Assembly: GCF_029168945.1 (NCBI RefSeq)
Contig: NC_083601.1
Span: 21,356,160-21,420,159, forward strand
Length of the DNA stretch: 64,000 nt
Direction: 5' to 3'
Source: Cannabis sativa
Taxonomy: Eukaryota; Streptophyta; Magnoliopsida; Rosales; Cannabaceae
Made by a program: the position numbers and the translations under genes. Positions within the stretch are counted from its first letter, which is position 1, and each line of letters starts with the position of its first letter. This document shows positions 1 to 64,000 of this stretch, one piece after another. Under the pieces are notes generated by a model. The model made no database searches, was not told the origin of the DNA, and saw only the letters and a program-made list of their open reading frames with translations.

Positions 1-1961
1 CATAAATGGGCAGGGTCAAACATGGTGGAAGAAGTATCGCCAAAAGCTGCTCAACCACACTAGGGGACCACTTGTACAGATCATGTGGTCAAGTGATATT
101 GTAATTACTAATATAACATTGCGTGATTCTCCATTTTGGACACTTCATCCTTATGACTGCAAAAATGTAACCATTAGAAATGTTACTATTTTGGCCCCGG
201 TATATGAAGCTCCAAACACTGATGGGATTGATCCTGGTAAGCTGGCTTCTGCTTCTTAATTCAGTTTCATGTAACATAAGCTTAGCATTAGTCCTATCGC
301 CAGTGGTATTATACAAGCACTCAAAAGTCAAAACTTCTTCATTCCTCTGTTTGGGATGATATTACCAAATACACTTATAGTAATGTTACAGTGGTATGTC
401 TATCTAATGTATCTATTGACTATTGCGTATTAATTAGCTCCAAATTTGCATGGCAAACAGATTCTTGTGAGGATATGGTAATTGAGGATTGTTATATTAG
501 CGTTGGAGATGATGCAATTGCTATAAAGAGCGGCTGGGATCAATATGGAATTTCTTATGGACGGCCTTCAAGGAACATACTCATCAGGAATCTTGTTGTT
601 CGCTCCATGGTCAGGTCAGTTTTATATTTTCCCTTGTCCTGTCTCTGTCCAAATGCTGTTACACTGAGGGAAAATGTCATAAAATGACTTGTACTTTTTC
701 TTCTCCTAACGAAATCCACGGTATGTTAAGAAACATAGGCGAACTCCCTTAAATTTGATTTTCCTTATTACAGATTGACTGATCTTTTCATTCAATCTAA
801 TCCCCAAAAAGAAATGTCTGCCTTAGTGGTTTAAATGAGATTTTACTGTTTTTCGGTAGCCGATAGCTGTTTAAAATTAATATATCACTCGTTAGATCAT
901 TTTAATTCTAAAAAATATTGTTTGAGAACTAGTAATAGGTCAATGCTAAATTGAATACAAGTATAATCTACCCTTCAATAAGAGCAATTATTTTAATGAG
1001 ATCTTGGGAAGTCAAATTACAAGCTTCTTATAAGTAAAAAAACAATCATGAAATACCAAGTTATTTTAGGCCAATATATATGATGAAACTCTTGTTTTTC
1101 CCTTTTCACTTATTAAAGAATTTTTAAGTAAACATATGACTTCTTCATTTTAACTTGTAATGCATGTTCTATATTCTTTTTTTAGCAATTTTTTTATTTC
1201 TTGACTAGAACATTGCCACGCCTTCTCCTTGGATGTCTTTTAGGTCAAGTCTCTTGAAGCCAATATTTATCTTTAATTAAATGCAGTTTGGGCCATGTTT
1301 TACATCCCCTAATACACGAAATGTTTCACTATAAGAGAAGTTTGAACTTTGAACTAAAAAAATTGGTGGATTAATCCAACTTTCATATTTATAACAAGAG
1401 AATAACTTGAATCCGTTTTGGCAACAATGCAACAGTGCTGGCGTATCAATAGGCAGTGAGATGTCTGGTGGGGTTTCAAATGTGACAGTGGAGAATCTCC
1501 TCGTGTGGAGCTCAAGGCGCGCTGTCCGCATCAAAACAGCTCCAGGAAGAGGTGGATATGTCCGCCACATAACCTACCGCAACCTAACATTCGACAATGT
1601 TCGCGTGGGAATTGTTATAAAGACAGACTACAACGAACACCCCGACGACAACTACGATCGGAAAGCTTTCCCAATTCTCGAGGACATAAGCTTCACAGGT
1701 GTCCACGGACAGGGTGTTCGAGTTCCTGTGCGTATCCATGGAAGCTCAGAAATTCCAGTGAGAAATGTGACTTTCCGGGATATGTCAGTGGGACTGACCT
1801 ACAAGAAGAAGCATATTTTCCAGTGTGCCTTTGTGTACGGGCGAGTAATAGGAACCGTCTTCCCTGCCCCTTGTGAGAATCTCGATAGGTACGATGAGCA
1901 AGAACGGTTGGTTAAGCGCTCTGCCTCCCAGAACTTGACAGACATAGATTATGATTTTTGA
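1..1961 (+). CDS. Polygalacturonase-like glycoside hydrolase family 28 protein, 3' part (5' end outside window)
   Basis: Three exons can be joined in frame: 1-236, 461-614 and 1436-1961 (stop TGA 1959-1961). Introns are GT-AG with phases that fit. The product is a right-handed parallel beta-helix enzyme of the GH28 family, which acts on pectin in the cell wall. Visible GH28 motifs in order are NTDGID (end of exon 1), VGDDAIAIKSG (exon 2), SAGVSIGSE at the exon 2/3 junction, and VRIKTAPGRGG in exon 3. The usual Gly-His-Gly histidine motif is replaced by SAGVSIG, as I recall for one large plant clade of GH28 proteins, so catalytic activity is uncertain. The conserved C-terminal block (KKKHIFQCAFVYGRVIG, then PCENLDRYDEQ) is complete. 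No frameshift or internal stop is seen, so the gene looks intact but is cut by the window edge. Family call is firm; substrate is inferred. Confidence 0.9.
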
Positions 1962-3047
1962 CATGACACAGAGCCTTAAGACAAAGCACAACATGAGCAT
2001 TTGGCAACGTTACGGAATGTAGTTTAGATGTATTGTTCCTCTTCTTTTTTTTTGTTTTTTATAAAATTAAAAAATGATGTACATAGGGTAAATATTCCTG
2101 TTGATTATTACGCTTCCTTTTTTCTACTCACACAATGTACTGTTTTGTTTTCATTTTCCACATCAATTTTCATCTCCAGAATAGATAATGAGCATGAATA
2201 ATTCATCTTATTTTTATGTTTTGGCCACATAAATTGAAATAATAGGGGACCATTTCCCAAACTAGTCAATGCATACAGAGCAGAGTGTGCAGTTAATATT
2301 ACATATGTACTACTATTTTAAGAGTTAGATGTGAGCAATATTAGCAAGCAAAGCAGGCCATGATTGGTTGAGTGTGGCCTTGGAATGGACGTGAAACATT
2401 AAATCTTGTTAGGACCACATCAATCTTATGTTGTCATCACCACTTTAATTGTATGTTATATCATTCCCCACCTCGTACAATGCAAGTTGCATTACCCATC
2501 CCATGAAATAGTTACAAATCATTTTCGTTTGCATTTGTTTTATTCTTTAAGAAAAAACAAAATGTGCATAATTTGTATATGGTTGGTTTGTGTAGAATGT
2601 GTCACTCTATAACCAAATGCTCAAAACTATTATGAAGGATAAAAATATTTTTTTCATTAAATGCCTGAAATACGAAAAATATAGGTGCAAAACATTTGTG
2701 AAATTGTAGAAACGAAACCAAAAATTGATGTAAATGGGTCAATTCAATATTTTTACAATGAGCCAAGTTGCAAAAAGAGGTCATACAGAATGAAGGAAAA
2801 AAAATATAAGAACAAAACGAAGAATGAAAAGAACCCAAATTAAAACAGGAAAATGATGACTGCAAATTGCAATTAGATCAAAAATACTTTGAACGATGTT
2901 CGGTCAAAACACCACTCACTCATCTTTGTTTTGGTTTTTGTTTTTATTATTTTTGTACATTTTGGCTAATTAGTTAAGATAATATTAAAAAATACTATTG
3001 GTGTATAACACCCTCCTAACTTAGGACCCTAATTGAAATCCCTATGA
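1962..3047. other. 3' flank of the GH28 gene and AT-rich intergenic DNA
   Basis: The first ~200 bases after the stop are the likely 3' UTR, with T-rich tracts around 2045-2060. Beyond that I see only AT-rich DNA with short chance reading frames and no domain, RNA gene or clear repeat end. Confidence 0.5.
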
Positions 3048-3560
3048 CCCTATTTTTTTTCTTCTGAATATTTGATCTCATTTTATGGTCTTGTGATTTT
3101 TATGATATTTAATCTACTTAAATTAATATATAAAATATTTCTTTTTGTGTAATATTTTTTGGAACAAGCAAAATTAAACAGTTTAGATCATTATATTTTC
3201 ACCATTCAAAAATATTTTTAAAAAAAATTATAAAATTATCGAAGAAGTATTGCAATTTCCAACTTTATCCAAAATACTAAAAACACACCTAGATTTTTCA
3301 ATATACATATTCATCTATTTTTGTATTTCAATCACAAATCACTCATAGAAAGAGAATCTTCATTGGAAAAAAAAAACATATAATAACTATAGATAGACAT
3401 TTTATTTTACTTTTGTAGTCTTTTAATTATCATCGTTACTACTTTAATCAATGATTCTATGAGTAAGTGTATATATCTTGCTAAAAAAGTAGGCCCTTAA
3501 CAATAACTAGAAAAAAATTCTCATGAAAATTAATGTCTAATTGCTAAACGTGAATAATTT
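3048..3560. repeat. Dispersed ~510-bp repeat, copy 1
   Basis: This segment closely matches 24135-24696 in direct orientation. Both copies share, among others, the word run CTTCTGAATATTTGATCTC and the end CTAAACGTGAAT, with small indels between. Copy 2 carries about 45 extra bases near 24553-24600. There is no coding potential. MULE-1 begins about 50 bp to its right. It is probably an old non-autonomous element or segmental duplicate; I found no terminal structure. Confidence 0.75.
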
Positions 3561-3601
3561 AACATAACTGGTTGAATTATAAGAAGAACTATTCTTTTAT
3601 A

Positions 3602-3610
3602 TATAAATAT
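3602..3610. repeat. Target-site duplication, left of MULE-1 (TATAAATAT)
   Basis: The 9-mer TATAAATAT here is repeated exactly at 13156-13164. It abuts the matching inverted ends GAGATTTTT / AAAAATCTC. Nine bases is the classic Mutator-superfamily duplication length. Confidence 0.75.
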
Positions 3611-4259
3611 GAGATTTTTTCTATTATAAACTTAAAATGTAATAAATTTACATTTATGACCCTAAAAAAGGAAATAAACAAAAATAGAAACTATAAAGTT
3701 GTTAATTACAAAAATGCCGGCCAAGCAAAACGGAACACCATCTTCTTCGTGACCCAGCCGCACCCTTCTTCGTGACCCAGCGATCCAACCCCAACAACCC
3801 AATCTCAACCATCTTTCTTCCAAAACCAGCAAAATCAAAATCTAAAAAAATGTAGAACTCCTAGGAAACAAGCTGAATCCCGAAAATCCAAAATCAAAAA
3901 CGAAAAGGAAAAAAAAAAAACCAGGAAACCTCCATTGATGTACAAAAAAACTCAAAAACAACAATCATTGAACAAAGAAATCGCGATCAGAGGAGAAGAA
4001 CCGAGTAGAAGGAGAGCTGGAAATCAAAGAAACTCACCCATGATTGAATCAGAAGGAGAATTGAAGGTAAACAAATTTTTTCAGGAACGTGAAAACATCT
4101 TTTAGTGTAGATGAATAGTAATTTGATATTAATTGATGAAAACCGGATTAAATTGAAATAATAATGAAATATTGATGAAGCTGAGAAAAAAACAACAACG
4201 GTTTGCATGAAAATAAACATTAACGCATATAAATAATTGCTACAGTGTTTTATTCTGAA

Positions 4260-6830
4260 AACTGTTGTTTACAAGTTGTTTTACAGTGGAATAATAGTTG
4301 TTTGGGATCTACAAACTAGAAAATATGAATCTATTGTTATTAATTACTGATTGCTTTTAAAATAGTTGTTTGATAGTTGATTTAAGCTATATAAATAGTC
4401 GACAAATTTGAAAGTGTTAGATGCATAAGTTATTCCGGAAAGAGTTGTTTATTGGTTGTTTTGACAGATTAAAATAGTTGTTTGCAACTACAAAAACTGA
4501 ACCAAGTAAATAATTTACATTATTTCAGGAAACAGAACCATTACAAATATTGGTGCAGAGCAATGGGCATTGGGATGACAACAAAAACTATGTTGATTAT
4601 GAATCAAGTGGAGAATTAATTTCGACCAAGTGCACTTTTGAGGAACTAATGAGAATAATGATGGAAGAACTCCAATGCAACCATGAATCAACACAACTAC
4701 AACTGAAATATCAACTGAAGGAAGGAGGCCAACCACTACAAATCAAGGATGACAAAAGTCTGTTGTTCTACATAAAGCTATTAACGAAGGAGGTTGATTT
4801 CACAAGGTACCCATTGTGTGTGAACAAAACCAGTAACACGGCACCACCTAACCAAACAATGGTGTGAAACAATATGATCATGGAATCGTATGAGAACAAC
4901 GCGGCACAGGAAGACTTGCAGCAACCTGGAAACAACACGGCAACAACTTCCAAGCAACAACTATCTGCGCAGACGATGGGATCTGGTGAAGTTGATACAT
5001 TTTTCCTAGAAACGAATAGCAGTGTCATCGAATCAACCATACAACAACCGAGAAAACAACGAGAGAAAAAACTACGGCGGTAGATGAAGATTTTGACTTC
5101 ACCGACTATGCAAAGCTTGTGGTAACGAGAAATGGTACAGCAACTAGAAAACAACCAGGAAGAAGAAGAGGAAGTGGACAACACAGAAATGATGATCATC
5201 AATGACAAACGACATGAAACAATAGAGAAGGGGCAAATTTACAAGGACAAAGAAACATTGATAAGTACACTATGCTACTTTGCAATCAAGAAGACATTTC
5301 AATACAAAGTAGTGAAATCTTGCACAAAAGAATACAACATAGTGTGTTTGGACACAAACTGCAAATGGAGTTTAAAGGCTACAAAAAATGGAAACACAGA
5401 AACATTTATAATAAGGAGCTACGAAGAAGAACACACATGTGCAGTTACAATAAGATTTGGAGATCAACGACAAGCTACATCAAAGTTGATAGCAGATTTT
5501 GTAAAACCAAAATTCTTGAACACGAAAACAAAGTGCGGCCCCGAGACATAAAGACAGAAATGAAAGACAAATACGGAGTAAAGATGAATTACATGAAAGC
5601 ATGGCGTAGTAAAGAGCGAGCACAAACCCAGCTACATGGAAATGCTAAAGAGTCGTACAATCTCTTGCCAAGATACCTGTACATGCTACAGAAAACAAAT
5701 CCAGGTAAAAAAAATTTAAAAATTTTACTTTGAAAATATTTGTGAAAAAACAGTTGTTTTTGCGTTGTTATTTCGTTGAGTACATGTTGTTTGACAAAAT
5801 CCTGTTTGATTAAAATTCAGGAACATTAATAGACATAGAGAAAGATGATGATGACGAGTTTCAAATATGCATTTGTTGCATTGAATGTCGCTATAAAAGG
5901 TTGGCCAAACTGCAAACCAATCATCGTGGTAGACGGTACATTCCTAAAGGCCGCGTATGGAGGCACGTTGCTCACTGCCAACACACAAGATGCAGAATCG
6001 AAAATTTTTCCACTAGCATACTGCATAGTTGATTCTGAGAACGATAAATCGTGGGAGTGGTTCTTAAAAAAAATAAAAGAAGCATTCGGGGTTCGAGAAT
6101 GTCAATGCCTAATATCAGACAGACATGAAAGCATCATCAAAGCAACTAGGAAAGTGTTCCCTGAAATAACACATGGCTACTGCATCTTCCACCTCTTGTC
6201 GAACCTCAAAACAAAATTCAAGAAAAATGCAAAGCATTTCAGAGTGCCATTCTTTGCAGCTGCAAAAGCTTACACAGAAATGGAGTTTGAATTCCATATG
6301 AGGGAGCTAGACAACTTGGATAAGCGCATAAGACCGTACCTGGAGAAAATTGGCCATGAAAAATGGTCAAGGTATCATTCGAGAAAACAACGGTGAAAAC
6401 TAATAAGAAGGATAAAATTAATGATATGTTCACATATTTAGAGCGTTGTATTTGCGTTGTTTTTGCGTTGCGTTTGAGTTTTTTTTCAAAAGTAGAACTA
6501 TGACAGAAACTGTCCAAATTATAGGTACTCTACCATGACATCAAACATAGCTGAGGCACTGAACTCAGCAAATTTAGCAGCAAGGGAAACACCAGTGACA
6601 ACATTAATGGAGTGCTTGAGGGCACAAATGCAAGAGTGGACATACAATAATAGAAAGGAGGCACAAAAATGCACAACAAGGCTGACACCATCATCTGAGA
6701 AAAAACTCATAGGGAACTATGTACGATCATTGCGACTAACGGTAAGTTCGGATTATCGTTCGCATAAAGTAAAATAAAAACGCTTGTTTTTGCATAGTTT
6801 TTTGGTTGTTTTAAAGTTGGTTTAAAACAT
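4260..6830 (+). repeat. MULE-1 left arm: GTTG words at 11-bp spacing, in 5' region and introns
   Basis: GTTG(TTT) words recur every 11 bp in short runs. Examples: positions 4264, 4275, (4286 GTGG), 4297 in the 5' region; 5753, 5764, 5775, 5786 in an intron; 6445, 6456, 6467, (6478 GTTT) in the next; 6805, 6816 in the next. The runs sit in non-coding parts, with none noted in the transposase exons. Spacing is close to one DNA helical turn. Confidence 0.8.
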
Positions 6831-7260
6831 GCAGGTGAAACCAGCAAACCAGAACCTGTTTGAGGTGATAGATGAAGACAGAACAAGAATAGTAAACTTG
6901 AAGGAGAAGACGTGCACATGCAATAGATTTCAAAAAGATGAAATGCCATGTAACCATGCAGTCGCCGTCATGAAGGACTTGAACATAAACACATACAACT
7001 ACTGTGCACAATACTACACATCAAAAGCATGGCTGCAAACATATGAAGAAACAGTATACCCAGTTGGAAACGTAAGAGAATGGGAACTTCCAGAATTTTT
7101 TGAAGAAATCATAGTGTTGCCTCCAAAGGAGAGAATCAAGTCTGGAAGGCCGAGGAAAAGAAGAATGGCAGCAGCTTGGGAAACAAAGAAACAAAACAAG
7201 TGTGGCAAGTGTGGACAAAAGGGACATAACAAAAAGACACTGAGAAGAATTACGGCATAG
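4529..7260 (+). pseudogene. MULE-1 MURA-like transposase, decayed
   Basis: Exon-like blocks lie at 4529-5704, 5820-6394, 6525-6740 and 6834-7260, separated by short introns that contain GTTG arrays. In order: an N-terminal MuDR-type segment (TKCTFEELMRIMMEELQC), a C/H-rich FLYWCH/WRKY-like DNA-binding block (CLDTNCKWSLKA ... EEEHTCAV), the MULE catalytic core (IVVDGTFLKAAYGG; CLISDRHESI), a SWIM finger (CTCNRFQKDEMPCNH) and a C-terminal zinc knuckle (CGKCGQKGHNKKT) whose last Cys is lost. Breaks include TGA 4865-4867, TAG 5081-5083, a frame change near 5530 and another near 5850. No ATG opens the first block; it follows a splice-acceptor-like TTTCAG. Family is certain; the gene is non-functional as it stands. 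Confidence 0.88.
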
Positions 7261-7264
7261 AAGT

Positions 7265-10200
7265 GGAAACAACTACACATCAACCAAAAAACAACTATAT
7301 TAAAACATTTAGAAAACACATACTGCATATTACGATTGGTTGTTACATACATTTTTTTATTGTGATTTTTTATGTGGAGAGATATTGATAATAGGGAATT
7401 GGTATTATTATCATTAATATACAAAAGAACATCAAATATTATAGTTAAATAATTAAATGAGTGGAAGAAGGTTGAAATTAATAAGAAGGAAAAATAAACT
7501 ACATAAAGTGATTACAAATGCAATTTAGTTGTTTGTCAGATGGTTGTAATAAGGTTGTTAATAGTATGCTGTCATGACTAAGAGTAAATATAAAGATTAA
7601 AAATCCAAAAATATGAACAAATTAAAAACCAATTCCAATTAAGAAAAAAACATGATAGAAACAACAACTTGTCTATGATTATGAACATAATCTGGTAATA
7701 GAAAAAACAAAAGCTACATAAAAAAAAGTAGTATTTCCAACAACAACCAATAGATAACTAAGACAAATTCTTCTTTGGACCCTTTGGAGGAGCCTCATCT
7801 TCACTATCAATAAATTCCACTTCTTTCATGCAAGCATACTTATAGAACAACACAGCAAGCCTATCACGGTGTTTCTCAACATCAAATATGGGAGGAATCG
7901 GTTTCATATCAATAAAGTATTCGGCGAATGATGCAACGAAACAACCACAGTCACTGCAAAACAACCAAAAAACAACGAGAAAAACTTAAAAAAGGAAAAT
8001 AACATTACAAATTTTAAAAACATTTGAAAATAAAAAATAAAAACAACTTACTTCGAGGTTTGTTGAGGCAAACCATCAACCTTAACAACTTCGAAAGGGT
8101 CTAAACAAACCGGTTTGTTTTCCTTTTTGAACTCATCAAACAAAGCAAAAAAGTGGGGCAACAACACCGCAAATGGCTGACAAGCTTTGATAGCAGCACT
8201 ATCTTTCATAGCAGTCGACAAGGAGTTGTACATGTACATACGCCTTTCCTCAATATTCAATCGACCAAGAATCCAATGTGATCCAGTCTCCATATGGATG
8301 ATAAAGAAAACATGATCGCACAAATGCCAAGGGGAACCACATAACATTTTTCTACCTCTTATATAATCAGCAATGGCATGCTGGGCAGTTATCAAAGAAA
8401 GATTTTTTTCTGTGCAATAAATTTTTCATACAAAGCATGAATGGTTTTGAAGAATAAGCAATCGGTGGTTGTGAACTTAACCTTTGGCTCCTTTGCATAC
8501 TTTCCTTTTTTACGTAGATAGTAAAAAATGATGTCCAGATGCTAAACAATAAAAAATGAGAAATGTTCGAAAATCAGAAAATGAATTATATTTCAACAAC
8601 TAAAAAACAACCAACAAACAACCTGAATAAAACTATAGACTGAAATTTTTGAAAAAAATCAAAAGAAAAAATAATTTAACTTACAGAATTAGTCAAACAT
8701 TGGCCATGATATGCAAGCTTGTGGAACCACATCTTGGTTGCAACATCTTCCACGCCAAAACGAAAAGGGGGAACAATCTTATCCTTACCCTTCAAGTAAA
8801 CCTTCTCCTTGTCATGCCTAACATTTAAAAAAAAAAAATAATAAAACATAAATAGTAAAGTAAAAAACAAAAAATACAAAAACACAACAAAAATGCTGAA
8901 AATAAACACTTACGGATCTTTCTTCGATCGACGTCCTTCACCAAGCCACAAGTCAAAATCAATATCGTCTTTATGTTCTACATCTTCACCAATCTTATCA
9001 TCGAGAGGACACAACCCAGCCACATACTTAACAACTCCATAACCAGAACCATCTTTAGAACTAGAAATGGAAGAGTCATACTCCATAAACGGAGACGTCA
9101 GCGCTATGGGTTTCTTAGATTTCCTCTTGTCAACAAGAGGAGTTTCTTCAACGGGAATTGGGTCATCTTCAAGTTCAATGTTAGAATCAACATTGAGACC
9201 TGTTGCACCCATCTAATATATTTTTTCCACAAAAATGAAAGAAAATAGACAGTGTTAAACACAAAAAGTATGAAGAAACTAAAAAACAACCAAAAAAAAA
9301 AATATACCTCAAAACAAACAAGACGACGATCCGTAACCTCAGCATTTTCAGAAACTGAAATCTGTTTACAAGGATCACCACCAATTCCATCTGAAGACAT
9401 CTGTTTATATATGGTATTAAAAAGGAATTAGAGCATGGTTAAAAAATAACAACCTTTACACAACCAAAAAACAACACAAAAGCAAAATTACCATAATCTC
9501 AACTGCTTTTACACCGGACTGAACAGTAGCCTCAACATCTATTTGAGTAGGGCCGTCATTGAAATCAACGAAATTCTTGATACAGAAAATAAAGGAAAAA
9601 GAAAATGGAAAAAAGTGAAGTTATTTTTTGTGAAAGACTTCAACAACTAAAAAAAAACTACATAACAACTTAAAAACAAAATAAAAACAACAAGTAAAAT
9701 AAGAAGACCAACAATAAATTGCGAACAACATAATCTACAAACACAGCCATATAAATAACATAATAAATACAAATAAATAGTCTGAAAAATAGTTGCAAAT
9801 TTCTGAAAAATAAAACATAACAAGAGACATAACAATAACATAGAATTACAAGAGCACTACCTAAAACGGACTTACAACAAAATAAACCACACAAAGTAAC
9901 TAAAACCTAGTTACATTGTCTACTTATCTACCTTCTCCTCACTATCAGTGGATTCATCATCACTGCCATTATCATTTTTTTCTTTTGAGTCAGAATCTTC
10001 ATCGGCTTGACCATCCTTCTCTTCACCTTCACTACCCTCCCCTTCTTCATCACCCATAACATTCTCTTCTTCATTTTCACCAGTTTCTTCAGATTCATTT
10101 AAATCAAAATCTGCTTCATCACCACCTCCATCATCATCATTGGAAGAGTCACTGCCTTTTTCCTATATTGAAATTACAAATTAAATTAGTATAAAACAAC

Positions 10201-12250
10201 TTAAAAAAAACCGAAAAACAACTATTGAAAAACTAAAATACCTTGGCATAGGAATCGGCAAAAACAGTAGAAAATTGTGTCTGCATTGAAGCCATCTGAG
10301 CACCAAAAGAAACAAACTGTGCAGACACAAACTCTTTCAACTCAACCAAATCAGATGAAATCTTCTGTTGGGAAGTATGCAACGAATCGATCTTGACCTC
10401 CAACCCATGAAATTTCTCAGAAAAGGCATCAAGCTTGACAGAAATGTCACTCTGAGCAACAGTTGGCTCTTCGGGAAGAGGAAGACTCTTGTAAGAGTTG
10501 TAGTCGGTGTCGAACTTGAAACTGCTTCGGTCAAAGCTTTGAACTCACCAGCCGTGGGCCTCATATTTGAAAGTTGCAGCTGATCAAAAAACACCAAAAT
10601 TAAAATTTCAATTATGAAGATTATTAATAATGAAAAACAACACAAAAACAACTACTGAAAAACCAAATTACAACAAACAGATATACCTTATCTTTGGAAA
10701 CATCAAAGATAGTAGTCTTCAAAACTTTGAAAGTAGGTTGACTATTGCATGTCCACTGAGTGATCCTTGGAATACGAGAGCTTTCCTTTTGGCAGTACTT
10801 ACCTTTCATGTACTTACAACACTCGTAGAACCAAACTTGAAGAACATGAGGACAACCAATCAAAGTGTAAAAAACACTCGGCCTCTTTCCCGAACTCCTT
10901 GCCTTCCTAACACCCTCAACCTAACTATCAAGCTTACCCTTCAATGAGGAAATAGTCAATTCAAAAGAACTCCGGCCCCAAGCAAATTCATTGTACCTCC
11001 CACTATCTACAACATCTAAAATAGACTTGGGTACATTTTTATGCTTAGTGCCACTAAGCAAGAACCACTCCACGAAATACAAAACGCCAACTTCACAAAG
11101 CATCCTCATCGAATCACCCCACCTCTTGGTGGTAAAACATTCCTAACGATTCCTTAGTGATAGAGGACGAAGTTGGCCAATATCTTTCACAAAGACTATT
11201 AACCTCTTGCTTAAAATCTAAGACACTACAGTCACCTTCACAGTCTAACCCAGTAATCAATGCAAATTCCTCAATGCTAAACCTAAGCCTAACACCGCGT
11301 ATCATTACCCACAACTCAGCATCATTAGGTTGCTGAACCTCCCGGAGCAACAACCCATGAAACACTTGGGGTTGAACTTTGAAATCGGGAAGGTTAAGGA
11401 AATGACCAAAATAGGTTTTTGAAAACATTTCAAGCTGTACATCTGAAAGACAAGACTTAATGTTCTCTATCACCTGGAAAGTAGCAGTGGAAAAGGCTTT
11501 CGCAATAAATAGATTCTTCTGGTCATAAATATAATCTCATTCCTGTATCAATATAAACAAAATAAATCAGGACAAAAACAAAAAAAAACTAAAAAAAAAA
11601 CAGAAAACAAATAATAAAAATAATTTTTTTTTTTTAAAAAAAGGACACCTTAGGGGGATTTTTCTTTGGTAGGTCAAATCCTTCAACCTTCACTGAGGTC
11701 CTAGCATGGACCTGCAAAAAAAAAGAAATACAAAAGCAACAATTCTTAGATACAATAACAATGAATATATAAAAATGTAGTAACCAAATTACAGCCAATA
11801 AAAAACCTAAAAACAACGTTTATGAAACCCTTACAGTATGATAAATGTAAGAGATAAACAACTTTCAAAAAAATACAGTAACAACACTGTCACAACTTAA
11901 AAAAAAATAACTAAAATATTAACAACACTGTACAAGCTCGTTGTTATGAAATTTCGAAAATGGTAGTCGATAATAGTAGTGTGACAAACAACCGAGAAAA
12001 AACTGACAATAAACATATAAAAAACTAAAGAATAAACAACACTGAAAGATCTTGTTGCAATTGAAATTAGTAAAATGCTTCTCAATACCAATAGTGTGTA
12101 AAACAACCGAAAACAAATTCACAATAAACATATAACCAACCAATGGGGAAAAGCAATTCAAAACTGTAACAAAATACGAATTGAACTGGGCAATTTTTCA
12201 ACAACCAAACAACAACTGAATAAAAACAACAAAACAACATCAACCACAAT
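7265..12250 (-). repeat. MULE-1 right arm: CAAC words (GTTG on - strand) at 11-bp spacing in introns and 3' regions
   Basis: On the + strand the word reads CAAC/AAAC, the reverse of the left arm, so the two arms are mirror images. Examples: 8597, 8608, 8619; 10197, (10208 AAAC), 10219, (10230 AAAC); and runs near 7265-7300, 7965-7980 and 9650-9690. They fall in introns and flanks of the protease gene. The region 7261-7757 between the two convergent genes holds only such words and AT-rich DNA. Confidence 0.7.
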
Positions 12251-12790
12251 ACATGACAGAAATACATAAAGAACACCAAAAAAACATAAAAACATCCTAA
12301 AAACACCTAAACCAGTGACCTAAAAAGCTCATGTAAAAATTAACACAATAAAATGAAACCAAGCAAATTTAAATTACCTTTGATTCAACTTTGGGCTTTT
12401 GGTCCTCACCATGCACTTCATCCTCAAAATCAGAATCTGAGGAAACCTAGAACAAAAAATGGGGAAAACTTTAAATCATCAAATGTAACACCACAAATAA
12501 AACAACCAGAAAAAAACTAAAGAAAAATTTAAAAACAACAAAGAGAAACTTACATCGCGTGCAGACTTGGAAATTTTTGCTCTCTTAGTCTTAGGAGCAT
12601 CGGCTTTAACAGGAGGGGCTCTTTTCTTAGTGCCCGATGTCTCTGGAACATCAGCCACTAAATTTTTAGCAATTTTTTTTAACCCCATCTTAGGTTCGAC
12701 TTTGGAAGTAACAGTTGGAGCCTTCTTCGATTTTTTAGAAACTTTCTTCGCCGGAGATGGTGATTTCGAACCACTTCTAGTGGTTGCCAT
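7758..12790 (-). pseudogene. MULE-1 DUF1985 / Ulp1-like C48 peptidase gene, decayed
   Basis: Read from 12790 leftwards. A Lys/Ser-rich start exon (12554-12790, ATG MATTRSGSKSPSP) is followed by small exons 12378-12446 and 11649-11711. A DUF1985 block (~10920-11545; VFHGLLLREVQQPNDAELW, FALITGLDCEGD) continues to ~10690 (CPHVLQVWFYECC). Next come a coiled-coil-like part (10230-10583), an acidic stretch (~9940-10163), a linker (8914-9575), and the peptidase domain (7758-7953 and 8052-~8830). Peptidase residues seen: His in SHWILG, Asn where Asp is usual (MYNSL, AAC at 8225-8227), Gln in GLPQQTS, Cys in DCGCFV. A stop near 10921 and frame changes near 11110, 10500 and 8400 break it. In VANDAL MULEs, related genes (VANC) act against silencing; that role is inference here. 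Confidence 0.8.
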
Positions 12791-13155
12791 TTATATAGAG
12801 AAAATATAGTGGAGGATGACAATGTAGGTTGAGGAAAACGTGGGTGAGGGCTTGGAGAAGGTGATCGTGGGAAGAAGAAATTGGTTAGGGCTTGATAATG
12901 GTGATCGTGGGAAGCTCGGTTTGAAGAGTGGAAGAATCAGATAAATGAAAAATTCAAAAAAAAAAAAAATAAGAAAGGAGTTATGAGGTGGCGTGCGTGT
13001 ACGTGTGTAAGGAAGAAGGGAAAAGGTAAAATTGTAATTATTAAACTTTTTGAAAAGTAAAATTGAAAAATGTAAAAGTTAAAAAAGTTTAAAAAACCGT
13101 GTATGGATAAAAATGTAAAAAAGGTGTCAATTTTGACATGAGGTGTAAAAATCTC

Positions 13156-13164
13156 TATAAATAT
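13156..13164. repeat. Target-site duplication, right of MULE-1 (TATAAATAT)
   Basis: Exact copy of 3602-3610, directly after the AAAAATCTC end of MULE-1. Confidence 0.75.
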
Positions 13165-13180
13165 ATATATATATTTATAT

Positions 13181-13592
13181 GGATGCACTTTTAATGGGTA
13201 TTATCCATGAATGGGTAATATTAAAAAATTTTGAGTTTTTATGATTAATTTAGAAAAATTTCTCATTTTTACATTATATGGGTTGAGATTGGTCCATCAG
13301 CTGAAAATAATAATAATAAAAAAATGGCAAAAAAGTGATAAAAAAAAAAAGTTGAATTCGACTTAAATATTTTACATCTAAACATATTTTTTATGTAGTG
13401 TAAAAAAAAGGTATTTTTTGATATTTTTTTTTTAATTAAGTAGCTAAATTAAGCATAGAAATTTAAATTTCTCTTTTATTATTCGCTATCGGACTAATAT
13501 TTAATGGTTTAATATTTTTAAAATTAATATTTATAATTAAATTTGTTTATTACCCATTAATGAGTATTACCCATTAAGAATCATTTCATACA
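13181..13592. mobile_element. MITE-like inverted-repeat element A (~410 bp)
   Basis: The left end (TTAATGGGTATTATCCATGA area, 13191-13225) and the reverse complement of the right end (13545-13592) match over about 45 bp around TTAATGGGTA..A..CAT.AATGGGTAATA. The core is AT-rich and non-coding. The target duplication is not clear in this TA-rich DNA. Superfamily unknown. Confidence 0.55.
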
Positions 13593-13628
13593 TGTATTTA
13601 AATTTTAATATATATATATATATATATA

Positions 13629-14762
13629 TGGGTATACTCTTAATGTGTATTATCCATATATGGGTATTTTATTCTTGACCATTGGATCAAATATCTAATG
13701 GTTGATATTTATAATCATTAATTAAATATTAAAAAATTAATATTTCCTATTTTGTTATTCTCTATATTCCTAAAATAGATAAAACTATTAATAGAAATAA
13801 AAAATTGATAAAAGGAATTATTATTTAAAAAATAAAACACACTAAAAAAACTAACAAACTATTTTTTTTAATAAAAATTATTTTAAAGATTAAAAAGAAA
13901 AATGTATATATTTATCCTTTTATAAAATTTCTTCAAACTAGAATTCTAAATTGCATTACTGAAAACAAAAAAAAAAAAATAATAATTTTAAGCTTTAAAC
14001 TGTAATACATATAAAATGTATAAAAAATTTTCTAAACCTAAAATCTTTAATTTTATAATAATTAACAATTATTTTTATGTTTTTATTTTTTAAAAAAATA
14101 CTTGAGCTTACCAAAATCTATAAGAACAAAACCAATGAAGAAAATTTTAACAAAAAAAAAAAATAAAGGAACAAAAAAGTGTCATAAACATTATTGAATA
14201 ATGGCAATTGCCAATACAAGAATTTCAGCACGAAAAAATTATATTTGACCCCTAGACAAGATTATCATCTTCCAATCCTAAAAATATAAATATTGAACAA
14301 TAGTACCTCTTTAGTTATTCTAGGAGAATGATGCATGGTAATATTAAAAAAAAATCATTGGATAATAATAATATTTCTCTAACAATGATAGCCTAAGTAA
14401 GAACTAAGAAGTATTGTAGCGTTTTATTTTTAAGAGTATGAATAATATTAAGACAACTGGATTCCACAATCAAGCTCTAATTCTCCTAATAAAAAAACAC
14501 ATTAATATACATGTAAATGATTTTTAGTTTTACAATAATAAATTATTAATAGACTCACAGTTTTTAATTAATTTTTAAAAATAATTTATAATTTTTTTTT
14601 TCAAACTATTAGTTGTCATTATTATTTCCAATTTTATAAAAAATAAATATAATTTTTTTTAAAAAAAAATAATTGTTAGAAACTTGCCATAAAAGGTTAT
14701 TAGATTGTTAACTTATTGATTTTTTTAGTTCCCAATGGGTATTACCCATTAAAAAGTGTTCC
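13629..14762. mobile_element. Inverted-repeat element B (~1.1 kb), ends related to element A
   Basis: The left end reads TGGGTATACTCTTAATGTGT. The right end, reverse-complemented, reads TGGAACACTTTTTAATGGGT, followed in both by TATTA/AATACCCAT. These ends resemble those of element A 40 bp away. The ~1 kb interior is AT-rich and has no coding signal. Probably a related non-autonomous DNA element. Confidence 0.45.
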
Positions 14763-15725
14763 ATATATATACATATATGAGAATTTTTCAATAATATACG
14801 TCATTTATAAATTAATTACAATAATAACATTACCTAAAATAATTGAAACAATTAACGTGACACCTCAGCCTAAATAACCATAACAATAAATTAAAGATGC
14901 CTGAAAAAAATCATGTCCAAACCATTTTAATCAAATAAATAAATAAAAAAATTTAAACCTGATAAAAATTAGCCCTGTTCTCCCATATCAATCCTTATTG
15001 GTATCATTAGTAACTATGGTATTTTTTCCTTTATATATATCAAAACTATTCCAGAAATTAATAAATTATAAGTAAAAAAAATCACATAATATTTTAATTA
15101 AATTTGTAGACATCTAAGTTATCAATTAAATATTTTAAAGTTACAATATGATAATAGGCTATATAAAAAGACTACTATGTAAACATCATATATGAAAATA
15201 GTTTATTTCAATATGTCAAAATAAACTAATAAGTTTATATGGCATATACGAGTATAGACATATATTATATGTGAAATAAATTTATGAGCAAGAAGTTTCA
15301 TCATATTTAAATCTTTGACAAGTACATATATTGTTACTATATAAGACATATTACAATCATGTGTTTTGTATACAACTAGATTTGATATCTCAACTTGAAA
15401 AAAAAAAAATAGACTAATTAGTTTGTTATTTTATAGACACACATTGTGTTTGAAACAAAAAAAAAAATTGTTGTTCCAATATACACGAAAAATAGACTAA
15501 TAAGTTTCTTGGTTTATATCATTATGTTTCATTATAGTTTACTCTGTATTACAAAAATAAAATATTGCTCCCCAACAAATGATAAATAGTAAGTTTATTA
15601 ATATATGTAATTGTAGGCTATATGAAATGAAATGAATTGTTGTTCCAATATACAAAAATAAAAATAAAATTTGTTTCAATATGTCAAAATAAACTAATAG
15701 ATTTATTAACATAACTAATAGTATG
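14763..15725. other. AT-rich intergenic DNA with degenerate repeats
   Basis: No gene is seen. From about 15190 to 15720 the phrases TATGTCAAAATAAACTAATA and AATAGACTAATAAGTTT recur several times with drift, suggesting an old, decayed array. Confidence 0.4.
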
Positions 15726-15838
15726 TTTTATGTATTAATTACTTAGTATGATTTATGCTTCTTATGTATATCAGTTTTGTAAACCAATATCATGAATATA
15801 TTCAATATTTAGTTTGAAAATAAAAAGAAAATTACAAT
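15726..15838. repeat. Tandem duplication, first copy (~113 bp)
   Basis: This unit (TATGTATTAATTACTTAGTA to AAAAAGAAAATTACAA) is repeated at once. The second copy starts at 15839, is cut at 15862 by the copia element, and resumes at 22724, running to about 22810. Confidence 0.8.
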
Positions 15839-15862
15839 ATGTATTAATTACTTAGTATGATC

Positions 15863-17093
15863 TGTTGGATAAATTCCCATACTATTGTCCCATAAATAAA
15901 GTTACAAGGAAAATAAATTAGACCTCTTTATAAAGCCTCAACAGACCATTATAACTCATAGAGTTGTCGGTTCTGTTTTCCTAGGCTTAGGTCTTTTATT
16001 TCTTTACAATAAAAGGAAGCAAACAATATATATCAAGACTCTAACAAACTCTCAGCTATTCAAGGAAAAATATCTCAACAGAATATAGTTATTTCTCAGT
16101 TCAAACAACACAGCCAGCAACAACAAAAATATTATAAATAAGTGGTTCAACCTTCCACTTTGTACAACACAATCATTTCGGCCAGCAGAGGGAAAAAAAA
16201 GGGCAGCAGCTGTGATTTTCTCTTGTAACCCACCTCAGAAACAAGGGAGAAAAATATAGAGAGTTAGTGAGAGATATTGTAAGAAAACAAAGAGAAATAA
16301 AGAGAAGAGAAAGAGATTACCTGCTGTGATTTATAGCATGGAATCTCCATGAACTTGTAACCGGTTTTGACAATCATAGTGAAGAATCAAGCGTCTTTGA
16401 GGAAAGCTTGACGGAGATGTACTCTTGATTTCAAGGGGAACTCCGAGATCAAACTTTGTTGTGTTCTCCTTTATTTTTCTGTAGTGTTTTCGGGTTTTCT
16501 TTTCTATAACCAACAAAGATCATTTTAGATCTTTGTTGTTACTAGTGTTTCGAGTTTCTCTTTGTGTTGCAGGTTTTGAAAGAAAACTAGTTACAGCCAT
16601 GAAAGCTACAACCATAGCTTGAAGAAAAGGGTGTCTCGGCTGGGTTTTATATCTGCAGCAAGAAGGTTGAAGGGAAGGAGAAGAGGAAGCTCGGCTGGGT
16701 TGTTGTTGCTGCAGCAAGGAGAAAGAAAGGAAGAAGGTGTTTTCGGCTGGGCTGTAGAAGAAGGAGGTGAAGAAGCTTTACTAGGGTTTTGCTTGCTGTT
16801 CAAAGAAAAGAGAAGAAGGAGAGAAGAGGAGTGTGTTGGGCGGCTGCATTTGTTTGAAGAAGGAAATAAGTGTGCTAGGGTTTTCTAGGAAAAGAAAAGA
16901 AAGCTTTTATATTAAATAAAGGCATCAGATTTTTGAAAAGATAAAATCTGATATTCAAAGGGGCATATTCGGTTTTGTGAAAGCATATTCCCTTTGGATC
17001 CGCACCAAATTAAAAAGACAAATTTACCCCTCAAATCTGAACGTTGGGTGTTGGGTGTAGGGGGCATCTCGGGAATGCTAGCTATTTCCTACA
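15863..17093 (+). repeat. Copia-1 5' LTR
   Basis: 1231 bp, TG...CA ends, preceded by TGATC. The 3' half is purine-rich and contains spurious short reading frames found identically in both LTRs. Confidence 0.97.
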
Positions 17094-17094
17094 G

Positions 17095-17108
17095 TGGTAT
17101 CAGAGCTC
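17095..17108 (+). other. Copia-1 primer-binding site (initiator Met-tRNA type)
   Basis: TGGTATCAGAGCTC lies one base after the 5' LTR. TGGTATCAGAGC is the well-known complement of the 3' end of plant initiator Met-tRNA. Confidence 0.92.
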
Positions 17109-17275
17109 GGGGAAGCAAGAAGATTCAACAACACCTGGAAACAACGTCAAGAAACAAGAAAGATCATCAAAATATTTAAGAAGCAAAATCTGAAATTATC
17201 AAGAAAAGGAAAACTCTAACCTAAACTTTGTCTTGTTACATTCTTACTTTTATTATCTTGTTATAACAATTAAAC

Positions 17276-18301
17276 ATGAGTAATATTAGAGTGGATGTTG
17301 ACAAGTTTGATGGATCGGGGGACTATAGGATTTGGAGGAAGAAGATTAGAGCTCTTCTTGCTCATAACAAATTACTTAGGATTCTTAGTGAACCCATAGA
17401 ATGGCCAGAAAATACTTCTAAATGTACACAAGAAGAACTTCTTGAAACTGCTACTGGTTTAATCATTTTTAACTTGTCTGATGCTATTATCAGGTTAGTT
17501 GATAAAGAAGATACACCAGCAAAAATATGGAAAAAGCTTGAAGATCAGTTTCAAAAGAAATCTTTAATCAACAAGATTTTTCTTAAAGAAAGGATATTTG
17601 GTTTCAAGATGAGCACTAGCAAGACTCTTGATGAAAACCTAGATGAATTTCTAAGGTTACATATTGAATTGGCTAATTCTGGTGAAAATGAGGCTTTAAG
17701 TGATGAGAACCAAGCCATCATCATCTTAAACTCATTACCCGAATCCTACAAAGAAGTGAAGAATGCCATTAAATATGGTAGGACAGAAATTACTTTAGAA
17801 GAAGTAATTTCAGCCTTGAAGTCAAAAGACTTGGAGATCAAGAATGAGAAGCATGGAGGTTCTAATGGAGAAGTAAACTTCAGTAGAGGGAGACCCAATC
17901 AAAGAAAACATGGACACTACAAAAGTAAAAGTCACAGTAGAGATCACCACAAAGGAAAGAGTCACAACAAGGGAAGATCAAACTCAAAAGAACCAACTGA
18001 TCCTACGGGATGCTACAACTGTGGCAAGCCAGGGCATTTTAAGAGAGATTGTTATTTTCTAAACAAAGGCAAACCAAATAAATATAAAGGACAGGGAGAA
18101 AATTCTAACTCTAAACCTAATTTTCATAAAAATAACCAAGCTAATTATGGTGATGGTTATGAGAGTGTTGATAGTGGTGAAGTATACATTGCTGCATCAT
18201 CTTTTAAAGATGATTGGATTTTAGATTCAGGTTGTACTTTTCATATGACTAATGACAAGAGTTATATGTTTGATTATAGGGAATCAAAGGAGGAAAAGTA
18301 A
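17276..18301 (+). pseudogene. Copia-1 gag and protease part of the polyprotein
   Basis: Starts at ATG 17276 (MSNIRVDVDKFDGSGDYRIW), a typical copia gag opening of the UBN2/retrotran_gag type. A basic His/Lys/Ser-rich linker leads to a CCHC zinc knuckle (CYNCGKPGHFKRDC, about residues 244-257) and an aspartic protease motif (DWILDSGCTFHM, about residues 315-326). The frame ends at TAA 18299-18301. Reading one frame over gives GGKVILGNN and continues the protease/integrase linker, so a single-base deletion near 18290 is the likely cause. Gag forms the virus-like particle; the protease would cut the polyprotein. Confidence 0.93.
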
Positions 18302-20091
18302 TCCTTGGAAACAATCAGACTCGTGAGATTAAAGGCTCGGGATCTATCAGATTTAAAATGTATGATGGGATAGTAAGAACCCTAACAGCAGTGAGGTATG
18401 TGCCTAATCTTTCTAGAAATTTAATTTCTATTAGTGTGCTTGATGATTTGGGTGTTGTGAGTAAGGTAGAGGCAGGTCATATGAAGCTTAGTAGAGGAGC
18501 ATTAACAATCATGAAAGGAATAAAAAATGGTGGACTTTACTACCTACAAGGCTCTCCTATTTCAAGCTGTAACATTACAACTCACAACGACAAAGAAGAA
18601 GAGACAGCTACTCTATGGCACAGAAGATTAGGGCATATAAGTGAGCGAGGCTTGCATCTCATGAGTGAGCAACAACTGTTGGGTAAGGATAAAGTGAGTA
18701 AACTAGACTTTTGTGAACATTGCATACTTGGAAAGCATCACAGATTAAAGTTCACAGCAGGTACTCACAACTCTAAAAGAATACTTGAGTATGTACATTC
18801 TGATTTATGGGGTCCAGAAAAAATCAGCACTCATGGTGGTTGTTCTTATTTCTTATCTATAGTAGATGATTATTCTAGGAAAGTATGGATATATCTACTT
18901 AAGAATAAAAATGATGCTTTTACAAAATTCAAACATTGGAAATTATTGGTTGAGAACTTAACTAATGAAAAGCTGAAAACTATAAGAACTGATAATGATT
19001 TGGAATTTTGTAACAATGAATTTGACCTCTATTGTAAAGAAAATGGCTTGCAGCGACATAGAACAGTGAGGATTACACCTCAGCAAAACGGGGTGGCTGA
19101 AAGAATGAACCGCACCATACTAAACAAAGTAAGGTGTATGCTACTTCAGTCAGGATTATCTCAAGGGTTTTGGGGAGAAGCTGCCTTGACAGCAGTTCAA
19201 CTAATAAATAGAAGCCCATCAAGAGCAACTGAAGGTAAAACTCCCGAGGAGAAATGGTCAGGTAAACCTCCAAACCTTTCTCATGTGAAAGTTTTTGGAT
19301 GTGCAGCTTATGCACATCAAAGCATAGGAAAACTTGAACCTAGGGCTTTAAAGTGTGTTTTCTTAGGGTACCCCGAAGGGGTAAAAGGGTATAGACTTTG
19401 GGTAAAGGAAAAAGGGGGATTTAAAACTATGAATAGTAGAGATGTTATATTCCAAGAAAATATTTTTCCTTGTTTACCTAATGAAAAGTCTAGTGCAGGA
19501 ATGGAAGATACTAACCCTGCAGGTACAAACCTAGAAGTTAAAACCAGTTCTAATCAGGTGGAACAAAATGAAGACACACCGGGAATGGTTCAGGTGGAAC
19601 CTAACCAAAGCTAGCAGCCCATGAACAATGGTCAAGGGGGAAGAACTGATGCTCAACAAGAGATCAGGGATGAAGACACCGAAGAGGACCTTACAAACTA
19701 TCAGTTGACAAGGGACAGATCTAAGAGGACTCCGAAGCCTAATCAGAAATTCAGCTACAACATTTGGAGTGAAAAATTGGCTTATGCTCTTCTAACAGAT
19801 TTGGAAATGGATGATATGGAACCCAAGACTTATAATGAGGCAGTAAATGGAAAGAATTCTAAGGAGTGGAATAAGGCCATGGATGATGAGATGGGATCTC
19901 TCAAGAAGAATAAGACTTGGGTTGTGGTACCAAAACCCGAGGGTAAAAGTATTGTGTCTTGTAAGTGGTTGTTCAAGCACAAGGAAGGAAGATCTAAAGA
20001 TGAGCCTATAAGGTTCAAGGCTAGGCTAGTGGCTAAAGGTTTCACACAAAAGGAGGTATTGACTTCAATGAGATTTTCTCTCCGGTGGTGA
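18302..20091 (+). pseudogene. Copia-1 integrase to start of reverse transcriptase, interrupted
   Basis: Continues in a shifted frame from about 18290. It shows the pre-integrase zinc site (LWHRRLGHIS, HCILGKH), the integrase core (VHSDLWGP, FLSIVDDYSRKVW, IRTDNDLEF, TPQQNGVAERMNRT) and the linker with KVFGCAAYAHQ. The Asp-Asp-Glu residues are visible. An in-frame TAG at 19612-19614 breaks it, then the frame reopens (19615-20091) into the reverse-transcriptase N-terminus (WNKAMDDEM, FKARLVAKGFTQKE). A single-base deletion near 20055 shifts the frame, with TGA at 20089-20091. Confidence 0.92.
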
Positions 20092-21389
20092 AGTATAAAA
20101 CGATTAGAGTGGTCCTAAGCTTAACTACTTAGTTTGACATGGAGATAGATCAGATGGATGTTACCACTGCCTTTCTCCATGGGGAACTGGAAGAAGAAAT
20201 ATACATGACCCAACCAGAAGGGTATGTAGAGAAGGGAAAACCTAACCATGTTTGTAAACTGGTTAAGTCCTTGTATGGACTCAAGCAATCCCCTAGGCAG
20301 TGGAATAAAAGGTTTGACACCTTTATGATGAAACAAGGTTTCTCAAGGAGTTACTATGATGCATGTTTCTATCACAAAGGAACTGACATCAACACGGTCA
20401 TCTACTTGTTACTTTATGTAGATGACATGCTTATCATAAGCAAGGAAAGATCTCAAGTGGATGAGATGAAGAAGCAACTCAAGGCTGAGTTTGAGATGAA
20501 AGACTTGGGGATAGCATCTAAGATACTGGGTATCACTATAAAGAGGGACAGAAAGTTGGGCAAGTTATTCTTGACACAAGAGGACTACATTCAAAAGATT
20601 ATAGAGAAGTTTTCAATGAAAGATTCAAAGAAAACTTCTCAGCCAATAACTAGCCAGTACACTTTGACAAAGGAACAATGTCCTAAGACTGAAGCAGAGA
20701 AGGAAGCAATGAGTAAAGTGCCTTACTCAAGTGCTGTTGGGACTATTATGTACTTAATGGTTTGTACAAGGCCAGATCTGGCCTTTGCCATAAGTACCTT
20801 GAGCAAATACATGGCAAACCCAGGAAAGATTCATTGGCTTGCAATGAAATGGGTTTTCAGGTACCTAGTAGGAACACCTAAGGTTGGACTAATCTACAAG
20901 CAACAGAAGTTCAGCACCAACATAGAAGGATACAGCGATGCCGACTATGCCGGGGACAGAGACAGCAGAAAGTCTACTTCATCTTACATGTTCCTACTTG
21001 GAGGAAACTGTGTGAGTTGGAAAGCCCAACTCCAACCTGTGGTTGCACTTTCAACAACAGAATCGGAGTACATATCAACCACAGAAGCTATTAAAGAAGC
21101 CATATGGATGAAAGGACTTTTGACAGAGATCAAGTTACTTAAAGAGGTTCCTAGAGTGTACTCAGACAGTCAAAGCTGTGTACACTTATGTAGGAACCCT
21201 GTGTTCCATGACCGAACTAAACATATAGAGATTAAATACCACTTTATAAGGGACAAGGTGACTCAAGGTGAAATACAAGTGGAAAAAGTTCCTACTGAGG
21301 AGAACCCAGCAGATATGGGAACTAAGGTGGTCACTCTCAACAAGTTCAAACATTGTATGAACCTGTTGGGAGTTGACACAGGATGGTAA
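20092..21389 (+). pseudogene. Copia-1 reverse transcriptase and RNase H part
   Basis: After the frameshift near 20055 the true frame runs through TAG 20130-20132 (a Gln is expected) and is then open from ATG 20139 to TAA 21387-21389. Motifs: MDVTTAFLHGELEEEIYM, SLYGLKQSPRQW, the polymerase site LLYVDDML, then RNase H with YSDADYAGD, ALSTTESEY, YSDSQS and HDRTKHIEIKYHFIRD. The C-terminus NLLGVDTGW is a common end of plant copia polyproteins. Only these few lesions separate it from an intact form. Confidence 0.93.
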
Positions 21390-21492
21390 ATGGACACATA
21401 TTCAAGCAATGACCCTCAAAGACAGCAACAAGTAAATAAAGCAAAGGCAGAAAATTTTTTTGGACTGCTCGTATGGAAATTTAGGTGGAATT

Positions 21493-22723
21493 TGTTGGAT
21501 AAATTCCCATACTATTGTCCCATAAATAAAGTTACAAGGAAAATAAATTAGACCTCTTTATAAAGCCTCAACAGACCATTATAACTCATAGAGTTGTCGG
21601 TTCTGTTTTCCTAGGCTTAGGTCTTTTATTTCTTTACAATAAAAGGAAGCAAACAATATATATCAAGACTCTAACAAACTCTCAGCTATTCAAGGAAAAA
21701 TATCTCAACAGAATATAGTTATTTCTCAGTTCAAACAACACAGCCAGCAACAACAAAAACATTATAAATAAGTGGTTCAACCTTCCACTTTGTACAACAC
21801 AATCATTTCGGCCAGCAGAGGGAAAAAAAAGGGCAGCAGCTGTGATTTTCTCTTGTAACCCACCTCAGAAACAAGAGAGCAAAATATAGAGAGTTAGTGA
21901 GAGATATTGTAAGAAAACAAAGAGAAATAAAGAGAAGAGAAAGAGATTACCTGCTGTGATTTGTAGCATGGAATCTCCATGAACTTGTAACCGGTTTTGA
22001 CAATCATAGTGAAGAATCAAGCGTCTTTGAGGGAAGCTTGACGGAGATGTACTCTTGATTTCAAGGGGAACTCCGAGATCAAACTTTGTTGTGTTCTCCT
22101 TTATTTTTCTGTAGTGTTTTCGGGTTTTCTTTTCTATAACCAACAAAGATCATTTTAGATCTTTGTTGTTACTAGTGTTTCGGGTTTCTCTTTGTGTTGC
22201 AGGTTTTGAAAGAAAACTAGTTACAGCCATGAAAGCTACAACCATAGCTTGAAGAAAAGGGTGTCTCGGCTGGGTTTTATATCTGCAGCAAGAAGGTTGA
22301 AGGGAAGGAGAAGAGGAAGCTTGGCTGGGTTGTTGTTGCTGCAGCAAGGAGAAAGAAAGGAAGAAGGTGTTTTCGGCTGGGCTGTAGAAGAAGGAGGTGA
22401 AGAAGCTTTGCTAGGGTTTTGCTTGCTGTTCAAAGAAAAGAGAAGAAGGAGAGAAGAGGAGTGTGTTGGGCGGCTGCATTTGTTTGAAGAAGGAAATAAG
22501 TGTGCTAGGGTTTTCTAGGAAAAGAAAAGAAAGCTTTTATATTAAATAAAGGCATCAGATTTTTGAAAAGATAAAATCTGATATTCAAAGGGGCATATTC
22601 GGTTTTGGGAAAGCATATTCCCTTTGGATCCGCACCAAATTAAAAAGACGAATTTACCCCTCAAATCTGCACGTTGGGTGTTGGGTGTAGGGGGCATCTC
22701 GGGAATGCTAGCTATTTCCTACA
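21493..22723 (+). repeat. Copia-1 3' LTR
   Basis: 1231 bp, same length as the 5' LTR with about 11 substitutions and no indel seen. It follows a short purine-rich tract (AGGTGGAA) and is followed by the TGATC duplication. Confidence 0.97.
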
Positions 22724-23139
22724 TGATCTATGCTTAATATGTATATCAGTTTTGTAAACCAATATCATGAATATATTCAATATTTAGTTTGAAAATAAAA
22801 AGAAAATTATAAATACCATTAATAATTGTAAACATATCAGTTTTAAAAAATGTTATTAATGGTGAACATCTAACACTTGATATGAAAGCAATAAAAAATA
22901 TTGAAATTTTAAGGCATGCTATTATCAACTAATCAATTACTTTAAGAGTATTCTTAATATCTTAAAAACTAATATCAAGTAATAATAAAAAATAATGTTT
23001 GCAAATTATTAAGGTTATATTAACAAAATTATATTATTCTAAAAACTTTAGTAATTATTATTTTTATTTTGTATACTATTTAGTTTGTATATTAATGTAT
23101 TTTAAAATATATTTAGTTCACAATATTATCAATATTATA
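22724..23139. other. Rest of the interrupted tandem copy, then AT-rich DNA
   Basis: 22724-22810 is the remainder of the second copy of the 113-bp duplication. From 22811 to 23139 I see only AT-rich DNA. Confidence 0.7.
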
Positions 23140-23868
23140 TCTTTATATATTAAAAGTGCCTATCTAACGACATTTCTTCGTTTAACAGAATATACTTAAA
23201 AAATAGAAGAATATTCTGTTAAATTTAACGATTACGTTTGATCTCCCGTTAATAAATAAACCCAATAATTAAACCCAAAAAATTAAACAATCTTTTAAAT
23301 ATTAATAATCTCTTTTTAAATTAAAAAAATCATCTTACCCCCATCTCTCTCTCTAACAAACCTATCTTGGGAGAATATTAATAATTTTTTTTATTTATCT
23401 TTTAAAAAAGTGTAATATAGATAAAATGTCTAGAAAAGATAATATAAATGTGAGACTGTATATGAGTATTTACCTTATATGTTTGTGCTTATTTTTAGTT
23501 TTATTTTTAATTTTACCACCGAGAGGAGAAGGTTGAAAAATATTAGAATATGAAAATATTATTGAAACTTATTAGTAATTTGCAAAGAATGTGAAAGTCT
23601 ATAAATATATAGTTGTGTAGCTATTATTAAATATGAAATGAGATAATAGAACTTTTTTCAATTAGAAGATTAATGTACATTTTACTATTAATAACATACA
23701 TTATTATAACACAACTATGTTTTACTTACTAAATATACTGACACATATTTTATTTTTATAAAACAAATTGTTCAAATAATTATACTATTTTAATTATTAA
23801 TTAAAATAAAAAACTAAAATATTAAATAAAACTAACACTACGTGGCTTGGCACGTAACAATCACCTAG
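23140..23868 (+). mobile_element. Non-autonomous Helitron (729 bp)
   Basis: Begins TCTTTATATATTAAAAGTG directly after an A, and ends CACCTAG directly before a T, the A/T insertion site of Helitrons. The stem-loop ACGTG-GCTTGG-CACGT (23840-23855) lies nine bases before the CTAG end (23865-23868), the canonical CTRR plus hairpin arrangement. There is no target duplication and no Rep/Hel coding. Confidence 0.85.
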
Positions 23869-24134
23869 TATATATATGAGATATATGAAATGTTATAACA
23901 TGACCAATAAAAAGAATTAAAGACCAATAAAAGTGAGATAAATTAAGAGAGAGAAGGAATTTACTCTCGTGTGTGTTATAACGTGAAATTCAATACCTTA
24001 GTCTACGTTATTTATATATATATTTTTTGAAATTACGTTATATATCTTAAAGTATAATGACTAACGATATTTTTATAAATTAGATCATAATTTAGTGTGT
24101 AGATGTAATTTTCCCTATATATTTATATATTTGA
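23869..24134. other. AT-rich spacer
   Basis: Short AT-rich DNA between the Helitron and repeat copy 2; nothing recognised. Confidence 0.5.
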
Positions 24135-24696
24135 TGTCTTTTTTTTCTTCTGAATATTTGATCTCATTTTAAGGTCTTGTGATTTTTATGATATATTTAA
24201 CCTACTTAAATTAATATATCAAATATTTCTTTTTATGTAATATTTTTTGGAACAAGCAAAATTAAACAGTTTAGATTATTATATTTCCACCATTCAAAAT
24301 TATTTAAAAAAATTAAAAAATTATCAAAGAAGTATTGCAATTTCCAACTTTATCCAAAATACTAAAAACACACTTAAATTTTTCAATATACATACTCATA
24401 TATTTTTGTATTACAATCACAAATCACTCATAGAAAAAGAATTTTCATTGGAAAAAAAAAACAAACATATAATAACAATAGATAGACATTTTATTTTACT
24501 TTTATAGTCTTTTTATTATCATTGTTACTACTTTAATCAATGATTCTATGAACTAGAAAGTATGAAAGGAAGTCACAAATGCCTTATTTACATATAAGAG
24601 TAAGTGTATATATATTGCTAAAAAAAGTAGGTCCTTAACAATATAACTCAGAAAAAAAATTCTCATGAAAATTAATGTCTAATTACTAAACGTGAA
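24135..24696. repeat. Dispersed ~510-bp repeat, copy 2
   Basis: Direct-orientation homologue of 3048-3560. It is cut at its right end (about 24696) by the poly(T) start of a reverse-oriented LINE, whereas copy 1 runs a little further. Confidence 0.75.
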
Positions 24697-26015
24697 TCAT
24701 TTTTTTTTTAATAAAAATCAAAAACTTTATTAATTAAGAATTTCGTTCAAAACAATAAAACGTGCTTCGGCAGAACAATCCTCTAATTAAAGCACACAAC
24801 CTGTAGAGAAACAAGAGTCTTTTACCAAACAATGAGCCAACTTGTATGCAGATCGTTTAACAAAACACAACTCAATATATGAAAAAACTAAAAGCAAATT
24901 ACAGACATCTTGAAAAAGTAAACCAAATTGAGAAATCATATAAAATTACTTTGATAGCTTTGACACAGACTAAGCTATCAGTTTCCAAAATAACGTGGTC
25001 CCATGGATGATGTGCAATCCAACTTAAAGCTTCTTTGATGCCTATTATTTCTGTAATTTTAGGTTGAACACTCCCAATCTTTCCCTTAGTGAAAGCTTCT
25101 AGCATATTACCATGATGATCCCGAGCTACGCAACCCACACCAAACCGACCCTCCTGATCAAACAAAGCCCCATCAACATTAACTTGTAACATAAGTGCAT
25201 ACCAATGCTCAGAATGTCGCACCCCTTCATTCAAAGGAGACAAAGAAAGACCCTTTCTGCCTTGAGCACATTTATACTGATCAAGCATGTTTTTCGCTGA
25301 TGCAACAATATTTGATGCAACCCAACTCTTTTGTTGCCAAACAAAATCATTCCGTGCACGCCAAATAGCCCAACTCACCACAGCCGCTTCCTCCATCTCA
25401 CTAACACGTCCCATAACAGCAGTATAGCCAACTGCTAAATGTTGGTGAGCCGCCCCCAACATCCACCGAGCTGCGATTCCAGGCAGCAGTAGCAAACTCA
25501 CACTCCACCAAGGCGTGATACACAGTTTTTGAAGCAACATTGCACAAAGGACAAGCAACATGAACAGGGACATGACGTTTTTGAAGCTAAAAACACGTTG
25601 GAAGGACACCCGATGCAGCTCTCCATAAGAAGTTATTGACCTTTGGAGGAACATTCAACAACCATAAAGTCTTCCAAAAACCTGTATTGTCATCCACACT
25701 TCAAGCTCCTTTTGTTTCCTGCAAGAACTTATAGGCACTTTTAATTGAATACTGGCTACAAGAAGTTATTGACCTTTGGAGGAACATTCAACAACCATAA
25801 AGTCTTCCAAAAACCTGTATTGTCATCCACACTTCAAGCTCCTTTTGTTTCCTGCAAGAACTTATAGGCACTTTTAATTGAATACTGGCTACAAGACTCA
25901 AACTTCCAACTTCAACCATCTCTAACAGTAGAGTCACTAAGTTGAATGCTAAATATCAAGTCTTGGTCAAGAGCCACAAAGAGATCTCTTACTACATCTT
26001 CATCCTAGGCCCGAG
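24697..26015 (-). pseudogene. 5'-truncated LINE: zinc-finger RVT and RNase H C-terminal part
   Basis: On the - strand the 3' tail appears as the T-run at 24697-24708, a poly(A) tail in reverse. The coding remnant reads, from ~26015 leftwards, a zf-RVT-type segment (LNVPPKVNNFLWRAASGVLPT; CPLCNVASKTVYHALVEC) and an RNase H (RVT_3) domain (VNVDGALFDQEGRFGVGC, EIIGIKEALSWI, VILETDSLVCVKAI). The zf-RVT and RNase H parts are in different frames, and a 133-bp tandem duplication disrupts the former. The endonuclease and most of the reverse transcriptase are absent, typical of 5' truncation during LINE insertion. Confidence 0.85.
25627..25892. repeat. Exact 133-bp tandem duplication inside the LINE
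   Basis: 25627-25759 and 25760-25892 read the same base for base by eye, starting AAGAAGTTATTGACC and ending ACTGGCTAC. The perfect match suggests a young duplication within an old fragment. Confidence 0.9.
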
Positions 26016-26158
26016 TATCCATCTGAAATAGGCAACTAACAATATTTTTTATATATAAAAAAATATCACTGAATATAGTATTTATCTAATTATCAAAACT
26101 TTATTATTAAATTATGATTTAGTAAGGGAAATTTGATTTTTTTATGCTTACATATACT

Positions 26159-26880
26159 TAAAAAAATTTCCCTAAACTCATAATATTTGATATTTGTGGA
26201 ATATGACACATTTTATAATATCCCTAAAATACCCCCTATTTACGTCAACCCCCTCTCTCTTCTTCTCTCTTTTATTTCACTACACTGTCGAGCCATCGGG
26301 CCCCATCGGGCCCACCATCGTTCCCACTATCGAGCCCATCGGGCTATATAAAAAATTCTATTTTTTTACACAAGCATCGGGCCCACCATCGTGCCCACTA
26401 TCGGGCCCATCGGGCCATATCAAATTCTATTTTTTTACATAGGCATCGGGCCCACCATCGGACCCATCGGGCCTTTGTCTTCCTCAATTTTCGTGTGATA
26501 TCATCTGACCGTGTCGGGCCTGCATCGGGCTGCATCCGACCCGACGAAATCAAACCTCAAACACAGATTTTGCCCAAATCACATCCGACGAAAAAAAAAG
26601 ATCTGAAGGCTTGCCTTCGATATCTCCGTTCGAAGCTCAGTGGTAGAGGGTTGGAGTCGGGTCTCACGGTGGTCAGTGGTTTAGGTACGCGGTGATTTGG
26701 TGCTCGGTGGTGGTGATTTGGTGATTTAGTGAGGGTGAGATGATGAGAGAACAACGAGAGAGATAGAGGAAGAGAGAGAGTTGAGGTTTGAAAAATGAGA
26801 GGAGTATTTTTGGGTCTAATGTAAAGTGGTCATATTTTTTTAATTTTGAAATGCATAAGTTTAGGAAAATAATTTTTTAG
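26159..26880. mobile_element. MULE-type miniature element with GGGCCC-rich core
   Basis: The left arm (26159-26240: TTTCCCTAAACTCATAATAT ... AATATGACAC ... AAAATACCCCC) matches the reverse complement of the right arm (26795-26880) over about 75 bp. The core holds a CT-rich leader-like stretch, a GGGCCC tandem array, and a gene-like GC-richer patch. No open frame is convincing. It could be a Pack-MULE; the donor gene is not recognised. The target duplication was not resolved. Confidence 0.6.
26305..26480. repeat. ~70-bp tandem array rich in ATCGGGCCCACC
   Basis: ATCGGGCCCACCATCG starts at 26305, 26376 and 26445, about 2.5 units. Each unit ends in TTCTATTTTTTTACA. GGGCCC words recur inside units as well. 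Confidence 0.85.
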
Positions 26881-27355
26881 TAACTATTGAGTATAATATA
26901 AATACCCACAAATTACTCACATATAAACATTAACGTGGGAGTTATAAGATAAATCATTAATTTAATATTTTTCTCATCATGTTTCTATTATGTCATTACA
27001 TTTCTTTTCATCGATCTTATTATATCATATAATTCTATAAGGACTCGTTTGGTAGGCAGCATACATGTCGAATTATATTAAATAACAAGTAATATTATAT
27101 TTAAATAAAATATTATAGTTGTATTAATTATTACAGCCATAAATTTTAATACAATATGGATCGTATTATTTAAGTCATCCGTAATAGCTTTTATTATAAT
27201 ATTTACAAATATTCTGGGGTCGGAGACCCCTACCCTGGTCTCGGTCCCGAACTCCGGACCTGGACCCAGACCCAAGGCTGACCCTGGGAATATATAGGCC
27301 AAAGGCTATTTAAATTTTGAGGTCCTCACTCTTAGAAATATATATATTATAAAAG

Positions 27356-27386
<31 letters not shown>

Positions 27387-28125
27387 TGTTGTGGGACTAG
27401 AACCCTACCATTGTTTAATGTGTCATGCACTCCGACCAAGCTGTGAATATTTTTTGTTTACAATACATTTAATTTTACTTAAATAAAAACCTAATAATAC
27501 CTTTTATTTTTTATATTGGGCCCTCATAAAGTGTAGGCCTGGACTGGCCTTGAATTCTCGGACCTGACCCTAGACACGACCCCAAAGCCTGAACCCAAAC
27601 CAAAACCCCTGACTCAGCGTTGAACCCGAACCCCAACTTGGACCCGTAGAGGCGTCTCAAGGTGTTGAGAGGCTTAAGGGAATAAACAATATTTTTTTTT
27701 TACTTCGCCATATTTAAACGAGACCTTTTTTACAAAAATTAAAATAAATTTATTTAAATTTTGACACAATATCAATTTTAACTCTTTTATCTCCATATAA
27801 CAAATAAGTTTTCTCACCTCGTTAGTTAACATAAAGTACTATTTGATTATAAGAACATCTCTATTGAAGTGATATATTTTAGCACTTTTGAAAAAAAAAA
27901 TACTATGTAAAAAAATTTGTCAATTTTTTTCTAATCTATGTTAACAATTATATAAATTTAAGATGACAGATAATAATTAATGAATATATTTTTTATTTAA
28001 GTTATAATATTGTCATTAACTTCCTAAGTTATAATATTTTCGTTAGTTATTGTTTTAAAAAATATTTGATTTATTTATTATTATCGTGATAATTTTTTTT
28101 TTCAATTTATACTTAAAAATACTAC
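26881..28125. other. Intergenic DNA with poly(A) tract and GACCC-word patches
   Basis: No gene seen. 27352-27384 is an almost pure A run. 27221-27300 and 27541-27650 are GC-rich patches of repeated GACCC/GAACCC words, resembling 33640-33838. 28121-28125 is the ACTAC target duplication of the next element. Confidence 0.6.
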
Positions 28126-31000
28126 TGTAATACCCGGAATTAAGAAAAAGGATTAGCAAAGCCCTAATTAGATAATTATGAGTTAATTGAGGAATTATAT
28201 TATTATATAGTTCAATATATGTGAAATTATATGAAATTTAAAATGTTAAAGACCCCGTTGGTGAGCTAGGGGCATTTTGGTAATTATGACCCGAGAAGGG
28301 TAAATTGTTGAGATTAATTTAATTACGTGCTTAATAGAACTATATTATTATATAGTATGCATGTGTTGTCTTTTCAGGTGTGTTCTGACAGGTTGGCGCG
28401 GTATAGTCACAACCGGGTGTTTCGGGCCGAACCGGGTTCGGGCCCGAAATTCATTTGGGATTGAAATAATTGGCATTCTTATTATTGATGAATAATCTGA
28501 AATTATATTGGATTTATGTGTGAATAAAATGGCTAAATTGCCCATGTGAGTGAATATGTATGTTTTAAGCCCTAAGGGCAAAATGGTCATTTGACCATAA
28601 GTGATTTACTTGAACCAAATTGATTTTAGACAGTAAATGAAAGAAATTCTGGGTTCTTTCTCTTTGTCTCACCCGACCCCTCTCTCTCTTTTTCACTCAA
28701 AACCCTCTTTGCATTCAACTTGGATTTTGGAAGGAAAATCTTGGTTTTGGCTTGATTTGGAGCTAGAGTTTGGAGGAAGATTATTGCTCTTGCTTTGGTG
28801 TGAATTGAGGTAGTTTTTACAGATTTTCTAATTGAGTTTCTTCTTGAATTTTATGGTGGTAAAAGCATGTCTTGAGTTGTGTTCTTCTTGTGATTGCATG
28901 TTCTTAGATGTTATTGTGATGTTGATGAATTGAGTGTGTGATTGCATGATTTGGTTGAGAATTTTATTGTTGAGCATGGATTTTGATTATAGGTTATTTT
29001 CCAGAGTGGATTCATGTGTTTTTGGGATATTTTCATGGCTGAAATTGGGTTGAGTTGTTGGAAGTGAACTCTTGTTCAAGAGCTTGGTTTTGCCATGGTT
29101 GTGCATGAATTTTGTGATTTTTTTTATGCAATCAAAATTCTGGGATTTAGATGCATTTGAGTTGTGATTTTTGAGCCTTAATATGCGTTTTTACCCATTG
29201 TTTGGTTGGGGTTCGAAATCTAAGAAAAGTTGGCATGTTTAGGCCTTAAAAATGGAGTTTTGGGGTGTTCTGAACCCAGTCGTCGCGACGGGATTTTTGG
29301 CCGTCGCGACTGGGTTTGGCAGTGAGAAATTTTGTTTTTCTCAATTTTGTTTTGGCCATAACTTTTGACTCGGGACTCCGTTTGGGATGTTCTTTATATC
29401 GTTGGAAAGCTCGTTCCGAGCTCTATTTGATTATCTATGTTTTGAATGCCATGTTTATATTTTTGAAAGTGAAATTGGGGATTAACCCTATTTGTGAAAT
29501 CCCAGATTGTGTGACTAGGATTGCCGGCACCTGATCAGGAGCACCCAGGGGTTTGGAATCTCTGTTATTGCGGGACAACAGGTAAGACAGTAGTTTGCAC
29601 GTAGAGTATGCGCGGTGGCACTTATGTTGAATGTGATATATGTGAGTAATTGCAACCAGGATTAGGGTTATTACCCTAACATGAGCGGTTTAATAGCCTA
29701 GGGTTATTACCCTAGTGATATATGTTGTGTAATACTATGCCATGTCGGATATATCTATATATTGGAATTATGAATTATGCGCTTAAGGCATAATTAAACT
29801 AGACTCGGTAAGCTAGTACCTTGAGTTTAATTTTAATGCGGTCTAGGGTTATTACCCTAGAATATTATGAGTCCAGTGAAAGCATGAGTCAGGGTTGATA
29901 CTCTTAGTAAATGTCATCTAAGTATATAGAAATGTATTATATGCGTGATTACATAGTATGCAAGTTAGGGTTATTACCCTAAGATTATATATGTTGTAGT
30001 AAACATTGAATACACGCATGTATGTTAGAAGTTATGTGTTTAAGACATAACTGGGTTAGACCTGGTATATATCACCAGGATAAATCACCGAAAGAACGTA
30101 ATACATGGATTACGTATATACATGAATAGGGTTATGCGAGCAAGGCATAACCAGGTTAGGCTCGGTAAATAGAACCGAGGTAAACCCTACTGAGGCCTTA
30201 TTGTATATAGACGTGTGAGAGCAACACGTAGGTCTACGCCACGTAGACATAAATAGGCATGTGAGCGTAACATGCAGGTCTATAGCAAATAGACAAATAG
30301 TGCGGTGACACTAATAATTATGTGTTACATATTGAGATTAAGGGTTATGTGTCAAGGCATAATCAAGTTGGACTCGGTATCTAGAACCGAGATGAACTAT
30401 TCTAAGGCCTTATTGTAATTAGACGTGTGAGAGTAACACGTAGGTCTACGCCACGTAGATATATATAGATGTGTGAGCGCAACACATAGGCCTACGCCAC
30501 GTAGACATAAATAGGCATGTGAGTGTGACATGCAGGTCTGTGACACACAGACATATATGAATGGCATTACTGTTTAAATAGCATGATGAGCATATTATAT
30601 TTGTTATGATTTATACTGTCTTGCTGGGCTTGGCTCACGGGTGCTCTACTGTGCAGGAAAGGGTAAGTCAGTGGCTGATCAACCATGAGTTTGAGGAGCA
30701 AGACGAAGAATGTACATGTTCAAGCCATATCAGACCAAGCGGGTTAAGGGTTATCAGTGATGAACTTTTTGAATTCTATTTTGCCGTTTAGGTCCGCTAG
30801 AAAGAAATGACTTGTAATAACGTTTGTAAATATTTTTGGGATCCCAATTATTTTAAAAGTTTAAATATATTACAAGTTTATTTTCATTCTGTTTAATATA
30901 AAAGTTTAAATTCTGCGCTATTTTGATTAGTAATTCCGATTAGGGGATTAGAGTTTCATAAGTATTTTGGGTAGCGTTCCTGATTATTTAGGGCGTTACA
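28126..31000 (+). mobile_element. Solo LTR of a Gypsy-type retrotransposon (2875 bp)
   Basis: Starts TGTAATACCCGG, ends GGGCGTTACA, and is flanked by the exact 5-bp duplication ACTAC (28121-28125, 31001-31005). No internal region is present, so it arose by LTR-LTR recombination. It shares a 3' region layout (GGATCCC, then a TTACA end) with 47272-49553 and 63523-64000. It contains two tandem arrays: TAGGGTTATTACCCTA words (29660-30000) and a unit with GTGTGAGAGTAACACGTAGG (~30210-30555). Confidence 0.9.
29660..30560. repeat. Internal tandem arrays of the solo LTR
   Basis: AGGGTTATTACCCTA recurs at least four times (near 29663, 29697, 29843, 29965). Then a unit of roughly 70-110 bp with ACACGTAGGTCTACGCCACG recurs to about 30555. 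Several words are short palindromes. Confidence 0.75.
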
Positions 31001-31025
31001 ACTACTATATACTATATATTAGAGT

Positions 31026-31811
31026 TGTTGACCGAGGTTTTCGGCAACCGATAAAATATTATAAGATTATAGAGCTGTAAGAAATTTAGAGAATGATTTT
31101 TACGTGGTTCGGGCGTTAATGAGCCTTAGTCCACGAGTCTATATTATTTATGGATGTCTTTAATACAAAGAATGTATTTGGTGAGTGTTTCACCCTTATA
31201 AATACAGAGAATGTTCTTGGTGAGTATTTACTCTTTTTGCTCTTATGCAACCCAAGATTCTCGACCCCATTTAATGAGCTTTGATGGGGTATTTATAGTG
31301 TTTTTGGTGGGGTGATCCCCAGAATTATTGTACAAGTGTATCTGTAAGTATCCATAAAGTTGGGCATTCCCAATGAATATACCATGAGTAATGCATGGTC
31401 AAATCCCTAGGTGCTGTAGGGCTTTTATGTGGAATGTCCTTATTGTCTTTTGACTGATGTGACTCTTCACAGTGTAGCCGTCGATAGACTTAAATGATCA
31501 TTACTTCGTAGCTGCGGATTGGGGGTTGTGCCGTCAGACTTTATTGCGTGTAGCAGTCCCAACACGCTTCCTCCCATGCGGCATTAAATGCGACTTGATT
31601 GCTCAGGGGAAGTCTGACACCTCACGGAGATGCCTTAGTGTTACTTGGGCTTCCGGGAGCGTATGGGGCTCCCTGTGTCTTCTCCGGGAGGCATGTCCCG
31701 GATGCTGCCTTATTACATAAAGACTTAGCAAATAGTTTGAATGCTAAGTTGTTTGATCCACGTGTCCTTGTCTGGTTGGTCCACGTATATTGGACAAAAT
31801 CAGGGACAACA
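31026..31811 (-). mobile_element. Solo LTR, second family (786 bp, reverse orientation)
   Basis: On the - strand it starts TGTTGTCCCTGATT and ends CTCGGTCAACA. The flanks carry the exact 5-bp duplication AGAGT (31021-31025, 31812-31816). The stretch near 31100 with GGCGTTAATGAGCC and TTAGTCCACGAG is seen in reverse in the Gypsy-like leader at about 45830, suggesting the same broad lineage. Confidence 0.88.
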
Positions 31812-31816
31812 AGAGT

Positions 31817-32213
31817 AATTTTTTTAAAAAAATAGTACTAAATATAATATTTACTCTTTATCAAATATATATGTCCAAAATATATATATTATTGTTTTTG
31901 GTAATTCATTTTTATTTTTATTTTTTGAGAAAACAATCACAACACCTCTTTACACAGTAAAAAAAATATATATATATAAAAATATTATGCTCTTATTTTA
32001 AATCAATAAATAAAAAAAATAACCCTTAAAACCTCAACAAATTTAAAGAATTAATAACTATATGCATAATTATATATGTAACAGAATTAAAAAAAAAAAA
32101 AGTAACAATGGTGAGGATGAAATCCAAGACCCCAACATCAATATTCATTTTAAGTTCCAACTAACTACTTGAGCTATAATATTTTCATGCAATATCTTAA
32201 ACTAAAATTTATA
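31817..32213. other. AT-rich intergenic DNA
   Basis: No gene or repeat boundary recognised. Confidence 0.5.
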
Positions 32214-32585
32214 GGGTAAATACTATTTTAAACCTTGTATTTTGTAAAGGTTATCGATTGGACTCTGTGTTTTGTTAAATGACAAAATAAACCTTGTATT
32301 TTTCAAAAAAGTAAAAATAGTTACATGAGCTTAATTTTTGACAACTTTTTTTTAATATAACCAACTTGAAGATAATTCCTAATACGAACAGATACAGAAA
32401 ATGTAAACAATTTTGTCATAGCACTTCTAGATCGAATTATAATTAAATTTTACTTTGACAAAAAATCAATTCAGGGTCCTATTTGTACTATTTTAGAAAA
32501 TACAAGGTCTATTTTGTCATTTAACAAAACAGAAGGTCCAATTAATATATTTTACAAAACACATGGTCCAAAATATTATTTACCC
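32214..32585. mobile_element. MITE with ~90-bp terminal inverted repeats
   Basis: Left end GGGTAAATACTATTTTAAAC and right end (reverse complement) GGGTAAATAATATTTTGGAC match on through TTTTGTTAAATGACAAAATA and CCTTGTATTTT. The 372-bp element is almost all inverted repeat and could fold into a long hairpin. The extra TATA on both sides hides the target duplication. The GGG start fits a Mutator-type MITE. Confidence 0.8.
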
Positions 32586-32854
32586 TATAATATTATATTT
32601 CGTTTACACATATACATAATATTAATAATATAAATTTTAAGTTTTTGGGGCCTATAAAATTGTGGGCTAGGGGCTTAAGTCTCGGTTGCACCACGTCTTT
32701 AACGTTCCCGCTTCAAGCCTCCATTGGGCCCTTACACCCACGGAATGAATGGCTCTTATACACGAGTACGTCACTCTGGTTGCTTCATGGACTAACGACT
32801 GGTCCCACGGACCAATCCAAGTGTTTCCAGCATGCTTTGTCCTCACTTGCACGC

Positions 32855-32945
32855 TTCATGGGAAGTTTTCCCAGGAGGTCACCCATCCTGAAATTGCTCC
32901 AGGCCAAGCACGCTAACTGTGGAGTTCTTTCGTAATGGGCTACTG
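32855..32945 (-). promoter_or_regulatory. 5S-rRNA-like Pol III promoter region, Cassandra LTR copy 1
   Basis: Matches the internal control region of plant 5S rRNA (box A AGTTAGCGTGCTTGG with one base lost here; box C GGATGGGTGACCTCCTGGG). Known of Cassandra: these sequences can be recognised by RNA polymerase III. Confidence 0.85.
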
Positions 32946-33357
32946 AAAAACAAGATACACCTTGTTGATATAGGTAGTACCAATCAATCCATTTAAGCTC
33001 TCTTCAACTATGCAGTCACATACCTACACAGTCTCAGAATCATCACACTTGACCTTCCCCAGGCGATGTGGGATTGCACAGCTTACCCGGTGTTTCCCCT
33101 TACGGATCACGGGACTACTGACTGTCACAATCACCCCCCTTACGGGGTTCGACGTCCTCGTCGACCACACTTCCGGCTGGGTCAAGGCTCTGATACCATT
33201 TGTAACGTCCTCGCTTCAAGCCTCCATTGGGCCCTTACACCCACGGAATGAATGGCTCTTATACACGAGTACGTCACTCTGGCTGCTTCATGGACTAACG
33301 ACTGGTCCCACGGACCAATCCAAGTGTTTCGAGCATGCTTTGTCCTCACTCGCACGC

Positions 33358-33449
33358 TTCATGGGGAAATTTCCCAGGAGGTCACCCATCCTGAAATTGC
33401 TCCAGGCCAAGCACGCTTAACTGTGGAGTTCTTTCGTGATGGGTTACTG
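33358..33449 (-). promoter_or_regulatory. 5S-rRNA-like Pol III promoter region, Cassandra LTR copy 2
   Basis: Same as copy 1 but box A (AGTTAAGCGTGCTTGG) is complete. It lies in the LTR that is 5' in element orientation, where transcription would start. Confidence 0.87.
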
Positions 33450-33639
33450 AAAAACAAGACGCACCTTGTTGATATAGGTAGTACCAATCAATCCGTTTAA
33501 GCTCTCTTCAACTGTGCAGTCCCATACCTACACAGTCTCAGAATCATCACACTTGACCTTCCCCAGGCGATGTGGGATTGCACAGCTTACCCGGTGTTTT
33601 CCCTTACGGATCACGGGACTACTGACTGTCACAACGTCA

Positions 33640-33838
33640 TATTACTACCCGACTCCGGCCTCAGACCCAGCCCCATATTTGGACTTGGCCCTAGACCCGA
33701 ACCCAGATCCCAAAACATATTCAGATTCGGACCCCAAACTTCAGACCTGGACCTCGACATAGACCCGATCGAACACGAACTGAAGACCTGTACCTGGACC
33801 CCGACTTGGCCTCGACCTCGAACCCGACTCTAGACCGG
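33640..33838. repeat. GACCC/GAACCC-word patch
   Basis: A GC-rich low-complexity stretch of repeated GACCC, GACCTGG and CCCGA words, like 27221-27300 and 27541-27650. The Cassandra target duplication abuts its left edge. Confidence 0.65.
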
Positions 33839-35134
33839 ACCTAAATGGAATCAGAGTTGTGGTCAAATTTATAGTACATAATATAATTTCACACAAACTA
33901 TTAATATAAACTAATACCAAACATATTATATTAAATAATATTAATATAAACAACACAGTAGAAGCATTGTTTATTGTAAATATCAAAGACCATAATTAAA
34001 GCAAGCTAACGTGATGGCAAAACCAGAGACGAATTTAAAAGCATTTCATCCGCACTAATAATGTTTACATGGGCAGCCATAACCATTGTGGCAAGCAGCA
34101 CTAAAATTATTAATCATGACAATATATTAATTAGTCTGTCTATGATATACACTATTAAATATATAAAATATTATGACACGTTTAGTTTACCTTAGTTTCT
34201 AAGATTCCTATTGGATTAGTATAACATGCATGCATATATAGAGATGCATATATACATATATAAAATTAATTGCATATGCATGTGATTAGATACATATTAC
34301 TTGGTGGTTGTCCAAGTTTTTGGATTCAAGTTTCAAACTTGTAGTCTCTATAATTGTGTACTATTCTCTATTGTTCTCTTCATCCTAACTCATTCACCAA
34401 ACACAATTATTTGGGTCCACAAAAATTTTGGTACATATATAATAATATCTGTCATCTGATACCTTCATAATAAAATCTTCATCTCATAATACTGTATAGA
34501 AAACAAAAAATTGTGCTCCACAAATTAAATAGTTATTTTCTTACACTTATAATTTGTAAAACATTATCTTCTTTAATTACATTATTTCAGACATCTAACA
34601 CATTATTTTGCCTGAACTAGAAACAATGCTATTTTTCAAAAATAGATATATTTATAGACACATCCTATATCAATTTATTCTTTCAATTTATATATCAATT
34701 ATTTTCACCAAATACTTAAAACAAAACCTATATTATTATGATGTGAAAGGTAGGCGAGATAAAGTTGTTGGTGAATTTGTTAGTTCCATCTCAAATGGAT
34801 ACACATGGTCTATATTTTTCAGCTTATATATAATAATATTATTCAATAAGAGTTCCATTAAGGGTATGAAGATGTAATACTTTATGCATACTATTTTGAT
34901 CAAACACTTATGATTCACGTGAAAACACTAGTATAACATCAAGCTAACAACTTAGGTGGTCCATATATATGAGATATATTTCACTGCAAATTTAAAACAT
35001 CAATATTACTTCTAACTGAATTTAATGATAACCTTAGATAGGAAGAAATAATTCATAATAAGCCCTTACCTTATCTACACTACACTACACTACACTACGC
35101 TTATCTAATGAGACATGGCATGTGACAATACTAA
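33839..35134. other. AT-rich intergenic DNA
   Basis: No gene recognised; short AT-rich frames only. A CTACA microsatellite lies at 35078-35099 just left of MULE-2. Confidence 0.5.
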
Positions 35135-35142
35135 TTTGGCAA
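35135..35142. repeat. Target-site duplication, left of MULE-2 (TTTGGCAA)
   Basis: TTTGGCAA is repeated exactly at 43884-43891, directly outside the inverted GGGAAATTTC ends. Confidence 0.9.
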
Positions 35143-35250
35143 GGGAAATTTCATTTTTTGCCCTTAATAATATATCTCATATCAAATTTTATACCCCTTA
35201 CTAATTTATACAAAACAATTCCACTATTTTCAAATTCTACCCAAAATACC
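35143..35250 (+). repeat. MULE-2 left terminal inverted repeat
   Basis: GGGAAATTTCATTTTTTG..., CATATCAAATTTTATACCCC and CTAATTTATACAAAA match the reverse complement of 43776-43883 with scattered differences. Confidence 0.92.
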
Positions 35251-35763
35251 CCTTACATTTAATTTTCCCACTCTCTCTTTCCCTCTCTCTCTGTCTTTCC
35301 CACTCTCTCTCCGACTTTTCCTCTTCGTCCCTGCCCAAAAACAAAACAACCGAACAACCAAATCGAACCCGACGACGACGACCACGCATACGCCGAACCC
35401 AACAACCCTCTTCTTCCCACTCGATTTTTCCCTCTCTCTCTCTATCTATCTCGGTCTTGAATTCGACCCGTGCTCGTGGAAACCACCACGAACAGTCGCC
35501 AACACAGGCCATCGCCAGTACCCGTGCTCGTCGAAACCCAACACAGGCCATCGCCACCACAACCACGGACCGTCGCCACCACCACAAAGCTCAGTCAAAG
35601 GTAAGTTTTTCTTTTTCAAAAAAAAATTAATTTTTTAATAGATTTGGATGTGAAATATTGCATGTTGTTGAAATTAGTGGAATTTTTGTATATTTTGTGC
35701 TCTTTCTTGTGGTAGGTTGTATATGTTGGATATGTTTCAATGGTGTTTGTGTGTTTTTACATC

Positions 35764-36256
35764 GTTATCGATGAAATGTCGATAGGATATCGATAGGATA
35801 TCGATATATATAGGTTTCTGTTTATGTGTTTGAACATTGTTGTCGACAGGTTGTCGACATAATGTCGACAATTTGTCGATGGTTTACCTTTGTTTGATGT
35901 TATGTAGTTTTGCCATGTGATGTCGACAATTTGTCGACTATTTGTCGATAGTTTGTCGATAATAAGTTGTAGTTGATTCTTTTGGTAGTTTGCTGTTAGA
36001 ATGTCGACAATTTGTCGACAGTATGTCGATAGGTTGTCGATAATAAGTTGTAGTTGATTATTGTGGTAGTTTACTGTAGAATGTCGACATTTTGTCGACA
36101 GTATGTCGATAGGGAAGTTAGAGTTGATTCTGTTGGTAGTTAATTGGTACAATGTCGACGATTTGTCGACTGTATGTCGATTGTATGTCGACCAGTTATG
36201 AATGTTTGATAATGTCGACAGAATGTCGACATGATGTCGATGTTATGTCGACATTT
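35764..36256 (+). repeat. MULE-2 left arm: TGTCGA words at 11-bp spacing in clusters
   Basis: About 30 TGTCGA words in 500 bp. In the best cluster TCGA falls at 36004, 36015, 36026 and 36037, exactly 11 apart. Clusters of three or four start at 35921, 36002, 36081, 36152 and 36213 (TGTCGA), spaced about 60-80 bp, joined by a spacer with AGTTGTAGTTGATT. The word is often the palindrome TGTCGACA but trends to TGTCGATA in this arm. It lies between the TIR and the ATG of the protease gene. Confidence 0.93.
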
Positions 36257-36302
36257 CTTAACTTTTTTGACATTTAAATTTGTTTGGTCTTTGATTTTTC
36301 AG

Positions 36303-39163
36303 ATGGCTCCCAGACTCATTATTCCAGCACCCGAGCATTTCACTGGCCGCGTCACATATAGGGGCACTGGAATTTTTGCAAAAATCAAAGCTCGGTTTGA
36401 GGAGTTCAACCTTAATAACACGGCGAAGGAAAGCCGTTTCGGGAGCTTCTGGAATGCCGTACCACTGACATTCTCCTCGGTGTTATTTCACCAGCTGATG
36501 CTCCACAAAATGAAAGTGGATGCTCAGGAGGAGTTGAGGATGAGGTTTTATGTTGGTCGGAAGGAGGTCCGATTCGGGGTGCTGGAGTTTGCACTCATTA
36601 CGGGTTTGGACTTCTCCTCGGGGCCAACAGGATAGGAGAAGGCTGCGCAGGTCGCGCGCTCGGGGTCAGACCGATTGATCAACAAATATTTCAACCGGTC
36701 TGATAGTGTGAAGACAGAAGCACTCCAACTTCAGTTCACAAACTGCCAGAACCCGGAAGACTTGTACAAGCTCGGCTTGTGCTTGTTTGTGGAGTCAGTG
36801 CTTCTGGGCCGCGAGGCCAACGCGCTGATCACGCCTCACATACTTAGATATGTGGAAGACCTCGAGTTCTTCTTCCGGATTCCTTGGGGGAAGCACTCAT
36901 TCGCCAGACTCATGCACTCGCTTCAGAAAGACATGTTGAAACAGAAGGCCAACTACGAGAAGAAGCTGAGTTCGGATGTTCAGCACGAGTGCAAATACAC
37001 AGCATATGGCTTCGCACCTGCAGTCCAATATTGGGCGTACGAGGCCATTTTGGAGGTTGGCAAGAGGTATGGCACGAACCACGGGATTCGGTTCCCCAGG
37101 ATGCTTAGCTGGACGAGCAAAGGCGATATTGGGAAGAAAGACGTCAGCGCATTATTTTCTAGACGGGTATGATTTTCACTTATGTTCTGAATAATTATTT
37201 AACATAAATGCTTGTAATAAATGCTAAATGGTTTTATTTTGATATTTTTTAAACCATAAACAGAATCTGGAAGTGGTGAAGGGGCTACTTCCACGGACAG
37301 AGGAGGAGGCATTTGTGAGGACAATATCTTACGATGGTGTGGAGAACCTGGTTGATGATGTTGTGGATGACACAGAGGCTGAGGCAGGTAGTCAGGTACC
37401 AGAGACTCAGGTCCCAGACACTCAGGAAAGAGACACTCAGGTACCAATTTCTGGAACTTTTTTTTATGTCTTTATTTTTTATTATTTTTTTTATATAGTG
37501 GAGGGTATATCGTATGCTTACCGTATTTTTTTGATATATATTTTTTCAGGCCACTGGTTCAGAACCTCAGCCCAGTGCACCATCTGCATCAGGCGTTCGG
37601 GGTGCCGAGTACACTGATTTAGTGGCTCGGTTGGATAGGATCGAGGCTGACACTCAGGGTCTGTATGCTGCTCATGTCGAGCTGAAGAAGGCATACGAGA
37701 CCAGCCATGTAGAGCTGAAGGGTGGTCAGAACGTAATTATGGAGCAGCTCAGACACATATTGGCCATGTTGAATCGTCCGCCAACGACAGCTTCAGCACC
37801 GGAGGCCCCAGCAGATCCATCTACCCCACCACCAGCTGCTTCACCCCCAGTAGAAGAGGATGAGGTCTTCCCCGACGATTACGATCCTTATGAGGGAGCT
37901 CCAGCGACTCCGATCGAGGCACAACCTCTTATCCATGTACATGACACCGAGTCGCAGGGTGAGATTCTGTCCATAGAGGCACAACCTGCAGTGGTTAAGA
38001 GTCGGAAGAGGAAGAGAAAGCCTCCTGTATGGTTCGGTGACTATACGGAGATGAAGAGGAGACATAGGCCATCTTCGACTTTTGATCCACAGGAGCCACG
38101 GATGAGAAATTGTTAACCACTTTCCGAAAGTGGTGTGTTGGACTCATTCCGAACCACCGACTTCGGGATTTGAGAAGTGGTGATTACGGTCCAGGATTCT
38201 TTTGGATAATGCTCACACCAAAGGAATGGCTTACAGATGACGTAAGTAAAGTATTTTATAATATTACTTCACTTTTCAACTTTATGTACAATGCAATTAA
38301 TATATTTTTTTGTGTAACTGACATTTCCCTTTATATGCAGCATATAGATGCAGCAATGCATATGCTGAGGAGGCGACGCACCGACTATCCACTGACATTT
38401 CCTTAGAAGGGTATCATTCTCTTCACATTCGTGACCGCCATGATCAGCAGTGCATGGACGAGCCACAAGGGTCCGAGGAAAAACTTTAAATGGGAGGATT
38501 ATATCCTGGACTACTGCACAGGGGCTCATAAGGTATTGTTTTAGTAAGATTTTAAATGTCAATTGTTTGGGAAGATTATTATGGTTTGTTAATTGTTTCG
38601 TTGTTCTCTGTAATTACAGTCCCAAGTCTTTGAGAGATGGAGGGGTAACGAGTTTATTTACTTCGTTCTGAACCTTCCCACGGCAAGGCACTGGGTCACA
38701 GTTGAAGTCGACATAGAGCTGTGGAAAATTAATGTCTACGACTGTGATTCCAGCGTCTGTCATTGGACCGCCATGGAACCCATCATGAAGGATTGGGCAG
38801 AACTGCTGCCCTCGCTAATCCTTGCAACCGGGGAATTTCCACATAACAACCAGATCATGGCGTTAGCTAACGGTGACATCACGGTGCTTCCAAAAATGCA
38901 CGCGACTCGAGCCACTCACGACTTAGTTCCGAAGTCAGCAACCAGGTACATAGCGATAAAAAAGTACTATAGTATTGAAATATGTTTTACGTTAGACTGA
39001 CTTTACATTTTATTTTGCATTTAGTGGTGATTGTGGTGTGTATTGCATTGAGTATGTGGAGCATCTCATGATGCAGCGTGGATTGACCGATGTGACGCCA
39101 GACCGGATAGCCATGTTTCGTCAACGGTGGTGTGTCGATTTATTTTACCAAAATGTCGGCTGA
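36303..39163 (+). pseudogene. MULE-2 DUF1985 / Ulp1-like C48 peptidase gene (nearly intact)
   Basis: Six exons with GT-AG introns: 36303-37166, 37264-37440, 37550-38241, 38341-38532, 38620-38945, 39025-39163 (TGA 39161-39163). It starts MAPRLIIPAPEHF at the first ATG after the TCGA array. Exon 1 encodes DUF1985 (FGVLEFALITGLDF; FFRIPWGKHSFARLMHSL). Exons 2-3 give an acidic/Pro-rich linker, a helical segment and a basic patch KSRKRKRKPP that could be a nuclear signal. Exons 4-6 hold the C48 domain with His (RHWVTVEV, CAC 38689-38691), Asp (VYDCD, GAC 38740-38742) and Cys (SGDCGVYC, TGT 39031-39033). Lesions: TAG 36633-36635, a one-base loss near 38105, TAG 38404-38406 (Gln expected). Ulp1 relatives cut SUMO; DUF1985/C48 proteins of MULEs may instead act in anti-silencing (inferred). 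Confidence 0.88.
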
Positions 39164-39425
39164 TTATATGTGTAATTATTGGGACATTGTATATTTTGTG
39201 TAATTAACATTACAGTTATGTATATATAGATTTTCTTTTCGTTCAAATTTTGATAATTATACGTGGTTTCAAATATAAAATATCAACATTATTCAACAAA
39301 AATAACTATTAAACCTAAAAATAATTAAAATATTTGAAAAATATTCAACCTCAACAAAAATAACTATGACAAAATATGCATCATTACAATATATCAAATT
39401 TCCCAACGAATACGTACAAGACGCC

Positions 39426-42058
39426 TCAGATGCGGGCTTTGCATGTTGCTCTGTTGTGGCCTGAACTGTCACAGCGGCTGCAGTTTCGTGGTACAGAACC
39501 TTTTTTATCACCAGACGGGAAACGGTTCTCCCGTCTTCTTCCAGCGTTGCTTTTTCTTGGACGACCTACAGGCTTCTTTTCCACAGGTACCCCAACTTTC
39601 ATATTCTTGATGTGTTCTGGGAGAACCCAATCATCCTCGTCACCAGCAAGATTGATGGTATCATCGTAAATCTTCCTCCACGTTTCTTTTGAATAATAAG
39701 GTGAGCAAAGCGTGTACACACTTGTGTTCGTTTTCAATGCCGCGGCACATGCATGAAGGCAAGGGAGTTTCAATAACGTGAACACGCCGCAGGTGCATGT
39801 TCTTTCAACTAGATTCACATCACCACCTCTTTCACCGTTAGGTCCCCTACCAACGTTATACAAATTGGCTCCATTTCGTTGGACGCGCCTGTACCTTGCA
39901 TTTTCATGAATTTTTGCCAAGTTTTTTTCGAAGAGCGTGGCCAAAGGGGTGGCACATTTGTCAGCATTTTCGAGGCGATCAGCGAACCACGATTGGAGTG
40001 TGAACCTGATAAATTCAACCAAAGTAGTTATTGGATATTTCCTGAATTCTTCTGTGACACTATTGAAGCTTTCAGCAGCGTTGCTCGTCATGATGTTGTA
40101 TCTATCGCCCAAACAATAAGGGTGAGCCCACTTCTCAAACCCTATACTCTCCACATATGCAGCAATGGCCGGATTCATCTTTCTAAGCTTCTCGAACTCT
40201 CTATCGCATTCAGTCTTCGACCATGCGTAAGCAACATTATATATTTGGTTGTGAAAAGCATCAGTCTTGAATTTGGCGTTCACGTTCATAACAATGTGGT
40301 GATAGCATGCACAGTGGACTGCTTCGGGAAAAACGAGTTCAACAGCATGATCAATGCTTTGATGCCTATCTGACACAAACAATAAGTTCTCAACCACGCC
40401 AATTGCTACCCTCAACTTCTGTAAGAAATACGTCCAGGAGTCGTTATTCTCACTGTCAACGATACCATAAGCAATCGGCAACAATTGGTTGTTCGCATCG
40501 TATGCCACAGCAACTAACATTATACCGCCGTACTTCGTCTTCAAGAAGGTGCCATCGATACTCAAAACAGGACGACAAAAAGAAAAGCCCCTTCTACATG
40601 CACCGAGTGATATAAAACAGTACTTGAACCGCTCATCCTCTAAGTACAAGTCAGTAATGGTACCTGGATTCTTCTGTTCCAGCATGTACAAGTACCCAGG
40701 AAGCTTCATGTATGAAAACTCAGGCGTACCCCTAGCATACGTAAGTCCCATCTCCCTGCACCTCCACGCCTTCACATAACTCATACTGATACCGTAGTTG
40801 TCAAACATGTCCCTCTGTATGTCTTTAGCCTTGTACTTAGTTCCGTCTTGGGTGTACTTCCCCTTAATAAGGTGGCCAACTACCCATGGTGCTGCTTGAC
40901 GGTGATCTGAACGTCTCGCATTCAAGTTACATGTGTGTTCATTGTGAAATACAGTGACCTCAAAGTTGTCAGAATGCATCTTCTTCCTCCCCTCAATCTC
41001 CATTTACAATCTGGAGCCTTGCATGTAACGTACAACACATCAGGGGATGACTTCTTCACCATCCACTCGAAATTGTTATTAAGGGCAAACCTACCCACAA
41101 CTTGTCTCAGTTCTTCCTTGTTTTCATAAAAATTACCAAGCTCTATCACCCCTGCTTCCTTACTTTGTAAACAAGTAGTTAGCTCATGATTTTCCATTAT
41201 ATCTTCCTTTGTCCACATGGGAGCTTTGAACTTGGTACAAACTTCGAAAGAGGAGAACGTTGAGAACGTTGCATGACGAGCATGTTCTTCGCCGCCTGGT
41301 CGACTACTGCTAGTTCCAGGTGTAGTGCGATTTTCACTACGAGGTTGTCGTTCTCGCTGTGTACCTTGGTTACTCGGTACACACTCTAACCTCAACAATG
41401 GTCCCGCTACGGGTTCATCGACTGCTAAATCATGCTCATCGTCCATATTCAAATCTACAATAGGATCATTATTGTAGAAGGGTGTATCGAACTCTTCAAA
41501 CTGATGAAATCCTGTCGCTTCTTGTTCTTGCCCTACATTGGTCGGAACATCAAAATTGGTCGGAACCTCTAAATTGGCCGGAACCTCCTCATTCACACCA
41601 ATCCCAACATCTGTTTCGGGAACGCAAGACCCTACCACACTCCGAGGGAGAGGATTAGTAGGCGGCGTAGGCTCCGAATTCCCAACTTTTCTCACCTTGG
41701 TCACGAATAATGGCATAAACTCTGTATTTGACATTGTTGCCCTCATCTCTAAAAACGTTCTCAGTTGGCGTTCTCTCTTAATAACCTCTGGCGCAACCAT
41801 TTTTCCCTTCATGTACAGGGAACAAATCTCCAACTTTAAATCATACGCTACCGGATCAACTTCCAACTCTTCATATAAAATTTGTCGCAGTTCTTGTAGG
41901 GTTGTCTCGGTTGTAACTGTCAACGTCAAGCTGCTATTTGCTTTGTAGATCCAATTATAATTCTCACATAACCAAACACCATCGTACGATACAACAAGGA
42001 ACACTTTGTCTCCTGCAATTGCAAACCAAAAAAACAAGGTGAGTAAAGGAAAAAACAC
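39426..42058 (-). pseudogene. MULE-2 MURA-like transposase, one frameshift
   Basis: Two overlapping frames on the - strand (42058-40922 and 41003-39426) join at a frame change in a G-run near 40990. In order: an N-terminal MuDR-like part (VVSYDGVWLCENYNWIY, TLQELRQILYEELEV), a long acidic linker, a C/H DNA-binding block (CKAPDCKWRLRG ... HNEHTCNL), the MULE catalytic core (VLSIDGTFLKTKYGG, LFVSDRHQSI, followed by the CxxH segment CACYHHIV), the conserved block MTSNAAESFN, a SWIM finger (CTCGVFTLLKLPCLHACA), an AT-hook-like VGRPRK, and an intact zinc knuckle CSRCDSSGHNRATC. A splice acceptor (GCAATTGCAG, ~42015-42024 on the - strand) suggests an upstream intron, so the true start may lie further right. 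Convergent with the protease gene; 262 bp separate the stops. Confidence 0.93.
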
Positions 42059-42064
42059 CCAAAA

Positions 42065-42450
42065 AAAATAAAAATCGACATCCCATCGATATCAATAGAC
42101 ATAATGTCGAGAAGCACAACATCAGAAATTAGGGCACTGAATGTCGACATTGTGTCGACATATTATCGACATACAATCGACAACAACAACAACCATGCTC
42201 GTCATCGACATAATATCGACATACCATCGACATTCAATCGACAATTAAAAACGGTTGCACATTTAATGTTAATAAATTTTACCTACGTTCCCAACAACCC
42301 TTCCCAACTGAAACGTTGCATGTCAGACACGTGTCCTATCGACAACATATCGACATGAAGTCGACATGTCGTCGACAAATGTGTTAGCAGTGACACTTAA
42401 TTGGCATGTTGTCGACATGATGTCGACATAGTATCGACATTCAGTCGACA
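42065..42450 (-). repeat. MULE-2 right arm, inner TCGA array
   Basis: TCGA at 42144, 42155, 42166, 42177 (11-bp steps), with more triplets and quartets near 42205-42240 and 42410-42450. In this arm the word reads ATCGACA, the reverse complement of TGTCGAT, so orientation is inverted relative to the left arm. It covers the 5' region of the transposase. Confidence 0.92.
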
Positions 42451-42529
42451 AATACGCCATTTCATGCGTTTTCCCTGTACAGTTACGCATTTAATGACCA
42501 TTAAATTTTCATACATTCCCAACATTTTT

Positions 42530-42545
42530 ACTGCTCTATAAAAGC
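42530..42545 (+). promoter_or_regulatory. TATA-box promoter candidate for the small MULE-2 ORF
   Basis: CTGCTCTATAAAAGCAAAGG carries a good plant TATA box (TATAAA) about 95 bp before the ATG at 42631, followed by a CT-rich leader as in plant 5' UTRs. Confidence 0.6.
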
Positions 42546-42630
42546 AAAGGGAAATCTTATTCATAAGTGCTCTTGTATTCTACCTATCTCTTACTCTTAA
42601 AAATTTCTCTTATTCTCTTAAGTTTGAAAT

Positions 42631-42960
42631 ATGGCCCCAAGAAAGAACGGCAAATTCCCCATCCTAACTCCTAAAGAGCTGAAGCAGGAGCCTGATGTTG
42701 GCATAATTACTCCTGCAATGCAGAAAGTTTTGGACGCCGCTCGAGCTTTCGAAAGAGAACGAAATGGTAACGAGTTCAGGTTCATGCAACTTGAAAGAGA
42801 ATTTTGCAAAACTGGTGTATGGCCGGCTCCACCACACAGGTTCCCAGAAGGATGCCGTCGTTGCAAACTGGGCATCTTCAACGGTAAACCGGTGAAGCCT
42901 GGAACATTATGCAAGTATTGCAAGGCTCACCCACAAGCCAAAGAATTTAAAAAAAAATAA
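42631..42960 (+). CDS. Small Cys-rich protein of MULE-2, 109 aa, function unknown
   Basis: An intact 109-codon frame (ATG 42631, TAA 42958-42960) with good context AATATGGCC and an upstream TATA box. The start is MAPRKNGKFPILTPKELK. The C-terminal half has two CxxC pairs (CRRC and CKYC, about residues 71-74 and 93-96) joined by an 18-residue Gly/Pro/Lys-containing loop, a plausible zinc ribbon, and ends in a Lys-rich tail. I do not recognise the family. It lies between two TCGA arrays in the right arm, divergent from the transposase. It is the only MULE-2 gene without a lesion. It could be a third element-encoded protein, in the way VANDAL elements carry vanB, or a captured host fragment. Confidence 0.6.
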   Translation: MAPRKNGKFPILTPKELKQEPDVGIITPAMQKVLDAARAFERERNGNEFRFMQLEREFCKTGVWPAPPHRFPEGCRRCKLGIFNGKPVKPGTLCKYCKAHPQAKEFKKK

Positions 42961-43129
42961 TTTCTTATGTTATGGTTTGTGGTGAGTTTTATTTAATGTT
43001 TGTTTTTTTTTATGAACTTTTATTTTCTGTTTTTTTTTTTTATGTTTTTTTATGTTATTTTTAATGAACTTTATTTTATGTTAATGTTATGTTATGTTTA
43101 TGTTTTATTCACGGTATTTTTCCATTGCA

Positions 43130-43385
43130 TCGATATTTTGTCGACATGATGTCGACAAAAAATCGACAACTTCTTAAAAAAAGAAAAATGCTTGTTGTCG
43201 ACAGAATGTCGACAAAAATGTCGACAAAATGTCGACAAATAGTTAATACCATGTTGGTTGCATGATGTCGACAACATGTCGACATAATGTCGACATAACG
43301 TCGATAATGGTCGTCACTGACCTTTCCTTTGTAATCATCGACAAACCATCGACATATCATCGACATATCATCGATAACACTGGAA
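43130..43385 (-). repeat. MULE-2 right arm, outer TCGA array
   Basis: TCGA at 43130, 43141, 43152, 43163; 43198, 43209, 43221, 43232; 43268, 43279, 43290, 43301; 43338, 43349, 43360, 43371. This gives four quartets with internal steps of 11 (one of 12), and quartets about 68-70 bp apart. No coding frame. Confidence 0.95.
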
Positions 43386-43775
43386 AACCCAGAAATCGAC
43401 TGAAAACCAGATCTGCCAGATCTCAACAATTTCAGACCAAAAAACAGCAGTTCCAACAATAAACACACGTATAACAATTTTAAACTACATAAAGTCAAAC
43501 AAAATGCTTAAAATACAACTTACCCATTATAATGGTGTAAGATTCTTGAGTGATGTTGTATTGTGCTTCGGTTTTCCACCAACACCCACCGAGAAAACAA
43601 CCATTCAACAGCAAATAAAGAGAGTGGGACGGATAGAGGGAAATTTTTTCATAAATTTTTCAATTTTTTTCTAGAGAGAGAGAGTGGTGCACGAGAGAGA
43701 GGGAAGAGGGAAGAGAGAGAGAGAGAAATACCACTTTCAGATTTTAGCTTTTTTTTTTTTTTTTAAAAAAAAAAG

Positions 43776-43883
43776 GGTAAAATGGGATGTTCATGTAATT
43801 AATGGACTAAATTTGTACAAATTAAGGAAGGGTATAAATTTTGATATGGCTTGTATTATTAGGGTCAAAAATTGAAATTTCCC
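43776..43883 (-). repeat. MULE-2 right terminal inverted repeat
   Basis: Reverse complement starts GGGAAATTTCAATTTTTGAC and includes CATATCAAAATTTATACCC, matching the left TIR. GA-rich DNA (43670-43730) lies just inside. Confidence 0.92.
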
Positions 43884-43891
43884 TTTGGCAA
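43884..43891. repeat. Target-site duplication, right of MULE-2 (TTTGGCAA)
   Basis: Exact copy of 35135-35142. Confidence 0.9.
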
Positions 43892-45169
43892 CTAGTGTTT
43901 TTCAACGCCTTTGGCTTGATATATAATTAGTAAGTAGTGTTATACCTTTTTTTAGACGTATATATTTTTATTTTTACATTTTAAAGTAATTTTTTTTTTT
44001 CATTTTTACGAAATTTCACACAAAAAATTTTCAACCTAAATCACAACCAAAATTCGTATAGCAACTCACTAAAAAATCACAAGAGAAATTACCGGGGCAA
44101 CCCAAACCATAAATTTAAAAAAATAAATAAATAAAAAATAGTATATGGTCGTGATTTTTCTTTTTCATAAGCAGCAAATGAAACGAGGCCAATTATATTA
44201 CACATGTAATCAACAATTCTTATCTGAGTAGGTTTGAATATTTTGGTCAGGTTTGACTCGGACCCGCCCAACCCACTCAGACTCAACTCGGTCAACCCAT
44301 TTGTTTGGGAAAACCTATTTTCTATGAGCGGTCAGATCCAGCCCGACCAACTCTTTTGTGCGAGTTTGGGTTGGACCCGTACCCGCCTACAAACTTGGGT
44401 GGCTTTTTTTTTTATCCAACAGCCCAATTATTATTTTTTATGATTTAAAATATTTAAATAATGTATTTTTTATATAAGATTTTTGTAAAAATTATATGTA
44501 TGTATATGTATAACAATGAAACTAAAAACTAAAATATAAATATGATTTTTTATATTATTTTGTTTCTTATATATTTTATTTATTAAATTGGAGATAAAAA
44601 AATTAAGGTTATGTATCTATGTGTATACTATATTAGTGTATAATCATTATTTTATAAATGCTTATGTCTTATATGAACATTAAATGTATAAATACTTTTT
44701 TAATTTAAATATTTTTATAAATATGGATATAATATGTATGGATTATAGTGGACAATAACTAGTACAGTATGTATTAATGGACTATGAAGTATGGACTTTG
44801 AATTTTTAGTCACAATTTATTTTAACATTTTTCGTTTTTATAGTTTAACGAATGATTTGTTTAATCATTGGATTTATGTCCCTACTTTGGATTTGAAATA
44901 TTTTTTTTATTGAATGGGTGAAAAAAAAAGTTGAGCGAGTTAATCGGGTTAACCCGTTGATTCGGCCAACTCGATCAACCGAACCCGCGGACACGCAAAC
45001 CCGGGAGCTCGAAACCCGTGAACTTAAATCCTTTGAATGGGTAGGTTCGAGTTCCATTTTTAGACCTGAAACCCGTGAACCTGAAATCTAGTCACCCGCC
45101 CAATGTTAAGCCCTACCCGATGGATGACACCTACACTTCCAAGACCCAAAATCAACTCACGGGCCCATT
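43892..45169. other. Intergenic DNA with GGGTT/GACTCG-word patches
   Basis: No gene. 44235-44400 and 44930-45120 are GC-richer patches of repeated ACCCGC, AACTCG and GGGTT words; between them is AT-rich DNA. They may be the ends of one non-autonomous element, but I could not define boundaries. Confidence 0.5.
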
Positions 45170-46795
45170 TGTTAGACCTAAACAAAGGAATGGGCCAGCC
45201 CATAAGCAAAGTCGGACTACGACTCTAGGTCAGCTATAACCATGTCTCGATAAAGTCAGACATCTTTGTTCCTGGAAGGATGACTCTCGTTAGAGAGGGA
45301 GAGACTCAGAGAAACACAACTGGATACCCTTAAGGGTATTCCTGAAGGAGTAGTCGAAGAGGTATCCGGATGCAGTCCTACGTGGCACCCCTTTGATACC
45401 AGATCCCACACAATGAGGAGTTTATCCTTGTGTTAAACTTGGGAAAGGCGCACATCGCAAAAACAACATACATTTTGTCCAACGTCCACTACTTTGACAT
45501 TTGTTGTAAGGGATCGGTGGCACATGGCCACCTGTCAATATCAAACAATACTATGTTATACGTTTGACAGTCACCCCTCAATTGGGCCTCATATACCCAG
45601 CCCAAAGTCAATATTATAATATATTTTACTCCATCTATGAGCTTATTTTCATGTACAAAACCCTAATCGGTCTGGGTTCACCTGAGAACCCAGTTTTAGC
45701 CTATAAGATAGGGTGTTATCCCTTCATATAAAGGGTTACAAATTTTGGCTAGAAACTCTGCAAAAATTTGGTAAGCACTCTTGTGCAAAATACTCCATAG
45801 CCGAAAAGAGTAATAATATTGACTCGTGGACTAAGGCGCATTAATGCTCCAACCTCATAAAAATCATTTTCTTCTTTATTTATTAAAAAAAATTTCTTAG
45901 CTTAATCTATTATTAATTTGATTTTTAAAAATCTCTGTAAATATTTTAGTGCTTTTATTGACAGCTGAGGAAAGTATTATACATTGTTATCATCTAAAAC
46001 ATTGGTTACAACTAGAAACTTGGTATTCAAGCCAAACGCTCATCAAGATCGTGACGATGCTATTGATGACGACCTAAATTGTCCCCTCTGGTGGACACTC
46101 AGACAGGCGTCGCAGGGGATGGTGAAGCGTCAGAAGTAGCTACTTGTCTACCTCGAAAAGGCCAACACCAAGAAAAATACGTTGAAGAGACTCCCATCAA
46201 CCCAGATGAATAAGAAGGCTAAGATGAGGGCCCAAAGGATGACTACGACAAAAGCCCTAATAAAGATTATGAGGAGTATTATGAGGAAGACCCAGAGGTG
46301 GTGAGATTAAGGCAAGTAGTTGCAGACCAACAGAGGAAGATGGCGGAGTAAGAAGAAGCAACATGCCAGATACAAGCTACTCTCTTACAGTTTCAAAACA
46401 TGGCAGCAAAAGGGAACCTTAACGTCGAAAACCCACAAGTGAGAAAGTTTAACCATCCTAGGGTTGGACCCTCTAATTCAAAAAATGACAAGGGGAAGGC
46501 CAAAATGGCATAGCCCCAGAAGAAGAAATATCGACCAAGGCTTGCATATGACGCTCCTAAGGACGACAAAAATAAAGTCAACCCACTTGTGCAGAAAGAA
46601 AGGGTCGTCCATGGCCAAGGGCTAGACCTTTTAATCGATCTGCATACCAGAGCTTAGTGGAACGATAGGCACAGTGCTTAGGTACCAGAGCCTAACATTG
46701 GGGGAAGGAAAAACCACCCCCAATATTTCTATTCACTAGATCCCAAAGATAGCATGTCAATGACCAAGGCTCTTGGATTTTCCCATTAACACTCA
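45170..46795 (+). mobile_element. Decayed Gypsy-type LTR retrotransposon remnant (LTR-like leader and gag)
   Basis: 45170-46001 looks like an LTR (TGTTAGACC start, CATATAAAGGG promoter-like word near 45726, ACA end). After it comes a GGTATTCAAGCC stretch that may be a worn primer site. 46025-46790 has gag-like translations with stops (VVRLRQVVADQQRKMAE; NLNVENPQVRKFNHPRVGP). Its right side meets the copia integrase at about 46800. Boundaries are tentative. Confidence 0.5.
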
Positions 46796-47060
46796 AATCT
46801 CGGGCATTTGAAGTATTCATCTGATTCAAAAGTTTAGTTGAAAATCAATTCAACTTACCAATAAAGGTTGTCCAAGCGGATGAAGGAGGTGAATATAGAC
46901 CATTTGAAAGATTTCTCAATGACCAAGGCATCAAATTTTAGGTTGTCTTGTCCACACACACACACATGAGCAAAATGGAAGAGTGGAAAAGAAGCATAGA
47001 CATGTCACTGAAACCGGTTTAACTTTGCTTGCTCATTCTGGACTTGACATGACTTATTAG

Positions 47061-51600
<4,540 letters not shown>

Positions 51601-51621
51601 ACATTTTCCTTTGAGGGGGAA

Positions 51622-51802
51622 TGATAACCAATAAACACGTGTTAGTTTTATTGGTTAGCTTAATTTGTTATTTCAGTTGATTTCTTGTAACAGAATCTGT
51701 TATTATAGAATTCATTTGCCTTGTACAAATTTTACTATAAATAAAGTGTTCCTCCTCAATTTTAAGCAAGCTAGCATTCTTGGTTCTGAGGCTTTTCTCT
51801 CT

Positions 51803-51874
<72 letters not shown>

Positions 51875-51921
51875 CATTATTTACACTCTATTTTAGAGTT
51901 TTTAGAAGTACATTATTATCA
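51622..51921 (+). repeat. Copia-2 3' LTR with (CT)n expansion
   Basis: Starts TGATAACCAATAAACACG after the polypurine tract and ends ATTATTATCA, giving TGATAA/TTATCA ends, about 300 bp. A TATA-like CTATAAATAAAG lies at ~51737. A (CT)n run of about 63 bp sits at 51808-51870. The right boundary rests on the inverted end only. Confidence 0.7.
51808..51870. repeat. (CT)n microsatellite
   Basis: Continuous CT repeat inside the Copia-2 3' LTR; it generates spurious Ser/Leu and Arg/Glu reading frames on the two strands. Confidence 0.95.
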
Positions 51922-54900
51922 GCATGATAGGGGCTCAATTGTGTATTCTCTTACTCTATCAAGGTCATATAATAATAAAATGATATTCATCGATACTTCT
52001 TTGTGTATGCCTCTATGTTATCTATGTGATGCATGTTTGTTGCTTTTGTTAGGCTATTAAATGTCATTTACTTATGTATTTATTTATGGATTGTATGAGA
52101 TTTATCATTAGAATGACTTATATTGTGTTTATCATACTTGTAGTTACACTCGACATGTGAAATAGCCTGCCCATGACATTGTAAACGTCATGAAAATAGT
52201 TATTTAATTTGCTATTGAATCCCATTAATGTTGCTTTTTTATTTTTGGCAACAAGAGATACTATTTGTATCTAATAATAATGCATGTACAAATTTGGCCT
52301 AAGGAGATTTATCCAGACGTGGGTCAGGGTGTGATTGACCAATTGAGGATGTCTTTTCAAAAAAGAAATTGACTAGTCTGCCCATACAAGTACCAGGGCC
52401 ACAAGTATGTACCAGAGCCCCAGAAAGTTCTACCTAGTGTACTGTACTTTTGGGATTAATACAGATCAAAGGGATCCTCACCTCCCTAAGAAAACGTGGG
52501 TAAGAAAACCCATCTAATACTTTTTTAATGGGTATTATTGAATAGGTCAAAGACTTGAATATCAGTAGTAGATGCCTCTGAAGGTTAATCCCAAAGCGAA
52601 ATTAATTGACAATTCAGCAAAAACGGTCGCGTTTGGTCGTTTACACCATTCGATAGGGGCAAGTTTTGTAAATTATGTGGAAAATGAAGGGTTTTTCTTA
52701 AAGAAAAAGCAAGAAGAAAAGATCAACCTAAAGATCACGTGGCCTAAAACAAAGCAATCAATGAATAACGTTAATGGGCCCACCCGTGAACTCACAATAA
52801 TAAAATTTTATATTTTTTTAAAAAAAGAAAAATAAAACTTGGGATTCAAAAATCCAAATCCACACTTGCACTCATAGATGTGGGACCCAACCTCATACGT
52901 TACTTATATTACATTATTTTAAAAGGAAAAAAAAAAAAACAAAGGGTGGGCGCCACCACGTTAGTATCACGAGGAAATTACTATCTCTCCCTGATTATCC
53001 GATGGGATTGTGACACGTGTCTTTATTCGATGTTTTGTGTTTGCATGTCCACTTGTGCACTACCATAACCAGTTAACCACTTCTCTTTGTTTCCGCGTTT
53101 CCCACGCGTATTTCTAACCTCTCCTCCACACCTCTATTCTATCTCATCTCATCTCTCTCATTTTTCTTTTTATTATTATTTTAATTAATAATTATATAAA
53201 AATAAAAATAGTTATTAGATTTTCTCTTAATAATTCTTCCTTGTTATCGTTTGAAATGATTTTTGTGCTCCCTTTTTTCACACATTACTATTATACGAAA
53301 ATTGAAAATTTTTGCAATACAGCTGTAATATGAATCTTCACGTGTGTCGATTTTAGTAGGTGATATTAAATTATTTCAAACTTTCCAATGAATTACCCAC
53401 TCAATTGTTCTTTTAAATCCTATTCCTCTACCAAAATTCTAATTTAAAATATTTTTTCAGAGAATTTAGTATGTATTAGATATGAGAAAATAATAAAAAG
53501 ATTGGTAAATCTACTCTACTATTTAAATAGATGAAAAATAAAAGGATGAACAAATAAAAGTGTATCCTAATAATGGTCGAATTGGAGCATATGTGTTTGT
53601 GTTTTATGATTAAGTGAATGTCCCTTGATAAGCTGCAACTGACATTTTTATTAATTAATAATTAATAAATATAGAAATCAAAACGAGTGTGGCCCCCACT
53701 TAGGTTGCATTGGTAAACTGCGGAGGTCGGTATGTAGATGAATCAATACGGCGCATAACGCCGTCATCACCGAAGTCGACTGTGTATGGGCCCACCAGCC
53801 CATTGCCAACTGACACAGAATCCCAAACCTTTATACACAAGTTTTCCTGAAATTACGATTATACCCTTGCATGTATTAAACTTAAACTAGGTCAAGTCTG
53901 ACAAGAGGGATTAGGGCGTGGTGGACCAATCGTAAAGAAAAGTCTAGACCTACAAAAATAGTCGACCAAGTTAATGTTTTTTCAATTAATCTATCTTTTC
54001 AGGAATTTCAGAAAAAAAATAAATTACTACTGTTAAGTGTTCATAATACTCCTTTTTTTTTTCTCCTCGTGAATGTATTATTTGATGGTTAATTAAGATT
54101 TTTATTCTTTAAATTTTTTAAATTTTATTATGTATTAAATTATGTTTTTTGAATTTTTTTAACGGTTAAAAATAAAATATTTAGATTTAAAAAATTTTAT
54201 CTAATTTTATTATTTTAATAATTCTTTATATACAAAATTATACTTTTGATATCTATCAAATCATAATTCTTGAACTTTAATATATACTAAATCATTCCTC
54301 TTATTTTTTTTACCATAAAAATTCTTAAATTTTAGTTCAATAAATTATTTTATTTGGTGTCTTTACACAGTTACGGTAATGTAGATATGGATCAGACTAA
54401 AATTAAATCAAGCTGACTATAGCAATGTGAATTAGTGGAGCCAGGAGTCACGTCAGGGGTTTGAGTTCAATAACTGGAGAAACACGTTAGAAATTGGATT
54501 GGATAGGAAACTATTGTACCAAACGATACTAAGAGAAATAATGAAAGAGATATCATTGCATTATTGGAAAATATTGGCATAATGGTGTGAAAGGTGTTAT
54601 GATATTTAATTAGAAGAAGTGCTGAATCGAGTTTAAACATGTCGTTTCATTGTGGACAGTTCAGTTCAATGATATCAGGTTGAGGATCAATACAACTTGT
54701 CCCCAAAATTACAACTTCACCTAACGCGCCAAAACAATTTAACATCTCCAAATAAGTGTGATGCAAATTTAGTACAAATGTTATATTAAATTTGGCACTA
54801 ACGTATTTTTTATAGCCATAAATAATACATAATTTTATTATTTATTTTTATATTATTTTATCAATATATTTAAGTTATAACATTAATTGTGAATTATTTG

Positions 54901-55015
54901 TATATTTTTTTATTATTTTTTATACTTTCAATAAAAATATTATATTTTGTTTTATTATAGCAATGTTAGTCTAAATATTGAGCAACTTTGGCCATGGCAC
55001 CCCTTATTTTTTAAG
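51922..55015. other. Intergenic DNA
   Basis: AT-rich with GC-richer patches near 52310-52460, 52980-53110 and 53690-53830. No coding domain, RNA gene or clear repeat end was recognised. Confidence 0.5.
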
Positions 55016-58256
<3,241 letters not shown>

Positions 58257-58262
58257 CACGTG
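58257..58262. promoter_or_regulatory. G-box (CACGTG) in the JAZ promoter
   Basis: A perfect G-box within AACACGTGTT, 428 bp before the JAZ start codon. MYC2-type bHLH factors bind G-boxes in JAZ promoters of Arabidopsis; function here is inferred from position. Confidence 0.6.
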
Positions 58263-58468
58263 TTGAAAATACCAAACGGAGGAGAACGACAGGTTAAAAT
58301 ATTAATATACAGAAGAACTGGGAAACTGCACAGAACCACGCCTTGAAAGGAAAAATAAAACCACATATATTCCTCGTGCTTTAACTCGAGCCCCCCAATT
58401 AAAATAATCAATTTCATTAAATTATTATTCATTTTTTAAATAAATAAATAAAATATAATATAAAGTTT

Positions 58469-58470
58469 CT

Positions 58471-58501
<31 letters not shown>
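58469..58501. repeat. (GA)n microsatellite in the JAZ 5' region
   Basis: A GA run about 190 bp before the ATG, probably in the promoter or 5' UTR, followed by a TATATATATAATA stretch. Confidence 0.85.
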
Positions 58502-58505
<4 letters not shown>

Positions 58506-58689
58506 TTGTATACGTACACATATACAATATATATATAATAGATGTCGAAGGGGTTGAAAATGGAGGTATATTAAGACCAGATATAGATGCAGAGTTTTCT
58601 TCAAGCACCAACATCCATAAAACTTTTTTAATTAAGGGATTCAATTCTTCACTCAAGTCTTTTCAGTTTTCTTTTTTATCTCGGAAAAT

Positions 58690-60593
58690 ATGTCGGTCTC
58701 ATCAGAAAACACAGAGGTTTCCGCCCACAAATCCGCTAGGTTTTCTGAAAAGCCCAGTTTCTCTCAGAAGTGTAGTATGTTGAGTCAGTATCTGAAAGAG
58801 AAGGGTAGCTTTGGAGATCTAAGCTTGGGGATGGCACGCACAATTGAACCAAACGGTAACTGTTGATTTTTTTTTCTTTTATAATTTCTACCTTTCTTCT
58901 TTGAGTTGGTAAAGCATAATTTCGTATTGGTTTGTCTGTTTTCTTTTTTTCCGGTTATGATGAGGATAGACTAATTTTGGGTTTGAATCTTATACGGATT
59001 TTTTTGCTAGTTTTAGTATTAAATTGGAATTATTATATGAAACTTTAATGATGATAATCAGCTAGATTGTGTAATAGGTAGTAGGAACAGGAAAAGATTT
59101 TTTTTTCTCTTTTTCTAAATTAAAATTGACTAATTTAGGAAGAGCATAATTATCCGGAAATGTGGATTTTTCATTTTTTTGGTTATTTAGTATTAAAATT
59201 AAGCAATTTTATTTATTATTTGTTCTTATCTTGCATGTCCCCGAAATTCTCTGATCAAATTGACAAATTCCACTTTGGTTGTTTGATATCTGTAGAACTC
59301 TCCTAGTTTTCCTGCTAAGTACTCTTAAGTCTTAATTGACTTTCTTTTGGGTGTACTATTGATAGAACTCGCTTTTGGGCTATCTTTTTTCTGGTTTCTG
59401 TTAGAGACCCATCTTAGATTTGATTAACATGTGATTAAAAATTCACTTGCGACATGTTGTAGACATTACAAGATCTGATATATGTTGTTGATTGTTCTAT
59501 TTTACAGGGGCAACAATGAATTTTTTTCCAGCTATGGAAAGCCAAACATACACAGCAGCATCACGAGACCTCAAGTTCATGAATTTGTTTCCTCAACAAG
59601 CTGGTTTTAGTTCCCCTCGTCCTGAGCGAGAAGCCCCCAAGATGGCAGATTATAGGTACGCCTGGTTGTTTGCTGAGTCAATAACTTAAAGCTTTTAGTG
59701 TATTGAAACTTAAACATTTGATATAACTTTAGACTGATTAATGCTTTGTTCGATATGATAACAGTCTGAACAAGCCTGCCACAGGAGAGCTTGAAAGATC
59801 CCAAATGACTATCTTTTATGGTGGACAAGTGATTGTCTTGAATGACTTTCCAGCGGATAAGGCAAAAGAATTGATGCTTTTGGCTAGCCAGGAGAGCTCC
59901 CACAACCTCACTGCCCAGGCCTCTAACCAGGCAAAGAGCAACAACGCCTTCCCATTTAACATGACAAAGAATCCATTTGATTCTGGTGTTTCGGTTCCTC
60001 CAAGTCCGACTGTTGTTCCTAACTTCGTCGGTAAAGCAATTCAGGAATCTGTTCAGCCGACCCCAAGTCCGAATGTTTGCGGTAAACTTCTTGAGCTTGA
60101 TTAGTGTTTTTGCCCATCTTTACAAATGCAATTGAATTTGTTTGCTAATTGATTCTTTGCTCTTCTATTGCAGATCTACCAATTGCTAGGAAAGCTTCAC
60201 TTCACCGATTCTTGGAGAAGAGAAAGGATAGGTAGGCATCAAAACATAATCTGCAAAATATATATTTTTCTTTCTATTAGAATTAGGATTAAAGAACTAC
60301 AGAGACAAGAGTGAATTGTTAGGCTTCATTAGCTACTCGCAACCAATTTTTTCATTAATAATAATAGCATCATGGTGGGGCTTTGTACCATAATATTTAT
60401 GACCAAAAATGGAAGTAGTTCTTTTCTTGATTGGCCTTTTGTGTTTATGTTTGGTTCATGGGATTAACCATTTGTTTGCTTTTTTGTTAACAGAATCAAT
60501 GCCAGAGCACCATACCAAATCCCAGAATTAGCTGCATCAAAGTCAACTGAAGGCAACTCATGGCTAGGCTTGGCTGCACAGAGAACACAGTAG
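58690..60593 (+). CDS. JAZ1: JAZ/TIFY jasmonate-signalling repressor (JAZ1/JAZ2 clade), complete, 262 aa
   Basis: Exons 58690-58855, 59508-59655, 59765-60081, 60174-60231, 60494-60593 join in frame (789 nt including TAG 60591-60593) with GT-AG introns. JAZ proteins bind MYC transcription factors in the nucleus, recruit co-repressors through NINJA, and are degraded through SCF-COI1 on jasmonoyl-isoleucine. Seen: an N-terminal segment like the cryptic MYC2-binding region of JAZ1 ([21 protein letters not shown], about residues 29-49); the TIFY motif TIFYGG (residues 120-125) opening the ZIM domain; the Jas motif from [20 protein letters not shown] (211-230) to APY (235-237). The degron carries Lys where Arg is common (LPIARK). 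Length fits JAZ1 (~250 aa). The start is the first ATG and gives [12 protein letters not shown]. No lesions. Confidence 0.95.
60232..60493 (+). other. Jas intron (intron 4 of the JAZ gene)
   Basis: Splits the Jas motif between KRKD-R and INARAPY. The donor GTAGGC puts TAG in frame right after the split Arg codon. If the intron is kept, the protein ends at once after EKRKDR, without the PY end. Retention of this intron is known in several plant JAZ genes. Confidence 0.85.
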
Positions 60594-61576
60594 TTTGATC
60601 TCATATATTATATGAAATATTAGGCTTTTCATAATTTAAGCCTTCTATCTTTCCGATTTTGCTGGGTTTAGGTCTACTGCTATTTTTCTCAGTTCTGTTT
60701 TATTTTCATTAATATAATAATTAATATATTTTTTGAACCATCTGGCTCTGGTGGACTGGAGCCTGGTTTTAGATCTAAGTATCTAACTCTTGTTTAATCT
60801 TAGATTCTGTAATTAAATTATAAATCAAAAGATTTTAGTTACTACTGGTAGATTTGAGTGCTTTCAATTTATTCTATGACTGTTATTCTTTATGAATGAT
60901 TGTATTGTATTGTATCCCCTGACTGGATGAAAGAGATGAACAAGTAATCACATATTTTATGCTTGCCTTCTTTGAATTTGAACAAGATATAGGTTTTGAG
61001 TTGTTTACTGATCTTTAAATTTTCTTCTTTATTTTATTTTTGGTACTTTGGGTGAGAAATTATTTGGAGTGCCTTGAACACTACCTTTTGATTCCTGCCA
61101 TTATTTTATGCTTCTAATAGGGAACAAAACGAATGTATTTTCTTTTGATAATATTGAAAATAAATAAATTGTTTTTTTATAACTCGTATCTTTCAATAAA
61201 GGTACCAAAATTATTAGATAATAGTGAAAATACTTTCCAACCACTCCCACCATCATTTGACAAATTAAAACATGGGGAATGGTATGAACAAAGGGTGTTT
61301 CTTTCTTCCATAAAATCCCAAATTTGTCACTTTCAATTATTGATTTGTAGTTCATGTTTTCAAAATAAAGAACTCTGCAAATTTTTTATTCTCCATTATA
61401 AAAATGAAACTAACTTGACCATTCCTTCGTTTGGATCAACCATGGACCATCAAACACCTCCTCAATGTTTTATTTAATAAATTATAAGATTTATATTTAT
61501 TAATGTCAAATATGCACGCGGACTGATTATTTGAACACCGAATAGTTATTATTATTAATGACATGTGAACAAAACA

Positions 61577-61614
<38 letters not shown>

Positions 61615-62560
61615 ACATGTACGACTTTTATTTCTTCATTTTTTAGGTCACTTATTGATTAGTTTAGGGCATCTTAAAATATAGCACGCACAGTTGATTA
61701 TTACTAAAAATTAATAGGAATGGCAGACACTAAAAAAGTCCACACACTCCACATGCATCACAAGTCAATAGGCCAGGAAAATTAGGTGTACTAGTTTTTT
61801 TTTTTAGAAGATTGGTGTAACATTTTATATTAAATTTAATCACGTTATTCACGTATATTTGTAAACCTCGAGATAATGTTTCTTTTCTTTTTTTTTAATT
61901 TAAGAACAAAAAATAAATAAATGGCCCAACAAGTAACAACCAGTAGTGGATGGTGTAAATAAATGTTAATGAATTGAATCAATTGGTCACATGGTAAGTT
62001 GTATGTGGTAGGGTCGAGCTTTTGTTTTGAGTTTTGACCATTTCTTTTCTTTCTTTCTTCTCTTTTCGTAATAGTATCTTTTTAATTTTGTTAATATTAT
62101 AGAACATGTGTGTTTTAGCCTTTTAGAACGCGTTTGCTTGTAGATATATATTATATCTCAAAAAAAAAGACCAATATAAAATATAAATTTGTATTGTTAA
62201 AGGCTAATTCTATGGTAGGCTAGGGTGTATTTAATTAATACCAACCCAACTATTAGTGACTATTTAGAGCATAGATTTTGTATTAATTAACGTCAAATGT
62301 ACGTTACTTTAACACCAAATTTGTCACTCACATAATAATATAGTATTTTAGATATTTTTGGATAAATTTTTATATTTTTTTTTGTACTATTTCATCTAAA
62401 GTAGATCATATTTTGTACCTAGCCTTAAGGCACCTAATTCTCTCTCATTAAGTAGGTGCGTGGTTTTGCTATATTTTTTTTCTTTAGAGAGAAAACATAT
62501 TATTTAAGATAAATCAACTATTACAAAAAAAAATTTGAAATCTTGGATAAGCATTCGTCT
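60594..62560. other. JAZ 3' flank and AT-rich intergenic DNA
   Basis: 60594-60730 is the likely 3' UTR with AATATAATAATTAATA words near 60710. 61578-61612 is a TTA trinucleotide microsatellite. No other gene or repeat end recognised. Confidence 0.55.
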
Positions 62561-62569
62561 AAATATACT

Positions 62570-63510
62570 CTCCTATAATAATAACAGAAGTAGCCAGTGC
62601 ATGGACAACATCATCCCCATACTGCAAAATGGCATTACAAGAACCACCACCAACATTGGCTGTTAAAAAATCAACATCCAAAATAATAGAATTTAAACTA
62701 ACAATTCAATGAGTATTATTCACCCCGCCCACAACCACAATTGAATCATAATTAATACTAACAAGATTAAATTCAAAATAGTGTGCCAACATTAGCCCCA
62801 TCCTGATAGCAAGAAGTTTCGCCACATTAACACTAAAGTCTCCCAAGAGTCTCACTACCCATGTCAACCAAAAAAATCCATCATCACCTCGAATCACCCC
62901 TAACCCCAAAAACCCCCTATCAGGTATCACCGATGCATTTGTGGCCACGAGAAACATCCAGCAAGCGGCGTAAACCACTGCACAATTCGACAAACTATCG
63001 ACGCTAAAGAAGAACATTCCATCAAGAGTCCACGCCGATGGTGCTCGTGAAATTCCATCAATTGGTTTTCGGCAAGCTCTGGAACAACATTAATTTTTTA
63101 TTGAGTACCACAAAACAACATTGAATTTTTATCATACCACAACCACCACATCACCATCATTACAAACTCAAAGCTCTCCCAAAATAACTCTTCAGAAAGG
63201 AAAATCAAAACCTTTTGTAGCAAACCCTAGCCACATCGACATAACAATGGCCAAACCCTAGGTGAACCCACGTAGGATGTGGAATAAAATAAAATAGCAT
63301 TGCATGTTCCAGAGTTTCAGCAACTAGTTCTTCACATATCGAGCACAAAGTCAAAACTTGAACCTTTCAGGACATAAGTTGTGTTGCTACTGGTAAGGCT
63401 GAATAAAATATTCGCCACATAAAGACCTTAACTTTAGGTGGCACACCAAGGTTCCAAATCCCATTCTACCATCGTACCAATTTAGTTGAATTACCTATTC
63501 TCTCTTGAGA
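62570..63510 (-). pseudogene. LINE-derived zf-RVT / RNase H fragment
   Basis: Read on the - strand from ~63470: a zf-RVT-type segment (NLGVPPKVKVFMWRIFYSALPVATQL; CSICEELVAETLEHA) and then an RNase H (RVT_3) part (GFLGLGVIRGDDGFFW; AKLLAIRMGLMLAHYF; VNNTH), continuing to GGGSCNAILQYGDDVVHALA near 62620. Several frame changes and stops. It resembles the C-terminus of plant LINE ORF2 and of the many 'putative ribonuclease H' relics; no poly(A) tail was resolved. Confidence 0.8.
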
Positions 63511-63522
63511 AAAAATGGAATC

Positions 63523-64000
63523 TATAACACCCTACTATATTAGACACGTTATTGTATTATTCTAAGCATTAATGCACTCCTTTGCTAATTAAAGAATTTT
63601 TTAAAAAACGTGAATAATTAAAACTTTCATAAATAAACTAAAACTTATATAAATATATTTTTAATACATATTTTGGGATCCCGATTTAAAAGCTACAAAA
63701 GTCGTCACTTAGTCACCCTCAAAATAAAGCCTAGCTCTCTCGAAGATCTGATCACTCTAGGTCTAACCACCTCGATATGTATAATCTTCATCTAGTCTGA
63801 GCTCATTGTAGTTCAGTCTTTACTTTGTCTTTACCTACACATGTAAATAATATATGTGAGCCGACAAATTCGGTAAAACAAGTATAAACATAGCATAAAT
63901 ATAAACTATATTATAATCAGGCGCCCATACACCCAATTACAATCCTATCCCGCGTTCTACACGTACTAGGTCTGGAATATTCGTACGACAAAGCTTAATA
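63523..64000 (-). mobile_element. Gypsy-type LTR, 3' part, running off the window
   Basis: On the - strand it ends AGGGTGTTATA at 63523, and includes TTTTGGGATCCC... reading as GGGATCCCAAAA and TGTAGGTAAAGACAAAG, both matched at the same places in the 47272-49553 solo LTR (GGGATCCCGA, TGTAGGTAAAGGCAAGG). The other end lies outside, so solo or full-length status is unknown. Confidence 0.75.

Follow-up and report, generated by a model that had tools for sequence, protein, structure and literature searches.

The window, a 64,000-nucleotide stretch of the Cannabis sativa genome, holds two complete MULEs, each with a MURA transposase gene and a gene for a protein combining DUF1985 and C48 domains. 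MULE1 is flanked by a TSD of 9 bp, TATAAATAT, at 3602-3610 and 13156-13164, and the exact terminal match between its ends amounts to only 9 bp (GAGATTTTT). MULE2 has a TSD of 8 bp, TTTGGCAA, at 35135-35142 and 43884-43891, and a TIR of ~70 bp with roughly 85% identity by a hand count on the alignment. Both window copies are broken by in-frame stops and frameshifts; relatives predicted with both domains are present in the databases, for example P0011 (MULE1 type, 1030 aa) and the MULE2 relatives P0001-P0006. The parts of the two elements are as follows.

3611..13155, no strand: MULE1, whole element, read directly from the sequence
4040..7258, plus strand: MULE1 MURA transposase gene (Pfam MULE, 7.7e-25, and SWIM), frames broken; exons, with limits that are a reading and approximate, at 4040-4067, 4529-5706, 5821-6373, 6524-6744 and 6836-7258
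4264..4482, plus strand: GTTGTTT in the first MURA intron of MULE1, as two modules that have slots 1, 2 and 4 filled at 11 bp, and further sites
5753..5791, plus strand: four-slot module in a MULE1 MURA intron, slot 3 weaker
6445..6825, plus strand: modules, partly degenerate, in two more MULE1 MURA introns
7764..12790, minus strand: MULE1 VANC-like gene (DUF1985, coiled region, C48), about 13 exons, broken copy
7764..8540, minus strand: MULE1 C48 (Ulp1-like) exons, from Pfam
7940..12540, minus strand: MULE1 GTTGTTT sites (AACAAC on the plus strand), mainly in introns of the DUF1985/C48 gene
10696..11541, minus strand: MULE1 DUF1985 exon, matching VANC21
35143..43883, no strand: MULE2, whole element
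35766..36253, plus strand: MULE2 left array, seven TGTCGAYA modules directly upstream of the DUF1985 ATG
36303..39163, plus strand: MULE2 VANC-like gene (DUF1985, coiled region, C48), with a stop and a frameshift in the window copy
36303..37168, plus strand: MULE2 DUF1985 exon, whose close relative P0001 matches VANC21
38339..39163, plus strand: MULE2 C48 (Ulp1-like) exons, from Pfam
39429..42013, minus strand: MULE2 MURA transposase, with a frame change near 40.9-41.0 kb
42073..42450, minus strand: MULE2 middle array, upstream of MURA, with five modules of which the first is degenerate
42628..42957, plus strand: MULE2 small ORF of 109 aa with CxxC pairs
43128..43376, no strand: MULE2 right array, four modules

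The 109-aa ORF has no Pfam match, and a stretch related to it is fused to the C-terminus of the MULE2 family member P0003.

In both elements, all three domains score above the curated Pfam cut-offs: the MULE transposase (E 1.9e-26 in MULE2, 7.7e-25 in MULE1), which bears out the MURA gene expected in each; DUF1985 (4.8e-20 and 5.7e-24); and C48 (8.7e-16 and 8.4e-19). The original prediction had also proposed, from architecture, that the DUF1985/C48 protein may correspond to VANC. Indeed, among 177,635 distinct PDB sequences, VANC21 (9lnj/9lnk) is the only credible relative of both families, retrieved by single sequences (E 3.2e-7 for the MULE1 DUF1985 part, 1.6e-7 for P0001) and by family profiles alike; for MULE2 the link goes through P0001, 92% identical to the MULE2 protein, and through the family profile A1. 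The placing of DUF1985 in VANC-like proteins was likewise correct: the matched stretch of VANC21 itself scores as DUF1985 (E 7.5e-30), in agreement with Hosaka 2017, in which DUF1985 was shown as a VANC domain. The homology to VANC21 is confined to the DUF1985 part. DUF287 gives no Pfam match in P0011, P0004 or P0017, and even the matched part of VANC21 contains it weakly, at 20.6 bits for a cut-off of 21; it is not a defining feature of the VANC type if Ulp1-bearing VANCs are counted.

Between MULE1 and MULE2 the VANC-like protein diverges more than the transposase, as identity is 27% in DUF1985 and 21% in C48 against 38% in MURA. The C48 catalytic set is His-Asp-Gln/Asn-Cys and the Ulp1 motif reads YDSL. 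By eye, the His and Cys are present in both P0011 and P0004; P0011 has YNSL at the position of YDSL, and P0004 keeps the Asp, with an ambiguous Gln position. AlphaFold models of the two families have a mean pLDDT of 31 and 28, there being too few diverse relatives, and we therefore make no claim about the fold and no comparison of DUF1985 folds. A Foldseek search with the low-confidence P0011 model had no hit at E ≤ 0.001; C48-type entries led the list, and VANC21 was absent among the best 50 of 162 matches listed. Searching proteins with a mixed alignment brought up Cannabis, hop and ENA records, none named as an Arabidopsis VANC, and scans of IMG/VR with P0011 and P0002 returned no relatives; the 51 matches to the TGTCGACA pair pattern in viral stretches were taken as chance and left unused.

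Alongside these genes, each element carries arrays of its own word, TGTCGAYA in MULE2 and GTTGTTT in MULE1, lying in promoter regions and introns and seldom in coding DNA. Counted on both strands, MULE2 has 79 copies of TGTCGA in its 3.4 kb of non-coding DNA, where a first-order Markov model expects 2.25, and 3 in its 5.3 kb of coding DNA; a further 11 stand in 45.7 kb elsewhere in the window. For GTTGTT the MULE1 counts are 59 in non-coding DNA (7.9 expected) and 14 in coding DNA, with 53 elsewhere, and GTTGTTT gives 40, 4 and 15, respectively. The dense, element-specific arrays that had been described are thus real, and mainly rather than strictly non-coding. Most sites are in sense orientation to transcription (GTTGTT in MULE1, 50 sense and 9 antisense), and their spacing is regular: of same-strand pairs 6-49 bp apart, 68/93 in MULE2 (binomial p 4e-50) and 24/35 in MULE1 (p 2e-17) lie at multiples of 11, while none of 500 dinucleotide shuffles yielded more than two pairs at lags 11, 22, 33 or 44.

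Could the MULE1 word simply reflect the U-rich make-up of introns, or act in splicing? The non-coding DNA around it is T-rich (46% T), GTTGTT is sense-biased, and introns of the sister family P0017 hold TGTTGTTTT at the same density as the MULE1 family (the two families have 3.47 and 3.45/kb). However, the 50 sense sites compare with a shuffle mean of 9.6 and maximum of 21, pairs at lags 11, 22 and 33 number 8, 10 and 5 where shuffles reach at most 1, and AGTTGTTT occurs 130 times in 51.8 kb of MULE1-family non-coding DNA and 0 times in 42.4 kb from the P0017 family. We thus regard composition or splicing as a very unlikely source of the word.

The least expected part of the Cannabis finding lies in how the MULE2 sites are grouped. 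Its arrays are made up of modules, none with more than four sites: across 15 family copies, four slots are spanned by 79 of 125 modules and more by none, and runs of at least five sites number 0 against 22 expected under a geometric model, with the reservation that the modules are not independent counts, as the copies share descent. For MULE1, the window copy and its relative L114 both contain five-slot runs. The strict helical phase originally predicted therefore stands for multiples of 11 bp within single modules, up to four sites long, and was too broad otherwise: MULE2 has no sense pair at lag 44, and other families have a step of 10-12 bp in some cases and a weak phase in others.

Arrays of this kind might be minisatellites made by slippage, with no protein bound and with a core conservation that is only apparent in young copies. 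Some MULE2 modules are clear tandem duplicates (81-bp period, 35920-36113), and one further family, L131, has 91-bp tandem repeats with a 10-bp step. Against this, conservation is uneven inside the 11-bp unit, where the TCGA columns hold 1.65-1.77 bits and three spacer columns 0.13-0.45; the mean major-letter frequency is 0.971 in TCGA columns and 0.793 in the others (p < 1e-6 for each base), a difference that persists in copies down to 64% protein identity. Slippage also sits poorly with the ceiling of four sites in all 15 copies and with the near absence of TGTCGA from MULE2 coding DNA, and we consider it distinctly unlikely as the origin of the arrays.

Gaps between modules are most commonly 35-38 and 46-48 bp, i.e. 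a half-turn offset; we set this aside as a functional feature, since inherited tandem duplication could explain it. The TCGA CpGs are retained in 361/388 cases and the sole non-motif CpG column in 10/15, and as this one column is the only control, we make no claim of germline hypomethylation.

Does the word follow the protein across the genome? All 150 of the DUF1985 loci scored, drawn from 1690 first-look candidates in Cannabis, exceed the Pfam cut-off. TGTCGA arrays occur in 14/14 MULE2-family upstream regions read, with 13-27 sites in 700 bp. In the MULE1 family, 30 loci taken together have GTTGTT at 14.8/kb in non-coding and 1.03/kb in coding DNA, and TGTCGA once in the 51.8 kb of non-coding DNA. 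In one copy with 71% coding identity, GTTGTT is kept in 21/35 sites against 36/102 control words (p 0.016). F4 is a sister of MULE2, with 57% identity to MULE2 relatives across 70 residues of the N-terminus; its word has changed to GCGAYA, set in four modules of exactly four sites each. Word and protein family thus agree for MULE1, MULE2 and F4, and to this extent the proposed correlation of protein clade with word holds. It is blurred in P0017, whose word overlaps that of MULE1, as TGTTGTTTT is common to both and only AGTTGTTT separates the families; P0017 coding DNA also carries GTTGTT (4.09/kb), and the 11-bp phase of its elements is modest (L112) or unclear (L113), with one five-slot run in each. 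Nor does it extend to all of seven further families, each represented by one sample: two (L132, L135) have no clear word, L133 and L136 have an enriched word without clear phase, and the phase of L137 is modest.

It is worth considering whether the arrays instead serve the transposase, or the product of the 109-aa ORF, with the DUF1985 protein a passenger. The 12-bp repeated subterminal sites bound by TnpA in maize Spm offer a precedent, each element has arrays of its own, and in MULE2 two out of three lie near MURA or the right end. On the other hand, MULE1 sites spread through the DUF1985/C48 introns, far from the ends, and no counterpart of the ORF was seen in MULE1 or L114; the word differs between MULE1 and MULE2, though MURA differs less than the VANC-like protein does; and it is the characterised relative of the DUF1985 protein, VANC21, that binds such arrays. 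A transposase or ORF-product origin is therefore, in our estimation, unlikely.

We consider it probable that both elements represent autonomous-type MULE families with a VANC-type anti-silencing system joined to a Ulp1/C48-like domain, and the VANC-type reading in the original prediction is supported and, judged from sequence, appears largely right. We withhold the name VANDAL from both, since that name would call for a MURA placed in the VANDAL clade. We infer that the DUF1985 half probably recognises the word of its own element, TGTCGAYA or GTTGTTT. Its loading would be cooperative, filling up to four sites in a module with roughly one site to each turn of the helix, and the coiled segment behind DUF1985 perhaps joins the protein into an oligomer for this. 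Bound at promoters and introns, the protein would remove DNA methylation from its own element family, and this loss would allow the element genes to be expressed and the element to move. C48 itself may edit a SUMO-like modifier carried by silencing factors, unless its role is by now purely structural; as the available text on MOM1/PIAL silencing reports that SUMO ligase activity is not required there, deSUMOylation by C48 is only a guess.

We posit, tentatively and at rather less than even confidence, that VANC-type proteins might read a fixed four-slot module, with about one helical turn per site and ~33 bp from first to last, in which the grammar is constant and the word changes. The protein could then act as a four-fold reading head, acquiring new specificities by word change inside an unchanged frame, and Cannabis would preserve a natural record of such changes in MULE1, MULE2, the MULE2 sister F4 and further families. 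How does one protein select a whole transposon family, and how does that choice evolve? This is a central question in TE anti-silencing, and with many DUF1985 loci and several related families using different words, the Cannabis genome lets word, spacing and protein be set side by side for each family. A specific prediction of stoichiometry also follows from the four-site ceiling in MULE2, and the VANC21 structures could help to test it; if true, short four-site cassettes could be minimal tags for sequence-specific demethylation.

Among the closest characterised systems is VANC21 of VANDAL21 (Hiun) in Arabidopsis thaliana: Hosaka 2017 showed that VANC21 binds short same-orientation motifs in the non-coding parts of its own element, and that VANC6 has other motifs. 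VANDAL21 shares with the Cannabis elements a MULE-encoded DUF1985 protein and element-specific, same-orientation motif arrays in introns, intergenic and terminal non-coding DNA; it differs in its motif, YAGTATTAY, and in its DUF287 stretch, whereas the Cannabis proteins are fused to C48. VANDAL TIRs are described as degenerate in the available text, with some members of the clade having TIRs, and MULE2 and MULE1 have ~70 bp and a 9-bp match, respectively. VANC6 of VANDAL6, also in Arabidopsis, is likewise a related VANC with different motifs (AGTTGTCC, AGTTGTAC) and a separate target set; AGTTGT is common to these motifs and to AGTTGTTT of MULE1, which may be coincidence. Melon, rice and grapevine ULP-bearing MULEs resemble the Cannabis pair in their Ulp1-like gene, in either orientation to MURA, but the available text of those studies treats them as host genes that were captured and mentions neither arrays nor anti-silencing. 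A further parallel is the Ulp1-carrying VANC genes (Kaonashi, KIU) of Arabidopsis and eudicots, where an Ulp1-domain VANC gene inside a MULE is said, in the available text of a review, to target its own group's motifs; the Cannabis families have their own words. That 2026 review, citing Sasaki 2022, describes in its available text Ulp1-carrying VANC genes with their own motifs as conserved in eudicots, which removes the novelty implied in placing such a system outside the Brassicaceae. This kind of system is already in print, and the Cannabis pair stands beside it as a well-documented added plant example.

Two transposable elements of the MULE type, both complete from end to end, lie in the window (C1:21356160-21420159 of the 770.7-Mb genome), among the following features.

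1407-1961, plus strand: gene fragment of glycosyl hydrolase family 28 (polygalacturonase-type)
3611-13155: MULE1, with a 9-bp TSD and the TIR almost absent
17276-21389, plus strand: broken copia-type LTR retrotransposon, with gag, integrase core and RVT_2 in consecutive ORFs
25627-25896: tandem duplication of 133 bp, perfect (100% match); it overlaps the beginning of an ORF on the minus strand that has an RNase H-like RVT_3 domain
26304-26460: 71-bp repeat unit made of CATCGGGCCCA words
35143-43883: MULE2, with an 8-bp TSD and a TIR of ~70 bp
42628-42957, plus strand: 109-aa ORF with CxxC pairs, between two MULE2 arrays and without a Pfam match
50147-51253, plus strand: another fragment of a copia-type reverse transcriptase (RVT_2, 1e-58)

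In both MULEs a MURA transposase is accompanied by an opposite-strand gene whose product has DUF1985 in its first half and an Ulp1/C48 domain at its end; stops and frameshifts disrupt the genes of both window copies. In a protein search, the closest matches of the DUF1985/C48 genes came from C. sativa and then hop. The MULE1 relative P0011 (1030 aa, predicted with DUF1985 and C48) represents a cluster of 139 member sequences, and the MULE2 relative P0002 (645 aa, DUF1985 only) one of 223; three other MULE2 relatives, P0001, P0003 and P0004, have both domains. The C-terminus of P0003 also carries a fused stretch related to the 109-aa ORF, and the precomputed Pfam domains of a hop DUF1985 protein, P0009, include PF14223 (copia gag), perhaps because this gene model is mis-joined. 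Sorted by family, the genomic DUF1985 loci number at least 43 of MULE1 type, at least 47 of MULE2 type and at least 30 of the type of P0017, a sister family of MULE1.

The homology of these proteins to VANC, proposed in the original prediction from architecture, is borne out. When all PDB chain sequences were searched, the sole credible match was Arabidopsis VANC21 (9lnj, 9lnk), both with the window's own MULE1 DUF1985 part (E 3.2e-7) and, for MULE2, with its 92% identical relative P0001 (1.6e-7; the other row in one such search stood at 0.028). Family profiles gave VANC21 at 9.6e-13 (MULE1) and 2.4e-10 (MULE2), with the next match at 0.027. Against Pfam, the VANC21 stretch matches DUF1985 at 7.5e-30, with DUF287 slightly below the cut-off; no DUF287 match was found in P0011, P0004 or P0017. 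The prediction's placing of DUF1985 in VANC proteins was also correct, since Hosaka 2017 gives DUF1985 and DUF287 as two of their domains. MULE1 and MULE2 share 27% identity in DUF1985, 21% in C48 and 38% in MURA; this greater divergence of the VANC-like protein is in line with the statement in that paper that VANA is far more conserved than VANC.

The dense, element-specific arrays of the original prediction held up equally, lying mainly in non-coding DNA. Counts of all 6- to 8-mers in non-coding DNA, coding DNA and the remaining window gave TGTCGA and its extensions as the top-ranking non-coding word of MULE2, and GTTGTT and its extensions as that of MULE1, each scarce in its own element's coding DNA and in the remaining window. 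MULE2 has 58 sites, with 37 of 57 gaps exactly 11 bp, while MULE1 has 8 pairs at 11 bp, 10 at 22 and 5 at 33, with few at neighbouring lags. Relative to transcription, the MULE1 word is found 50 times in sense and 9 in antisense, and the MULE2 word 54 and 25 times, palindromes being entered on both sides. The MULE1 word AGTTGTTT and the VANC6 motifs in print, AGTTGTCC and AGTTGTAC, all contain AGTTGT; this may be a coincidence or reflect related specificities.

Within the MULE2 arrays, sites are grouped in modules of up to four. Of the window's 16 clusters, 11 are unbroken runs of exactly four sites (a 12-bp step occurs in one of them), and in three others the fourth slot falls one match short of the threshold; the remaining two are a three-site cluster and a degenerate one, and no cluster reaches five. 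We extended this to 14 further copies, picked across 64-100% protein identity, reading 700 bp ahead of each DUF1985 ATG; all of them carry TGTCGA arrays (13-27 sites apiece). Together with the window copy they hold 395 TCGA sites, whose strict runs comprise 39 single, 31 two-site, 22 three-site and 57 four-site runs, and none of five or more, where a geometric model expects 22. With empty slots permitted, 79 of 125 modules are four slots wide and none is wider, though as the copies share ancestry these modules are not independent trials. Gaps between modules are most commonly 35-38 and 46-48 bp, or ~3.5 and 4.5 helical turns, a preference that common descent could also explain. The sister family F4, whose N-terminus shares 57% identity with that of MULE2 relatives across a 70-residue stretch, has a different word, GCGAYA, in four modules of exactly four sites (10-12 bp steps permitted; 32-34 bp in total), one three-site module and two lone sites. 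The rule is looser in MULE1, where runs of several sites cover two to four slots, with two five-slot exceptions (one in the window copy, one in the family copy L114; none in L115 or L116); the P0017 elements L112 and L113 have one five-slot run each.

The word core is also conserved. In the 15 MULE2-family upstream pieces, TCGA columns (108) average a major-letter frequency of 0.971 and the remaining 562 columns 0.793 (p < 1e-6 for every base taken separately), a difference that the repeat alignment may somewhat inflate. L116, at 71% coding identity to MULE1, kept GTTGTT at 21 of 35 sites, while permuted words were kept at 36 of 102 (Fisher p 0.016). Two close MULE1 copies gave no such excess (35/37 versus 102/108 and 34/38 versus 101/109), as expected at 97-99% identity.

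The array word tracks the protein clade up to a point. Across 30 pooled MULE1-family loci, GTTGTT reaches 14.8/kb outside coding DNA and 1.03/kb inside it, and TGTCGA turns up once in the 51.8 kb of non-coding sequence. In P0017, whose DUF1985 is 42% identical to that of MULE1, the corresponding GTTGTT densities are 6.6/kb and 4.09/kb; this family's most frequent long form, TGTTGTTTT (3.47/kb and 1.05/kb), is equally dense in MULE1 relatives (3.45/kb), and only AGTTGTTT separates the two, with 130 occurrences in MULE1-type non-coding DNA; in the P0017 type it occurs 30 times in coding DNA and is absent from 42.4 kb of non-coding sequence. The words of MULE1 and P0017 therefore overlap, whereas there is a clear difference between MULE2, its sister F4 and the MULE1 group. 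In seven more DUF1985 families, F4 among them, the 1.1 kb upstream of DUF1985 was read in one copy each.

L134 (F4): GCGAYA modules
L137, nearest to the P0017 type among the families compared: AGTTT, a modest signal with 3 pairs each at lags 11 and 22
L131, 1-740: 91-bp repeats with paired CGACCAT/ATGGTC words, direct and inverted, at a 10-bp step
L133, L136: enriched word, phase not clear
L132, L135: no clear word

The predicted strict helical phase is confined to the modules and does not extend to every family. L131 steps by 10 bp; in the P0017 element L112 the 11-bp phase is modest, with 13 pairs at lag 11 against 9 at the runner-up lag of 14, and in L113 (7 against 6) it does not convince.

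A VANC mechanism is the simplest account of both systems and the most likely one. The DUF1985 part would bind its own element's word in promoters and introns, the dense arrays would supply family specificity, and methylation would be lost from the element family so recognised. The coiled segment after DUF1985, in P0011 a 70-residue helix in an otherwise poor predicted model, could link monomers into a unit filling four slots. For the C48 half, a SUMO-like modifier is a putative substrate, but the catalytic residues of this half, judged by eye against the Ulp1 motif, look altered in part.

The 2022 abstract of Sasaki et al. reportedly covers gains and losses of DUF1985, DUF287 and Ulp1, as well as motif sequence, density and helical periodicity. 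According to the accessible parts of a 2026 review (PMC13317346), some VANC genes carry an Ulp1 domain, elements with such genes act on their own group's motifs, and eudicots show strong conservation of this domain (its source being Sasaki et al. 2022, EMBO J 41:e110070). MULEs with Ulp were known earlier in melon, rice and grapevine (PMC2528002), and VANC and RdDM are the subject of a 2023 EMBO Reports paper (PMC10398659). The available text of Hosaka 2017 makes no mention of motif spacing, interval, periodic or helical arrangement, or 11 bp; three papers listed by a literature search do not, from their titles, deal with MULEs of Cannabis. A fixed module of four sites was not met in the accessible VANC/MULE literature, in searches aimed more broadly than at the module as such. 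The novelty implied by a system 'outside the Brassicaceae' falls away with the Ulp1-bearing VANC genes already described in eudicots: given that review and the reported content of the 2022 work, neither this wider occurrence nor helical spacing can count as new in kind.
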